A DNA stretch of 64,000 bases from assembly GCA_029582165.1 (NCBI GenBank), contig CM055893.1, positions 24,279,179 through 24,343,178 of the forward strand, read 5' to 3'. The position numbers and the translations under genes are program-made. The DNA comes from Portulaca oleracea. Lineage: Eukaryota > Streptophyta > Magnoliopsida > Caryophyllales > Portulacaceae. The notes under the pieces were generated by a model. The model did no database searches, was not told the DNA's origin, and saw only the letters and a list, made by a program, of their open reading frames with translations. This document shows positions 1-64,000 of the stretch, one piece after another. Each line of letters starts with the position of its first letter. Position 1 is the stretch's first letter.

Positions 1-330
1 GTAATTATCTTAACTGTATTGACAGAAAGATAAGAACGGATAGAACTAGGTTTCTAACTTGAATCCACAAGAAAGACAACCTATGGCTAACGTGATCTAG
101 ACCGCAACCTAGGATCAAGCTCTTCCTAACCACTTGGGTGTCATGCCAAGATACAATAGAAGAAAAGGGGTGAGGTTTATCCAAACACTCGAGAGAAAGC
201 TAAAAGCTTAACTGATTTCATAATTTAAGGTTGATTGCTTGCCTTTGAGAGCAAGGTTGTTAAAATCGAGATCCTAACTCGAAACTATGGGGAAGGTTGC
301 TTGCCTTTAAGTGCTCAACTCAAAGTTTAT
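1..330 (-). repeat. Partial Ty3 LTR, cut by window start
   Basis: This stretch resembles 47,460-47,760, which lies inside the LTR of a minus-strand Ty3 element. Shared blocks include the text around 'caagctcttcct', 'accacttgg' and 'agctaaaagctt'. It is therefore probably the transcribed part of a minus-strand LTR of the same family. Its outer end lies beyond the window and no target duplication can be seen. Confidence 0.55.
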
Positions 331-1725
331 TCCTCAAACTCCTTTATTCATTCTTCTTTCATCAATCGTGACATCGACTTCGTTTTTCTCTAAATAAGTC
401 TAGAGGAACCCTTTGTAATCTCATTTTGACCTTCAATCTTTGGTTCTTATACTTCATTTATCTAAGCTATCTTTCCAAGGTTCAAGCGCCCTTCTTTGAT
501 TTCACCTTTCTACATCAATTTCCCTATGTAATTTCATTCCGGAATTCCTAATTTATTCTACTCTAGCTGCTGTCCGGGCCCATTTTGAAGCCCTTCCACT
601 CGTTTTTAGCCTCTGGTTCTGTTGACAAAGTTGTAGATTATGTTTTTCCCTATTCCGGGATGTACTCTTTCACTTCGTTTCGATTTTCCTAACTCAAGTT
701 ATGCTATAAACTTTATTTTTATATAACCTGAAATTTTTTTCCTAAGTTATTTCATTTATATTTTACTAATTTTCTAAACTTGTGAATCTAATTTAGAACC
801 TTATTCGGTTCTTCATTTCTACTTATTCTTATCTTAGTTGACAAGTTTCATAAGCCATCTCCAAGCCGAGCTGCGCCGCCAAGGTCACTAGCGTCTCAAG
901 GTACGTGAATTGTCCAGCTTTTACGATCTAAATTATAGTCGTAATTCATTCAATTTATGCCATGTCAAGTTTTATGGGTTACAATGACTTTATATTTAAC
1001 AGTGGACCCGCATTCTATGTTTATTCTTATATTCATGTTTTAGCACTCCTGATCAGAGTGCCTTGACCTGGCCAGTGTCGACTGCTTGACAGTCACTTAT
1101 TCCAAGTTTAGATCAACTTGGGCATACGCGTGTGTGAGGTGCTTGCACCGATCGTAAGGGTTCCACCTAATTTCTATCTTCATTGATTTGTGTTATGCAT
1201 ATGTTTATGTTCAGGTCATGCAAGTCCTATTTTACTACCCTTCCCGTATTTTCAAAATGAATTTAAATGCCGGCACCAAAACCGTTATCAAACGGTTTAC
1301 GTGCTGGAGGTTTGCGTACTGAGTGTTTCCCCACTCACCTTTTTGCAATGTTTTAATGTTTTGTTTTAGGAGTTTCGAGCTCCCAGGGCAAGGACAAGTC
1401 GGTTGCAAAGTAATTCAAGGTTCTTGAGGTAGTTCTCTAAGGTTTTCATCGGTCAGCAAGGACGAGCTGGAATTTTGGAAGTTGTTCTAGTTTTTAAGTT
1501 ATGTTTAAGTTATATACTTTATCCAGGGGTTGTATAAGTTTTATTTGTGAAGGTTCTCAAGTTAGTAAGTTATCTTGTGGTTTTGGAAGTATCTTTTGTG
1601 TGTTGTTGCCTTGTCTCTTTTGGGAGACGGCGGTAATGCCTTGACCTAAGGTGTTCCGCTGCGCTAATCGCAGGTTTGGGTTTCTAAGTGTAGTCTTAAC
1701 CTTGTGATTAAGGTTGGGGTGTTAC
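331..1725 (+). repeat. LTR of a Tekay-like Ty3 element, 3' end at 1,725
   Basis: The last ~400 bases follow the same plan as the 2.5-kb LTRs at 27,534 and 34,728: a GAGT..ACTCAC motif, then TTTTGTTTTAGGA near 1,360, a GGCGGTAATG.C block near 1,630, and a terminal GTTACA. The end at 1,725 directly abuts Athila RNase H sequence, so this LTR was inserted into Athila pol. The start is not defined; the boundary with the preceding repeat is approximate. Confidence 0.55.
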
Positions 1726-2050
1726 ACAAGAGCTTGATTGTGAGATTAGAGACAGGAAGGGAGCTGAGAATCCTGTAGCTGACCACCTTTCTAGGATTGT
1801 GCCTGATAATGTGAATGCCACCCCTATTGTCACTCAGTTTCCTGATGAACAACTCTTTAGTGTAGGGGTGGAACCTTGGTTTGCTGATATTGTGAATTTC
1901 AAAGTGATTGGAGAGATGCCTAGTGATTGGAACAAGCATGATAGGAATAGATTTCTTCACATCATGAAAAATTTTGTGTGGGATAACCCTTACTTGTTCA
2001 AATACTGTCCCGACCAGATACTTAGGAGATGTGTGCCCGATACTTCCTAA
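1726..2050 (+). pseudogene. Athila-type Ty3 pol: RNase H end and integrase start
   Basis: The frame reads EIRDRKGAENPVADHLSRI, the conserved end of the RNase H domain in Athila/Tat polyproteins. About 60 residues later comes YLFKYCPDQILRRCVPD, the start of the integrase zinc-binding region. The frame begins exactly at the end of the inserted LTR, so reverse transcriptase and the rest of RNase H are missing. It stops at 2,050 after CVPDTS, where the remaining zinc finger should follow; an internal deletion joins it to the integrase core. Confidence 0.85.
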
Positions 2051-2919
2051 TTCTTTTGGGAATGAGTATATTCTCCTAGCTGTTGATTATGTTTCTAAGT
2101 GGGTAGAAGTTATCCCTACTATATAAGAAGAATGATGCTCAGGTAGTTACTAAGTTCCTTAGAGAATACATCTTTGCTAGATTTGGCATGCCTAGAGCTA
2201 TCATTAGTGACCAGGGGACCCATTTCAACAATAGATCCTTTGAGGCCTTACTGAAAAGGTACTGAGTTGTGCATAGGTTCACCACCGCTTACCATCCACA
2301 GTCTAATGGTCAAGCGGAAGTCTACAATAGGCAAATTAAACAGATCTTAGAGAAAACTATGTCTAGGAATAGAAAAGATTGGTCTGTTAAGCTGATTGGT
2401 GCCTTGTGGGCCTACCGAACGGCCTATAAAACTCCAATTGGGATGTCACCCTATAGAGCTATTTTTGGGAAGCCTTGTCACTTACTTGTAGAGCTTGAAC
2501 ATAGAGCTTGGTGGGCTTTGAAAGCCCTTAACCTTGATCTTTCGGTAGCTGGTGAAGTGAGGAGACTTACACTTTGTGAGCTTGAGGAGTTGAGGAGAGA
2601 GGCTTATGAGAATGGGAGATTGAGTAAGGAGAGGTCTAAAATCTTACACGATAGGATTATCCATAGAAAGATCTTCTTCCCGGAGGAAAAGGTACTCCCT
2701 TATGACTCCCGGTTGCACCTTTTTGCTGGAATGTTGAGATCTAGGTGGACTCGACCCTTTGTTGTGACCCATGTGTTCCCTTCAGGAGTGATTGAGATTA
2801 AGGACCCATCTAATAATCTTGTGTGGAAGGTGAATGGGCATAGGTTGAAGCCTTTCTTAGAGTTCCCTGAAACTACTGACGTGGAATGTGTTACATTCCA
2901 TGACCCATCCATTGCTTGA
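2051..2919 (+). pseudogene. Athila-type Ty3 integrase core and C-terminus
   Basis: Starting in a different frame, LLAVDYVSKWVEVIPT is the start of the integrase catalytic core. A second motif near 2,200 (AIISDQGTHFNN) holds the second catalytic aspartate. From 2,269 an open frame of 216 codons carries [12 protein letters not shown] with the catalytic glutamate, the Athila signature [16 protein letters not shown], and the C-terminal [15 protein letters not shown] at 2,265-2,267 and a frame break near 2,125 inactivate it. With the fragment before it, this shows the Athila lineage clearly. Confidence 0.9.
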
Positions 2920-4657
2920 AGGAAGGTGAGTTGAAACTTTTGTATATATTATACATCTAATTTTTCTTTATTGCTTCTCCTAACTATGCATTGTGAAGTG
3001 AGAAGGAATGAGTCATGGTTTACATCCAAGTCTTTGCCTGAGAAGGTTAATGAGTGTATTGTGTTGCCCCCTTCCATTGATTTGTATACTCAATCTCCAT
3101 TTACAAGTCATTGGAGGATTTATTTGCAACCTAATCAGGTAATATCCTTCCGTTTCTTCTTAATACAGTTGGTGAGTAGCTTATTTTATTTTTCTTAGTG
3201 TGTTTCTTGATTTTCTTTTGGTGTGCTTGCTAATCTCTATTTCTATTCCAATGAGGACATTGTAACCCTTTTATGTAGGAGTGTGTGATGGCATGCATGT
3301 CGGCTTTCCTTTTTCTTTGTGCTTGGTGTTTGTATATATGTTTGCTCTAAGTTAGATCACCTAGCCTTTTGATTTTGTTTTTCTTAATTTTTTTTTGCCA
3401 AAAATTTGAAAAAAAAGGTGTGAAAAAGGAGGAAAAAGGGGGTGAAAAACCTCTAAAGTCTTCGTTTTTCCTTAGTTTTTGCTTTGTTTCTAGGATTATG
3501 TAGTTAATGCTTCGAAAACTTTCTTAATCTTCTTGAAAGAAAGTCGTATGAGCATTATCGTCCCTAGTTCAAGTATTGTCATGACTCATTTATTTAGATT
3601 CCCTTCGTTAAATGATTAATGACATCCTTGTTTCTTTCACGTTTTTTTTGAAACTGTGAGACTTTAGTAGACCACTTTCGAGCTTGTTGAAAAAGTGAAA
3701 GTTAATTAAATTGGAATAATTGGTTCATTGTCGGCAAAACCAACAAGGACCGGTGTGAGTGGGCGGCACTCACACCCCTTAATCACTTCGTTTGTGTATG
3801 GAGTAGCCTGAGTTGGGAGATGACCCCTTTTCGGAGGGTTCTTCCAATTCTCGAAAAAACCCGACTTATACCTAGCTTGGAAATGTAGTGTAAAAGTTGG
3901 TTCACCAACGTGGTTTTACGTGGGTGATTGCGGCACCCTCGTCCCTTAAGTACCTTGTTACATATGGAGCGAAACCACGCTGGGAGAGTAAACCCTTTCA
4001 CGGGCCGCGTACAATCTCGAAACATGCCAACTAGAAAAAAAAAAAAGAGAGAAAAAGAAAGAAAAAGCTTATTAAGTGAATAAGTGTAAAGTTTTTCTTT
4101 GCGTCTCCTGCAGTCCTCACCAAGCCAAGGGCGACACAAGCAAGGGAGGATGACACCTAAATAACCTTTTTGCTTCGATACAAGCTTGGAATGTGAGTTT
4201 TCTCTAGATCAATCATAATCAATTAGAATACACTTGCACTTGAGCACATAGGATCTTATTTTGTAGGAGATGTTTGGGAATCGAAAACCTTAAATATTGG
4301 CAATTTCTTGGATTAGGTTGTCCAGATGTGCTCATATTGGTTCCTTTTGATTGATTAGTATCGTTTTCCTTGCAACGATTGCATGATTCCTTGAGTAAGC
4401 AGTTCTTTCTTTCCTTTCTTTTCAAACCTTGTTTTGTTTTTCACTTTCCCTTTCCCCTTTTTGTTTGGCTTTTGTGGGTATAGCGTCTATAAACTCTCAC
4501 GAGACCTTCCTCGTCCACTTGGGCTACCAAGGGGTTCCAAGGGCTTGATGCATATGCTAAATGCATTCGTGATTGCTGCGAAAGTGAGTTAGGATAGTTA
4601 GTTTCTTTTTCTTCTTTGTTTTAGTTTACTCGGGGCGAGCAAACCCTTGTGTGGGAG
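2920..4657 (+). other. Athila 3' non-coding region with polypurine tract
   Basis: There is no convincing gene here. The region is rich in T-runs and purine runs. Two diverged ~100-bp repeats lie at 3,757-3,862 and 3,930-4,028. Its last 240 bases match 38,770-39,032, another Athila tail, including the shared 'ctcg(t)ccac(t/c)tgggct' and 'cgagcaaa' blocks. It ends in GTGTGGGAG (4,649-4,657), a polypurine tract next to the LTR start. No envelope-like ORF survives. Confidence 0.7.
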
Positions 4658-4825
4658 TGTTGTTCGGTCTCGTTTTGAGCCGAATTGATATCATTTATAA
4701 GGTGTTTAGCTTGTTTTAGCCCCTTGATTATAAATTAGTTATGATGATTTTGAGCTTTTGAAGGATAATAAAAACTTAGAAGGAAAACCAAGACAAAAAG
4801 ATAAAAATCTGCAAAAACCCAGCAG

Positions 4826-5180
4826 TGTAGCGCCCGCTACACTAGGCGTAGCGCCCGCGACATATGGGTAACGCCCGCCACACTAGGCGTGACACCTGCT
4901 ATAGTAGCATCCGAGAAATCAGAATTCTTCCTTCATAGTGTTGCGCCCGCTACGCTGAGGGTGACGCCCGCGACGTCCAAATGCCAAAAATGCAAAATCA
5001 GCCAAGCGAAACAGTGCCAACCACGGGCACTCCGTAGCATATGCCACGGACCTTGATGACTCGTCGCGCCCGTGACGATACGGGTAGTGCCCGCGATGGC
5101 TGTTGAGCGAGTGACAGACGAAATGGACCAGAGTAGGCGTCGCGCCCCCAACGCTGGGTGTAGCACCCACGACCGATCGG
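4826..5180 (+). repeat. GC-rich short repeats in the Athila LTR
   Basis: About nine imperfect copies of a ~20-bp CpG-rich motif built on GCGCCCGCTAC and CTAGGCGT stand out from the AT-rich surroundings. They lie just upstream of the TATA box, in the U3 part of the LTR. Confidence 0.75.
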
Positions 5181-5260
5181 AAATCTACGAAAAAATGTGT
5201 GGCGGTTGTTCTTTTAATTTGGGCTTAATTGTAGGGTTTGGGCCTTGTTTATTCCTCCTA

Positions 5261-5267
5261 TATATAC
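5261..5267 (+). promoter_or_regulatory. Probable TATA box of the Athila LTR
   Basis: TATATAC occurs about 80 bases after the GC-rich repeats and ~600 bases into the LTR. Transcription would start roughly 30 bases further on. Confidence 0.5.
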
Positions 5268-6059
5268 TTAAGTAAATTCAGCATCATTATCAATTAGAAA
5301 TCATTATCTTTACTTTAGGTTTAGTCTACTTTTATCATTAAGCTCTAATTAATTTCTAGGTTTTCTGAAGTCCCCTTTCAATTGTAATCAACTCTCTTTC
5401 AATTTCAATTCAAGAAATTTCTCAAGTTTTGTTCTCTCTAGTTTTTATTGTTGTCTTGTTATTCATGTTTCACTAGTTTTAGTCACAAAATCATCCAATC
5501 AATTTAAGTGAAGAGGAGGATTAAGGGTCTCATAAATCCTCCTACCAAGTGAGGATTTGGGGATTCTTAGTAATCCAAATTACAACATTCTTGTTTGTTC
5601 GGGAGAAGGTTCGTGATGAAGATCAAGAAGAAGTTCAAAGATGAAGGATCAAAGTTTTGGATTAGAGTAGAGTGAAGATTTTGGGAATGCTAGGCATAAT
5701 TTCTTGTTTTCAATTTCTTTATCAGATTGAGTTTAATGTTTTTTTCTTATTCATTGCTTTCAATAGCTTCCTTAGTTAGAGATTTTCTTTCTTGTTGAAA
5801 TTAGGTTTCGTTCATCTTTCATGCTTGCTTGATTGTTGTTATTATGAATCCATGTTTAAGCTAGTTTAATTGCTTTCCTTTTCAATTATTTATTGCTTTT
5901 TGCATTTGAAAATCCCCAATCAAACCAATTTCCTAGAAACCTAACACCCATCCCTGAGGTACGAAAACCCTTACTTAGGAAACCCAATTATCTACAACCG
6001 AACAACCAACACAATAAATCTATTATTTAGATTGAATTGCAGCAATGCGAAAAAAATGA

Positions 6060-7190
6060 TGATTAAATCATAGCAACAACTCGACAGAACGGTCTTGTCT
6101 GTCGACCCACTGGGTTTTGTAACGTTGCGCAGCATTTAGGGATGAAACCAGCCGTTGTAAGGTTGTTATATTATAGTGGATGTTGTGCAGCATTCGTCCC
6201 GGATAATATTATTTCCTAATTCCCTATGGATAATATTTCGAGAGGTTAAATGATGATCACGTCATATGTTTTTATTATTTTGGTCAATTGGGTTTTATTC
6301 ATAAATAATATCTATAATATAGTTTCCTAATTCCCTTGTGGATATATTTACGTACTTATTTTGCAATAAAAGAAGAAATATAAAAAGGATCACAGTAATA
6401 TCTTTAGAGATATTATTTTTATTTTATTCTGATTCTAGAATTATTCCCTCTTCTATGTTATAAATAGACACGCTCCCTATTCATTTGAAAGAGAGGCTAA
6501 ATTCCACAATATTTAGCTGAATTGGCGCTAAAGTATTCTAAGACTATTTCGTCGGTTTGATGCAACCCTTCTAATTAACATACAGTAACTGTTTTAGACT
6601 ACACTTGTGGATTTGTAATTCTCTAACCTTTAATCTTTCCATGAAATTTACTAATGTGTGTTTTACATGTCCAAATATATGTCGAAAGTTGACATCTTTG
6701 GTGTTCTTTTGATGTTTCCTCGATGAAAAAAATTTAGTAGAGTCTGTCTCTAATTGATGAATCTTATGTTTTTATTCTAAAATTGTAACCTAACCCCTGA
6801 TCCCTTTAATATCTAATTTATCGCTTGTTTAGAGTAAAATTCTTTATTTGTTAATTTTCTCAAAATTAACTGGCAAATCTTGTATTTCTTTTGATTTAAT
6901 TTGATGTCGTTTAAGATTTTGCAAGTAAATCGACTATTTAAACCAAGACCAATATAATGATCTCAAACTGACTTAGAAGCATTGTGCAACATTTCAAAGA
7001 AAGTGTTGAGCAGTGTTTATCCCAAAACACTGCATAGCATACCAGTTTGTCGCGAGGCAAATTCTGGGTTTTATCCTGTTTATTCGTTCATTGATTACTT
7101 GCTCTCTCTGATTTCCTAGTCCCGATTAATTAAATATGTAATATATTTGGATCATCGATTAATTTGAACAAAACATAATAGGCTTAAATC
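6060..7190 (+). repeat. Probable partial LTR, second family
   Basis: It contains a TATAAATAG box (6,459-6,467) and, near 6,736, 'tagtagagtctgt', followed by 'aactggcaaatc' near 6,869. The same order (TATA box, TAGTAGAGTCTGT, AACTGGCGAATC) occurs at 54,975-55,487, so the two are related LTRs. Variants of 'gcagcatt' recur around 6,120-6,190 and 6,975-7,040. The ends are not defined. Confidence 0.45.
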
Positions 7191-7199
7191 TAATAGTTA

Positions 7200-7690
7200 A
7201 TTAGTCTTTATTCCCATGCAATGTTTAGCCGCAGCATAGTGCAGGTGTAATTGGTTTATCCACAGGGAGTTGAGGCTTCCAAACCTAAGAATTTAACGAA
7301 CTCTCACCTCTACGCTTAATGTTTGAGGTTTTCGGTGTTTGGTAATCTACTTAGCTAAAGATCAAAAGAAAAGTTACAATAAAAAGGTAAAAGAGTTCGG
7401 ACGTATTACCGGGCCTCCCAACGAGAGAAAATGAGTCGATGAAGAGGTTTAAGGATGATTTATAGACAAGTTATTCAATACGAGAATTACACAAATGAGT
7501 TAGCATCAAATCCCTCTCGTCAACGATTGGATTCGGATGTTTACACTCTAGATTCCACCACTATTCCCATAGGGATGGTTTCTAGATAGCATGATGACCT
7601 AATTCTCCTAATCGGACACTAATCACAAGGTTCGGTCTGGGATGTTCCCATCTTTTGTCGGGTTTCTTTTCTGCGAAGGGAACTAGTCAT
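7200..7690 (-). repeat. Probable partial LTR, U5 part
   Basis: On the minus strand the block near 7,255 reads CTCCCTGTGGATAAACC, the motif that sits near the 3' ends of the other Athila-like LTRs here. The segment at 7,586-7,626 is nearly identical to 58,031-58,069, which lies in another minus-strand LTR. The boundaries are uncertain. Confidence 0.4.
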
Positions 7691-7699
7691 CCGGGATCG

Positions 7700-7904
7700 T
7701 CGTCTTTTTGTCACCAAACTAGTCATAGGAGGGAAGGAGGGTAACCCCGCTGGTTCTGAAAATACAGCCCCTATCTTCCCTCCCCAATCACCGCAAGTAG
7801 CCCAGAATACGAGAGACTTGAAAGCCCTTAGCCTGTTAATGAGGCCTTGGGGAGATCACCTACCCCTATCTTATTAGAGCCATAGAGCTCGTATGGAATG
7901 GAAG
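7700..7904 (+). pseudogene. LINE ORF1 fragment, upstream part, moved by inversion
   Basis: From 7,839 the frame begins MRPWGDH and runs 22 codons to 7,904, with one stop, ending MEWK. PW-D-L followed by a spaced W resembles the start of the DUF4283 domain in plant L1 ORF1 proteins. The next residues expected in that domain lie on the minus strand from 38,234 downward. If the inversion described in the findings is undone, the two pieces join in frame. On its own this fragment would be too weak to call. Confidence 0.5.
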
Positions 7905-8420
7905 TAGACCTGTCAGTTCGGTCGGTCGGGCGGTTTCGGGTCGGTCGTATATCGGGTTCGGGTAAATACGGGTCCAGTGTATTTCGGGTTCGGGAAAATA
8001 CGGGCGGTGTATTTCGGTTTCGGGTCAACCCAACGGGTTATGATTGTGACATTTTCCGTTTTTTCTTTTTCAAAAATGGTATCTAAATATTACTTTTTGT
8101 ACAATATACATAATAAAATATGATTATCGTCTAGTAATGATAGATAATTATAACTATTTTAACTTAAATAAGTGAAATAACAAATAAATAAGTTGCGCTT
8201 ATAGTTTAATAGTTAAAAATTTCAATGCAAAGTCACAAATTTTAATAAAGTTCAACTTAAAAAGTTAAATTTTCGGGTCAAACGGGCGGGTCGGGTTTGA
8301 CCCACTAATTTTCGGGTTCGGTATACTTCGGGTTTAGTTCAAAAAATCGTGTTCAAAACCCAAAAATTTCGGGCGGATTCGGGTCGGATTATCGGGTCGG
8401 GTCAGAAACTGCCAGGTCTA
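7905..8420. mobile_element. hAT-type MITE, copy 1
   Basis: The termini are inverted repeats: TAGACCTGTCAGTT at the left, AACTGCCAGGTCTA at the right. Subterminal sequence is full of GGGTCGGGT and TTCGGGT; the centre is AT-rich and non-coding. Its inverted partner is at 38,243-38,746 and the central ~300 bp are almost identical. The flanking octamers do not match each other (AATGGAAG left, ATCTCGAC right), but each matches one flank of the partner. This explains the apparent lack of a target duplication. Confidence 0.85.
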
Positions 8421-8609
8421 ATCTCGACATTTGTGAACTACATTTACCTTAGCTGAAAACAAAACCAATGATATTTGTGAACGACATTTGTGAACGACAT
8501 TTGTGAACTACATTGGAAGATAATAATCTAGTAAATTACATTTACCCTAGCTTATATTTGTGGTAATAATTTTTACACACCCGACATTTGTGAACTAATT
8601 GTTACCTTA

Positions 8610-10083
8610 TGTATCGTGGTTTTTTGTACCCCGGTTTTGTCGTTCTCTCTCAGGGAGCTAGGGGCCTTGGCTAGGTCAATCTGACTTTAGGTGAGGTTTA
8701 AGGATCACAAGACAACAAGAGGTTTTCAGGTAAAGGACTGCACAACAGAACGCAAACATGGCTAAGGTTCAGTCAAGAAAGAAACTATGGGTGTCGGGAG
8801 ATTTCGGGATGCAAACAGTAATTAGGACGAGGGTTTCGCAATCAGGAAACAATAAATCAATAGAATCAAATGACAGTCCCGTTAAAACAACCCACCGGAT
8901 TTCCTTTTTCAAGGTAATCCGGATTAACTTCCTACAAGTCCTCCACGGACCCAGAGGATAAGAGGAACGGGACTCTCTAGTTAACCTCTTTCCACTCTCG
9001 TGGGCGAGCGTTAACTATCCCAATTCCCACCTTCCAACGAGTGTTGGATGTATTCAAGAGCTTTCGATCTCGAATATATCCCACTTGAAAGAAGGATAGG
9101 ATTGGGAAATTGATTCCACTACGAATTACCTCCTAAAATTGTTAACCCAATCCGAATCAACCATTTACATCCTTAGTTTCTCCCTAACCCATAAGGGTTC
9201 TAGCCTCTAATCATCTTAACTAACATGCTAACAACAATAATAACTTCACTATTCATGCTTAAAACAGAAAATCTAGATAATCAAAGCAACAATCAAGTAA
9301 CAACAAACACCAAACAACAAAAACAGAGATTGTAAAGTAAATAGATGAATTAAAGAGAGTAAGGGTAAGAAATGCTCATTAATTTGATGCCAATGGAAGG
9401 ATGATCCAGAATAATAAGAATCCAAGCTCCAAAATAAGTTAAATCTTCAGAACTTCAATAGAATTCCAATAAAATCCACAGCAAATGCAATAAACCAAGT
9501 GTAATTACTCACTAATCACTAAGAAATCACTTTAATCTCCCTCTAATTGTAAGCTAAAATGTTGATATTACCATAGATAGCTGTCTCTCTAACCTAATCG
9601 TTCAAGGGGTAATATATACAACTCAAGGTGGTTACTCAAAACACAGCACTTCATATAACAGAATTTCTGAACCCGCAGGGGACCGCAGGTGCGGTCCTCC
9701 GAAGCTCAGGCGATTCTTCTCTTCTCCCTTCGCAAGATCGCGGGTGTGGTCTGAGGATCGCAGGTGCGGTCCCTCTCGGGTTACTTGCTCCTTGCCCCAG
9801 CCTTGGTCGACCACCGCAGCTGCTGTCTATGGGACCGCAGCTGCGGTCCTCCATGGCTGGCTTGGATCTTCTTCTTTACTTCGCTTTTGACCCGGTCAAG
9901 ACCGGGGAAACTTCGGGATTCCCAAAATAGCTCTAAAATAGCCCTTTTTACCACGTTTTGAGTAAAAACTCCAAAATCTACAAAATAACCAAAAACGTAT
10001 TAAAAGTTATGAAATTAAAACACGAAACGAGTCAAAAGCCTAAGAATTAAGGCGCTATTTAGACACAAAATTGGGACTAAACA
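8610..10083 (-). mobile_element. Solo LTR (Athila-like), 1,474 bp
   Basis: On the minus strand it begins TGTTTAGTCCC at 10,083 and ends CGATACA at 8,610. It is flanked by a perfect 5-bp direct repeat, CCTTA on the plus strand, at 8,605-8,609 and 10,084-10,088. No internal sequence is present, so the two LTRs of an element have recombined. The same family occurs as a truncated copy at 39,033-40,037. It contains a GC-rich block (9,676-9,862) and a TATA box on the minus strand (9,611-9,618). Confidence 0.92.
9676..9862 (-). repeat. GC-rich quasi-palindromes in the solo LTR
   Basis: Repeats of the type GACCGCAGGTGCGGTCC and GACCGCAGCTGCGGTCC occur at least four times. Each is a near-palindrome centred on a CpG-containing core. 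In the LTR's orientation the block lies ~60 bp upstream of the TATA box. Confidence 0.8.
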
Positions 10084-10649
10084 CCTTACCTGACATTAAG
10101 TGTTCATATATTTAAACCTCCTAAAATATTTTATAAATGATGTTTGTTGGATTTTTCGGCGAACATTAAAAAGATAAATATGAATTGACTTTTTTTACCC
10201 TTGATATTAATTCATATGACTTTCAATTAACATAAATTGATGTTTTTACCCTTAATATTAATTCATATGGTATTTATACCCCAACCCTTTCTCTACTTTA
10301 TTTCTTCGAAAACCTAATCCCTCCCCATTCTAAAAATGAAAACCCAATTATAAAATATCTTATAAAATATCAAGAGTGAACAATCAATTATAATGGAAGA
10401 AATATCTTATAATGAAAATGAAAAATAAAAATAAATTAATATCAAGGGTAAAAAAATTCAGTTAATATTTATCTTTTTAATGTTCGTCGGAAAATCCAAC
10501 AAAATTCAAATATAAAATATCTTAGGAGGTTTAAATATATGAACTCTTAATCTCAGGTAAGGTAAAAATTATTCCACAAATGTTGGGTGTGTAAAAATTA
10601 TTACCACAAATGTCAGATAGGGTAAATGTAATTTACTCGATAATAATCT

Positions 10650-11145
10650 CTATTATATTTTTGTACGCCCACGGTTCAATTAAAAATAAAGTTGCATTTC
10701 GTGAACCACCACCAATTTTGTACCGTAAATATTATGGATTTTGATTTGTATTTGTTTCCAACTTAGCACTATGCTTCCCCACTATTTTTTAGGAAATTTA
10801 CAACTTTGTCTCAATTGTATTAGATATTTTATATAATTGTTATGATTTGCCCTTTTATTCCTTACAAAATCATAATAATTGTTCGAATTCTCGAAAAAGG
10901 ATCTGAAAATTCTTTTAGTAACTACAATTTATAACCTTCTTGGTGGCATGAATGAAAGAATAATTAGAAGTATCTAAAAATTTCGAAAACCCCATAGTGA
11001 AAGTATGGATGTAGATTCGATACCAAAAAACTACCATTTTATTTTTTTGGGACTGACGACATACAAAAATAAAGTACGGACTAGTATCAGTTAGATATGG
11101 AGGTATATAGTACATAATGGCTAAAAGGCCTTTTCTCTCTCCTTT

Positions 11146-11217
<72 letters not shown>

Positions 11218-11870
11218 CTGTTTGTTCCACATAGGAAGAGTTGTGATGTTTTAAATGGGTTTAAATATTCTCATTTCCTATATTTTGGTATATTGGCTTG
11301 AAGATAGATTTTATGGAGGAGGGCTTGGTTTTGGCTTCCATACGCGCATGTCGCCGCCGCCGTCTGTCCGTCCGGGCAGGGTGCGGGTCAAGGGTCAGGT
11401 CCTTTTGGTTCCAGATTGTTCTTTTTGCGTTGACTAGATTAATTCTTCCAGATTTCTCTTATTAATGTCGCATATTTTACACCTCTTATTAATTCTCAAT
11501 TAATTCGCCTTGATTCTTGCCTCTATTTATTGTGTTTGTCTCTTCCATTTTTGTCATTCCAACAGTCATATCTTTCCTATAAATTAGCTTGCTAGACTGT
11601 TTGAACACATAGAACACATAACCATCTTCCCTTGTCTTCTTTTCTTTTCCTGAGGCAAATAGTTTTCCATACTCCAAGTTCTATGCCGCGAGTGCATGTG
11701 TCTAGGGGCTCACTGAGTTAACCTTAGGGAGTGACCGAATTTTCTCGATTGGCACCAAGGTCGGGTCGTAATCTCTTATAAGGCAGTGGTCATCCCACAA
11801 CTCAGTTTCTATCTTTCCCACAGCCTTGATCTTCATATTTTTCTAACAATTTGAAAGTGATTAAGATCAA
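10650..11870. other. No gene; microsatellite and possible copia leader
   Basis: A (TA)n tract of about 64 bp lies at 11,149-11,212. Around 11,340-11,400 there is a GC-rich 'gccgccgccg' patch. The last few hundred bases before 11,870 probably hold the 5' end of the copia element that follows, but I could not find an LTR boundary or primer-binding site. Confidence 0.5.
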
Positions 11871-12650
11871 TGGATGCTCCACAAAAATCCTTTGTTGAAG
11901 TTTACAAAATCGAGCCTTTCGATGGAACTAATTATACGCGATGATCTCAAAAATTGCTTCTCTGTCTAGAGCAATTAGAGATCAATTATGTTCTATCATG
12001 TCCACATCTTGAGGGGTTAGATGCAACAACTCCAGAAATGATCCAGAAAAACTCCAACTAGCGCAAAAACCCCCGTTATTCCCCTCGATGAGAATGCCTA
12101 GAAGAAACTGCAGAAAGACAACAAAGTGGCTCGGAGTTATCTTCTCAATAACATGACGAACGCGTTGTTTGATTTGTTCGTCGTGTTCAAGTCAGCCGGC
12201 AAGGCCATATGGAGATATCAAGTACGGTGTTGACGATGCTAGAAAGAAGAAGTATGTGGTTAGCAAGTGGCTGCAGTTCCATATCATTGATGATCAGCCC
12301 ATCATGGATCAGGTTCATGTCTATAAGAACTTGTGTGCTGAAGTTTTGAATGAAGGAATGAAGATGTGCGAGGTTTTGCAAGCAAATGTTCTTATTGAGA
12401 AGTTTCAACCATCATGGGATGACCACAGGAATCATCTCAAGCACAAGAAGAAAGATTTGATCCTTCAAGAACTGGTAAGTCATATGAGGACTAAGGAAGC
12501 TAACCGTTTGAAAGACAAGATGTCTTCACTGTCTTTGAATTCTGTTTAAGCTAACTTAGTTGAATCCGTTGAACCTCAAATAAAGACAAGTTCAAAGGAA
12601 AGAATAAGAAGGATCAAGAGTAATCTAAGCATCAGAATCAAGTGAACAAG
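11871..12650 (+). pseudogene. Ty1/copia gag, decayed
   Basis: The reading from 11,871 begins MDAPQKSFVEVYKIEPFDGT, the usual start of plant copia Gag with the conserved F-DGTNY motif. Frameshifts and stops follow. An open stretch at 12,169-12,549 keeps the middle of Gag, including YKNLCAEVL and the downstream LILQELVSHMRTKEANRL. The zinc knuckle near 12,690 is damaged. It could once have encoded capsid and nucleocapsid but cannot now. Confidence 0.8.
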
Positions 12651-13768
12651 CTTAGCAACAAAATCCAGAAGCCTAAGGTTTCCTATTATGTTTATGGCAA
12701 ACTAGGCCATATGGCATATTAGTGAAAACAACGCAAGGGAGCAAACCAATCCTAACAGAAACCCGCTGGACAGAATGGTGGACAAAATAAAGTTAATTTG
12801 ACTAAAGATTATGAAGTGTTATGTGCAGTAATTGTGGAATCCAATCTCGTTACTAACAACACCGAGTGGATTCTAAACAATAGAGCAACTAGACATTTCG
12901 GCACCAACAAGGAACTGATGCATGATTTTGTGGAGGTTCCTGATGGTGAACATGTCTTCATGAGCAATGCTGCCACTGCTACGGAAAGTTCTCCTTAAAT
13001 TTACTTATGGTAAAATTGTTATTCTTTATAATGGGGTATTTGTTGGGAAGGGGTATCTTAGTAATGACTTACATGTTCTGAATGTTGCTTTTGATGCTAA
13101 TGGAAATACTTCTACTTCTCCTTAAATTGTTGAGTCTGTTGATCTTTTGGCATGGTAGACTTGTACATTTGAATTATGCTTTCCTAAACAAACTAAAGAA
13201 CATGAAATTAATTTCAAATGTTAGCACAGAAAATTGTTCTAAATGTGATGTTTGTGTTGAGGCAAAAGTTTCCAAGAAACCTTTGAAGTCAGTAACTGCA
13301 AGATCAACATAGTTGCTTGAACTTGTTCATTAGACCTAGCTGACTTTAAGAACACAATGAGAAAAGGAGGAAAGAAATCGTATATCACCTTTGTAGATGA
13401 CTGCTCTAAATATACTAAAGTCTACCTTCTTAAGTGTAAAGATAAGGCTGAAGAAATGTTCCTAAAATATAAAGCTAAAGCTGAAAATCAACTAGACCGA
13501 TAAATCAAGAGACTAAGGTCTGATAGGGGTGATGAATATGATTCGAATTCCTTGGATGTCTTTTGTAAGAAAAATGGTATTATTCATGAGACAACTTCCC
13601 CTTACATACCACAACAAAATGGTATAGCTGAATGTAAGAACTGTACCCTCAAAGAGATGATGAATGCCATGCTTGTGAGTTCTGGATTACTTGATAATAT
13701 GTTGGGGGGGGGGGAGGGGAGGAAGTTTTAACTGCATATTTTATTCTCAATAGAGTTCCCTAAAAAAG
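12651..13768 (+). pseudogene. Ty1/copia protease and integrase, decayed
   Basis: WILNNRATRHF at about 12,868 corresponds to the protease active-site region WILDSGATRH; the DSG triad is lost. Further on, LLAW..LVHLNYAFLNKL matches the integrase histidine-rich region and C-x2-C near 13,240. SYITFVDDCSKYTKVYLLK, LRSDRGDEYDS and TSPYIPQQNGIAE carry the three integrase catalytic residues. Stops and a G-run slippage near 13,705 break it. Order and motifs are typical of copia. Confidence 0.85.
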
Positions 13769-14762
13769 GTGGACCATACTCTATATGAAATTTGGAAAGG
13801 GTATGCCCCAAACTTGAATTATTTGAAAGTGTGGGGGTGTTTAGCTAAAGTTGTTTTGCCTAGTCATAAGCGTACCAACATAAGCCCTAAAACTTTTGAT
13901 ATTATATTCATTGGTTATGCTCAAAACATTGTTGCTTATAGTTTAATGTCTTTACGTGATTCTTCAATTTCTGAATATAGAGATGAATTTTTTGAGCATG
14001 TATTTCCATTGAAGAAGAATGTGTCTAATGTTGTAACTGAAGTTGTGCTTGATGTTACGCCTGGGAATGTTAGCTTGCCTTCTTCTAGTTTTAATGCTAG
14101 AATTATAGAAATTGAACCTAGAAGAAGTAAGAGGCAAAAAACTGCAACTGATTTTGGACCTAACTTTGTTACTGTTTTCCTAGTGGAAGTTTTTAATCAT
14201 TTTGATATAGATGTCTTAACTGAAGAATTTGTGTAAGTTTTTCAGACTGATGAAGATCCAAAAAATTATGTTGAGGCTTTTAGGTCTATTAATACAACCT
14301 TTTGGAAAGAAGCCATTAAAAGTGAAATAGATTCCTTAGAGTCTAATAAAACATAGGAATTAACTAATTTGCCAAAAGGTTGTAGAGCTATTAGTAGTAA
14401 ATGGATTTACAAAAAGAAGTTAAGGGCCAACGGATCAATTGATAAATATAAGGCCAGACTTGTTATTAGAGCTTTTGACCAAAAGAAAGGGATAGATTAT
14501 TTTGACACATATTCTCATGTGACTAAAAATAAGCAGCATTAGATAATTGATTGCTTTAGCTGCTATTTTTTATCTTGTTGTCCGTCAAATGGATGTTAAG
14601 ACAGGGTTTCTTAATGGTGACTTAGAGGAAGAAATTTATATGATCTAAGTAGAAGTTTGTGAGGTTCTAGGTCAGGAGGATAAAGTGTGTAGACTAAGAA
14701 AATCTCTTTATGGCTTAAAATAAGCTCCCAAACACTAGTTTGAAAATTTTGATAGTTCTCTT
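13769..14762 (+). pseudogene. Ty1/copia integrase C-terminus and reverse transcriptase
   Basis: The 155-codon frame at 13,769-14,236 contains YLKVWGCLAKV and HKRTNISPKTFD, the conserved copia integrase tail, and then ERRRSKRQK-like basic residues. From about 14,280 the RT begins: a KAIKSE-like stretch, then GCRAISSKWIYKKK and YKARLVIRAFDQKKGIDY. The frame decays, and copia similarity ends near 14,762, where repeat sequence starts. The YVDD region, RNase H and 3' LTR are absent, so the element is 3'-truncated. Confidence 0.85.
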
Positions 14763-15055
14763 GTGAAAAATGGGTTTACGGCAAATCTGTCTGATTCTTT
14801 TACGGTGCAGTGCGACTTGATAATGGTGCGGTGGAATTTGAAAAAGTGTGGTGAGTTATGGTGAGAATTGTGGTAGGTAGGGTAGGTGAGGAGAGATAAT
14901 GTAAAAAGTAGATGAGAAAAGTGAGGAGAGAGAAAAATAAAAAAATATATTGGTAATATTTGTGCTAAAATATGGTGAACTGTGGTAGAATATTGAGTAG
15001 TGCGGTGCGGTGTGGTATCACATCGCAACCTACCGCAAAAAAGCACAAAGCCTTA
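14763..15055. mobile_element. Probable hAT-like MITE ending the copia fragment
   Basis: The ends carry imperfect inverted repeats rich in TGCGGTGCGGT. The left begins around 'gattcttttacggtgc'; the right, read on the minus strand, around 'gtgcttttttgcggtagg'. It interrupts copia RT, but the copia reading does not resume on the other side. No target duplication was found, so the class is tentative. Confidence 0.4.
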
Positions 15056-16800
15056 AATACTACCATTACAAAAAGGTGTTTGGCTACCTATGATAAAACA
15101 TACATGATACATGTAATGTGTTCAGAAGGGTCTCACATATTATGCCATATGTTATGATCCGTTAAAATATGTCAATATTTTATGTGATGAATTTGTAGGT
15201 GAATTTTACAATAAATATGAACAAATTAACAATAAATTTATAATAAATATGAATAAATTTATTTATAAAATTTAATACTTTAATGGGTCTAAATAAATAC
15301 CCAAGGTATATTTATATATGGGATTTTGGCTCCAATTAATATTTACTCATAGGCGAGTGATTTGAAATAATTCAAACTGACTTTTTGGGTAACATTGTGT
15401 TGTACTTTTAACCTATTTACTGTCACTAAACTTTTTTTTTCTATATTAGGCACTAAATTTTGGATTTTTTATTGCTAAAAATAGAACAAAAGTTTATTGA
15501 CAGTAAATTTAATAGTATAGTAAAATGTCAGCCAACAAATTAATTTAAATTATTTTCAATCACTCATCTAATTATAGATTAATACAAGCCAAAACCCCTT
15601 TATATAATTATATAACACCATGAAAGACCTATGCTACGTAGCAACCTTAAACTACTTTTCTACTATCCTTTCCTTTCCTTTAACTAATATAAAAGGCACA
15701 GTTTTTTTTTTTTGTTCGTAAATTACTTGCCTGCTTGCTTGCTTGTATTCGCACAAATTCATTATTTTATCCTTAGATATAATAATTAATCTACAGTTCA
15801 CCTTTAGCTTGTGTTTACACACGGATTTACTCTCTACCCTCGAATGCAATGACTAGGTAATATAGGTTGACTATATATTTGGTTATGGTAAACACGGGTC
15901 GGGTGTATTTCGATTCCGGGTAAATTTCACTCTAAAAATATGACTTGGGTGTATTTCAAATTCAAGTAAATACGGGTTAGATGTTCTTTGATAGAAAAAA
16001 AAATCTTTTTAGGGTAAATACGGATCCGGTGTATTTGGTTTCGAGCAAATTTCACTCTAAAACGAGGACCCGAGTGTATTTCAGGTTTAGGGTATTTGTG
16101 CAATTTATTATTTAATAATTTTTTAATATAAAAAATAATGGACATTTTCTCTTTTTACACATGCACATTAAACTAGACAAGTGCACAATTTCTTTTTGCA
16201 AATCAAGTCTTTAGTTGTAAAATTTTTATACAATCATTTCCTGAAATAATAATACAAAGTTTTCCATCATTACCAGAACAAATATATAAAATAATAAGAT
16301 TGCTTATTTATTGATTATGTAAAAAGTCCTCTACTTTTATACCTTTGCATCACACCAATAACCTAATGGCTGGTTTAATAATTAAAATGAAGGCATAGAA
16401 TAATAACAGCAATGTTATCAACATAGGGAAAAAACTTCCATAAGAAAAAAACATAGGGAAAACTTGGAAGGGGTCAAGATATGTCTCCAGGGGTCAGATA
16501 TTTTAGAGTCAGGAATCAGGGGGGAAGAAGATATTGAGATTTAAGAAGGAAAATCCGGCCCTTGGAAATGGTGAAGCGTCCATTAATATCCTACGTGGCA
16601 TTTTCACGCTTATCTCCTTTTACAGTTCCTGAACCCCACGGACACAATCTATGCTCCAGAATCCCGATTCCGACACAAGTGGGGGTGATCCAAATATCTG
16701 AATTTGAGTTTAAGAATAAGAAAAAAGCCTTAATTAAATCTACTTCCCTTGAGTTTTTTTTATTTTATTTAATACTCTATTTCTCATACTATATGCTACT
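15056..16800. other. No gene; diverged GGGTGTATTTC repeats
   Basis: AT-rich sequence with no supportable ORF. At 15,880-16,095 there are three to four diverged tandem copies of a ~70-bp unit containing GGGTGTATTTC and 'gggtaaatttcactctaaa'. These resemble the subterminal repeats of the hAT MITEs and may come from such an element. Confidence 0.5.
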
Positions 16801-16801
16801 A

Positions 16802-17321
16802 CCTCCGTCTCAAATTTTTTATACTCCCTCTGTCTTTTAATAAATGTCAAACTTTTTAACTACCTTGTCCCTTTTTATTTGTCAATTTTATATTTTTAAT
16901 AATTAAAATACCTATATTACCCTTAATTAATGGATAAAATTTTATTTTATCTTTTAAAATTCTCTTTTCTTCCCCTCTTTTAATGAAGGGTATACTTGTC
17001 CATACATAATTTTTTCACTCTATGTCCAACACACTTAGGTTTTGTAAAAGTAGTTAATTTGACACTTAAAAAGGGACGGAGGGAGTACTTTTTACCTAAC
17101 TTCTTTGTCCAAAAATATTTGTCATATTCACATTCCCAACAATTGTAATTACTTTTCTACCCCTAATTAATAAATTCATGTATCACTTTTTACAATTTCA
17201 ACAATTATTATCTTCAAAAAAATTGGGGTAATTTGGGTAAATTCCAAACTTTTAACCTCAATTCCCAACATGCATTGTTCCTCCCAAATTAGGTAAATAG
17301 ACAAATATATTGGGACGGAGG
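16802..17321. mobile_element. Stowaway MITE, host of a second Stowaway
   Basis: Inverted termini CCTCCGTCTCAAATTTTT and AATATATTGGGACGGAGG are flanked by TA on both sides (16,800-16,801 and 17,322-17,323), as for Tc1/mariner-derived Stowaway elements. Without the inner element it is about 256 bp long. Confidence 0.85.
16824..17085. mobile_element. Stowaway MITE nested in another
   Basis: Termini CTCCCTCTGTC and GGGACGGAGGGAG are flanked by TA duplications at 16,822-16,823 and 17,086-17,087. The 262-bp element lies close to the left end of the outer Stowaway, so it arrived later. Confidence 0.88.
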
Positions 17322-17472
17322 TATTATGTGTTTATTATTTCACAGTTATCAATATTTATTTTTATTGATAATTTCTGACAAAATATTTTATTAAAAAATT
17401 ATAATATTAAATTTTTATTAATAATATTTTTTTATTGTAAATATAACGATGACATTTATATAATAAAATATC

Positions 17473-17731
17473 ACTCCCTCTATTCCTTATTAATTGTCGT
17501 CTTTAACAATTGCATAGTCAAACATTAAAAATTTTGACTATAAAGTTCTCAATATACAGAATGACTTGTTACATAAAATTTATAATTATATTCGTAATGA
17601 AAAAATATTGTCAAAAAAGTAAAATGTTGCAATTATTAATAAGTATTATATTAGAAATAGTCAATCAAAAAGGGTGATACTAAGGACTATGAAAGTCAAT
17701 TAAGTGATAATTAATATGGAATGAAGGGAGT
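17473..17731. mobile_element. Stowaway-like MITE
   Basis: ACTCCCTCTATTCC at the left and GGAATGAAGGGAGT at the right form the inverted termini, with TTAATTGTC / GATAATTAA just inside. A TA-rich flank hides the exact target duplication. It is non-coding. Confidence 0.75.
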
Positions 17732-17744
17732 ATATATATATATA

Positions 17745-17824
17745 TGTTGAGGTATTAGTTGCCAAAATTTTCAAATTTGATTGACACGTATCTTTAGGTG
17801 ACATATAATTTGGGAATGAGGGAG
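17745..17824. mobile_element. Truncated Stowaway, right end only
   Basis: The right terminus GGGAATGAGGGAG followed by TA, preceded by GGTGACATATAATTT, matches the right-end pattern of its neighbours. The left end is missing, possibly lost in the (TA)n tract at 17,731-17,744. Confidence 0.5.
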
Positions 17825-17891
17825 TATCGTGTACCATTTTTTGGATCTGTATTTTAATTAATTATTTTTTATATAATGTTTTATAAAAATA

Positions 17892-18117
17892 CACTCTTCC
17901 TTCCCATATTATCTAGCACGCATTAATTAATGCATAGTATTTCATGTTTTATCCAAAAATTACAAGATTATACTTTTATGATAGTGTATTTTGTTACGAA
18001 TCTAATGATAGTGCTTTTGTATAATAAACTATTATATATGTTGACAACCTAATGATCAATATTCTTAAAGTTTGACTGAGATATAGATTTAGGTGACAAA
18101 TAAAATGGAAATGAGAG
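17892..18117. mobile_element. Stowaway-like MITE, diverged termini
   Basis: CACTCTTCCTTCCCATATTA at the left and AATGGAAATGAGAG at the right pair imperfectly. TA dinucleotides flank both ends (17,890-17,891 and 18,118-18,119). Confidence 0.65.
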
Positions 18118-18247
18118 TATAACATTATATTTTTATAGTATTTTTTTTACTCGTATTACAAATTCAATTATATGAATTTACTATGATACATCATTATACA
18201 AATTAAGACATTAACGACAAAAATTTTTAACTTAAAAACTTAGATGA

Positions 18248-18260
18248 TATCCCCCCCCCC

Positions 18261-18342
<82 letters not shown>
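18248..18342. repeat. Compound microsatellite C-AC-AT
   Basis: A C-run is followed by about 24 AC units and about 18 AT units. Confidence 0.95.
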
Positions 18343-18345
<3 letters not shown>

Positions 18346-18498
18346 CTGAGTACAAAGGGTGAGAGGTGGAATATGTGAGTTTTATTCAGGGTATTTTTGG
18401 AAATATATAATTGCTTTTTTTTACTTTGCTAAAAAAATTATTTTATTCACACTGATTAATGGGATGAAACTACAGGAAAAAGATCTTCTTTATTAAAA

Positions 18499-18743
18499 TT
18501 AGGTCTCAACCCGTGCGATACACGAAGTATATTAAAATAGTTATTTTGAAAAATCAAAAATTTAATAGTAATTACATGTAAATATAATTTAGAAATATTA
18601 TTCCAAAATAATTATAATTACTTATAGTTGCACCAAAACAATTTAGTTCAACAGTTATCTACTTTTTGATTGGGTAATCCCTACAATCAATCTCTTTTCT
18701 CCATTCAGCGGAACCCACAAACTTTACTATTAATATTATATAG

Positions 18744-18744
<1 letters not shown>
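18499..18744 (-). mobile_element. Short Helitron-like element
   Basis: On the minus strand it starts TCTATATAATATTAATAG at 18,744 and ends CTAA at 18,499. The start is preceded by A and the end followed by T, as expected for Helitron insertion between A and T. A short hairpin with stem CGTG/CACG (around 18,511-18,523) lies about ten bases before the end. At 246 bp it is non-autonomous. Part of its interior is repeated just outside at 18,777-18,880. Confidence 0.6.

Positions 18745-18779
<35 letters not shown>
18743..18779. repeat. (ATT)n microsatellite
   Basis: About twelve ATT units lie directly beside the 5' end of the Helitron-like element. Confidence 0.9.
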
Positions 18780-18780
<1 letters not shown>

Positions 18781-20147
18781 CAAAATAATTGTAATAATTG
18801 ATAGTTGCATCAAAATAATTTATTTAGGATTTATCTATTTTTTGATCTGTCGAAATCCCTACAATTAATCTCTTTTAAAAACCGAGATGTCAAATAACAA
18901 GATATGAAAAAAGCGAGAATTTCAAAATTCCGAGGAGTAGTCAACGAAGTTCCTCCATAGTTTGAACTTTCAACATCTCTTACCTTCAAACATTTCTCCA
19001 TTATTCGAAATTCAAAAATTGTTCGAAAATTCACAAATTCGAATATTCAACATCTCGTACCTTCAAACATTTCTTCATTGTTCGAAAATTCACAAATTCG
19101 ATGAATAGTCACTAATTTAAATATACGTAGCAAGGCTTACTTACCCGAGACAACGACATTATCCGAGATCGGGCGACGATCTTCGCACGGATGCGGTGTT
19201 GAATTTGCTCTAATTATTAGTGTTTGACAATAGGAGGAGAGAGAAAATAAGAGACTTTATATAGGGAGAGTGTGCACACACGCGAATCAAGAGAGTCTCC
19301 TCATTTTTCCATTGTCTAATGTGGCATCCCGTTTTAAGGTTTTTTTAACGTGAGACAGTTCTATATAAGATATACTATTATGTTTGTAATTGATATTGTG
19401 GTTGACTTTGGTCTATTATTTCTTAACTAAATTGATTTCTTACTTATTTGGTTGATATTTTCATACTTGATGTGAGCTTCATAACAAATGTTCATATCTA
19501 ACATGAGATATGTACTAGGACTTATTTATATATGTATTTTTTTGATGAGTAAAACATTTTTATTAAATGTTAGTATATATAAGATACTTTAGCCCATATT
19601 AGTTATACTTATATATATTTTGGTTTTCATATTATTTTTATTTATTAGAGGTATTAGATTAGTCAGTAAACTTTTGCCATGCATGTAGCTAGAAATATGA
19701 ATCGAAAAATAAATAGAGGAAAATATAAAAATTTGGAATCTGGGCACCACTATTATGAAAGATAATTACTAATTTATTCTATGCTTGAACAATATGATTA
19801 AATTGTTATCCAATCCGTACATAAATTTTGAAGCATAAAAGATGGTTGGAGTAATCATAAATTTTCCTTTTTTTGTTTTTTGAAGTGGTTATTGAAAACT
19901 ATTTTGGATTTTGTAATATCATTAATTAGATTGTTTAATTTAAGGTATGTATTTAAATGGAAAAACTTAAAGAAATCTTATGCAAAATAGATAAATATAA
20001 ATGTATTGACAATACAAATTCTCTTTACTATGGCTAAAATAAATAGAAAATCATATATGTAATTGATATATAGATAAAAGAAGTAAGAGCTTCAACAATA
20101 TATGTAGTTTATTTTCGTCCCGTGCAATGTACGAGTATGGGGACTAG
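18780..20147 (+). mobile_element. Possible Helitron, 3' end at 20,147
   Basis: CCCGTGCAATGTACG followed by CTAG and then T at 20,144-20,148 resembles a plant Helitron 3' end: a hairpin then CTRR, inserted before T. The hairpin is partly decayed. The first ~100 bases repeat part of the neighbouring minus-strand element. The 5' end was not found and no Rep/helicase sequence is present. The remainder is AT-rich and contains no gene I can support. Confidence 0.4.
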
Positions 20148-21342
20148 TATACGTTAATTAGTATGCTTATTGAAACATTGTTTATATTACGGAAATATAT
20201 TAATAATGATATTAAAACTTTTGTTGTGATATTAAAAATTAGATATATAATAGTAGTTATTATAATTTAATCCTTTAATAATTTTTTAAATAAATTAATA
20301 AATAACATACCATACATTACACGGCTAAAAAAATTAGTATATTAACAAACTCCAAATGTTAGTGACAATACATATCATCGTTGGGTCATAGTTGCTCCAA
20401 GTGTTAATGAAAGGGTATTAAAGTTTATTAATTAACTAATTAATTGATAAGTTTGTTGTAATGCAATGCCAAAGCAAGCACTTGTAATATTAAACTGGTT
20501 TAACAATTTCAGAATTATCCAAAACTGACTAGGACTTAGGATTACCATGTTTTTGCAACCATAAAAGATGTATATAAAAATAAACGATTAACAAACAATT
20601 TGGAACTTTTTAACTATTTTAAATGAAGAATTAAGAAGAGTTGGTCCACTCATACACCCAAGTCGTACGATCTTAATTAATTGGTCGAACATGGTGCACT
20701 TTTTCCACCATAACGTACATTAGACTAAACCATAAACAAACATTCTTGTCGAAGAATTTCAGTATATGGTGACGTCATTGTATCGCTTACAAATTGCACT
20801 ACTTAAATATAGCATGAGTATTACAGGTTTGTATTGGCAATTTAATGTTATAACATAGTGGCTTAGGGAGAAACGGTGAAGAGAAAAAAATTGTTAATTT
20901 TAATGTTTTAACTATGTTGTTTTTGTCGTGTTGTTTTAGTTGTGCTGCTTCTTTGTTGGTTGTTGTATTTCGTTATTCTTTCTCAGCAGTTTCGTTGCGC
21001 CGACGTTCTCTCTTTTGCCTCTTTTGACTTTCACTAATAAAAAAATAAAAAATTATTTCTGTACATTAAACTGAAAGTTTAAATTCTTGATTACGTTAGT
21101 TCCATGAAATTATATTGAATATGATTTATTAGATTTGAATCTCAAAAGCCCCATATTTACTTACGCAAGGTAAACAAGGCCCTTGAAATACCCACATTTC
21201 AAGCACAATGACCTTCGCACGGATAGTCATATTAGAGTATAATACAATATATTGGATGTAAACTATGAGTTTAAGTTGTTTTTTGAGATCGGCGTACAAC
21301 TTAAAATATATATTGAAAATTCAAAAAAACCAAGAAACTATG
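20148..21342. other. AT-rich, no recognisable feature
   Basis: I see no ORF, terminal repeat or LTR motif with support. The right edge is the T-run that marks the LINE poly(A) tail. Confidence 0.6.
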
Positions 21343-22600
21343 TTTTTTTTTTTGAAAGGTAAGTGAGGAGGGTGTCAGTGGTTTCTTTTAACTAGAAATC
21401 GGCCTACCCTATCAGCATACAAAATTTCCTTGAATTTCCTATCATCTATGTACTGCCACTTTTCAGCCACTAGACAATTATGACCTTTTTTTGAAAGCCT
21501 GTCAGCTGCATTATTTGCTTCTCTATTAATATGGGAAATATTACTCCAATTGCACTTTGAGAGTAGTAGGCGAATGTCATTCACCAGACTTCTGATTTGC
21601 CAAGGTATCACAAAGTTACCTTAGACGACTTGGGTAACAACCAGGTTATCACCCTCCGCATACAATAATTTGAGAATAGCCCAACTCAATAGCTTCGTTT
21701 AGCCCATCATGAAGTGCTCTCGCTTCTGCAACGATAATTGGGGAGTCTCCATAATTTGCTGCCCCCACTTGGATCATCGCGCCCCGCCAATCTTTAAGAA
21801 TATAACCCCATGCCGCCGTGGTTTGGTTACGAGAATCGTCAAAATTTAATTTGATGCTACCTCGGGGGGGGGGGGGGAAGGTTTACCAACTACTCCCTTC
21901 GTTCCATATTAATCGACACTTAAACTAACTTTTTTTGTTCCAAAATAATTGTCACTTTCCATTTTCCAATACCTAATTTAATTATTTAACTTTAATAATT
22001 ATGTTAACTTTTTATTTTTTCAATCAATAAAAACTACTTCTATTCACATTCTCTCACTACTTACACTTTGATATTCGAAAAAACACTTTGGAAAATAGTA
22101 CTATTTATTTATGTGGGTAGTTTTTTTAGTTATACCTTGGTATATGAGAATTTTTAAAATATGTCAATTAATATGGAACGGAGGGAGTAATACTTTTATT
22201 AGCCGACAAGCTATGATTTGAAATGTACCTAGCCTCCACACTCTGTATGTCTAACACGTTTCAAATTTTCTATTTTGCCGCATGTTTTTTTTTTAGCTTG
22301 GATTAGGTTCCCAAGCGGATTATGGATGATGCTTCTAAAAATTGTATCATTTCTGCTTTTCCAAATCGTCTAAAGAAATATAGCTCCATGATTAACTTTT
22401 TCTTCACCACCATTATTTTTCCAAAATTTGAGCAACCGCTGAAAGATTGGCTCCGAATCAATTGTGGTCCCATTGTCTAGCCAATTGTGTTGGTTGGGAA
22501 GCTCCCAAACTCGCTTCGCAAAATGACACTCCTAGAAGATATGATTATTAGTCTCAATATCCTCCTGGCACGAAGGGCATAGTGGGTCCAGGTTTATCCC
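21343..22600 (-). pseudogene. LINE ORF2 C-terminus: zinc finger and RNase H, with poly(A)
   Basis: This is the 3' end of a minus-strand L1-type LINE. A T-run at 21,343-21,353 is its poly(A) tail. The frame at 21,375-21,611 carries WSNISHINREANNAADRLS, the end of a plant LINE RNase H domain. Upstream on the minus strand are ARALHDGLNEAIELGYSQII and, near 22,560, a C-x2-C then H/C zinc-binding reading. Frameshifts and a Stowaway insertion (21,893-22,187) break it. Confidence 0.88.
21893..22187. mobile_element. Stowaway MITE inside the LINE
   Basis: CTCCCTTCGTTCCATATTAA and TTAATATGGAACGGAGGGAG are near-perfect inverted termini. TA duplications lie at 21,891-21,892 and 22,188-22,189. The 295-bp element interrupts LINE ORF2 just upstream of the RNase H end. 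Confidence 0.92.
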
Positions 22601-24843
22601 TCATCGCAAAAGATTTCCTTTAGTCGGCAGCACATTTTTAAGACCTTGCCACAGAAAAATTTTTACCTTCGGAGGTATGTCTAATTTCCAAATCCATTTA
22701 TACTCCCATTTGTGCACCCAATCATCGCAGCATTGCGTAATTCTAGTAGCAGTTTTTGTTGAAAATTTTCCCGAACCTGTTAAGCCCCAATAGACTTCGC
22801 CCCTAGTATCTCCATATGGAATTGGTGTGCCTAAGATTTTTTGTGTCACTGTAATGTCACTTGCCACTTCTCTAAGTCTTGCCAGATTCCACGTCCTATT
22901 CAGACTAATAAACTTATCCACTGCGATGTCCAAATTCTCTATATTCACATTTTTAGGGTAGCTCATTTCCAAAATAGTTTTGTCGTCACACCATCGATCC
23001 TTCCAAAATTTAATGCTTTTTTTGTTCCCTAGGATCCATCTCAATCCTTTTGTCAGAGTGTCTCTAGACCGTAGAATAGCTTTCCAGACAGATGAGTCGT
23101 GGGCTCTACAACTAGTTTCCAAGAACTCCCTATTTCAAAGATATTTTTTCCTCATAAAACGTGCCCACAACCCTTCCTCATTTAAAACTTTCCAAGCCAA
23201 TTTGTACTGAAAGGCCATATTAATGTCCTCCGCTCTTCGTAGAGCTAGCCCCTATACTCCTTTGGCGTACAAATGGTATTCCAAGCTACCATTGGGATCC
23301 CTTTTTTATTTTGATCTTTTTCCAGAAGAAGTTCCTATTGATGCTATCTAGAGCATTGCAAGCATGTGAGGGTAGTTTAAAGCATTGCATCATATGCGCA
23401 GGTAAAGACTCTAAGTTTGCTTGGATTAAAACAATTCTTCCTGCTTTGGAGAGTGAATTTGCTTTCCATGCTGACATTCCATCCGTTGCTTTTTGGATGA
23501 CATCAGAGAATCTGTTTCTATTTAGTCTTCCCGTTGTCATGTTACACCCTAAATATTTTCCTATTGATTTTGCCACTGGGATATTAAAGATACCTTCTAT
23601 ATTTTCTTGAAGGGATCTAGGCGTGTTTTTTGAAAAGATTAAGGTGGATTTACGGAAATTCACCATCTGACCCGACACCCTCATAGAACTTCTATAGGAT
23701 GATCTTATGACGAAACGTTGTTTCTATGGATGCTTTACAAAATAAGAGACTGTCATCCGCGAAAAAGAGGCAGAGGATCTTATTTGTTTGTGGGGCTAAC
23801 TGAATTCCAATCCCCAATTTACGGTTAACCATCTTGTACTGAATTTTACCACTGAGAATATTCATACATAATATGAAAAGATATGGTGACAGAGGGTCGC
23901 CTTGTCTGAGACCCTTTGAATGCCAGAAAAAGCTGTATGGGGTACCATTGATAAGGAGTGAATATGTGACAATAGAGATACATTGCTCTATTAGGCCAAT
24001 CCTTTTGCTGCAGAAGCCCATTTTTTGTAACGCAATTTTTCAGGAAATTACACTCGATGCGGTCATAAGCCTTTTTCATATCCAATTTCACCGCTAAGCA
24101 GGCTGTTTTTTTCCTACTAGCCTTGAACTTATGCATTATTTCGTGGGTTAGTAATATATTATCATGAATGGATCGTCCAGGGATGAACGCGCTTTGAAAA
24201 GGTGAGATTATGTTTCGATGAAGGGGTCTCAGTCTATTGACTAGAATTTTTACGATGGTTTTGAAGAAAGTGTTGCAAAGACTAATTAGTTTGAATTGAC
24301 TTGTTTGCGATGGATTGTCTGTTTTAGGCACCAGAGTAATAAATATTGAATGGTCGATTTCTCTCATAAGTTTTCTGGTGGTGAAAAAATCTTGGATTCC
24401 TTTAATTATATCTCCCTTGATCACCTCCCAAGCTCTTTGGAAGAATCCTGATCTATAACCATCCGGACTCGGAGTTTTGGCCGGTTAATTTCAAAAAGGG
24501 CTTGTTTTATCTCGTCCTGTAGAGGTATTGCGGTAAGAAGACTATTCTCTACGTCTGAAATTGACTTAGGAACATCATTATTCAAGTAGAGAGGAGTTCT
24601 GCGTTGGGATGTGAATCTATTTTTGTAATCCATAACAAACTGATATCCAATTTCTTCGCTATTCTCCAACCATGATCCTAGGTCACTTTTAATCTTAGTT
24701 ATTTGTTGCGTTTTCTTCCGTCCTTTTGCCAATCTCTGAAAAAATGTCGAATTGCGATCACCTTTAGTAAGCCAATCTTCCCTTGCAAGTTTGACCCAGA
24801 AATTTTGATTAAAAAGAAGTAGTTTCTCCCTTTGTTTTATCAT
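22601..24843 (-). pseudogene. LINE ORF2 reverse transcriptase
   Basis: Several overlapping open stretches make up an L1-type RT. Upstream is AREDWLTKGDRNSTFFQRLA, the conserved linker, then SPGPDGYRSGFFQ-like sequence. The fingers and palm include AFIPGRSIHDNILLTHEI and LAVKLDMKKAYDR. GLRQGDPLSPYLFILCMNIL is the substrate-binding region. FADDSLLF near 23,750 is the catalytic FADD box. The thumb and connection continue as GKYLGCNMTTGRLNRNRF and WKANSLSKAGRIVLIQANL. At least three frame breaks inactivate it. The domain order is that of plant L1 elements. Confidence 0.93.
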
Positions 24844-25866
24844 TCGTAATAGCCATTGGTCTAATCTTACACTCTGAGGTTGGTCCAGAAGTTTAGTTTC
24901 TAGATCCTCAATTTTCCTAAGGTTTTATTCCAACTTATTTTGATTATTTCCAAATTGGGACTTAGTCCAACATCTAAATTCTTTTTTTAAATCTTTCAGT
25001 TTTTGTGCTATTTGGAACATTGCAGTTCGTTGAACGATTTTTTTTCCCCCCAATTTCTCTTAGTAATTAATATCCATCATTTGATTGTACTGACCCCAAA
25101 AATTATGGTATCTAAAAGGAAAAATTATGTGATTTGGAACTATATTCCGGGTAGTAAGGATTATCGGCCAATGGTCCGAGAAGGTGAAAGTACCATGTGA
25201 TGTAATGGTTTTTTCGGATATAAAGTCACGAAATCATTTCTCAATATTGCTCGGTCTAACTTTTCTAAGATCCAGGTACCAATTGTGAGTTTCTTCCACG
25301 TAAAAGGACGTCCGTTGATGACGATTGATTCGCCATTTATGTTCATAAAAAAATTCATTCAGTCTACTAAATCTTGAAAGACCAGGAGTTACACCTCTTT
25401 TTTTATCATCTACTTTTTCTAGTTCATTCAAATCCCCTATTATACACCAAGGTCGGTCAAAAAATTGATTTTGAATATGTAAGTTGTTCGAAAAATTATC
25501 CTTATCCCTTATTTGAGTTGGCCTATAAACTCCTGAAATGATAAATTTCTTTTAATAGAGGGGTCATGGACAAGCCGATGGATTAATTGCACGATCTTCT
25601 TTGGATAAGGTAGCTACATGAATGTTTGATTGTCCCAGAGAGCCCATATTCTCCCCGAGTGATTTGGGGGGGGGGGGAGGGGGGGAGGGGATAAAGTCAA
25701 ATTATTCAAAGCCCAGTTGCTTTATAATTCTAAGAGAATTAACCTCATTTGTCGTTGTTTTAGATACAAAAAGAATATCTGGTTGATGCAATTTTTTCAA
25801 GGTTTTTAATTCACCTTGAATTTTTGCTATTGTAGCTCCCCCTACATTCCATGCTATGATTTTCAT
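24844..25866 (-). pseudogene. LINE ORF2 endonuclease
   Basis: ORF2 starts with ATG at 25,866 on the minus strand: MKIIAWNVGGA, the start of the apurinic-type endonuclease domain (N of the metal site). It continues PDILFVSKT, where the catalytic glutamate is replaced by lysine, then CIIGDLNE (the D-x-N site) and TFSDHWPII (the C-terminal SDH site). In-frame stops lie near 25,700 and 25,560; a G-run at 25,668-25,688 adds slippage. Target-primed nicking would be lost. Confidence 0.88.
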
Positions 25867-27533
25867 ATGTATGTTGTTATTTGTGAGAACCGATCTTTAG
25901 GCTTAATCCTACTCGGGGGGTATCATTGTTTCCGATCACTTCGACGTCATACACAGTATACCACCTGGGGTTTTTGTTCGCTCTATGTCAAAGCATGGCT
26001 TGTCAAAGAAAGGCCTTGGTAAGGTACTCGTGAGAGGACCATTACAGTCGCCATTATTAGACTAACAAACACCTGTCGGCTACTTACAAACTCAAGACTT
26101 TTTATGGAAACAGGAATCAACAACACAAACAGTGAGGGGGTTATGTTACAATTCTGCTTAGTACAACATTTGAAATGTTTAACCACACTGGTAATTCTTG
26201 TAGAGCTCCTGCTCCTTGCTCTTTGTTCCTTTCAGAATATGGTTGTCATGTTATTCCCTTTGAGATTAAACTAAGGGAACTTGTTAGATAAACAAAACAC
26301 AAAACACTTAATGAAAATTCGATTCTCCACAAAGCTAAAAACACCAATTGTCTCAGTTTGCCACTTCTCTTACCAAATGTGGCAATCCCCCTCGACGTTT
26401 CCCTGGGGGTTTCCACCGGTCATTAACCCCTTTGCGAAATTAACCAAATGGTGTGAACCCCTTGGTAACTAGAATCAATCGTCGTCTTCCCTTGTACTTA
26501 ACAAGTAGATTACATACCAGGGGTGGCTAGATTGAGAATCTAGTTGCAACTGATTCATTCCACCCTTGTCTTGACTACATAAAATAAACTAAAAATAGAG
26601 CAACATCATGAATTCTATTTCTCTCCATAAAGTCAGTCTTGCTGTTATAAGATTTAACCAACAAGCCAGCCTTGCATTGGCACTCAACATATAAACCCAA
26701 CAACTTGTATTGATAACCATTATATTACAATAAAGGTGGACTAAAGGCCCACATTTAGAACTGAAGACAAGAATGATAACAACATAAGGAAACACACCAT
26801 AAAAGCACACGCCTCAGAAGAACACTTGGCCTCTAGTAATACAGGCGTGGAAACACCTAAGACAACATCTATCATACAACAGGATGAGCCATAACACATG
26901 CCAACAAAAAGGTACTAAGATTATTGCACACCAAGCCAAGCATCATGAGCAAACCCAACAGATAAAGGATTACAGGGACTTATCCCCTTGGTTCTCCGTC
27001 TTCCTCTTAGAAGAGTCAAATGACATCTCCACATCCTAGATGAGAGTTCTGAAAATCATCAACGTAGTCATCAAGATTATTTGGGTCCTAGCTATCCTCC
27101 TCCATGTTTAGATTATCTTCCTCATCAGAGGGGTCTAAAGGATCTTCATAAATCACTTCACCCCTAGGAGCCATTTGGTCCCTATGGGCCAAAATGATAT
27201 CGCTCGAAATAGGGACAACCCCCCCAGCAGCCTCTTGAACATTTTCCTCACCAATAGTCGCCTCCTGAACATTCTCCTCACCAACAACAGTCTCCTCCAC
27301 TAAAGCTCTCTCCTGGAACACCACTTCAAACTCCTCCTTTTATGGAAATATAGGGGAACGAATGGGAGATAGATAGACCATATTGAAGGGAATACCCCCC
27401 TCAAACCCAGTCACTTCCTTTGGTACCTGGTAACTTTAGAAGAGATGGCTCCCATGTCCTGGTTTTGGTTATTCACTTTATTAGCCCTTGGGTAGGTTAT
27501 GGGTCTTTGTCTCTTTTTAGGAGTGTAACAACC
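25867..27533 (-). pseudogene. LINE inter-ORF region and ORF1 C-terminal part
   Basis: Non-coding up to about 27,000. At 27,088-27,324 a minus-strand frame encodes a strongly acidic segment with two GEENVQEA repeats and a D/E-rich end. ORF1 proteins of plant L1 elements often have low-complexity tails, so this may be the ORF1 C-terminus, but the segment itself is not diagnostic. The region ends where the Tekay-like element is inserted. Bases 27,299-27,533 are the first part of a tandem duplication continued at 37,233. Confidence 0.55.
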
Positions 27534-30033
27534 CGAGGAAAATCGCCTCTTAATACGTATTAATTAGTTTAAATAATCAAGGTTAAAATTAAATCACGAA
27601 TAATTTAAAGCGCGTGTTCCATTTTTCTAACCGAGTGTATGTTTTACAGGACTTGAGCGATGCAACAACCGTCCATGATTTAATTTAATTTTCTTTTCTT
27701 GAGAAATCTCTACCGTTAAATTTTTATAGTGATTCTGATCGTATATGAATTCTTTTACCGAGACCAATGTATCGGGTCTTTCTTTTATCTAAGTCAATTT
27801 GGGATTATAATTATGAGAAATTTCATGGAGGAGTATTGATATATTTATTTGGGTTACCAATAATATTTTACGATATACCAAGTTTTTAGTAATTTGGGAT
27901 TTGGGAATTATAAGTGTAGGAGGAAGGATTAAAATTGATAAAAATTTACCTTGGGCCTTTTGATTTAATCGGCCACTAAGGAAGAAAGGGAGGCAGGCCT
28001 TTTTGTTTTGGGCTTAGGACATGGTTATGTATCTTTATAAGATTAAATTAGAAGGGAGATAGACCTTTTGAAGCCTAATCTCTCAAATCTCTCATGTCAT
28101 GCTCCCTCTCTTCCATTTGCTCCTCCACAGGCCGCCACCTCTCTGCCACCTGCTGTCCGGCCACCACCAGCCCATGCCGGCGAGTTTTTCCGGCCATTTT
28201 TCGGCCACCGTCGCATCCTTGCACCACCATCATCTTTGTTCTCTATTCTCTTCTCCTTTACAAGTGTAAAATAAGTGTTTCTAAGTTCATCAAGTAAAAA
28301 GGGAAGAATTTCAAGCATCAAGGAGAGAAATCTTGGTCCTTCCAAGAGATCGTTGCACTACTGTTCAAGTCTCTGCCCGTCCAGTACGTATTCTTAAGTC
28401 TTCAGGTACGTATATTGCCTGATTTTTTTTATGAATAATAGCATGAACTAATCATTTATGTTCAGTTCTAAATTTATTTTATATTAGCCATGTCTATATG
28501 TAAAGTATCATGATTTATGTTTAAAAATGTATGCAAGTTCTCACGGAGTCTTTTTAAGTAATTCTGGTCAATTTATCAGCGTGATTTCACAATTATTTCC
28601 AAGTATTTTTATTGCATACCCGTTATATCAGAAAACTTTTACAATAAAATTTATGCTTTGGATAATTGAATCAATTAATGAATATTCCCCTTTAGATGTA
28701 GAAGTCTTATTCGAGGAGTTCACATAGGTATATGTTTAAGTTATAATTAGGAAATGGTAGTTTAACGAATCAATTTCATTAAGAACCCAAGGTCAAGGTA
28801 TCAAGGTTTAAGTTTTCAGGTTTTAGAAGTAAGTAAAGGCCCCACCCATGTTTATGGTGCTTTAGCACACACCACGTTTATGGTGCCTTAGTGCACACCA
28901 AGGGAAAACATGTTTTTGTGCCTTAATGCACCCCAAGTTGTTTATATATGTGCCTTAGTGCACCCAAGAAAAAAGATAGCTTTAGTGCCTTAGTTGCGCA
29001 CCATGAAAACCTGGCCAGTAGGATTATTATCCACCATCCGGATCTCCCGATCGGTCCGGGTATGTGCATACGGAGGCGTAGCCAATGATCGCAAAGTAGG
29101 GGATCTTCAGGGTAATAATACGACAACTAAATGTTACGTAGCTAAGTACTTTAAGGATCTAGCTTAAAGGTTAAGTCTTATAGGACGTGTTTATGGGTTT
29201 TAAATATATTTTACAACATGTTATAAGTCGCATTTTATGATTGGTCTGAAATAACAGTTTATGCTATATGTTGGGTATACGATTCGACTCATGTTTTATG
29301 ACGTAATTTACTTGTCACTTTCTAAATCATGTTTATGGAAAGGTTCCAAGGGTATGTCTATGTCGATTCATGCATGATCTTTTAGATTTCAAACAAGTTT
29401 ACGGTTATTCAGTACCTTTAAAAGGAAGAACTTACAAGTATTTTCATTAAAGTTGTGATTTAAATACATGTTAAGTTATATTTCTCATGTACAGGTTAAA
29501 TACGGTCAAGCTATGTAAGTTTTGCTACCTTTTTAATGGTTATTTGCTATTTATCTTGTTTCTAATGTTTGGAACTGCGCTAAACAACTAAAACGAATTA
29601 TAAATAGATTCTTATGTTGTTAGGGGTATACGTAATGAGTTCAACTCACTTTGCGAAGTTTTATGTTTTTGTTTTAGGAATCTCGGCAAAGGACAAGGGA
29701 AACGCCCCGGAAGGATGAAACCCTAGAGCTTCTTAAGGAGATTGAAGGTGGTTAAAGACTCTTTATGAAAGAGTTAAGGGAAATTTGTGATAGTGTGGCT
29801 TGTATAAGTTATATTGGGTTGTGTTAGGTTGCTTTGAAGTGGTTTAAGTTAAGTTATGTCTTGAGGATGCATGATCAGAGTTAGTGTATGTTCGGTTGTT
29901 TCGTTGGGTTTAGTCTTAGCCTTGTCCACTTCCGTGAACGGCGGTAATACTCCTAGGTGTTTATCCGCTGGTAATCATTGGGTTAGGTATATCATTAGCT
30001 TAATCTAGTGGTTAGTAACCTGGGGGCATTACA
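27534..30033 (+). repeat. 5' LTR of the Tekay-like element
   Basis: It starts TGTAACAACC and ends GGCATTACA. Between 28,855 and 29,003 it contains five variants of GTGCCTTAGTGCACC. The short ORFs at 28,068-28,345 on both strands recur in the 3' LTR with indels and are not genes. Confidence 0.93.
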
Positions 30034-30037
30034 ATTA

Positions 30038-30047
30038 TGGTATCAGA
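30038..30047 (+). other. Primer-binding site, initiator tRNA-Met type
   Basis: TGGTATCAGA starts four bases after the LTR end. It is complementary to the 3' end of plant initiator tRNA-Met. Confidence 0.85.
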
Positions 30048-32860
30048 TCAAAACAAACTTGGAGAAACACCTTTGGGATATCTTTAGGTTTTGAGGAAAA
30101 AAGTATATGATAAAATTAGGGGTAATTAAGCAATATAAAGAACACGATAAGAGTTTATATGCATGTGATTTGTTAGAATTTAAGTACATAAGGTACTTGA
30201 AGAAATGCTTGAGTTTTGTTCTAAGTTAAACAAGGAAATTCGGGGTGTGAGAAAAGTCTAAGTGTATGCATAGTGGTGTGAAAAGATCTAGGCAATAAAG
30301 ATTTATGCATGAATGCGGGAAAGAGTGAGTATAGGTTGAAGTTTATGTTCAAGATTTACTACAAGTTCATACGTCTGGGAAATATTGGTAAATGATGATG
30401 TTATGCTTGTTTATGGGAAATGTTAAGATATAAGGTGACGCGACGTTATAAGTTCGAGACCAATTATGATACCTGAAGTGTTAAGATTTGATATAGGTAT
30501 GGGTTTCGTCCGGGCAAATTTATGATATAAGTTTATGCCAGTAGGAGATTGTTTTACTTTGTTAATTCATAAATTGATATATGATATGTTGGAAGACCGA
30601 TCCCAGAATGCCAAACCCTCACACGATATTGACGAAACCGGAGGATTGCGTTTCCTCGCCCATTATGAAGTTAATGGAGGTCCTTATAAGATTAGAAATC
30701 AGGAGTTCAATTGGGCTAGCATATTTACCCATATGAAAGTCATTTCATTTTACAATAGATAACGGATTCGAAATCGCCGAACCCTTTACGCTATTCGTAC
30801 GGAACCAGGGGAGCTAGTCTCTGCACACGTTTCTAAAATGATAAAAGTCTTTAGTAAGTTAAGCCAAAAATCCATAGTTTAAGTACCGTGATTGAGTGAA
30901 GAGAGCTCACCGTCGGCTGACGACCCTCCCATGTAGTTACTCATGTATGGTATTTCCAAAACAAGTACCATGATTTCCCCTACACGCATAACTAGGACAT
31001 ACGCGAGGAAAGGTATCAGATATCAGGAGCTGGAGCATAGACCACTACGACCTTCCAGTTGCTACTTCAAGAGTATGGGGACTTCAAGGGTATTTCACAT
31101 ATAGTGTAGCGACCTCTTGGGACCCCAATCTTTTCTCTGGCTACGCCGTATGATTCTAATGGTATAAGGTGGTATAAGTAACATCGGGTCCTAAGGTCAT
31201 AAAAAAAAAAAAGTTTGAACCAAGAAGTAGAAAGTAAGGGTAAAAATGGGATAAGAGTGACCCAAGATCTAAGTAAGCAATGACTCAGATGATCAAGTCT
31301 ACCCCTTCACCTAGGACAGTTGGAAGAGGCAAAGATGGTTATATGAGGGTAAGAGCATAGTGATGTTTTTTTTTTTTTTTATATATTGTATAGTCGGGTT
31401 GGACGTAAGCGGTAACGGTGATGTGTTTGTAAGAGAAGATTATATCGCCAACCAAACCATGCTTAAGTGCCGCCCGAGTTAATTTTGGGACTAGGGCAGA
31501 TAGGTCTGACCCTAGGGATGATCAGGGGAAAGTGTAAGTACATGTGGTGGTTTCTAAAGCGGGGAGCAAACATATACATGAATGTATGCCCTGTGATAAG
31601 TGCTAAGAGAACCATCGCATGACAAGATTTTATATAGTCAAAGACGTCTGTGAAACCATGAATGGCATGACAAATGTGTTAACTAGACGTATAATCTTAG
31701 TGTACCCGATTACGTTTAAGTTGTATGTAGGGTTATCATAAGTGCTTTTAAGTTTAAGTAGTCGTATTTCTGGGAACTCTACTGAAATTACTACAAAGTG
31801 GTAGGGAAGAAAAGTGGTTACGAGTTCTCGATCATTTAATTTTGGTTTAACGGCTTACTAAGGATGGTCAACCAGGTGAACAGAGGTTTTATATAGTATC
31901 CACATCTCACCATGAGGTAGTAGAGCCATCGTGTAAATCTCCGTTTCATGATTAGTCTGGAGGATTATAATTATACCACTTGGCAATCGTATCTTTCCTT
32001 TACCATGCTTACCCCTCTGTACCTACCTATTTCTTTTATAGGAAATAAAAAGGAGAGTAAAATGTCTGGTATTAGTTCGAATGGTGCTATATGGTTTATG
32101 AGATAAAGTTGAAAAATATTGGAAACAGTTTCTAAAGAAAGATATACAGGACCTTTGAGTTTAGATTGCTTGAGAAAGGGACGGGTATTAGTGTAAGGAT
32201 ATATGATACTTGAAAGAAGGAGTAGCTAGTTTTACAAAAGAATGAGAGTCATATGGATAAATTCTAAAAGGGGGTACACGTTGTCACCCCATTGTTTTGT
32301 GAAGAAATGAAAAGGTCCAGACAGTTAAAAGGTGTAACACCCAGTGCTTTGGGGTAGATAAGAAACTTTTGCATTCACTGGCAAAAGCTTATTCGGAAAG
32401 TATGTGAAATATGAATCCATAATCCTATGAATAACCGGCTTAGTTATTTATTCACGAATGATGACCTTAGGGTTAGACATGATAATCGACAAGATTAAGG
32501 AAATAAGTCGAAGGAAGGAGCAAGCCAGATGTTCGCGCTGGATAAATACATCTATCAAGTCTCAGGAAGTGAATCATAAAGGAAACTAGCGACTCCGTAA
32601 TGTCCCTAGTGCGGGATAGGTAGTACGTGATAATGCAGGTTAAAATATGATCTCTCTAGAGATCGCAAAGTTGAGAGATCGCACCTAACATGGTGTGAAG
32701 TCATCCTTTGGTTTAGCTATCTTCTTTAAGTTCCAAGAACGAAACCTAACTTCAAAACTGCCAGATAAAAAGGCGCATGTGGAAATTAAAGGGTCCAAAG
32801 CCCAGTTGTGAACTAATATAAGGAAAGTTCATAGAACCTAGAGTGTGTTCCCTTGGGGGG
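30048..32860 (+). pseudogene. Tekay-like leader, gag and protease region, decayed
   Basis: Position between the primer-binding site and RT implies gag and protease, but I can identify little. A 'cctgtgataagtgct' stretch near 31,590 could be a remnant of the zinc knuckle. Stops are frequent in all frames. The only ORF of note is 30,535-30,762 (75 codons), including HYEVNGGPYKIRNQEFNW, which I do not recognise as gag. The region has decayed more than the LTRs suggest. Confidence 0.5.
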
Positions 32861-33700
32861 CACCTGTGCTTGTATAAAGAAGGGAGATGATCGTTTAAGA
32901 TTATGCATAAATTATAAAGGATTAAACAAGGTTGCTATCAAAAATAAGTATCCCCTTCCTCGAGATGGCGACCAGTATAATCAGTTACCTGGAGTTGGAA
33001 TGGTTCGAAAGTTGATTCGAGGTTAGAGTAACATCAAACAAAGATCAAGTTGGAAGATGTACATAGGGCTGCTTTTAAGGCTTGATATGGATATTATGGG
33101 CCTATAGTTATGTCTTTGAGCTTACCAACGTGCTAACAATATTTATGGATTTCAAGAACTAAGCATATGGGTGAGTGTAGGCAAAGATACGGTTGCGCTC
33201 TGACAATGTATTGAGCCACTTAAAGACTCAAAAGGGACATGAACGACAAGTGAGAAATTAGTCACAAACCTCAAAGCAGCGTCAATCATTTACTAAGTTG
33301 CCAAGGCTTAGGTTGTGGTTAAGAGAAATAACATCCTTAGGACATATAATGATCTAGAAGGTAATCCGGATCGATCAACAAAAAGTGAGTACAATTACAA
33401 AATAATGCAGAGCAGTAATTATTCCCAAGATAAGGGGTTTCGAGGCAGACAAATCGTGGTTATCAATGCACTCAAGAACTTGTTTGAATATTTTCTTGCC
33501 GTGACCAAAGGGTGGAAGGGAAACTCCAAAATTGTGTAGACTGAGGAATGTGGGGAAGCTTTTCAAGGACTTAAGAAAGGTTTCAGTATAGTTCAAGTGC
33601 ACGCCTAATATTCCGACCTCAATGGCACCAATTGTGCAGAACATGAAAATAGAAATGGTATACCGAAGGGAAACATGAGATTGAGATTGACCAAGTGTAG
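32861..33700 (+). pseudogene. Tekay-like reverse transcriptase and RNase H, decayed
   Basis: RT begins at about 32,875 with KKGDDRLRLCINYKGLNK followed by NKYPLPR, the conserved start of the Ty3 RT. Near 33,100 the reading PIVMSLSLPTC.QYL corresponds to VMSFGLTNAPATF. The YVDD box is not recognisable. Near 33,500 FLAVTKGWKG..KIV..TEECGEAFQGLKK matches the start of Ty3 RNase H (LTKK...W..ECE.AF..LK). Many stops are present and about half of RT seems deleted. Confidence 0.8.
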
Positions 33701-34260
33701 CCATTATATTCCAATAAATGAGAGTTGGAAGATAGGCAAGTTAGCTAGCATTTATGTGAAAGGGAAAAAGTAGTGAGGCTACAAGACATTCCAAAAAGAC
33801 ATAGTCTCTAGCCGAGATACCAAGTTCCAGTCACGATTTTGGGCATATTTGCAAAGAGCGTTCGACACCAAGCTGAACTTCAGTAGCTTGTATCACCCAG
33901 AAACCTATGGCCAAACAAAAAAAGTAAATCAGATAGTGGAAAACCTGCATAGGGCTTTTGTTTTAGATTCTCAGGAAAGCTGGGGAAACTTTTTACCGTT
34001 AGTAAGATTTTCCTACAATAGCAGTTATCAAGTTATAATTCAAATAACACTGTTTGAAGCCCTTTACAGTAGGAAATGCAGGTCTCCTTTATGTTGGAGT
34101 GAGTTGGAGGAAACCCTGTTGGTAGGTCTTGAGTTGATACAATACATGATGGATAAATTTCGAGTCATTCAGCAGCTTATCCGGACGGCCATAGCTGACA
34201 GAAGAGCTGTGCATATAGGAGAAAGAAACCCCTAGAATCTTAGCCAGGGGACAAAGTATT
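33701..34260 (+). pseudogene. Tekay-like integrase core
   Basis: The reading starts near 33,800 with SSRDTKFQSRFW (the DxR/F segment, catalytic D) and continues in the 128-codon frame from 33,849. SSLYHPETYGQTKKVNQI corresponds to the catalytic-glutamate motif YHPQTDGQTERVNQ; the glutamate is now lysine. LVRFSYNSSY and EALYSRKCRSPLCWSE follow, the usual Ty3 integrase end of the core. A stop at 34,235 precedes the C-terminal part. Confidence 0.9.
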
Positions 34261-34338
34261 TCTCTAGGTGTCACCCACTCAAGGAGCGCGTAGATTCAAT
34301 GTTAAAGGGAAAGCTAAGTCCTCGGTATACTGGACCTT

Positions 34339-34674
34339 ATGAGATTATTGAGAAAAATTAACTCGGTCGCATATAGGCTTGAATTGCCTACAGAATTAGA
34401 GCATATTCATGATGTGTTCCATGTCTCTCAGTTGCGCAAATATATACCAGACCCAAACACTGAACCCGAGCCAATATCTATTGCCAGGAATCTATCTTAT
34501 GAAGAAGTGATCGTTCAGAGTATAGACCGGAGAGTCAAACTTTTACGCTCCAAAGAGATTCCCCTGGTAAAAGTCCTTTGGACTACTCACTCCATGCGGA
34601 AGCTGCAGGGGAAACAAAAGAGGACATGCGAAACAAGTACCTCCATCTGTTTTAAGGCAAGACACCAAAGATAA
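34339..34674 (+). pseudogene. Tekay-like integrase C-terminus with chromodomain
   Basis: The 111-codon frame starts in the GPY/F region (preceding bases read SPRYTGPYEI). It continues LPTELEHIHDVFHVSQLRKY, the conserved end of the Ty3 integrase, and then NLSYEEVIVQSIDRRVKLLR and IPLVKVLW. The latter match the chromodomain that targets chromoviruses to heterochromatin; VKVLW is its tryptophan-containing strand. The last helix is frameshifted. The chromodomain supports a chromovirus and excludes Athila/Tat for this element. Confidence 0.88.
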
Positions 34675-34690
34675 GAGGGTAGTATTTTTA

Positions 34691-34727
34691 AGTTTCGGGG
34701 ACGAAACTTCTTTTAAGGGGAGTAAGA
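34691..34727 (+). other. Hairpin and polypurine tract before the 3' LTR
   Basis: AGTTTCGGGGACGAAACT (34,691-34,708) can fold with a 7-bp stem. It is followed by AAGGGGAGTAAGA (34,715-34,727), the polypurine tract that would prime plus-strand DNA synthesis. Confidence 0.8.
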
Positions 34728-37227
34728 TGTAACAACCCGAGGAAAATTGCCTCTTAATACGTATTAATTAGTTTAAATAATCAAGGTTAAAATTAAATGA
34801 CAAATAATTTAAAGCGCGTGTTCCATTTTCCTAAGCGAGTGTATGTTTTGCAGGACTTGAGCGGTGCAACGATCGTCCATGATTTAGTTTAATTTTCTTT
34901 TCTTGAGAAATCTCTACCGATAAATTTTTATATAGTGATTCTGATCGTATATGAATTCTTTTACCGAGACCAATGTATCGGGTCTTTCTTTTATCTAAGT
35001 CAATTTGGGATTATAATTATGAGAAATTTCATGGAGGAGTATGGATATATTTATTTGGGTTACCAATAATATTTTACGACATACTAAGTTTTTAGTAATT
35101 TGGGATTTGGGAATTATAAGTGTAGGAGGGAGGATTAAAATTGATAAAAATTTACCTTGGGCCTTTTGATTTAATCGGCCACCAAGGAAGAAAGGGAGGG
35201 AGGCCTTTTTGTTTTGGGCTTAGGACATGGTTATGTATCTTTATAAGATTAAGTTAGAAAGGAGATAGACCTTTTGAAGCCTAATCTCTCAAATCTCTCA
35301 TGTCATGCTCCCTCTCTTCCATTTGCTCCTCCATAGGCCGCCACCCCTCTGCCACCAGCTGTCCGGCCCCCACCAACCCACGCCGGCGAGTTTTTCCGAC
35401 CACCGTCGCATCCTTGCACCACCATCATCTTTGTTCTCTATTCTCTTCTCCTTTTCAAGTGTAAAATAAGTGTTTCTAAGTTCATCAAGTAAAAAGGGAA
35501 GAATTTCAAGCATCAAGGAGCGAAATCTTGGTCCCTCCAAGAGATCGTTGCACTACTGTTCAAGTCTCTGCCCGTCCAGTACGTATTCTTAAGTCTTCAG
35601 GTACGTATATTGCCTGATTTGTTTTATGAATAATATCATGAACTAATCATTTATGTTCAGTTCTAAATTTATTTTATATTAGCCATGTCTATATGTAAAG
35701 TATCATGATTTATGTTTAAAAATGTATGCAAGTTCTCACGGAGTCTTTTTAAGTAATTCAGGTCAATTTATCAGGGTGATTTCACAATTATTTCTAAGTA
35801 TTTATATTGCGTACCCGTTATAATAGAAAACTTTTACGATAAAATATATGCTTTGGATGATTGAATCAATTCATGAATATTCCCCTTTAGATGTACAAGT
35901 CTTATTCGAGGAGTTCACATAGGTATATATTTAAGTTATAATTAGGAAATGGTAGTTTAACGAATCAATTTCATTAAGAACCCAAGGTCAAGGTATCAAG
36001 GTTTAAGTTTTCAAGTTTTAGAAGTAAGTAAAGGCCCCGCCCATGTTTATGGTGCTTTAGCACACACCACGTTTATGGTGCCTTAGTGCACACCAAGGGA
36101 AAACATGTTTTTGTGCCTTTGTGCACCCCAAGTTGTTTATATATATGCCTTAGTGCACCCATGAAAAAAGATAGCTTTAGTGCCTTAGTTGCACACCATG
36201 AAAATCTGGCGAGTAGGATTATTATCCACCATCCGGATCTCCCGATCGGTCCGGGTATGCGCATACGGAGGCGTAGCCAATGATCGCAAGTAGGGGACCT
36301 TCAGGGTAATAATACGACAACTAAATGTTACGTAGCTAAGTACTTCAAGGATCTAGCTTAATGGTTAAGTCTTATAGGACGTGTTTATGGTTTTTAAGTA
36401 TATTTTACAACATGTTATATGTCGCATTTTATGATTGGTCCGAAATAACAGTTTATGCTATATGTTGGGTATACGATTCGACTCATGTTTTATGACGTAA
36501 TTTACTTGTCACTTTCTAAATCACGTTTATGGAAAGGTTCCAAGAGTATGTCTATGTCGGTTCATGCATGATCTTTTTTATTTCAAACAAGTTTACGGTT
36601 ATTCAGTACCTTTAAAAGGAAGAACTTATAAGTATTTTCATTAAAGTTGTGATTTAAATACAGGTTAAGTTATATTTCTCATGTACAGGTTAAATACGGT
36701 CAAGCTATGTAAGTTTTGCTACCTTTTTAATGGTTATTTGCTATTTATCTTGTTTCTAATGGTTGGAACCGCGCTAAACAACTAAAACGAATTATAAAAA
36801 GATTCTTATGTTGTTAGGGGTATACGTACTGAGTTTAACTCACTTTGCGAAGTTTTATGTTTTTGTTTTAGGAATCTCGGCAAAGGAGAAGGGAAAAGCC
36901 CCATAAGGACGAAACCCTAGAGCTTCTTAAGGAGATTGAAGGTGGTTAAAGATTCTTTATGAAAGAGTTAAGGGAAATTTGTGATAGTTTGGCTTGTATA
37001 AGTTATATTGGGTTGTGTTAGGTTGCTTTGAAGTGGTTTAAGTTAAGTTATGTCTTGAGGTCGCATGATCAGAGTTAGTGTATGTTCAGTTGTTTCGTTG
37101 GGTTTAGTCTTAGCCTTGTCCGCTTCCGTGGACTGCGGTAATACTCCCAGGTGTTTATCCGCTGCTAATCATTGGGTTAGGTATATCATTAGCTTAATCT
37201 AGTGGTTAGTAACCTGGGGGAGTTACA
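34728..37227 (+). repeat. 3' LTR of the Tekay-like element
   Basis: It is the same length as the 5' LTR and aligns throughout. Differences are mostly transitions, with small indels, for example a short deletion near 35,396 relative to the 5' copy. It ends GGAGTTACA and is followed by the AGGAG duplication. Confidence 0.93.
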
Positions 37228-37232
37228 AGGAG

Positions 37233-37789
37233 ACACCCTATTCCAATTCTTAGAGCTAGACATCGAGAATCTGGGTTTGTTTGACGTTCCCCCCACGCAG
37301 TTGAGGGACATTGAAATTTTTCAACCACAATCTCTACTTTAGTTCTATATCAGGGCGGTGAGGACAAGATTCTATTTTTTGGTCTTCCCCCCCCCCCCCC
37401 CACTAAAGCTCTCTCCTGGAACACCACTTCAAACTCCTCATTTTCAGGAAATGTAGGGGAACGAATGGGAGATAGATAGACCATATTGAAGGGAATACCC
37501 CCCTCAAACCCAGTCACTTCCTTTGGTACCTGGTAACTTTAGAAGAGCTGGCTCCCATCTCCTGGTTTTAGTTATCTACTTTATTAGCCCTTGGGTAGGT
37601 TATGGGTCTTTGTCCCTTTTTAGGAGACACCCTAATCTAATTCTCAAAGCTAGACATCGAGAAACTGGGTTTGTTTGACGTTCCCCCCACGCAGTTGAGG
37701 GACATTGAAATTTTTCAACCACAATCTCTACTTTGGTTCTAAGTCAGGGCGGTGTGGACAAGATTCTATTTTGTGGTCTTCCCCCCACA
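37233..37789. repeat. Tandem duplication in LINE ORF1
   Basis: The segment 37,401-37,789 repeats 27,299-27,533 plus 37,233-37,400. The unit is ~390-400 bp and the junction is a C-run (37,387-37,400). The Tekay-like element sits only in the first unit, between 27,533 and 37,228, so it arrived after the duplication. The copies differ at scattered sites. Confidence 0.88.
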
Positions 37790-38234
37790 CAAGGCACATA
37801 CTTCATGTAATCCCTCATAGATGAGAGGAATTTGTTTGGATTGACCGCCAGCAGACACCACAAGGGACCCCCGGTAAAGGCTTGGTGACATCAATATTAA
37901 TACACACACGAGAAAATTTACCTTTCAGCCTCAAAAGAGTGTTTTGGTCCACCTTAATGACTCTACCCACTGGTTTAAGGAGTTGGACAAGGACATCAAA
38001 ATCCCAAAACTCCCACTGGAGTCTCCAGATCCTGACCTATTGGTCTACATGAGTAATTTAAGTCGACATAGGTTCAAAGAATGAGATAAATTCCATAAGG
38101 ACAATAGACAAACCCCCCCACCCCATAGTGTAGGGCCTCCTATTGTACACATTTGCTTTATCTTCTGCATTAGCAAAGAAGACAAGAGTCCAGCCCTCCC
38201 CCATATCAATGAAAGACATATCCCCTTTGACACA
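37790..38234 (-). pseudogene. LINE ORF1, DUF4283-type domain
   Basis: On the minus strand from 38,234: GDMSFIDMGEGWTLVFFANA, NVYNRRPYTMG, then FWDFDVLVQLLKPVGRVIKV and KGKFSRVCINIDVTKPLPG. This is the nucleic-acid-binding domain of plant L1 ORF1 proteins. The following region reads, in another frame, a C-x2-C-type knuckle near 37,790. Two stops interrupt it near 38,057 and 38,042. Its N-terminal part would be at 7,839-7,904 before the inversion. Confidence 0.82.
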
Positions 38235-38242
38235 CTTCCATT

Positions 38243-38746
38243 TAGACCTGGCAGTTTCTGACCCGACCCCATAATCCGACCCGAACCCGCCCGAAATTTC
38301 TGGGTTTTGAACACGATTTTTTAAACTAAACCCGAAGTATACCGAACCCGAAAATTAGTGGGTCAAACCCGACCCGTCCGTTTGACCCGAAAATTTAACT
38401 TTTCAAGTTGAACTTTATTAAAATTTGTGACTTTGCATTGAAATTTTTAACTATTAAACTATAAGCGCAACTTATTTATTTGTTATTTCACTTATTTAAG
38501 TTAAAATAGTTATAATTATCTATCATTACTAGACGATAATCATATTTTATTATGTATATTGTACAAAAAGTAATATTTAGATACCATTTTTGAAAAAGAA
38601 AAAACGGAAAATGTCACAATCATAACCCGTTGGTTGACTAAACCAAATACACCGCCGTATTTTCCCGAACCCAAATACACCCACCCGTATTTACCCGAAC
38701 CCGATATACGATCGATCACCGATCGACCGAATCGAATCAGTGTCTA
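38243..38746. mobile_element. hAT-type MITE, copy 2, inverted
   Basis: It starts TAGACCTGGCAGTTTC. The right end, CAGTGTCTA, has diverged from the expected CAGGTCTA. The sequence is the reverse complement of 7,905-8,420; the central part is nearly identical, the right ~100 bp more divergent. The flanking octamers (CTTCCATT at 38,235-38,242 and GTCGAGAT at 38,747-38,754) match the flanks of copy 1 and not each other. Confidence 0.85.
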
Positions 38747-38754
38747 GTCGAGAT

Positions 38755-39032
38755 CCTTCAAGCTGCTGCTTTTTGTCCTCTTTCCTTTTTATTTTCATTG
38801 GTTTTGTTTTCACTTTCCCTCTCTCCTTTTTCTTTGGCTTTTGTCGGTATAGCCACTACAAACCCTCACGAGTCCATCTCGTCCACCTGGGCTGCTGGGG
38901 GTTCAAAGGGCTTGGTGCATACGCTAAATGCACTCGTTTCTCTCCCACGACAGAGGAGTTTGTGTTAGTCTAGGTAGTTTCTTGTTTTGCTTTGCTCGGG
39001 ACGAGCAAAAGTTTAAGCGTGGGGGGGGGGGG
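38755..39032 (+). other. Athila 3' tail with polypurine tract
   Basis: It is similar to 4,420-4,657 in the first Athila element, including 'ggcttttgt(c/g)ggtata' and 'gctcggg(a/g)cgagcaaa'. It ends in a G-run (39,020-39,032), the polypurine tract directly before an LTR start. This implies that the following LTR was the 3' LTR of an element whose internal part is now missing. Confidence 0.75.
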
Positions 39033-40037
39033 TGTTTAAACCCAATTCTGTGTCTAAATAGCGCCTTAATTCTTAGGCTTTTGACTCGTTTCGTGTTTTA
39101 ATTTCGTAACTTTTAATACGTTTTTGGTTATTTTGTAGATTTTGGAGTTTTTACTCAAACTGTGGTAAAAAGGGCTATTTTAGAGCTATTTTGGGACTCC
39201 CACAATTTCCCGGGTCTTGACCGAGTCAAAAGGGAAGTAAAGAAGAAGATCCAAGCCAGCCGAGGAGGACCGCAGCTGCAGTCCCATAGACAGCAGCTGC
39301 GGTGGTCGACCGAGGCTGGGGCAAGGAGCAAGTAACCCGAGAGGGACCGCACCCGCGGTCTTGCGAAGGGAGAAGAGAAGAATCGCCCAAGCTTCGGAGG
39401 ACCGCACCTGCGGTCCCCTGCGGGTTCAGAAATTCTGTTATATGAAGTGCTGTGTTTTGAGTAACCACCTTGAGTTGTATATATTACCCCTTGAACGATT
39501 AGGTTAGAGAGGCAGCTATCTATGGTAATATCAACATTTTAGCTTACAATTAGAGGGAGATTAAAGTGATTTCTTAGTGATTAGTGCGTAATTACACTTG
39601 GTTTAATGCATTTGCTGTGGATTTTATTGGAATTCTATTGAAGTTCTGAAGATTTAACTTATTTTGGAGCTTGGATTCTTATTATTCTGGATCATCCTTT
39701 CATTGGCATCAAATTAATGAGCATTTCTTACCCTTACTCTCTTTAATTCATCTATTTACTTTTCAATCTCTGTTTTTGTTGTTTGGTGTTTGTTGTTACT
39801 AGATTGTTGCTTTGATTATCTATATTCTCTGTTTTAAGCATGAATAGTGAAGTTATTATTATTGTTAGTGTGTTAGTTAAGATGATTTGGATTGGGTTAA
39901 CAATTTTAGGACGTAATTCGCTGTGGAGTCAATTTCCTAATCCTATCCTTCCCTCAAGTGGGATGTATTCGAGATCGAAAGCTCTTGAATACATCCAACA
40001 CTCGTTGGAAGATGGGAATTAGGATAGTTAACGCTCG
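39033..40037 (+). repeat. Truncated LTR of the solo-LTR family
   Basis: TGTTTAAACCC begins directly after the G-run. It aligns with the solo LTR at 8,610-10,083 (opposite strand) until GTTAACGCTCG at 40,037, which corresponds to 9,005 in the solo copy. The last ~395 bp of the LTR are missing. GC-rich quasi-palindromes lie at 39,255-39,425 and TATATATT at 39,477-39,484. Confidence 0.88.
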
Positions 40038-40126
40038 TTGAAAGAACCTTTCGCTCCCGGCGAAAGAAGAAAAAGTTAGAGCACGCCCGGAGAAGACAAG
40101 AAGAGAACTCCAAGCGAAAGAACACC
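40038..40126 (+). other. Leader of the gag-protease ORF, with hairpin
   Basis: Purine-rich leader between the LTR breakpoint and the gag start. CTTTCGC (40,048-40,054) and GCGAAAG (40,060-40,066) form a perfect 7-bp stem with a TCCCG loop. I see no primer-binding site. Confidence 0.55.
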
Positions 40127-42286
40127 ATGTCCGGTGTTGGCGGCGGTGGCGGTGGCGAAGAGCCTAGAATCACGCTTGGCTCCTATGTGATGCCAAATGT
40201 CACAAATCAACCCTCCGCCATTAATCCTCCAAGAGTGGCTGCTGACGATTTCGAGCTGAGGAGTTCACTCATCAATTTGGTGAAGGCCAACCCATTCCAT
40301 GGCCTCCCCAATGAAGATCCCAACCGTCACCTTCGCCTATTCAACCAAGCATGTGAGACCTTTAAGGCAAATGGTGCAACGCCCGATGCAATCAAGCTGC
40401 GATTGTTTCCCTTCTCACTTGAAGGGAAGGCTTGGGAGTGGTTGGATGCTCTTCCATCAAGCTCTGCCATCACCACTTTTGACCAACTTGCTAGCTTATT
40501 CTTGGCGAAGTACTTTCCTCCTAGCAAGTTGACGAGCCTCCGGAATCAAATCTCAACATTTGTCCAAGAGCCGGATGAGTCCCTCTATGAAGCATGGGAG
40601 AGGTTCAAGGATCTCTTACGTCAATGCCCCCACCATGGTTTAGAACCATGGGTCCCCATACAAGCCTTCTACAACGGGGTGGATGACAACTTGAGGGCCA
40701 ACATCTTGGCGGCGACGGGAGGCAACATCATGTCCAAGACAGTGGCGGAACTCCAAACTTTGATTGAGGAGATGGCGACCAATAGCTACCAGTGGTCAAA
40801 GCCCCGTTCCAAGAGGACGGGAGGTAAGTATGAAGTTGATGCTATTTCTATGTTGAATGCTAAGTTGGATGCCATGACTAAGAAGATGGATTTGCTGAAT
40901 GTGAATGCTCCCCCTCCCCAACCATGTGCATCGTGTCAATCATATGAGCATGATACCTTGAATTGTCCTAGTGGGTTGGTTAGCAATGAATCGACCGAAG
41001 TGGTTAACTATGTTGGTAACCCTTCTCATAGGCAAAACTTTAACCTTTTTTCCAATACTTACAATCCCGGTTTTAGGTTCCACCTGAACTTTTCTTACCG
41101 GAATAATAACCAAATGGGTCAACCCCAAGGACAAAGACAACCCCAAGCACCTCCACCACAAGCTCCCCAAAAGCCTAACCTAGAGGCCATGATACAAGCT
41201 TTGATGTTGTCTCAACAACAACATGAACAACGGCAACTTGAGCATCAACAAAGACAAGATGAGGTGATTAAGGCCTTAGCTACTAAAGTTGACCTTATGA
41301 GCACCCACACTCAAATGCTTGAGAATCAAATTGCCATTCAAGCTGGTACCTCCACTACCCCTCCGGGAATGCTTCCCGGAAAGCCCGAACCTAACCCTAA
41401 GGAGCATTGTAATGCCATTATTTTGAGGAGTGGGACACAATATGAGGGACCTAGCGTGCCAAATGCCAAGCATGGGGGAGTTGTGGTTGAGAAAGAGGTT
41501 GAGAGGCCTAGTGAGAATGTTGTTGGTTTTCAAAGAGAGAAAGACCTTGAGAGTGAGCATTCAAAAGAGAACACCGAAACCCAACCTTCATCTCCACCTA
41601 GAGTTTACAAACCACCGTTACCCTTTCCTCAAAGATATGCTAAGGCTAAATTTGATGCAAAATTCGGCAAGTTCTTTAATATGTTAAAGCAATTGAATGT
41701 GAATGTGCCGTTTTTGGATGTTTTATCTCAAATGCCTTTGTATGCAAAGTTTTTGAAAGAAATCCTCTCTAAAAAGAGGAAAATTGATGAAATTGAGGAA
41801 GTTGCATTGACTGAAGAATGTAGTTCTGTGGTTCTGAACAAGCTTACTCCTAAGCTTAAGCACCCGGGAAGCTTTAGTATTCCATGTGGCCTAGGTAGCT
41901 TAACCATTGACCGAGCTTTGTGTGATGTGGGTTCTAGTGTAAGCTTAATGCCCTATTCTTTGTATGAACGGTTGAACCTAGGAAAGTTGAGACCAACTAC
42001 CATGTCATTGCAAATGGCGGATCGTTCTATCAAGTACCCTAAGGGTATTTTGGAGGATTTTCCCCTTAAGGTGGGTGATTGCTATGTACCGATTGATTTT
42101 GTCATCCTTGATATGCCCGAAGATTCCCGTACCCAAATCATTTTGGGGAGACCTTTTCTTGCTACCGTAGGGTGTGTCATAGATGTACAATGTGGAAAGA
42201 TGAAGTTTAGGATAGGGGAACATGAACTTGAGTTTGATTTATTCCGTGATGTTTTGCCACGTGGCGCTTCCTTGCTTTGGTGTTGA
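40127..42286 (+). CDS. Athila/Tat-like Gag-protease, reverse transcriptase absent
   Basis: A 719-codon open frame, the best-preserved gene here. Residues ~55-230 are the retrotransposon Gag capsid domain (RLFPFSLEGKAWEWLDALP, then LASLFLAKYFPPSK). A CCHC knuckle C-x2-C-x4-H-x4-C lies at residues ~267-280. A long Q/P-rich stretch follows (~330-400). The aspartic protease at ~590-690 has ALCDVGSSVSLMP (D600, with V-G-S in place of the common T/S-G) and ILGRPFLAT at ~672-680. The capsid would form particles and the protease would cut Gag. The stop at 42,284-42,286 falls where the polyprotein should continue; no RT follows within 2.4 kb. The ATG at 40,127 is the first in frame after the purine-rich leader. 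Confidence 0.9.
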   Translation: MSGVGGGGGGEEPRITLGSYVMPNVTNQPSAINPPRVAADDFELRSSLINLVKANPFHGLPNEDPNRHLRLFNQACETFKANGATPDAIKLRLFPFSLEGKAWEWLDALPSSSAITTFDQLASLFLAKYFPPSKLTSLRNQISTFVQEPDESLYEAWERFKDLLRQCPHHGLEPWVPIQAFYNGVDDNLRANILAATGGNIMSKTVAELQTLIEEMATNSYQWSKPRSKRTGGKYEVDAISMLNAKLDAMTKKMDLLNVNAPPPQPCASCQSYEHDTLNCPSGLVSNESTEVVNYVGNPSHRQNFNLFSNTYNPGFRFHLNFSYRNNNQMGQPQGQRQPQAPPPQAPQKPNLEAMIQALMLSQQQHEQRQLEHQQRQDEVIKALATKVDLMSTHTQMLENQIAIQAGTSTTPPGMLPGKPEPNPKEHCNAIILRSGTQYEGPSVPNAKHGGVVVEKEVERPSENVVGFQREKDLESEHSKENTETQPSSPPRVYKPPLPFPQRYAKAKFDAKFGKFFNMLKQLNVNVPFLDVLSQMPLYAKFLKEILSKKRKIDEIEEVALTEECSSVVLNKLTPKLKHPGSFSIPCGLGSLTIDRALCDVGSSVSLMPYSLYERLNLGKLRPTTMSLQMADRSIKYPKGILEDFPLKVGDCYVPIDFVILDMPEDSRTQIILGRPFLATVGCVIDVQCGKMKFRIGEHELEFDLFRDVLPRGASLLWC

Positions 42287-42689
42287 GGTGTTTGGTGAGA
42301 AGGATAAGAATGTTGATGGTGTGATTTGTGAACAGAAAGTTGCTCGTGTGCTTGTACCGGAGAGTGAAAAGCTTGAGAAATCTCGTGACCATTTTGTTGC
42401 AAATTCTTGTGGTTTATTTATTGATCAAGGCCATGAACTTGGCGATGCAAGAGTGGGAATAAAAGAAATTTTGCTCCCACCTAACATCATCAAGAACGTG
42501 CCTTATGCTATTAACAAGGGTACATTGGATGAGATTTTCAGGTTTGATGATGGAGATCCCTCCATTTTTGAAGGAGGTGATGAGTTTGACCCAAGCTGTG
42601 GGGTCAATTTGAAGATGTTTGGAGGTACTATGCAATGTGAAGCTCCAAAAGCCCTTGGCTATGGAGTTATGGACTATTCACCTGGTTGA
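42287..42689 (+). CDS. Unrecognised ORF downstream of gag-protease, +1 frame
   Basis: The frame is open from 42,222 and the protein continues past the gag-protease stop, reading CFGVEVFGEKDKN and ending GYGVMDYSPG. A one-base slip near 42,270 would fuse it to gag-protease, so it is probably the former C-terminal extension. About 135 residues, acidic, with FRFDDGDPSIFEGGDEFDP. I recognise no RT, RNase H or integrase motif and do not assign a function. It may be specific to this non-autonomous lineage. Confidence 0.5.
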
Positions 42690-44734
42690 GAGGTATCTTG
42701 TCCAGCTTAGGACATTAAACAAGCGCTTCTTGGGAGGCAACCCAAGCTTTTTCGATTTTCTTTTTTTTTAGGATTTTCTAAAATTTTTCCTTATTTTTCT
42801 TCTTTTTATTTTTTATTCTTCTAGATTTGTGTTTCTTCCTTTGCTTCTCGGGTGATGTTTCGCATTGCGGACAATGCTCGGTTCAAGCATGGGGGGATTT
42901 GTGTAACTTTTTATGGATATGTGTGTTTTGAGTCGTTTTTTTTTAATTTCTAACTTGTTTTGAGTTTTTTTTCTTTTCTTTTGATTTTATTTTCTTTGTT
43001 TTTTAGATTTTCTTGTAGTTTTTAATTTCTTCTTTTTGTAGGTTGTTTTCGTTTTCTTATTTTCCTATTTTCATTTTGAGTCTTATAAAAAGCTTTTGAA
43101 AAAAAGAAAAAAAATTATTAGAAATTTTTTTTAAAAAAAAAAGTAAAAAAAAAAACTGTTTGATATAAGATTTGGCGAGATAGTTTTCTTTGTACTTGAT
43201 TTGATCTTGTATAGCCCGTTTGTGAAAGACTGTGAATTGACATGAGTTGTGAAGCTAATTGTTGTGAGAATTGTGCTAGGATAGTAAGACCGATTGCCTT
43301 TGTTTCTATTGTAAGAGTGAGTTGTGCATATGCGTATCTTTTTAAACTAGGTAATGATTGTTGAGCGCTACCCGTGAGTCCACATAAGCCTTAAAGAAAA
43401 GACTAATCATTTTTATTAGTCTAATTTCCATGAGTGACTCACCATTGTGGCATCCTCCTTCATTTGCTTTGCATCTCCTTGAAATTGCTATGCGTTGTAC
43501 ATTGACAAGATGATAGAGGCATTAGGATTTGAACCCGCAAGCCTTGACCACTCGTTTACATCAGAATATCCTTAGTTAGCCCTTTCTTGCCTTGACTTTT
43601 TCTTTTCTTGAACCCATATTATGAGCCTTGGCCGATTATATATTTCCTACCCTTAAGCCATTGCTTGAAATGTGTTGAGTATGAAGTTGGGTTGATTGTG
43701 GTTACTTTGGTGGTTTGGTTTGTGATGGGGATTGGGTTGAGTTGTAAATATTGATTTGATTCCCCAAATTATGTACATCGAAGTGGTTGGGTAGAGTTGG
43801 AACTTGTCTAGTGAGTTGTATATAAGTGTGAGTTTATTTGTTTGTGTGTGTGTTTTATTCAAAGAAAAAAAAGAGAAAAAGAGACAAAAAAAACAAGAAA
43901 AATATAGAAAAAGTGTGGAAAAAAAAGGGAAAAAAAATCGGAAAATTCCGGAAAAAAGAAGAAAAAAAAAGAATAAAGTGTTTGACATTGTGTTTCTTTT
44001 GTTTTGAGGCAAGTTTCCAATTGTTTGTGGGGTGATTTGAATTGATTTTAAGTGGTGAGAGTGTATGTATGTCGAATTGGTGCGAAATAATTTCAAGCTT
44101 TGGCTTTTAGCTCCACGATTCCCAAATATTATCCACTCCTTACCCTTAACCCTAGCCCCGTTACAACTCTTGAAAGTCCTCTTGATTGTCATTGTTGCTT
44201 TGCAAATTGCGGTGGAGAGTTGAGATTCTTAGCAAGTACGTGGTTGGTTGTGACTTTGGTTTGAGTATTTGAGCGAACTTTCAATGATATTTTTTATTTA
44301 AACACATGAGAGGAGTGTTTCCACATTCCCAGAAAGTGAGTTTGCTCTTCATTCTTACCTAGTTTCATGCTTAACATGTGCCTTCTTATCTCATTCGGTG
44401 ATTAAGGGTGATTGGTTGAACTTGATGAGTACCATTCCTGAATAATTTGTCTTCATTTACTTGTGTAAATTGGCTTCTTTTTCACTCTCGGGCTGTACTT
44501 TAGATTAGATTGGGTTGATTGAATGTTCTATCTTTGCCATCCTTAAGAGTTGTAATTATATAAAAAAAGTTTCGTTTTTGGTTAATTTTTACTTTTGAGT
44601 CTTTTTACTTTTGCTTTGAGTTCTTTGAGTCATTTTGTCCCGTTTTCTTTTATTTTCTTTCATTTTCTTTCTTTGCCATTTCTTTTGAGTTTGGACTTGC
44701 TTAGGGACAAGCAAGGACTAAGCATGGAGGATTT
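42690..44734 (+). other. 3' non-coding region of the gag-protease element
   Basis: No gene. CTTGGG (42,721-42,726) and CCCAAG (42,733-42,738) form a hairpin around AGGCAA. AAGCATGGGGGGATTT at 42,885-42,900 nearly repeats the true polypurine tract AAGCATGGAGGATTTT at 44,720-44,735, so it looks like a second, internal tract. Long poly-purine and poly-pyrimidine runs lie at 43,090-43,160 and 43,860-43,990. Confidence 0.7.
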
Positions 44735-46153
44735 TGATAAGTACTTCTTGTATATATGAGAACTTGGTTGTTTTGATGAGAATTTGGGGAATATTTGATT
44801 TCATTATGTTCTTTTATACCCGAATTTCCCGTATTACACTTGGTTTGGAGTTTGGTGAGTTTTGTAGGGAATTTGTGAAGAATCGATGTAAACCGAGCCT
44901 AAAAAGCAAGTGTAGATCCAAGTTATGAGCTTAAAGTACCAAGAAGTGAGATGTTGGATCGCTCAAGGCCCAAACAATGGCCCAAAGTACTTCTAGGCCT
45001 GAAAAAGACAGTGGCACGGGTGGTGTCTGCAGTGGCACGGGTAGTGCCTATGACCAGAACGTGAAGAATTGTGTGCAGTGAAGCGACACGGGTAGTGCCT
45101 AAGGGGGCACGGTCCGTGTCACCCCTGGCACGGTCCGTGCCTCTTCTGTCTTTTCATTTTCGGCGGTTTTGAGTTGATATTTGCCTATATTATGCTTATT
45201 TCCGGCCGAGTAGAGGAGAATAATCATCCACCATCATCCATTTCATGCCCTAATCATATCATTCATCATCCATATTCCATTCCATCATTGAAGATTGGGA
45301 GAAGATTGAAGATCGAAGAGCAATTTGAACATACTTTGAAGTGGAGGAGCAAAAGTCCTCCATTGTTGATTCCTAGCAAGTTTGTTCTTCACTTGGATTT
45401 ATTTCTCAATCTCTCATAGATTTTCATATGCTTTCTAGAATAGATTTCATTTGCTTTGTAGTTTTAAACATGAATTGTGAGTAGTTCTTTTTAGTTTAGG
45501 GGATGAACCTTTGAAGTTGCTTGATGAATTGACTTTGTTGGATTGAATTATCATGAATTTAGTTTGTTTCAATCTATTTGGTCTTTGAATTGAATTGTTA
45601 TTGCTTTTGCTTGATCACCAATTGCATGTTAATAGGTTGTTGAATGAAGTACCGAAAGGAGAAGTTTGATTGCCCGAAAACCTAGATTGAACTGGTTAAA
45701 ATTATCTAGTCATAGAAGTTTTAATTAGGGTTCTTGAGATAATTAGATCTTTAACCTTAACTAAATCGAAATAACCACGAAAGTAGGTGCTTGGTTAGTC
45801 TTGGCAATTCGCTCTAGTTGCAAAATCTCATTGCGAAGTATTCTATGCGATTATCGAACCTTAATTGTGCAAATTAATGAAATGAGAGTTCAATCCACAT
45901 CATTGATTCGTTATTTGACTTAGGTTTCATCCCCTGAACGCCTTTTTACCTTGATTAAATTCGAAAAGTTTGTGTGAATAACCCTTTGTTTAGTTCTTGA
46001 TTGTGATTAGATTTAGAATTAGTTATTTCAAACCAAAAACGGATCGACTTAGCGATCAATTAGGAGGCTAGTTCAGTGCGTTGAAAGGAAAAGTCCCTGT
46101 GGGAACGACCTTGATTTATGCTACAATTTCACCCGTGCACTTGCGGCTTATTA
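44735..46153 (+). repeat. 3' LTR of the gag-protease element
   Basis: It runs from TGATAAGTACTTC, right after the polypurine tract, to TTATTA at 46,153, giving the expected inverted ends (TGATAA / TTATTA, one mismatch). It holds GC-rich GGCACGGGTAGTGCC-type repeats at 45,010-45,165. It is unrelated to the LTR upstream of gag (39,033), so the element has mismatched LTRs. It is inserted in a minus-strand gag gene. Confidence 0.85.
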
Positions 46154-46944
46154 GTAGGTTTGAGGCGAGTATGAGGTTCTTTGTGAGCTAGGGTTTCTGT
46201 TTGGTGCCTCTTTGTCCTTTCTCTTTCTTTGCTGTTCCACTTTGTTAGCTAAATTACTCAATTTATAAAGAGTTATATAAGGTTGAAGTTCCACCACATA
46301 CCTTATACTTTTATTCAGACTAGCAAGATACCTCACAAGAGTTTGAGGTTCATCTTCTTTCATATCACAATGCCACAGTAAGTGTTTGAATTCCTTAATG
46401 TATTCTTCGACACTTTTAGCCCCTTGGGAGAGTTGTTGCAGTTTGAAGTAGTTATCTTTGAAGTAGCTCACGGGAAGAAACTTAGAGTGCAGTTTCTTCT
46501 TCATCTTCTCCCAAGTTTTGATCTTTTCTTTCCCTGCATGTTGCCTCTTCTTCTGTAGGTTAGTCCACCATATGTGACTTCTTTTTATCATCAGGTACAT
46601 CTTTAAGATCAAAGACCCTTTCAACAGTTTGGATCCAATCAAGAAAGATTTCAGGATCAAGATTACCGTCCAATTCAGGAATATCAACTTTGAAGTCGAG
46701 CCGTTCTTCTCTTGGTTCACGCCTAGGACAACGAGACCTCCTAGATGAATGCGTGGACTGCTCAGCTTCGCTATGACTGTTGGGGGAGTCCTCCTCTTCA
46801 GGTTCTCTAGGTGTCCTGAATTGAATGTTCATGTATCGCTTCAGCTAATCGGTGAGATAAGTCACTCTTGCTTCCAATCCAGATTTCTCCTGCAGTAGTT
46901 GCTCATTAGTATTCTTGCCGTCATTGCTTTTGCTTCCTGATGCC
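46154..46944 (-). pseudogene. Ty3 gag, CRM/Reina-like, cut by LTR
   Basis: Minus-strand gag starting near 46,944 (MASGSKSNDGKN). Residues ~80-130 read FKVDIPELDGNLDPEIFLDW and TVERVFDLKDVPDDKK, the N-terminal capsid signature of chromovirus Gag. The next frame has WEKMKKKLHSKFLPVSYFKD and SVEEYIKEFKHLL, the C-terminal capsid half. Stops at ~46,847 and ~46,562 break it. At 46,154 it ends at the inserted LTR; zinc knuckle, protease and pol are absent from the window. Particles could not form. Confidence 0.88.
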
Positions 46945-47041
46945 ATAAGTATGGTCGGTTGGAGGTTCGTGATTTGGGAATGGAGGGGAATGTGTTTGGG
47001 CCGTTTTGTGGGGTTTAGGGTTGCACTCTGTGAGAACCTAA

Positions 47042-47052
47042 GCTTTGATACA
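47042..47052 (-). other. Primer-binding site, tRNA-Met-like variant
   Basis: On the minus strand it reads TGTATCAAAGC, a variant of the tRNA-Met site TGGTATCAGAGC. It lies about 100 bases upstream of the gag start. Confidence 0.6.
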
Positions 47053-47054
47053 AA

Positions 47055-48430
47055 AATTATGATGTATAATAGGATCAAACATTGTATCTTGATCAATTAC
47101 ACATCAAGGGTGACGTGGAACCAATCTGAATATGGGACACTTCACGTAAATTAGGGCAAAGGGGAGGGAGGTTCACGTGAGAGAGGCGAGGGTTTTGAGA
47201 GATTTGGATGAATTGGTGAGAGATTAGGGATTAGGGTTGGGAAAGATGGAATCTTTGTGGAGTTTGAGAGAGAGAGACGGACGAAATAGGGAGGCTATTT
47301 TGGGAGGTTGGCGTGAGGCCTTTGTGGAGGTAAGAAGAGAATTACTTGAAACTAGGGAGTTTGTTAGAGGAGAGAGAGAGAGAAGGACGTTGGGGTTGTT
47401 TTGAGAGAAAGGAGGAGACGTTTGAGAGAAACATATTTGAGAGTTGTAAGAGATGGTTTCCCTAGCCTTAGGGTTATCTAACTAAGATAGATGGATAGAA
47501 GTAACCGGGATAGTTCAAGGGATCTATCTTGATACAGAAACACCACAAGAAAGAAAACCTTAGGGCTAACGTCTTGACCTCTAACCTAGTTACAGAAACA
47601 CCTTCTAGGTTTAGGTTTCAAGCTCTTCCTCACCACTTGGTTGCCAAACCAAGATACAATAGAAAAGATCAACGAGGTTCTCACGAAACACTCAAAGGGT
47701 AAGCTAAAAGCTTGTTTGTATTCATTCTCAAATCAGGTGCCTTTGAAAGGCTACAAGCCTAGCTATTTATACTAACCAAGTCCCACACACATTGGGACTC
47801 TTCTACTTGGCGTGCAGGCCAAGGAGAACTAGTCCTAGGCGCTATCTATTCCAACCTCCTCTTTGGATTAGGACTCCTTATCTTAAGGGGAGTTGGTTAC
47901 AACAATCTTATCCTAATAGGAATTGGCTTTCTTAATCCAAGATGGATTAGTTACAAAATAAGCCAACCTTATCTAGGATAGAAACTAACTTGGTGCCTAA
48001 TCTATCTATATCACACGCCTATCACACACACACCACACTCTTCTAGAACATTCTAGACTAATCTAGACTCCAACGACTTGATGCTCAAGTTTATATATAT
48101 TGCTTGGCATCTAACATGACTAGAATAATAAAAATATAATATAGAACTCACAAATACTAACTACATGCTAAAAATGTGAAGTTTACATTCAAAAGGCCAA
48201 AACTGTGAAATTCACTTGGGAACTGGGCCTTGGACGTGTGACTTGGAGCTTCTTTAGGATGTTTGGACATCCTCTTGCCATAAGGAGCACACAATATGAA
48301 TGAGCCTATGGGCCTCTATGCTCAATAATCCTCCATAGCTCGTTCATCTTCTTTGAAAATGACATGGGCCTCCTTGGATGTATTTGGCGTGGGCCAAAAT
48401 ACATCACCAAGCCCACCGAGACTTTTAGAA
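47055..48430 (-). repeat. 5' LTR of the CRM/Reina-like Ty3 element
   Basis: The inner end is next to the primer-binding site. A minus-strand TATA box (TATAAATAG) lies at 47,767-47,775. A piece of the same family is at 1-330. The outer end near 48,430 is set by the start of LINE sequence and is approximate. The purine-rich GAGAGAGAGAG stretches at 47,160-47,460 are leader-like. Confidence 0.65.
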
Positions 48431-48434
48431 TGCA

Positions 48435-49000
48435 CATAACTATAAGGGAAAGGCTGAAAGTTCGAAGCAGTCAAGCATCTGAGATGCGCCGGAGAAGGGG
48501 TGGGTGAAGATTAATGTGGATGCGGGGAAGAACAAACAATGGGAAAGGGGTCTGGGGTTGGTAGTGAGAGGAGTTGACAAACAGACAATTGCGGTGCAGG
48601 CCAGGTTTATGCCAGTCGGAATGGAGGTGGATGAAATGGAGGTGGAAGCTACAAAGATGGGGCTCATGTGGGCAAATGATAAGGGCCTCCAGCGAGTTAT
48701 TTTGGAGTCGAATGCCTTGGGGGTTGTGAACGAACTAAGGGCAACGAAATTGTGATGGCCCCGAGAGGGATCATCATCAAGGAATGCCTGCGACTGGCGG
48801 CAAGATTGCAACAAGTAACCTTCAATTAGGTAGCTCGGCAGGGGAATGCGTCTGCTCATGAAGTAGCGAGAATGGCCATTACAAGCAGATACTCAAAGAG
48901 TTGGTTATCCGATTTTCCTAGTGTGGTGTAAGTTGCAGTTGTAATGGACAGTATTTCTTAATTGTTTTTGCTGTTTATCCCCTCAAAAAAAAAAAAAGAG
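48435..49000 (+). pseudogene. LINE 3' end: RNase H domain and poly(A)
   Basis: The frame reads APEKGWVKINVDAGKN (the DAG of the first catalytic site), then MEVEATKMGLMWANDKG with the catalytic glutamate and LQRVILESNALGVVNEL with the third site. After a frame break, VARQGNASAHEVARMA and WLSDFPSVV end the domain. A poly(A) run at 48,984-48,997 follows. This is a 5'-truncated L1-type insertion in plus orientation, distinct from the minus-strand LINE. Alternatively it is an RNase H-like gene fragment, but the poly(A) favours LINE. Confidence 0.85.
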
Positions 49001-49169
49001 TAGCAATTTTTATAAAAAAAAAAAAAAAGAAAGGCACAATGGTCAATTAATGCATACACATTAATATTACACTTTTTTTTAAAAAAAAGTTAAACACAAT
49101 TAATTAAGAGATTTCTCAAAATGCCCTTGTTGGAACTTACATATTTCGACCCCCACCCTTTATACCCTG

Positions 49170-49170
<1 letters not shown>

Positions 49171-49230
<60 letters not shown>
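49171..49230. repeat. (TA)n(CA)n microsatellite
   Basis: About 22 TA units run into about eight CA units. Confidence 0.95.
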
Positions 49231-49231
<1 letters not shown>

Positions 49232-49689
49232 CTAAGGTATAGGAAGCTAATACATTTTTTGCTCGAAAGAAGAAAAAATGCAATCTACCTATTTTGATGC
49301 TTACATTGAAATCCAGGTATTTAGTATATTTACCCATATAACTCAAATTACACACAAAAATGTAATGCTTTATTTGGGCATATGGATATATGGGTCCAAA
49401 CATCGGACATCTGGGTCCTAGCCTGACATGATCTTGGTGTCAAAATGCGAGCTGAGTACAAGCAAAACACTTTTTTGTTTAATGACTGATTGTTCAGACA
49501 TGGATTTTACCTAAACTTGAAGCTTTGACAACCCTAATCATAGGAAGGTCAATTGGATAAATTTTTGGATAGATTTGAGTGAATGCGAGAAGGTTGGAAA
49601 ACATTCAAAAAGTATGAGAACATTTTAAAAGGGCAAGTGAAAAGAATTCAAAGTAAAAATCTTGCAAACTGCTGATAATAGGAAAGCGT

Positions 49690-50118
49690 AATGGAGATGA
49701 TAGAAATTACGATAAAATTCATGGAAGAACAAAATCAAGGAAGACAAACACGACAGATACGCAAGAAGAATCCACTATGAGACAGGAGGAGTATACTGCA
49801 ATCACAATCACAATCACAATGTATGATTCGACCCTTCAACAAAGATTAAACCCTAATCCCAAAACTTTTTTCACTCACCAATAATATGGAATTATAAAGG
49901 AGAACTTTCAAAGTACTCACTATAAGATGCAGAAAAGCCTCCAACAAATAGGGTATTTCTAGGAGGATATCCTTGGTGCCCACGGAACAACTAAATCTAA
50001 AAGATTAGGAATCCAAACAATAAAGAAGCCTAAACAAAAATAATTCCCTAAAACTCAAGATCATGTCATTATATTAGCAATGATATATTTTACGGCAATT
50101 TTTGGGACACCATTAACA
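49690..50118 (-). repeat. Copia 3' LTR
   Basis: On the minus strand AAGGTGGAGTTTG, the copia polypurine tract, immediately precedes TGTTAATGGTGTCCC. The inner edge at 50,118 is clear; the outer end near 49,690 is an estimate from a CAGCA sequence. Confidence 0.65.
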
Positions 50119-51407
50119 AACTCCACCTTAGACCAGAAATCTAATACATCAGTCCAAATGAGCACCTGGACCGCCACCGCCAACGCACTCATCTATAGGG
50201 TATGGCCGGAATGGGTCTCATATACTGTGAATACCAACTAAGGAAATGTTCAAACTTAGTGATATGAAGTTGTTCGGTTAGCATATGTATGGGATTCTCT
50301 AAAATATGACCTTCTTCCCTAGAATCTCCCCTACAAAAACTGTATCTCTAATGAAGATACCTAATGCGTATATGCTTGGTCTTCCAATGGTCAGCGTCAT
50401 TCTTGGTAAGATGGATAACACTCTGTCTATCTTAATATACCATAGTCACGCCTTGTGGCATACCAAGCTCTATGACCAAACCCCTTAACCAAGTAGCTTC
50501 TTTCAAACCCTCAGTAGTACAATATACTCAAGCTTAGTTCTAGAAAGGGTTGTTATAGACTAAAGTGGAGCCTTCCAAGTCACTACACCTCCACACAAAA
50601 TAAAGACATATCTAGGAATTTGAGCGTCTCCTATCAAGGTCTCCACCATAATTAGCATCAACATAGCCTGCAACATCAGTAATTGCAACTCTACCTCTGC
50701 CATATACTACGCCCTTGTCCAAAGTACCATTCACATAACGAAGGATCCAATTCGCACCTTTCTAATGCTCTTTCCCTAGATTCTACATGTATCTACACCC
50801 CTACACTAACTATATGTGATAAGTCAGATATAGTGCATACCATAAAATACATCAAACTACCAACTGCACTAGCATGAGGAACATTAGACATATTCCTAAT
50901 CTCCAATTTAGATATAGGGGAATGCTCACCATACAGTTTGAAACGAGCAGCTAAGGGAGTAGAGATTGCCTTACATCCTTGCATGTTAAACCTGTCCAAC
51001 ACCTTTCCAAATACCTCTTCTTAGACAAAAACAACCTCCTATCATTTCAATCTCTCTGTATCTCCATCCGTAAAATGTTCTTTGTTGCACCAAGTTCCCT
51101 AATCTGAAACTCCTAGTTGAGTTAAGACTTTAACTAGCTGATTAGTGACATGTCCCTAGATGTTATTAATATGTCATCAACATACAAAAGTAAGTAAATA
51201 AAGGACCTATTTGCAAATTGCCTGATGTACACACAATCGTACCTTCTCCTTGTGTGCCCTTGTCCAATCATAAAGATATCAAACCTTTTATACAACTGCA
51301 TGGACTTCTTCAATTTAAATACTTATTCCTCCTTGCTAAGAACAACAAATCCCTTTGGTTATCTCAAATAGATCTCCTCCTCCAACTCACCATGAAGGAA
51401 CACAGTC

Positions 51408-51409
<2 letters not shown>
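50119..51409 (-). pseudogene. Ty1/copia reverse transcriptase and RNase H
   Basis: Minus strand: KTVFLHGELEEEIYLRQP at 51,409, the copia RT motif; then YLLLYVDDILITSRDMS, with the catalytic YVDD; then LDRFNMQGCKAISTPLAARF and MSNVPHASAVGSLMYFMV, the RT-RNase H junction. Next come VAGYVDANYGGDLDRRRS, with RNase H catalytic residues, and QSVIHLTKN near 50,400. Multiple stops and frameshifts occur. The upstream part is cut at a (TA)n tract, so the element is 5'-truncated. Confidence 0.9.

Positions 51410-51474
<65 letters not shown>
51410..51474. repeat. (TA)n microsatellite at the copia break
   Basis: About 32 TA units lie exactly at the point where copia RT similarity stops. Confidence 0.95.
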
Positions 51475-51476
<2 letters not shown>

Positions 51477-52013
51477 ATTATTGGCCAAGTATAATACCCA
51501 AAAAAATTTTGGATATTAGTAGTACCAACTATTGACATATTTTCCAGCAATAGTACATCACCTAGTCGATAGGTCTTTCACTTAGCAGAAAAATTATGTG
51601 TTGCCCAATTGTCTGAACTAGAGGCTAGAGCTAGTTGAAAAAACGTTAACGACCACATTTTTAGGTCTACTAAGAAACATTAACCAACTTAGCTAAACAA
51701 TAATGTAAACTTAGCTAAACAATAATGTAAAAATAAACTTTAATTGTTTTTTTAGCTAAATTGGTTAATACTGCTTAGTTGGCAAAAACAAAAAAAAAAG
51801 GTGACAACCAACCTTTTTTCGCACTTGTTTTGGCCTCCAACTCAAAGAATTAGGTGACATGTCATCTTTTCATCAAGTCAAACACATATGAACTTAGTGT
51901 CGTACTATTACTAGAAAATAGGTCTATAATTGGTACTGTTAATGTCCAATAAAATTATTGATATTATTATTATCCAATACCTCTAAAGTTCGTATTATCA
52001 TTATCAAATAACC
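51475..52013. other. AT-rich, no gene
   Basis: No ORF with support. Phrases such as 'ataatacccaaaa' and 'ttattatccaatacctc' resemble the first bases of the MULE fragment at 52,426 and may be diverged terminal repeats. Confidence 0.5.
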
Positions 52014-52020
52014 CTACACA

Positions 52021-52099
<79 letters not shown>

Positions 52100-52110
52100 G
52101 TGTGTGTGTG

Positions 52111-52159
<49 letters not shown>

Positions 52160-52188
52160 GTATATATATGTATATATGTATATATATG

Positions 52189-52225
<37 letters not shown>

Positions 52226-52289
52226 GTATATATATATATGCATACATATATATATGCATACATATATATATGCATACATATATATATAC

Positions 52290-52324
<35 letters not shown>

Positions 52325-52347
52325 TATATGTATACATATATATATGT

Positions 52348-52410
<63 letters not shown>

Positions 52411-52414
52411 TATG
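52014..52414. repeat. Large CA/TA/TG compound microsatellite
   Basis: Roughly 400 bp of (CA)n followed by TA arrays punctuated by TG, GC and AC steps, with periodic 'tatgtatata' and 'tatgcataca' blocks. It gives rise to meaningless Tyr/Ile reading frames on both strands. Confidence 0.97.
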
Positions 52415-52425
52415 TATATAGGAAA

Positions 52426-53435
52426 ATTGGATTATAATGATCCCAACTTTTACAAATTGGACAACAATAATCTCTACTATCGGTTTGTACTCTGGTGGTT
52501 TTAAAAAAAATTGTATTGTAGTGGGACGCCACTGAGTCAAAGGGTGGTGACTTGGTGGTTTGCTCACTTGTCACAGCGGGCTTGTGTTTGACCGCGTTTA
52601 CTTTTAGGATGCGATCTTAGCTTAAAAAGACATGCCTCAATTTTTTGTTCTTTTTTCTTTTTTCATGCTGGAACCGTTATTTACCCCCCTCCCCTCATTT
52701 CTCCCTCTTGTTTCCCGTATTTACTATGCGGTAAAAAAAAACCCCCCAAATCAGAAAACCCCCATAAGAACCGTCGTTTTTGTCTGAAATCCCAATAAAA
52801 TTTGCAAACACACTCAAGCCCTACTCTTTCGACGTTCTTGTCTGGAATGGAAACCCTAGATCTCCAAATTTTCTAGGTTTAAACGGCGTTGAAATCGTAT
52901 ACATTGTTGGCGGGTGGTGTTCTTTTGTCTGGGTTTTCAGTTTGTTATTGAAGAATTGGCCGAAGATCGACGGAACTTCAGAGGTAAGAGCCAAAACTTT
53001 TGAAATTTTGGTTTTTTGTCTATATATTGTGTACTTGAATCTATAGTTACTGTTATGGGCTAATTTTCCCATTTTTTAATGTTTGAATTAGGCAAATGGA
53101 TACGATGAATTTAATCTTACACTTTGAGGGGAAGTTTGTGGAATCTCTAGAGTATAAGTATGATGGGAAGGGCGATGATGTTATTTTGGTTGAAGACTTT
53201 GATGTTGATTATTTTTCATTTTTTGAGTTGAAGGTGTTTGTTGAAGAAAAATGAGTGAAAATATTTTGGAGTTTTATTATGTTATTCCAGGGTTGATGAT
53301 AATGGATAGTTTGAGGAAGGCTATGAATGATTATGAGTACATAGATCGCACATGTGTAGCAAGGTCTTATGGGGAGATCGAAATAGACATTCTGCATGGG
53401 GTGGATGACCTAGATGTCCTTCCATTAGCTGGAGC
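52426..53435 (+). pseudogene. MULE transposase N-terminal fragment with 5' intron
   Basis: A frame beginning MDTMNLILHFEGKFVE near 53,099, then FFELKVFVEE and, after a break, ILEFYYVIPGLMIMDSLRKA, matches the PB1-like N-terminal domain of plant MuDR-type transposases. A likely 5' UTR intron runs from GTAAGA at 52,983 to ATTAG at 53,091, with a T-rich stretch before its end. The opening bases at 52,426, near TTGGATTATAATGATCCC, may be the terminal repeat. The DDE catalytic domain is missing; similarity ends where a minus-strand LTR begins. Confidence 0.7.
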
Positions 53436-54476
53436 ATGACATGGTGGGAAAGAATAGCTTGAGTTGAGAAGCATGAAGAACTTGAACCCAGAAACTTCTA
53501 TGTAGCTTGAACACTTGATATGAACTTGATAATGGAGATTTCCACCACCAAAAACTACAACCCAACCAAGATTAGATAAAGCATAGCACCACTAATCCAT
53601 AAAGGAATTGACTTGCTGACACCACCACAAAGATTTGAGGATAAAGTAAGAACAAAATTTGAGAGACAGATCTTGGAGTAAACCCTAACTTTTCATTAAT
53701 GGCCAACTAGTGACCCTTTCTCCCCAATGAAGGGATATGACATTTGGGAGTAGAAAAGAAAGATGCGAAAATTTACAAGTTTGCCACCAAATATAACATT
53801 AAGGGAAAAGAAAGGAAAAGAAAAGAAAAAAAAGACGCGAAAAAGTAAACGGCAACGTCTCTTGACGAGGTCAGGCGCGGCCAGTGCCTCTCCAGACGTA
53901 GGTCGCGTCTCCTCTAGAGACACCAAGAGCGGGCGAAATTCAAAGGAACACCTAGCACTGGGGAGATGCAATTATCGTCTGATTCTGGGCAACGAACCAA
54001 AGGAAAAGTGAAGGGAAAGGGGCAGGCGTGGCCTGCGCCTGGGAGGCGCGGCTTTCGCCTAGCTAGACACGACCCGCGTCTCTCAGGGCGCGACTAGCGC
54101 CTTGCCTGGCATTGGAAACACGACAAAGAAAGGGGGGGGGGAGGGGAAGACGCGGCCAGCGTCTTAGGAGGCGCGACCAACGCCTGACCTAGAACCCTAA
54201 AAAAAAAAAGGCTCCTCCAGCCTGCTACTCCAACCGGGTGCGCTTCCGAACCCCGATGCCAAAATATCCATGCTCTCCTGGGATCGCGCAACATGATGTT
54301 AGGTCCCAAAAGGACTTCGGGGTTGGTGACATGCTTCGAGTCACTAGAGGGCTCGGGACGCCAAGACGATCTTGTAAGTTTCGGAATCAAAGGAAATTGA
54401 ACCTCCATGCTCGGGCAAGTATATGCAACCCTCTTGGCATGGGAAATGAGTGAAGAGTAAGGCACCTGAGCCTTTT
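53436..54476 (-). repeat. 3' LTR of a CRM/Reina-like Ty3 element
   Basis: On the minus strand it begins TGAAAAGGCTCAGG after a polypurine tract. It contains GC-rich CGCGGCC-type repeats at 53,860-54,180. The inner end near 53,436 joins the MULE fragment. It belongs to the element whose RNase H and integrase lie at 55,910-58,011. Confidence 0.65.
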
Positions 54477-54579
54477 CATCCTCCTCTTCTTGAGAAGGAT
54501 TTGTCCTCAAATGCTCATTGGGCTCTATAGACACCAAGTTTTGTACCAAGAAATTATGCAAGTCGAGAAGCGGGCCCAA
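54477..54579 (-). other. Polypurine tract and 3' leader of the Ty3 element
   Basis: AAGAAGAGGAGGA on the minus strand, preceded by TTGAGGACAAATCC. The same arrangement (TTGAGGACAA, then GAAGGGGAG) precedes the LTR at 61,217. Confidence 0.7.
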
Positions 54580-55880
54580 AGCAGACTATCAAGGCCATGT
54601 GGCCTTGGCTAGCCCAGAGAACGAGCCCAAGCACCAAGGAGGGCTCAGGAAAAGAAGCCATGGCCGCATGGCCTTGGCTAATTCACAGATCAGGCCTATA
54701 GAAAACGTCATGGCCGCATGGCCTACACTGGCAAAAACCCAGATTGCGCCCGCCACATTAACAATCTGTGTACTGTGTCGCTATTGGCCGCATGGCCTAG
54801 CCCAGCTAGAATTCAATTTACGTGCCAACACTCCCTCCATCCATTTCTTTGATTAACGTCATGACCACTTTGACTCATGCTGAGTTGAAGGCCATGCTGC
54901 CATGACGATGATCATGAGCATGATCCTAGGGTCATGCTCCCCCCTCTTTCCATCATCATACATCCCTCATCACCTATAAATACCTCTTCATTCCACCTCC
55001 AAGATCATCAACTTCAACCATCAACACTTCCATCATCAATTATCACTCGCTTCTCTCAAAAATCCATATCATGTTCCCACACAAAAGTTCCCAAGTGAGC
55101 ACGATATCGAAATTTGTTCATCTTGAGTCTCCACCGTTCTTCTTTAGAACTTGCAAGCAAGCAAGTTTGATTATTTTATTTATTTTTCATCTTATAATCA
55201 TGTAATCATACTCCTAATCATCCTTGTATAATAATTTGTAAATATACACTATATTTTGCATGTTGAGAATATAATGTGGTGAAACTTTTTAAACTTCTCC
55301 CTGCTCTTTCATTTCAAATTCGATTTTAGTAGAGTCTGTTTTCTTTTTAAACAGGCGAATCCGAGAAATCTTTAATTCTCGTATTCGTAACCTTATCCCC
55401 GGGCTCGGAATTCGAGTTCGCAGACCGGAGTTTATTTGTGCTTATTTTGGTTCGTTGATTTCCTTAAATCAACTGGCGAATCCTCTTTTTTGCATCTTAA
55501 ATATGTATAACTCGTCCTTTGTACTAGTCGTGTCAAATTAATTAAAATGGATCAATATCCCCCACCATCCACATTTAAGGGCTGACCCAAGGAAAATTGG
55601 ACTAGAGTCTGGTCAAGGCCATGCGGCCATTGATAGATTCTAGCCCCTTCTCCAAAGGCGGGGCACTAACGGGCCCCTGGCCTGGCTCCTCTCATGGCCA
55701 CATGGCCTAGCAATTGGTCCAGTGGCCCACGCATCCTTCTTGGCCCAAATCTGGAAGTGGGCTCGACTATCGTTGCATTGTTAAATTGATTCGATTAGGC
55801 CTTGAACGAGTTGACATGAATAAGTCCCGAAAAGATCGAAAACGTTTTATAAAAATCAAAACATCTTTATTTAAGGATTA
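54580..55880 (+). repeat. Inserted LTR-like sequence, second family
   Basis: It separates the integrase end (55,917) from the polypurine tract (54,500) of the minus-strand element, so it is an insertion. It has GGCCATGTGGCC-type repeats at 54,580-54,795, TATAAATAC at 54,976-54,984, then TAGTAGAGTCTGT at 55,329, the order seen at 6,060-7,190. Probably a solo LTR; exact ends and target duplication are not resolved. Confidence 0.5.
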
Positions 55881-55909
55881 AGCAGCCTTAATTGGCTCCC
55901 AATCACAAC

Positions 55910-58011
55910 CTAAGTAGTACCACAGAAAAATGAAAGGCCTACAACCTTCTTCCTTTTTTTCTGGGGTCCTACAGGCTCATCATCCTCGATGTAAGGAGAG
56001 AAGTCGCCAATGTTGAAGGTGGATGAGACTCCCATGTCATCCGGAAAGTCGAGCTTGTAGGCGTTGTCGTTCACCTTCTCCAAAATTTCGGATGGACCAT
56101 CACTTCGTGGCATAAGTTTGTTCTTTCTCCTTGATGGAAATCGTTCCTTCCTCAAATGTAGCCAAACCAAGTCTCCGGGCTTGAAGGTGATGCCTCGTTG
56201 TGCTTCTTGGCTCTTTTCTTGTAGAGTTTGTTGGTCTTCTCAATCTTGTCCCGAATTTGCTGATGAAGTCTTTGAACTTCCTTAGCCTTCTCTTTAGCCT
56301 CAAAACTCAATATCGACTCCAAGGGTATTGGAAGATGTGCAATAGGAGTGAGTGGGTTTACACCATAACAAGTCTCAAAAGGCAAATGGTCAATGGCGAA
56401 GGAGGGAGCTCGGTTATATGCAAATTCAGCATGACATAGTTTGATGTCTCAATCCCGCAAGCTTTTGTTCACAAGCCCCCTAAGCAATGTGGAGAGGGTA
56501 TTGTTGGTTACCTTTGTTTTCCCATTAGTTTGGGGAAGGTGGGATGTGCTGAAAAGGAGTTTAGTACCAAGAAGCTTCCAAAGGGACCTCTAAAAGTGGC
56601 TAATGAATTTTGTGTCCCGGTCCGAGACGATGGTCCTTGAAATGCAATGCAACCTCGCTATCTCTCGGAAGAAGAGATTAGCTATATGAGTGGCATCGTC
56701 TGTTTTCTCACAAGCGACAAAATGTGCCATCTTAGAGAAATGATCCACTACCACTATTACCGCATCCTTGCCACATACAGTTCGGGGAAGGGCTACGATG
56801 AAGTCCATGCTCAAATCTTCCCAAAGGCCATTCGGGACGGGTATGGGGGTGTAGAGTCCTTGGTGGAATTGACTCTTAAGCGTGATGACGCATTTGGAAA
56901 TCACCTCGTGCACATCACCTCCTATCCTAGGTAGGGCTGTTCATAAGTAACGGCCCTGAAAAACCCGATCCGGAATCCGGCTACCTGGTCATTAATTTAG
57001 GGTACCCGGACCGGAAAATCAATTTTAATCGGGTCGGGTACCCGCCCCCCGGAAAATTGTATGGTTAATCAGTTCGGTTACAGATCGACCCTTAGACATT
57101 TTCGGTTACCCGAAATTAAATTTTACGGTTAATTGAGGGTACCCGGACCAGAAAATTTGACGGTTAATCGGTTTGGATACCGGTATCCGCCCCGAAACTT
57201 TCGGGTACCCGGTTTCAAGTACCCGAAAGTTTCGGTTATGGTTACGGTTTGAGGGTTTGGCCGCCCGGATTTTCGGGTACCGAAAAAAATTATCGAATCG
57301 GTTCAGGTACCCGCCCCGTGAACACCCCTAATCCTAGGCCATTAGAAGTGCTCCTTAAGCATGTCGAGGGTCTTATTGATGCTGAAGTGACCGACAAGAC
57401 GGCCTCTATGGACCTTCTTCACGATCAATTTTCTCAACGGGCACTAAGGCACACACAACTTGTTCCCCTTGAAAAGGAACCCATCTAGAAGCACATAAGA
57501 ACCATTTCCTCCCACGGGATGAAGTATGAAATCCTCATCTTCCTGTTAGAATTCTTGCATATGTAGGAACCTAAGGACCCGTGCTTCTACAGCCAAGAAA
57601 AGAGCATGCCTCCGAGAAACAGCATCGGCCACCATATTGATGCTCCTCTTCTTATGTTTGGCCACAAAATTGAAGCTTTGGAGGTATTCCACCTACTTGG
57701 CATGGCGGGTGTTGAGCTTATGTTGGTCATTCAAGTACTTGAGGGCCTCATGATCGGAGTGGAGAAAAAATTGGTTAGGCCTCAAGTAATGGGACCAATG
57801 GTCGAGGGCACGGTCAAGGGCATAGAACTCCTTGTCGTAAGTGGAGTAGTTCTTCCTCGAGCCATTGAGATTCACACTAAAGTAGGAAATGGGGCGCTGA
57901 TTTTGCATTAGGACGACTCCAATACCCATTAGCATCACATTCAACTTCAGAAACTTGTGAAAAATCCAGGAGGGCAAGCACTAGAGCTTCACAAAGCTTG
58001 GCCCCATAAGA
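55910..58011 (-). pseudogene. Ty3 RNase H and integrase, CRM/Reina-like
   Basis: Minus strand from 58,011: LCEALVLALLDFSQVSEVEC and GIGVVLMQNQRPISYFS (RNase H start with its catalytic Asp), then YDKEFYALDRALDHWSHYL and HSDHEALKYLN. Further on come [14 protein letters not shown] and [15 protein letters not shown] (integrase core) and [11 protein letters not shown] with the second Asp. The C-terminus has YGVNPLTPI, WLHLRKERFPSRRKNKLMPR and GVSSTFNIGDFSPY. A hAT MITE (56,932-57,330) interrupts it between RNase H and integrase. At least three frame breaks occur. RT is absent because an LTR is inserted at ~58,012. No chromodomain is visible. Confidence 0.9.
56932..57330. mobile_element. hAT-type MITE, 399 bp, second family
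   Basis: Termini TAGGGCTGTTCA and GTGAACACCCCTA are imperfect inverted repeats. ATCCTAGG is duplicated perfectly at 56,924-56,931 and 57,331-57,338, the 8-bp duplication of hAT elements. The interior carries many GGGTACCCG-type quasi-palindromes and no ORF of note. Confidence 0.93.
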
Positions 58012-59204
58012 TTGATAATATGAGCATTATATATGATGGCCTAATTCTCTTAATCGGACACTAATCACACCCCAATGTATATAAGTGTCAAATTAATCCA
58101 TCCATAACACTCCAGTTCAATTTGAGAGATAATCTATCACCTCCCGGCATCGAGAGTACCAACATCTAATGGAGAGGTATGGTAGGAAGTGCTAAATAAT
58201 TCACCGAGTCATCTGAAACCACCCAACCTAACCTAAGCATAGAGTTCGTAGTTTTAGGAATGATCGGTATTCGATTATCAAGTGTGAGGATGGGAAGGAT
58301 AACTAGCATCAATTTCCCTCTCTCGAGTAGTAAATTGATACGTACTTCCCAACGCCCGTCGTTACTCCCATGTATCACGTCCCTTGATAGTATTTTGAAC
58401 GCAATCCAAACTAATCGGTTCCAAAATCCCTCTAGCTAGAGTTAGGATTAAGAACTATACCCCTACCTCTATCTCCAACTCAATGTTGGGAAAGGATTCA
58501 TAACCTCTCAGCACCAAAATCCTCCACATTGAGTGGAAATAAAGGATGGGAACACTTAATTATCTCATTAATTACCCCAATCCTACTAATCCAAGCCTAA
58601 TTCTATATTAGAGGCCCTAATTACCCCTTAACCCCAGATTAACTAGCAAAACATTTCACAACTACTACTACTTCAATAATCAATCCAACATTCAACATGA
58701 TTCTATTAAAAGCTAACATAACAATGTTAATCAAACTAATTAAAATAAAAAATAAGATAATCAAACAAGTAATTAACTTACTTGAAACTCAAATTAAGAG
58801 GGAAGAAGAAGAAACTTACTAGAATGTGGTACTAATTATCCTCCAAAGCTAAAGAAACAACAATGGTAAATCCAAATACAAAGATAAACCCTAAATTGCT
58901 AAATTGATATATATATACTTAATGAATCTTCAATTGGGAGAAAAACCTAATCTAATCCTACCTAAAACTAAGAGCTAAAACCCTAAGACTAAAAGCTAAA
59001 AACTAATAATGAATACTTATGGAGAAAAAGTTGAAACTTCTTATTTATACAATGGAGGAAAGGAGTTGAAACTCCTACTTGAAACTCAAATTAAGAGGGA
59101 AGAAGAAGAAACTTGCTAGAATGTGGTACTAATTGATCCTCCAATGCTAAAGAAACAACAATGGTAAATTCAAATACAAAGATAAACTCTAAATTGCTAA
59201 ATTG

Positions 59205-59280
<76 letters not shown>

Positions 59281-59930
59281 TTAATGAATCTTCAATTGGG
59301 AGAAAAACCTAATCTAATCCTACCAAAAACTAAGAGCTAAAACCCTAAGACTAAAAGTTAAAAACTAATAATGAATACTTATGGAGAAAAAGTTGAAACT
59401 CCTTATTTATACAATGGAGGAAAGGAGTTAAAACTAAGTCGTTTTGCCCCTGAAATTAAGTCGACATAAACTGGGCGACACGACCGTGATGGTGCTTGTC
59501 ATGGCTGTGAGGCATATTCTGTCTGGAACCCAATATTCTCCTCTCTGATATTAACGGCGTGAGTAGTGTGTTACGAACGTGACACACCTCCTGTCCGAGG
59601 TGGCTTGACTTTCCTTTCCTTGGCTCTGGGAGGGCTCTATCACGGTCGTGACTCAGTCTGTCATGGTCATGAGGCCTCTCCTGCCTTGAGTCTTCTTGAG
59701 ACCCTTAAGCCTAAGGCTCTTGATTCCTCCTTTTTGAGCCAGGTTTCTCGGGGTTCACATTGGAAATTCATCAGTCCTTCACTTCATCCCGGTTTGCACC
59801 TCTTTTTGTGCACTTTTCCTCCATGTGCACATTATTGCCAAAGGAACCTAAAAGGGAAGAAAAGTAATGTAAAAATACTATAATTATTCGTGGAAACGAG
59901 GAAAATGCCAAGGAAAAGAGATGCATTTAC
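58012..59930 (-). repeat. LTR inserted in Ty3 pol, with duplicated promoter
   Basis: The block 58,031-58,069 matches 7,586-7,626 in another LTR. Segments 58,781-59,072 and 59,080-59,427 are a tandem duplication of ~290 bp, each with a minus-strand TATA box (TATAAATAAG near 59,041 and 59,403). Upstream (59,466-59,680) is a repeat block with 'gtcatgg' and 'cgtgac' motifs. The second copy contains an expanded (TA)n at 59,206-59,279. Neither end is precisely known; no internal region is seen, so this is probably a solo LTR. Confidence 0.6.
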
Positions 59931-60000
59931 ACTCACATGCTTACACAAAGTCCATGCTATATATATATATATATAGATATGGCATGGACTTTAGAATCGT

Positions 60001-60056
<56 letters not shown>

Positions 60057-60073
60057 ATATACTCTAGAATCGT

Positions 60074-60133
<60 letters not shown>

Positions 60134-60345
60134 TCTAGAATCATGACTCGACACTTGATCTTTACCCTAATTCCTCTTATTCGCGCCTTACTTTAGGTAT
60201 GATTTAACCTTCAATTTACCCTTGCATTGAAGGCATATCCAACTCAAACTCTAAAATATTTACAAGTCTAATATTCTAAAGAGGGCAACAATCCAAACTC
60301 CAAAGAACGACCATTCATACTCGCCAGAATTCCCCATTTTCATCC
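59931..60345. repeat. (TA)n clusters with repeated CTCTAGAATCGTTAC, no gene
   Basis: AAAGTCCATGC (59,947-59,957) and GCATGGACTTT (59,981-59,991) flank a (TA)n tract as a perfect 11-bp inverted repeat. TCTAGAATCGTTAC, or a one-base variant, then recurs between further (TA)n and (CA)n tracts up to ~60,150. The rest to 60,345 shows no ORF. Confidence 0.7.
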
Positions 60346-61217
60346 TGGAGAGTTTTGATGCGCGGAAGCCTAGGGTTTATAGCAATTATGTGGATGATGG
60401 AAATCCACCCATATAACTCATAAGAACACCAAACTAAATTTTTAGGGCTTTTGGGTTAATGGAGATAAACATGAAATTAAAAGATATGGACAATTCTAAA
60501 AAGAGAAATCTCATCAAATTAAACTTAGATATTCAAACACTTGCACAAGGATCTCCCACAAGCAAAGAGTCTTGAATCACTCAAGAAATCTCACAAAGAG
60601 TGTAGGATAACCACCCACTCACAAAGAAGAGAATTCACTCGCAATTTTCACCCAAAGGATTAGCTTCATTGATTTAGAGTTGGAAAACCCACAATTACAA
60701 CACTCTCCAATTGAGAGGATTTTTCTTGAGCCTAGCTCCTAAACATTCATTATCAAAAACTATCTTCAAAAACAAGCTAAAGGAGGGTATTTATACTAGT
60801 GGGGGGTAAAACAGTAAAACATAACATTTAACACCAAAGACACGTGCAGGCAGCAGCTGGGCAGGGGAGGGTCGCAGGCGCGACACTGGCCTTCGCGGGT
60901 GCAACAAATCTGGGCAGCGGGGTGTCACGGGCGTGACGTCCTTCTGGACGGTTTTCTTCTGCCGACTTCAAACGCGCATAACGTCTTCATCCGGACTCCG
61001 TTTAAACACGCATAACTTTAAGCTCCCCAAATTTTAGACCCATCGGAGTTATATTAAAGGAGTTATGGTCGAAAGAGTGAAGGCACGCGCATTTCCAGCC
61101 CTTGAACACCTTCACCACCTTGCATTTATTCTTGCCGATGTTTCTGAAGCCCCTTAGAAGACTCGAGAATGGTTCGATAAAGACGAAACAAAAGTGAACC
61201 AATCCCCATACGATTCA
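60346..61217 (-). repeat. 3' LTR of the compact gag-protease element
   Basis: 872 bp. On the minus strand it runs from TGAATCGTATGGGG at 61,217 to CTCTCCA-type sequence at 60,346. It is very similar to the partial LTR at 63,344-64,000, with small differences. A TATA box (TATAAATAC on the minus strand) is at 60,788-60,796 and GC-rich repeats at 60,840-60,960 lie upstream of it. Confidence 0.88.
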
Positions 61218-61245
61218 TACTCCCCTTCTTCGAAAGGAGTTGTCC
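61218..61245 (-). other. Polypurine tract of the compact element
   Basis: On the minus strand GAAGAAGGGGAGTA lies directly before the LTR start, preceded by TTGAGGACAACTCC, the same arrangement as at 54,500. Confidence 0.8.
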
Positions 61246-61342
61246 TCAACTATTGGGGGTTCAAAATTACCGGATACCCGTGTAGACCCAAAAGCACGTA
61301 CTCTAACAGTCCAAGTAGAGTGACGCTCATTAACCCGTCCTT

Positions 61343-63061
61343 CTAAAAAATGTAGCAATTCCGGCGGAAAGGAAGGGCCAAGTCAACATCACGAAGGACC
61401 TGAACACGTCTAGCACCCGTCAACTTGTTGAAAGCAACAAGGAATTCGTCACATGAGAGCTCGGGGTCAAGGCTAATGGAGACAACCTCTTCCTCGTTCA
61501 ACCTCGATGTGGAAGTAATAGAGCTCGGGTGAGTAGTCATGGACATGCCGTCAAGTAACTCAACTCCATGGCGAGGCTCGGGAGTGATTGAGCAAGCCTA
61601 AACACTTGTAATTTCTATGCGGAGCTCGATAGGAGTTGTGGGAAAGGGTGAGGGACAAGGGAGGGAGGTTGGAAACTTTTGTGGAGCTAAGGATCGCTCA
61701 ACGTCACTGGGGTCGCTTCTTCGCAAGAGTAAAGTTCGATGTGGTTTTCCTTTGCTCAAAGCACTCTCATCCCATGTTTCACTCTTTTGGAGGTATCTCT
61801 TCTCACTTCCCACCCCGGCTTTTGGTGTATCAATTTCGAAAGGAAGTAAAGGAGTGAGTTTGAGTTTCTTTTCTCCCATACGGATAGTGTAAGTGTTCTT
61901 TCGACCGCCGTGGATAGCATGCCGATAAAATTGCCAAGGTCTACCAAGTAGTAAATGGCAAGCATCCATGGGGACAACATCACAAAGAACACTATCCTCA
62001 TAAGGCCAAGCGGAGAAAGAAACCAAGACTTGTTGGGTTACCTCGAAGTTGCCACCATCTTTTAGCCCTTGCAAGCTATACGGTTGAGGATAAGCTGAGA
62101 CCGGCAATTAGAGTTTCTCAACCATGTATGTAGAGGCCAAGTTGGTGCAACTCCCATTGCCGATGATGACATTGGCTACCTTCTTGCCGACGGTGAACCG
62201 AGTTTGGAAGATATTCTTACGTTGAGAGTTATCCCAGGAATCCTTGGTCAAGATAAAGGATCGCCTAAGAGTCGAACTCTCCCCTTTTTGCGTGTGAACC
62301 TCAACACTAGTCTTCGGAGCCTTCGGTGTGGCTGCCTCACTTGCTTTGAAGTTTTCAACCATCTTTGTGGGGCATTGGGCTTGGTAGTGACCATAAACCC
62401 GACATGTGAAGCATTTTCTACCTTTGAGTTTCCGGAGATATTCCGCACTTTCCTTATGAGCTCGGGAAGATGGTTTGGGTAGCTTGGAAGTTCGACTTCC
62501 CTTGGATGAAGTCTTACTCCTAGAATGAGGACTTCCCTTCCTAGAAGTCCCTGAAGTAACCATCTCCTCCATTCTCCTACCGTGAGAACCATCATGGCGA
62601 TAATCATCAAAATACCTTGAATAACTTCTATGGTGAGTTCTTGGAGACCTAGTTGAAATGTCACGATCCCTTTTCAATGATTCTAGTTGTGTAGGGGTCG
62701 TAGCGCGGAGTAAGTCACTCATTCGACGTTGCACTTCTAGAACCTTCTCTTTGATACGTTGAAGAGTCTCCTCGAAGGTTGGTTTGGGTTTGGGTTTAGG
62801 GGAAAAAGGGATATCATATTTTCCCGAAGCATAGAACATGGAGGCCATTTGTGGAGCTTGGTTTTCTTGTGGGGTGTATAATTTGAGCGGATGGAGGCTT
62901 GGGTTCTTTGTAGCTAGGAAATTTTGAGGGGGTTTTTGTGAGGCTAGTTTTGTGGAGGAAAATGGGGTGAAACCGACAAGGGGAATGCACCAAGAAGAGC
63001 AAACCCGGATGGCCACACAACCATCACCAATAATATCCACCAACAAAACAACCACCAACAC
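61343..63061 (-). CDS. Nucleocapsid-protease ORF of a compact Ty3 element, two stops
   Basis: The frame runs about 570 codons, interrupted only by TAA at ~62,108 and TAG at ~61,598. The N-terminal part has a helical segment (FEETLQRIKEKVLEVQRRMS) and a basic S/R/K-rich stretch. A CCHC knuckle, CFTCRVYGHYQAQC, lies near 62,400. Protease follows: NVIIGNGSCTNLAS, where the usual D-S/G-G is GNG, so the catalytic Asp is lost, and CHLLLGRPWQFYRHAIH. The usual capsid domain is absent and no RT, RNase H or integrase follows before the 3' LTR, only 2.1 kb from the 5' LTR. It would depend on another element for most functions. The true start codon is uncertain. Confidence 0.82.
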
Positions 63062-63329
63062 AACAAATCCTCACAATCATTTCATCGAACACCTTCCGTG
63101 CACAATTTCCAACTTTCACCACAAAGCTCCAATAATACTTCCAACCATTCAATAACAATCAAGAACAATCACACCCAACCACAATGGATGAACACAGGGA
63201 ATGGGGGTACCCAAATTGCGCAACAATATCAACAACACCAAGAACACCAAAAATCACCACCAAACGACAAGAATAACAATTCCGGGCACAATCAAGAAAT
63301 CTCCAACAAAACTATGAGTTCTATGCCTA

Positions 63330-63341
63330 GCTTTGATACCA
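63330..63341 (-). other. Primer-binding site of the compact element
   Basis: TGGTATCAAAGC on the minus strand, two bases from the 5' LTR end. It differs by one base from TGGTATCAGAGC, the common tRNA-Met site. Confidence 0.85.
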
Positions 63342-63343
63342 AA

Positions 63344-64000
63344 TGGAGAGTTTTGACGCGCAGAAGCCTAGGGTTTATAGCAATTATGTAGATGATGAAA
63401 ATCTACCCATATAACTCATAAGAACACCAAACTAAATTTTTAGGGCTTTTGGGTTAATGGAGATAAACATGAAATTAAAAGATATGGACAATTCTAAAGA
63501 GAGAAATCTCACCAAATTGAACTTAGATGTTCAAACACTTGCAGAAGGATCTCCCACAAGCAAAGAGTCTTAAATCACCCAAGAAATCTCACAAAGAGTG
63601 TAGGATAACCACCCACTCACAAAGAAGAAATTTCACTCGCAATTTCCACCCAAAGGATTAGCTTCATTGATTTAGGGTTAGAAAACCCACAATTACAACA
63701 CTCTCCAATTGAGAGGATTTTTCTTGAGTCTAGCTCCTAAACATTCATCATCAAAAACTATCTTGAAAAACAAGCTAAAGGAGGGTATTTATACTAGTGG
63801 GGGGTGAAACAGTAAAACATAACATTTAACACCAAAGACACGCGCAGGCAGCAGCTGAGCAGGGGAGGGTCGCGGGCGCGACACTGGCCGTCGCGGGCGC
63901 GACAGATCTGGGCAGCAGGGTGTCACGGGCGTGACGTCCTTCTAGACAGTTTTCTTCTGCCGATTTCAAACGCGCATAACTTCTTCATCCAAACTTCGTT
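63344..64000 (-). repeat. 5' LTR of the compact element, cut by window end
   Basis: Aligned to 60,346-61,002 of the 3' LTR in the same orientation. By that comparison it should end about 215 bp beyond the window. TATA box near 63,789; GC-rich repeats at 63,840-63,960. Confidence 0.88.

Follow-up and report, generated by a model that had tools for sequence, protein, structure and literature searches.

Inversions formed by recombination between MITEs or transposons are already known; the locus described here is a clean new example, and the phenomenon is not new. For inversion 2z3 of Drosophila buzzatii, the cited passages report copies of Galileo with exchanged target duplications (PMC2775673). 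Inversion 2s of Drosophila mojavensis involves BuT5, called a MITE, and in the cited passages the exchanged duplications are taken as proof of ectopic recombination (PMC3355041). In Brassica napus, a 29.8-kb inversion with two 327-bp PIF/Harbinger MITEs is described in connection with cleistogamy (Wan et al. 2022, as summarized in the cited part of the review PMC12595863). No plant hAT-MITE inversion with exchanged duplications appears by title among the matches listed, and we do not claim that there is none.

Within the 64-kb stretch of DNA analysed here (the window), which looks like plant DNA by the types of its elements, two MITEs lie in opposite orientation. We take the pair to be hAT-like, on account of the 8-bp duplication and of the ends given below together with the adjoining features.

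7905..8420, plus strand: MITE 1 (copy 1), 516 bp, hAT-like, ends TAGACCTG
38243..38746, minus strand: MITE 2 (copy 2), 504 bp, opposite in orientation to MITE 1, outer end degraded (TAGACACTGATTC)
7897..7904, plus strand: octamer AATGGAAG, flanks MITE 1 on the outer left and pairs with 38235..38242 as the first target duplication
8421..8428, plus strand: octamer ATCTCGAC, flanks MITE 1 on the inner side and pairs with 38747..38754 as the second target duplication
38235..38242, minus strand: CTTCCATT, which is AATGGAAG on the minus strand, flanks MITE 2 on the inner side and completes the first target duplication
38747..38754, minus strand: GTCGAGAT, which is ATCTCGAC on the minus strand, flanks MITE 2 on the outer right and completes the second target duplication
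8421..38242, unstranded: segment between the MITEs, 29,822 bp, presumably inverted, as judged from the octamers
8030..8258, plus strand: identical core of MITE 1, 229 bp, equal to 38405-38633 of MITE 2, proposed zone of exchange

The two MITEs are 95.2% identical over 499 columns in inverted alignment (blastn). No further full copy was found in the 64-kb window by blastn, and a 20-base word of the MITE had no match in viral contigs. In the present order MITE 1 is flanked by AATGGAAG and ATCTCGAC and MITE 2 by CTTCCATT and GTCGAGAT; neither copy has matching flanks, and the crosswise match is exact. Flipping the segment yields the flanks AATGGAAG/AATGGAAG and GTCGAGAT/GTCGAGAT, that is, a perfect 8-bp duplication at each MITE, and zero bases are lost or gained where MITEs and flanks join. 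Two traits of hAT MITEs are found at this pair: the 8-bp target duplication, in the restored order, and short terminal inverted repeats (in copy 1 these are TAGACCTGTCAGT and TAGACCTGGCAGT; copy 2 is degraded at one end). The first-pass annotation had placed both MITEs and all octamers correctly to the base, and its claim that neither MITE is matched as it stands holds true, with both matched after the flip.

The likeness to the Galileo case is considerable: in both, oppositely oriented copies of one DNA transposon occupy the breakpoints with exchanged duplications, and other insertions at the breakpoints have normal ones (PMC2775673, cited passages). According to the same passages Galileo differs in being longer and foldback-like; moreover, both the uninverted arrangement and chimerism were demonstrated in that case, whereas the MITE inversion is here read from one sequence. 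BuT5 of inversion 2s shares with our pair that it is a MITE with exchanged target duplications, of 9 bp there and 8 bp here. In that case, as the cited passages of PMC3355041 describe it, one copy is a 27-bp footprint and the inversion is fixed and has adjoining genes, whereas both MITEs are nearly full length here. The Brassica napus inversion is likewise from a plant and likewise bounded by two oppositely oriented MITEs; there, however, the 327-bp PIF/Harbinger elements exchanged promoters between two genes (PMC12595863, cited part), whereas the present MITEs measure 504-516 bp, have 8-bp duplications and lie in transposon-rich DNA. We regard the equal length of the two inversions as a coincidence.

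Crosswise target duplications make an inversion readable from a single assembled sequence where transposons abound and gene markers are missing. Small inversions that alignment often misses could be counted by scanning a genome for inverted MITE pairs with crosswise duplications.

The probable course of events is as follows. One MITE would have lain next to AATGGAAG within a LINE; a second of the same hAT-like family, in opposite orientation, would have lain next to GTCGAGAT, in a patchwork that adjoins a gypsy-like element. Each would have had its own 8-bp target duplication. The DNA between them would then have been inverted by ectopic homologous recombination, for which the 229-bp identical core is the most likely place, leaving each MITE half joined to the flank of the other site. 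The crosswise duplications also suggest the order of events, in which the LINE would have come first, then the MITE inserted in it, and finally the inversion. Ectopic recombination fits because exchanged duplications with nothing lost or gained are exactly its prediction. We consider inversion by ectopic recombination between the inverted MITEs the best reading and hold it with good confidence; what the sequence directly shows are the crosswise octamers, the uneven divergence of the copies, the 18-bp word on both sides of the second junction and the normal duplications of three nested elements, and what we infer is the crossover itself, its position and the correctness of the assembly. Crossing over between inverted copies had already been named in the first-pass annotation, and it is indeed the simplest mechanism that fits.

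Differences between the MITEs are distributed unevenly along their alignment: 24 events fall at the outer ends (columns 1 to 128), none in the following 229 columns and six in the last 162. The core has a GC content of 0.22, and lower mutability of such AT-rich DNA may explain part of its identity. When A/T sites alone are considered, the core has 0 differences at 179 sites compared with 8 at 139 in the rest (P 0.0012) and with 3 at 87 in the 3' part (P 0.034). End-to-end comparisons of the MITEs scored 12, 12, 9 and 8, without a pattern, there being no other full copy in the window. It is plausible that the 229-bp core was the zone of exchange.

The same core bears on the first of the competing explanations, namely that the genome in fact has the uninverted order and that the assembly was led astray at the inverted 500-bp repeats. 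A false join within the core would produce exactly these letters. On the other hand, the window is free of ambiguous bases, and in it 2.5-kb LTRs are resolved despite being 95.9% alike, as is an AT run of about 340 bp. Because longer repeats are resolved and ambiguous bases are absent, the assembly was probably built on reads longer than the 516-bp MITE, and we judge an assembly error unlikely. Somewhat less likely still is that double-strand breaks at the MITE ends, made by transposase or otherwise, released the segment and that it was religated in reverse without any internal crossover. The resulting arrangement of flanks is the same as after an internal crossover, and one sequence cannot separate the two. 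End joining and hAT excision, however, usually leave small changes, and the joins between flanks and MITEs are clean, with zero bases changed. We also give little credence to the idea that the flip recurs or is driven by transposase at the MITE ends, with both orientations still in the population; inverted MITE pairs would then serve, in DNA rich in transposons, as units of inversion that can be switched.

Aberrant transposition, either as insertion of a hybrid element between copies at one site or as transposition using reversed ends, fits worse than ectopic recombination, and we consider it highly improbable. The hybrid-element model likewise yields exchanged duplications, yet as presented in the cited passages of PMC2775673 it predicts identical copies, whereas 30 events distinguish the present MITEs, 24 of them at the outer ends. 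Transposition by reversed ends should, on our reasoning, leave matching inner flanks, and the inner flanks differ. Finally, coincidental crosswise matching of flanks of unrelated insertions, which the first-pass annotation had rightly called very unlikely, can practically be dismissed: by window composition, a given pair of sites would carry both octamers with a probability of 2.2e-10, before a small look-elsewhere factor. When 2,858,789 random position pairs were compared, left-side matches numbered 161 and right-side matches 149, and none matched on both sides. Within the 64-kb window ATCTCGAC occurs at the two MITE flanks only, and AATGGAAG occurs nine times, both strands counted.

Apart from the octamers, the proposed inversion can be examined at its junctions. 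At the second one, an 18-bp word is present on both sides:

8454..8471, minus strand: 18-bp word TCATTGGTTTTGTTTTCA, 25 bases from the ATCTCGAC octamer
38795..38812, plus strand: second copy of TCATTGGTTTTGTTTTCA, 40 bases away from the octamer, inside an internal region of gypsy-like type

Even with 3 mismatches allowed, the word has these two sites only in the window, and restoring the order places its copies in direct orientation at a distance of 91 bp. Words of at least 18 bp were shared by three of 2869 random pairs of 100-bp stretches. The presence of TCATTGGTTTTGTTTTCA on both sides is independent evidence that supports the restored order, derived from the octamers, at the second junction. 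The gypsy-like region that holds the copy at 38795 is 82% alike to 4408-4570. The copy at 8454 lies in a patchwork, where a 20-bp word at 8425 is exactly repeated at 8495; we suggest that TCATTGGTTTTGTTTTCA near 8454 may be filler that was copied from the two neighbouring sequences when these still adjoined. Within 8425-8514 there is also a 13-bp tandem repeat, ATTTGTGAACGAC, and the inner octamer of MITE 1 runs into it.

The first junction, as well as the control elements discussed further below, involves the following features:

7641..7896, plus strand: candidate start of LINE ORF1 outside the segment, suggestive
21343..38234, minus strand: LINE, ORF1 to poly-A, split by the LTR element at 27524-37227, ORF1 start missing on this side
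8529..10639, unstranded: Mutator-type MITE, with the 9-bp duplication ATAATAATC at 8520-8528 and 10640-10648
8610-10083, unstranded: solo LTR inside the Mutator-type MITE, with CCTTA at 8605-8609 and 10084-10088
27524..37227, unstranded: LTR element nested in the LINE, 9,704 bp, with AGGAG at 27519-27523 and 37228-37232

The left side of the first junction resembles, as we presume, the start of a plant LINE ORF1. At the restored join the DUF4283-like LINE frame CVKGDMSFIDMGEGWTLVFF is in phase with the longest open frame to the left. The Pfam score for DUF4283 is 14.2 bits when the parts are joined and 13.9 for the right part alone, with nothing for the left part alone, against a cut-off of 27.2. 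Because there is a stop 9 codons before the restored join on its left side, the crossing frame is 67 aa long; another restored frame reaches 83 aa and a control join in present order 123 aa, longer than any restored one. By codon scores of the left flank the expected frame is the best among the plus frames, and two minus frames score higher. An open run of 84 codons, as on the left, was equalled in 409 of 5000 shuffles, and no word longer than 6 bp is common to both sides of this junction. Continuity of LINE ORF1 across the restored first junction would thus be only suggestive. Possible 5´ target duplications of the LINE were also sought in 1-7904; the candidates near 3200 and 5695 scored 11, as did 18 of 1050 null comparisons, and were dropped.

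On the minus strand of the segment, RVT_1 exceeds the Pfam cut-off, and zf-RVT and DUF4283 stay below theirs; because of these three matches we identify the element as a LINE. Its RT gave 8 pattern matches in viral contigs and its ORF1 108 in genome contigs, none confirmed in either set. Between 12.2 and 14.2 kb, SH3_retrovirus exceeds its Pfam cut-off, and a copia-type gag scores below its own (E 5e-5). In the LTR element at 27524-37227, the two largest open frames between the LTRs have no Pfam match near cut-off. The label "Tekay-like" of the first-pass annotation is thus unconfirmed by Pfam.

The 9-bp duplication suggests that the MITE around the solo LTR belongs to the Mutator-type superfamily. 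Target duplications are intact in all three nested elements, namely the solo LTR (CCTTA), the Mutator-type MITE (ATAATAATC) and the LTR element (AGGAG); among the five elements checked they are disturbed in the two hAT-like MITEs only.

Several other repeats are present. A LINE portion of about 395 bp occurs in tandem (37228-37786 and 27294-27523, with 93.9 and 95.2% identity), and its second copy hosts the LTR element at 27524-37227 with its AGGAG duplications. An inverted pair of 1.08-kb LTR repeats, 89% alike with gaps, is located at 9005-10085 and 39031-40037; in the restored order they would become direct repeats near the second MITE site. The former is part of the solo LTR with CCTTA, and the latter is without the last part of the LTR. 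Inversion through these repeats was rejected, since the first lies in the CCTTA-flanked solo LTR and the MITE octamers would have stayed unswapped. CCTTA on both sides also argues against a single split element having these two as its LTRs. At the repeat-search threshold, the window contained no other LTR copy of the 39031-40037 family. The truncated LTR is directly followed by an open frame of 752 aa (40028-42283), which carries Retrotrans_gag and an aspartyl protease. A 657-bp direct repeat (60346-61002 and 63344-64000, 94.5% identical) extends to the window end and is perhaps another LTR pair.
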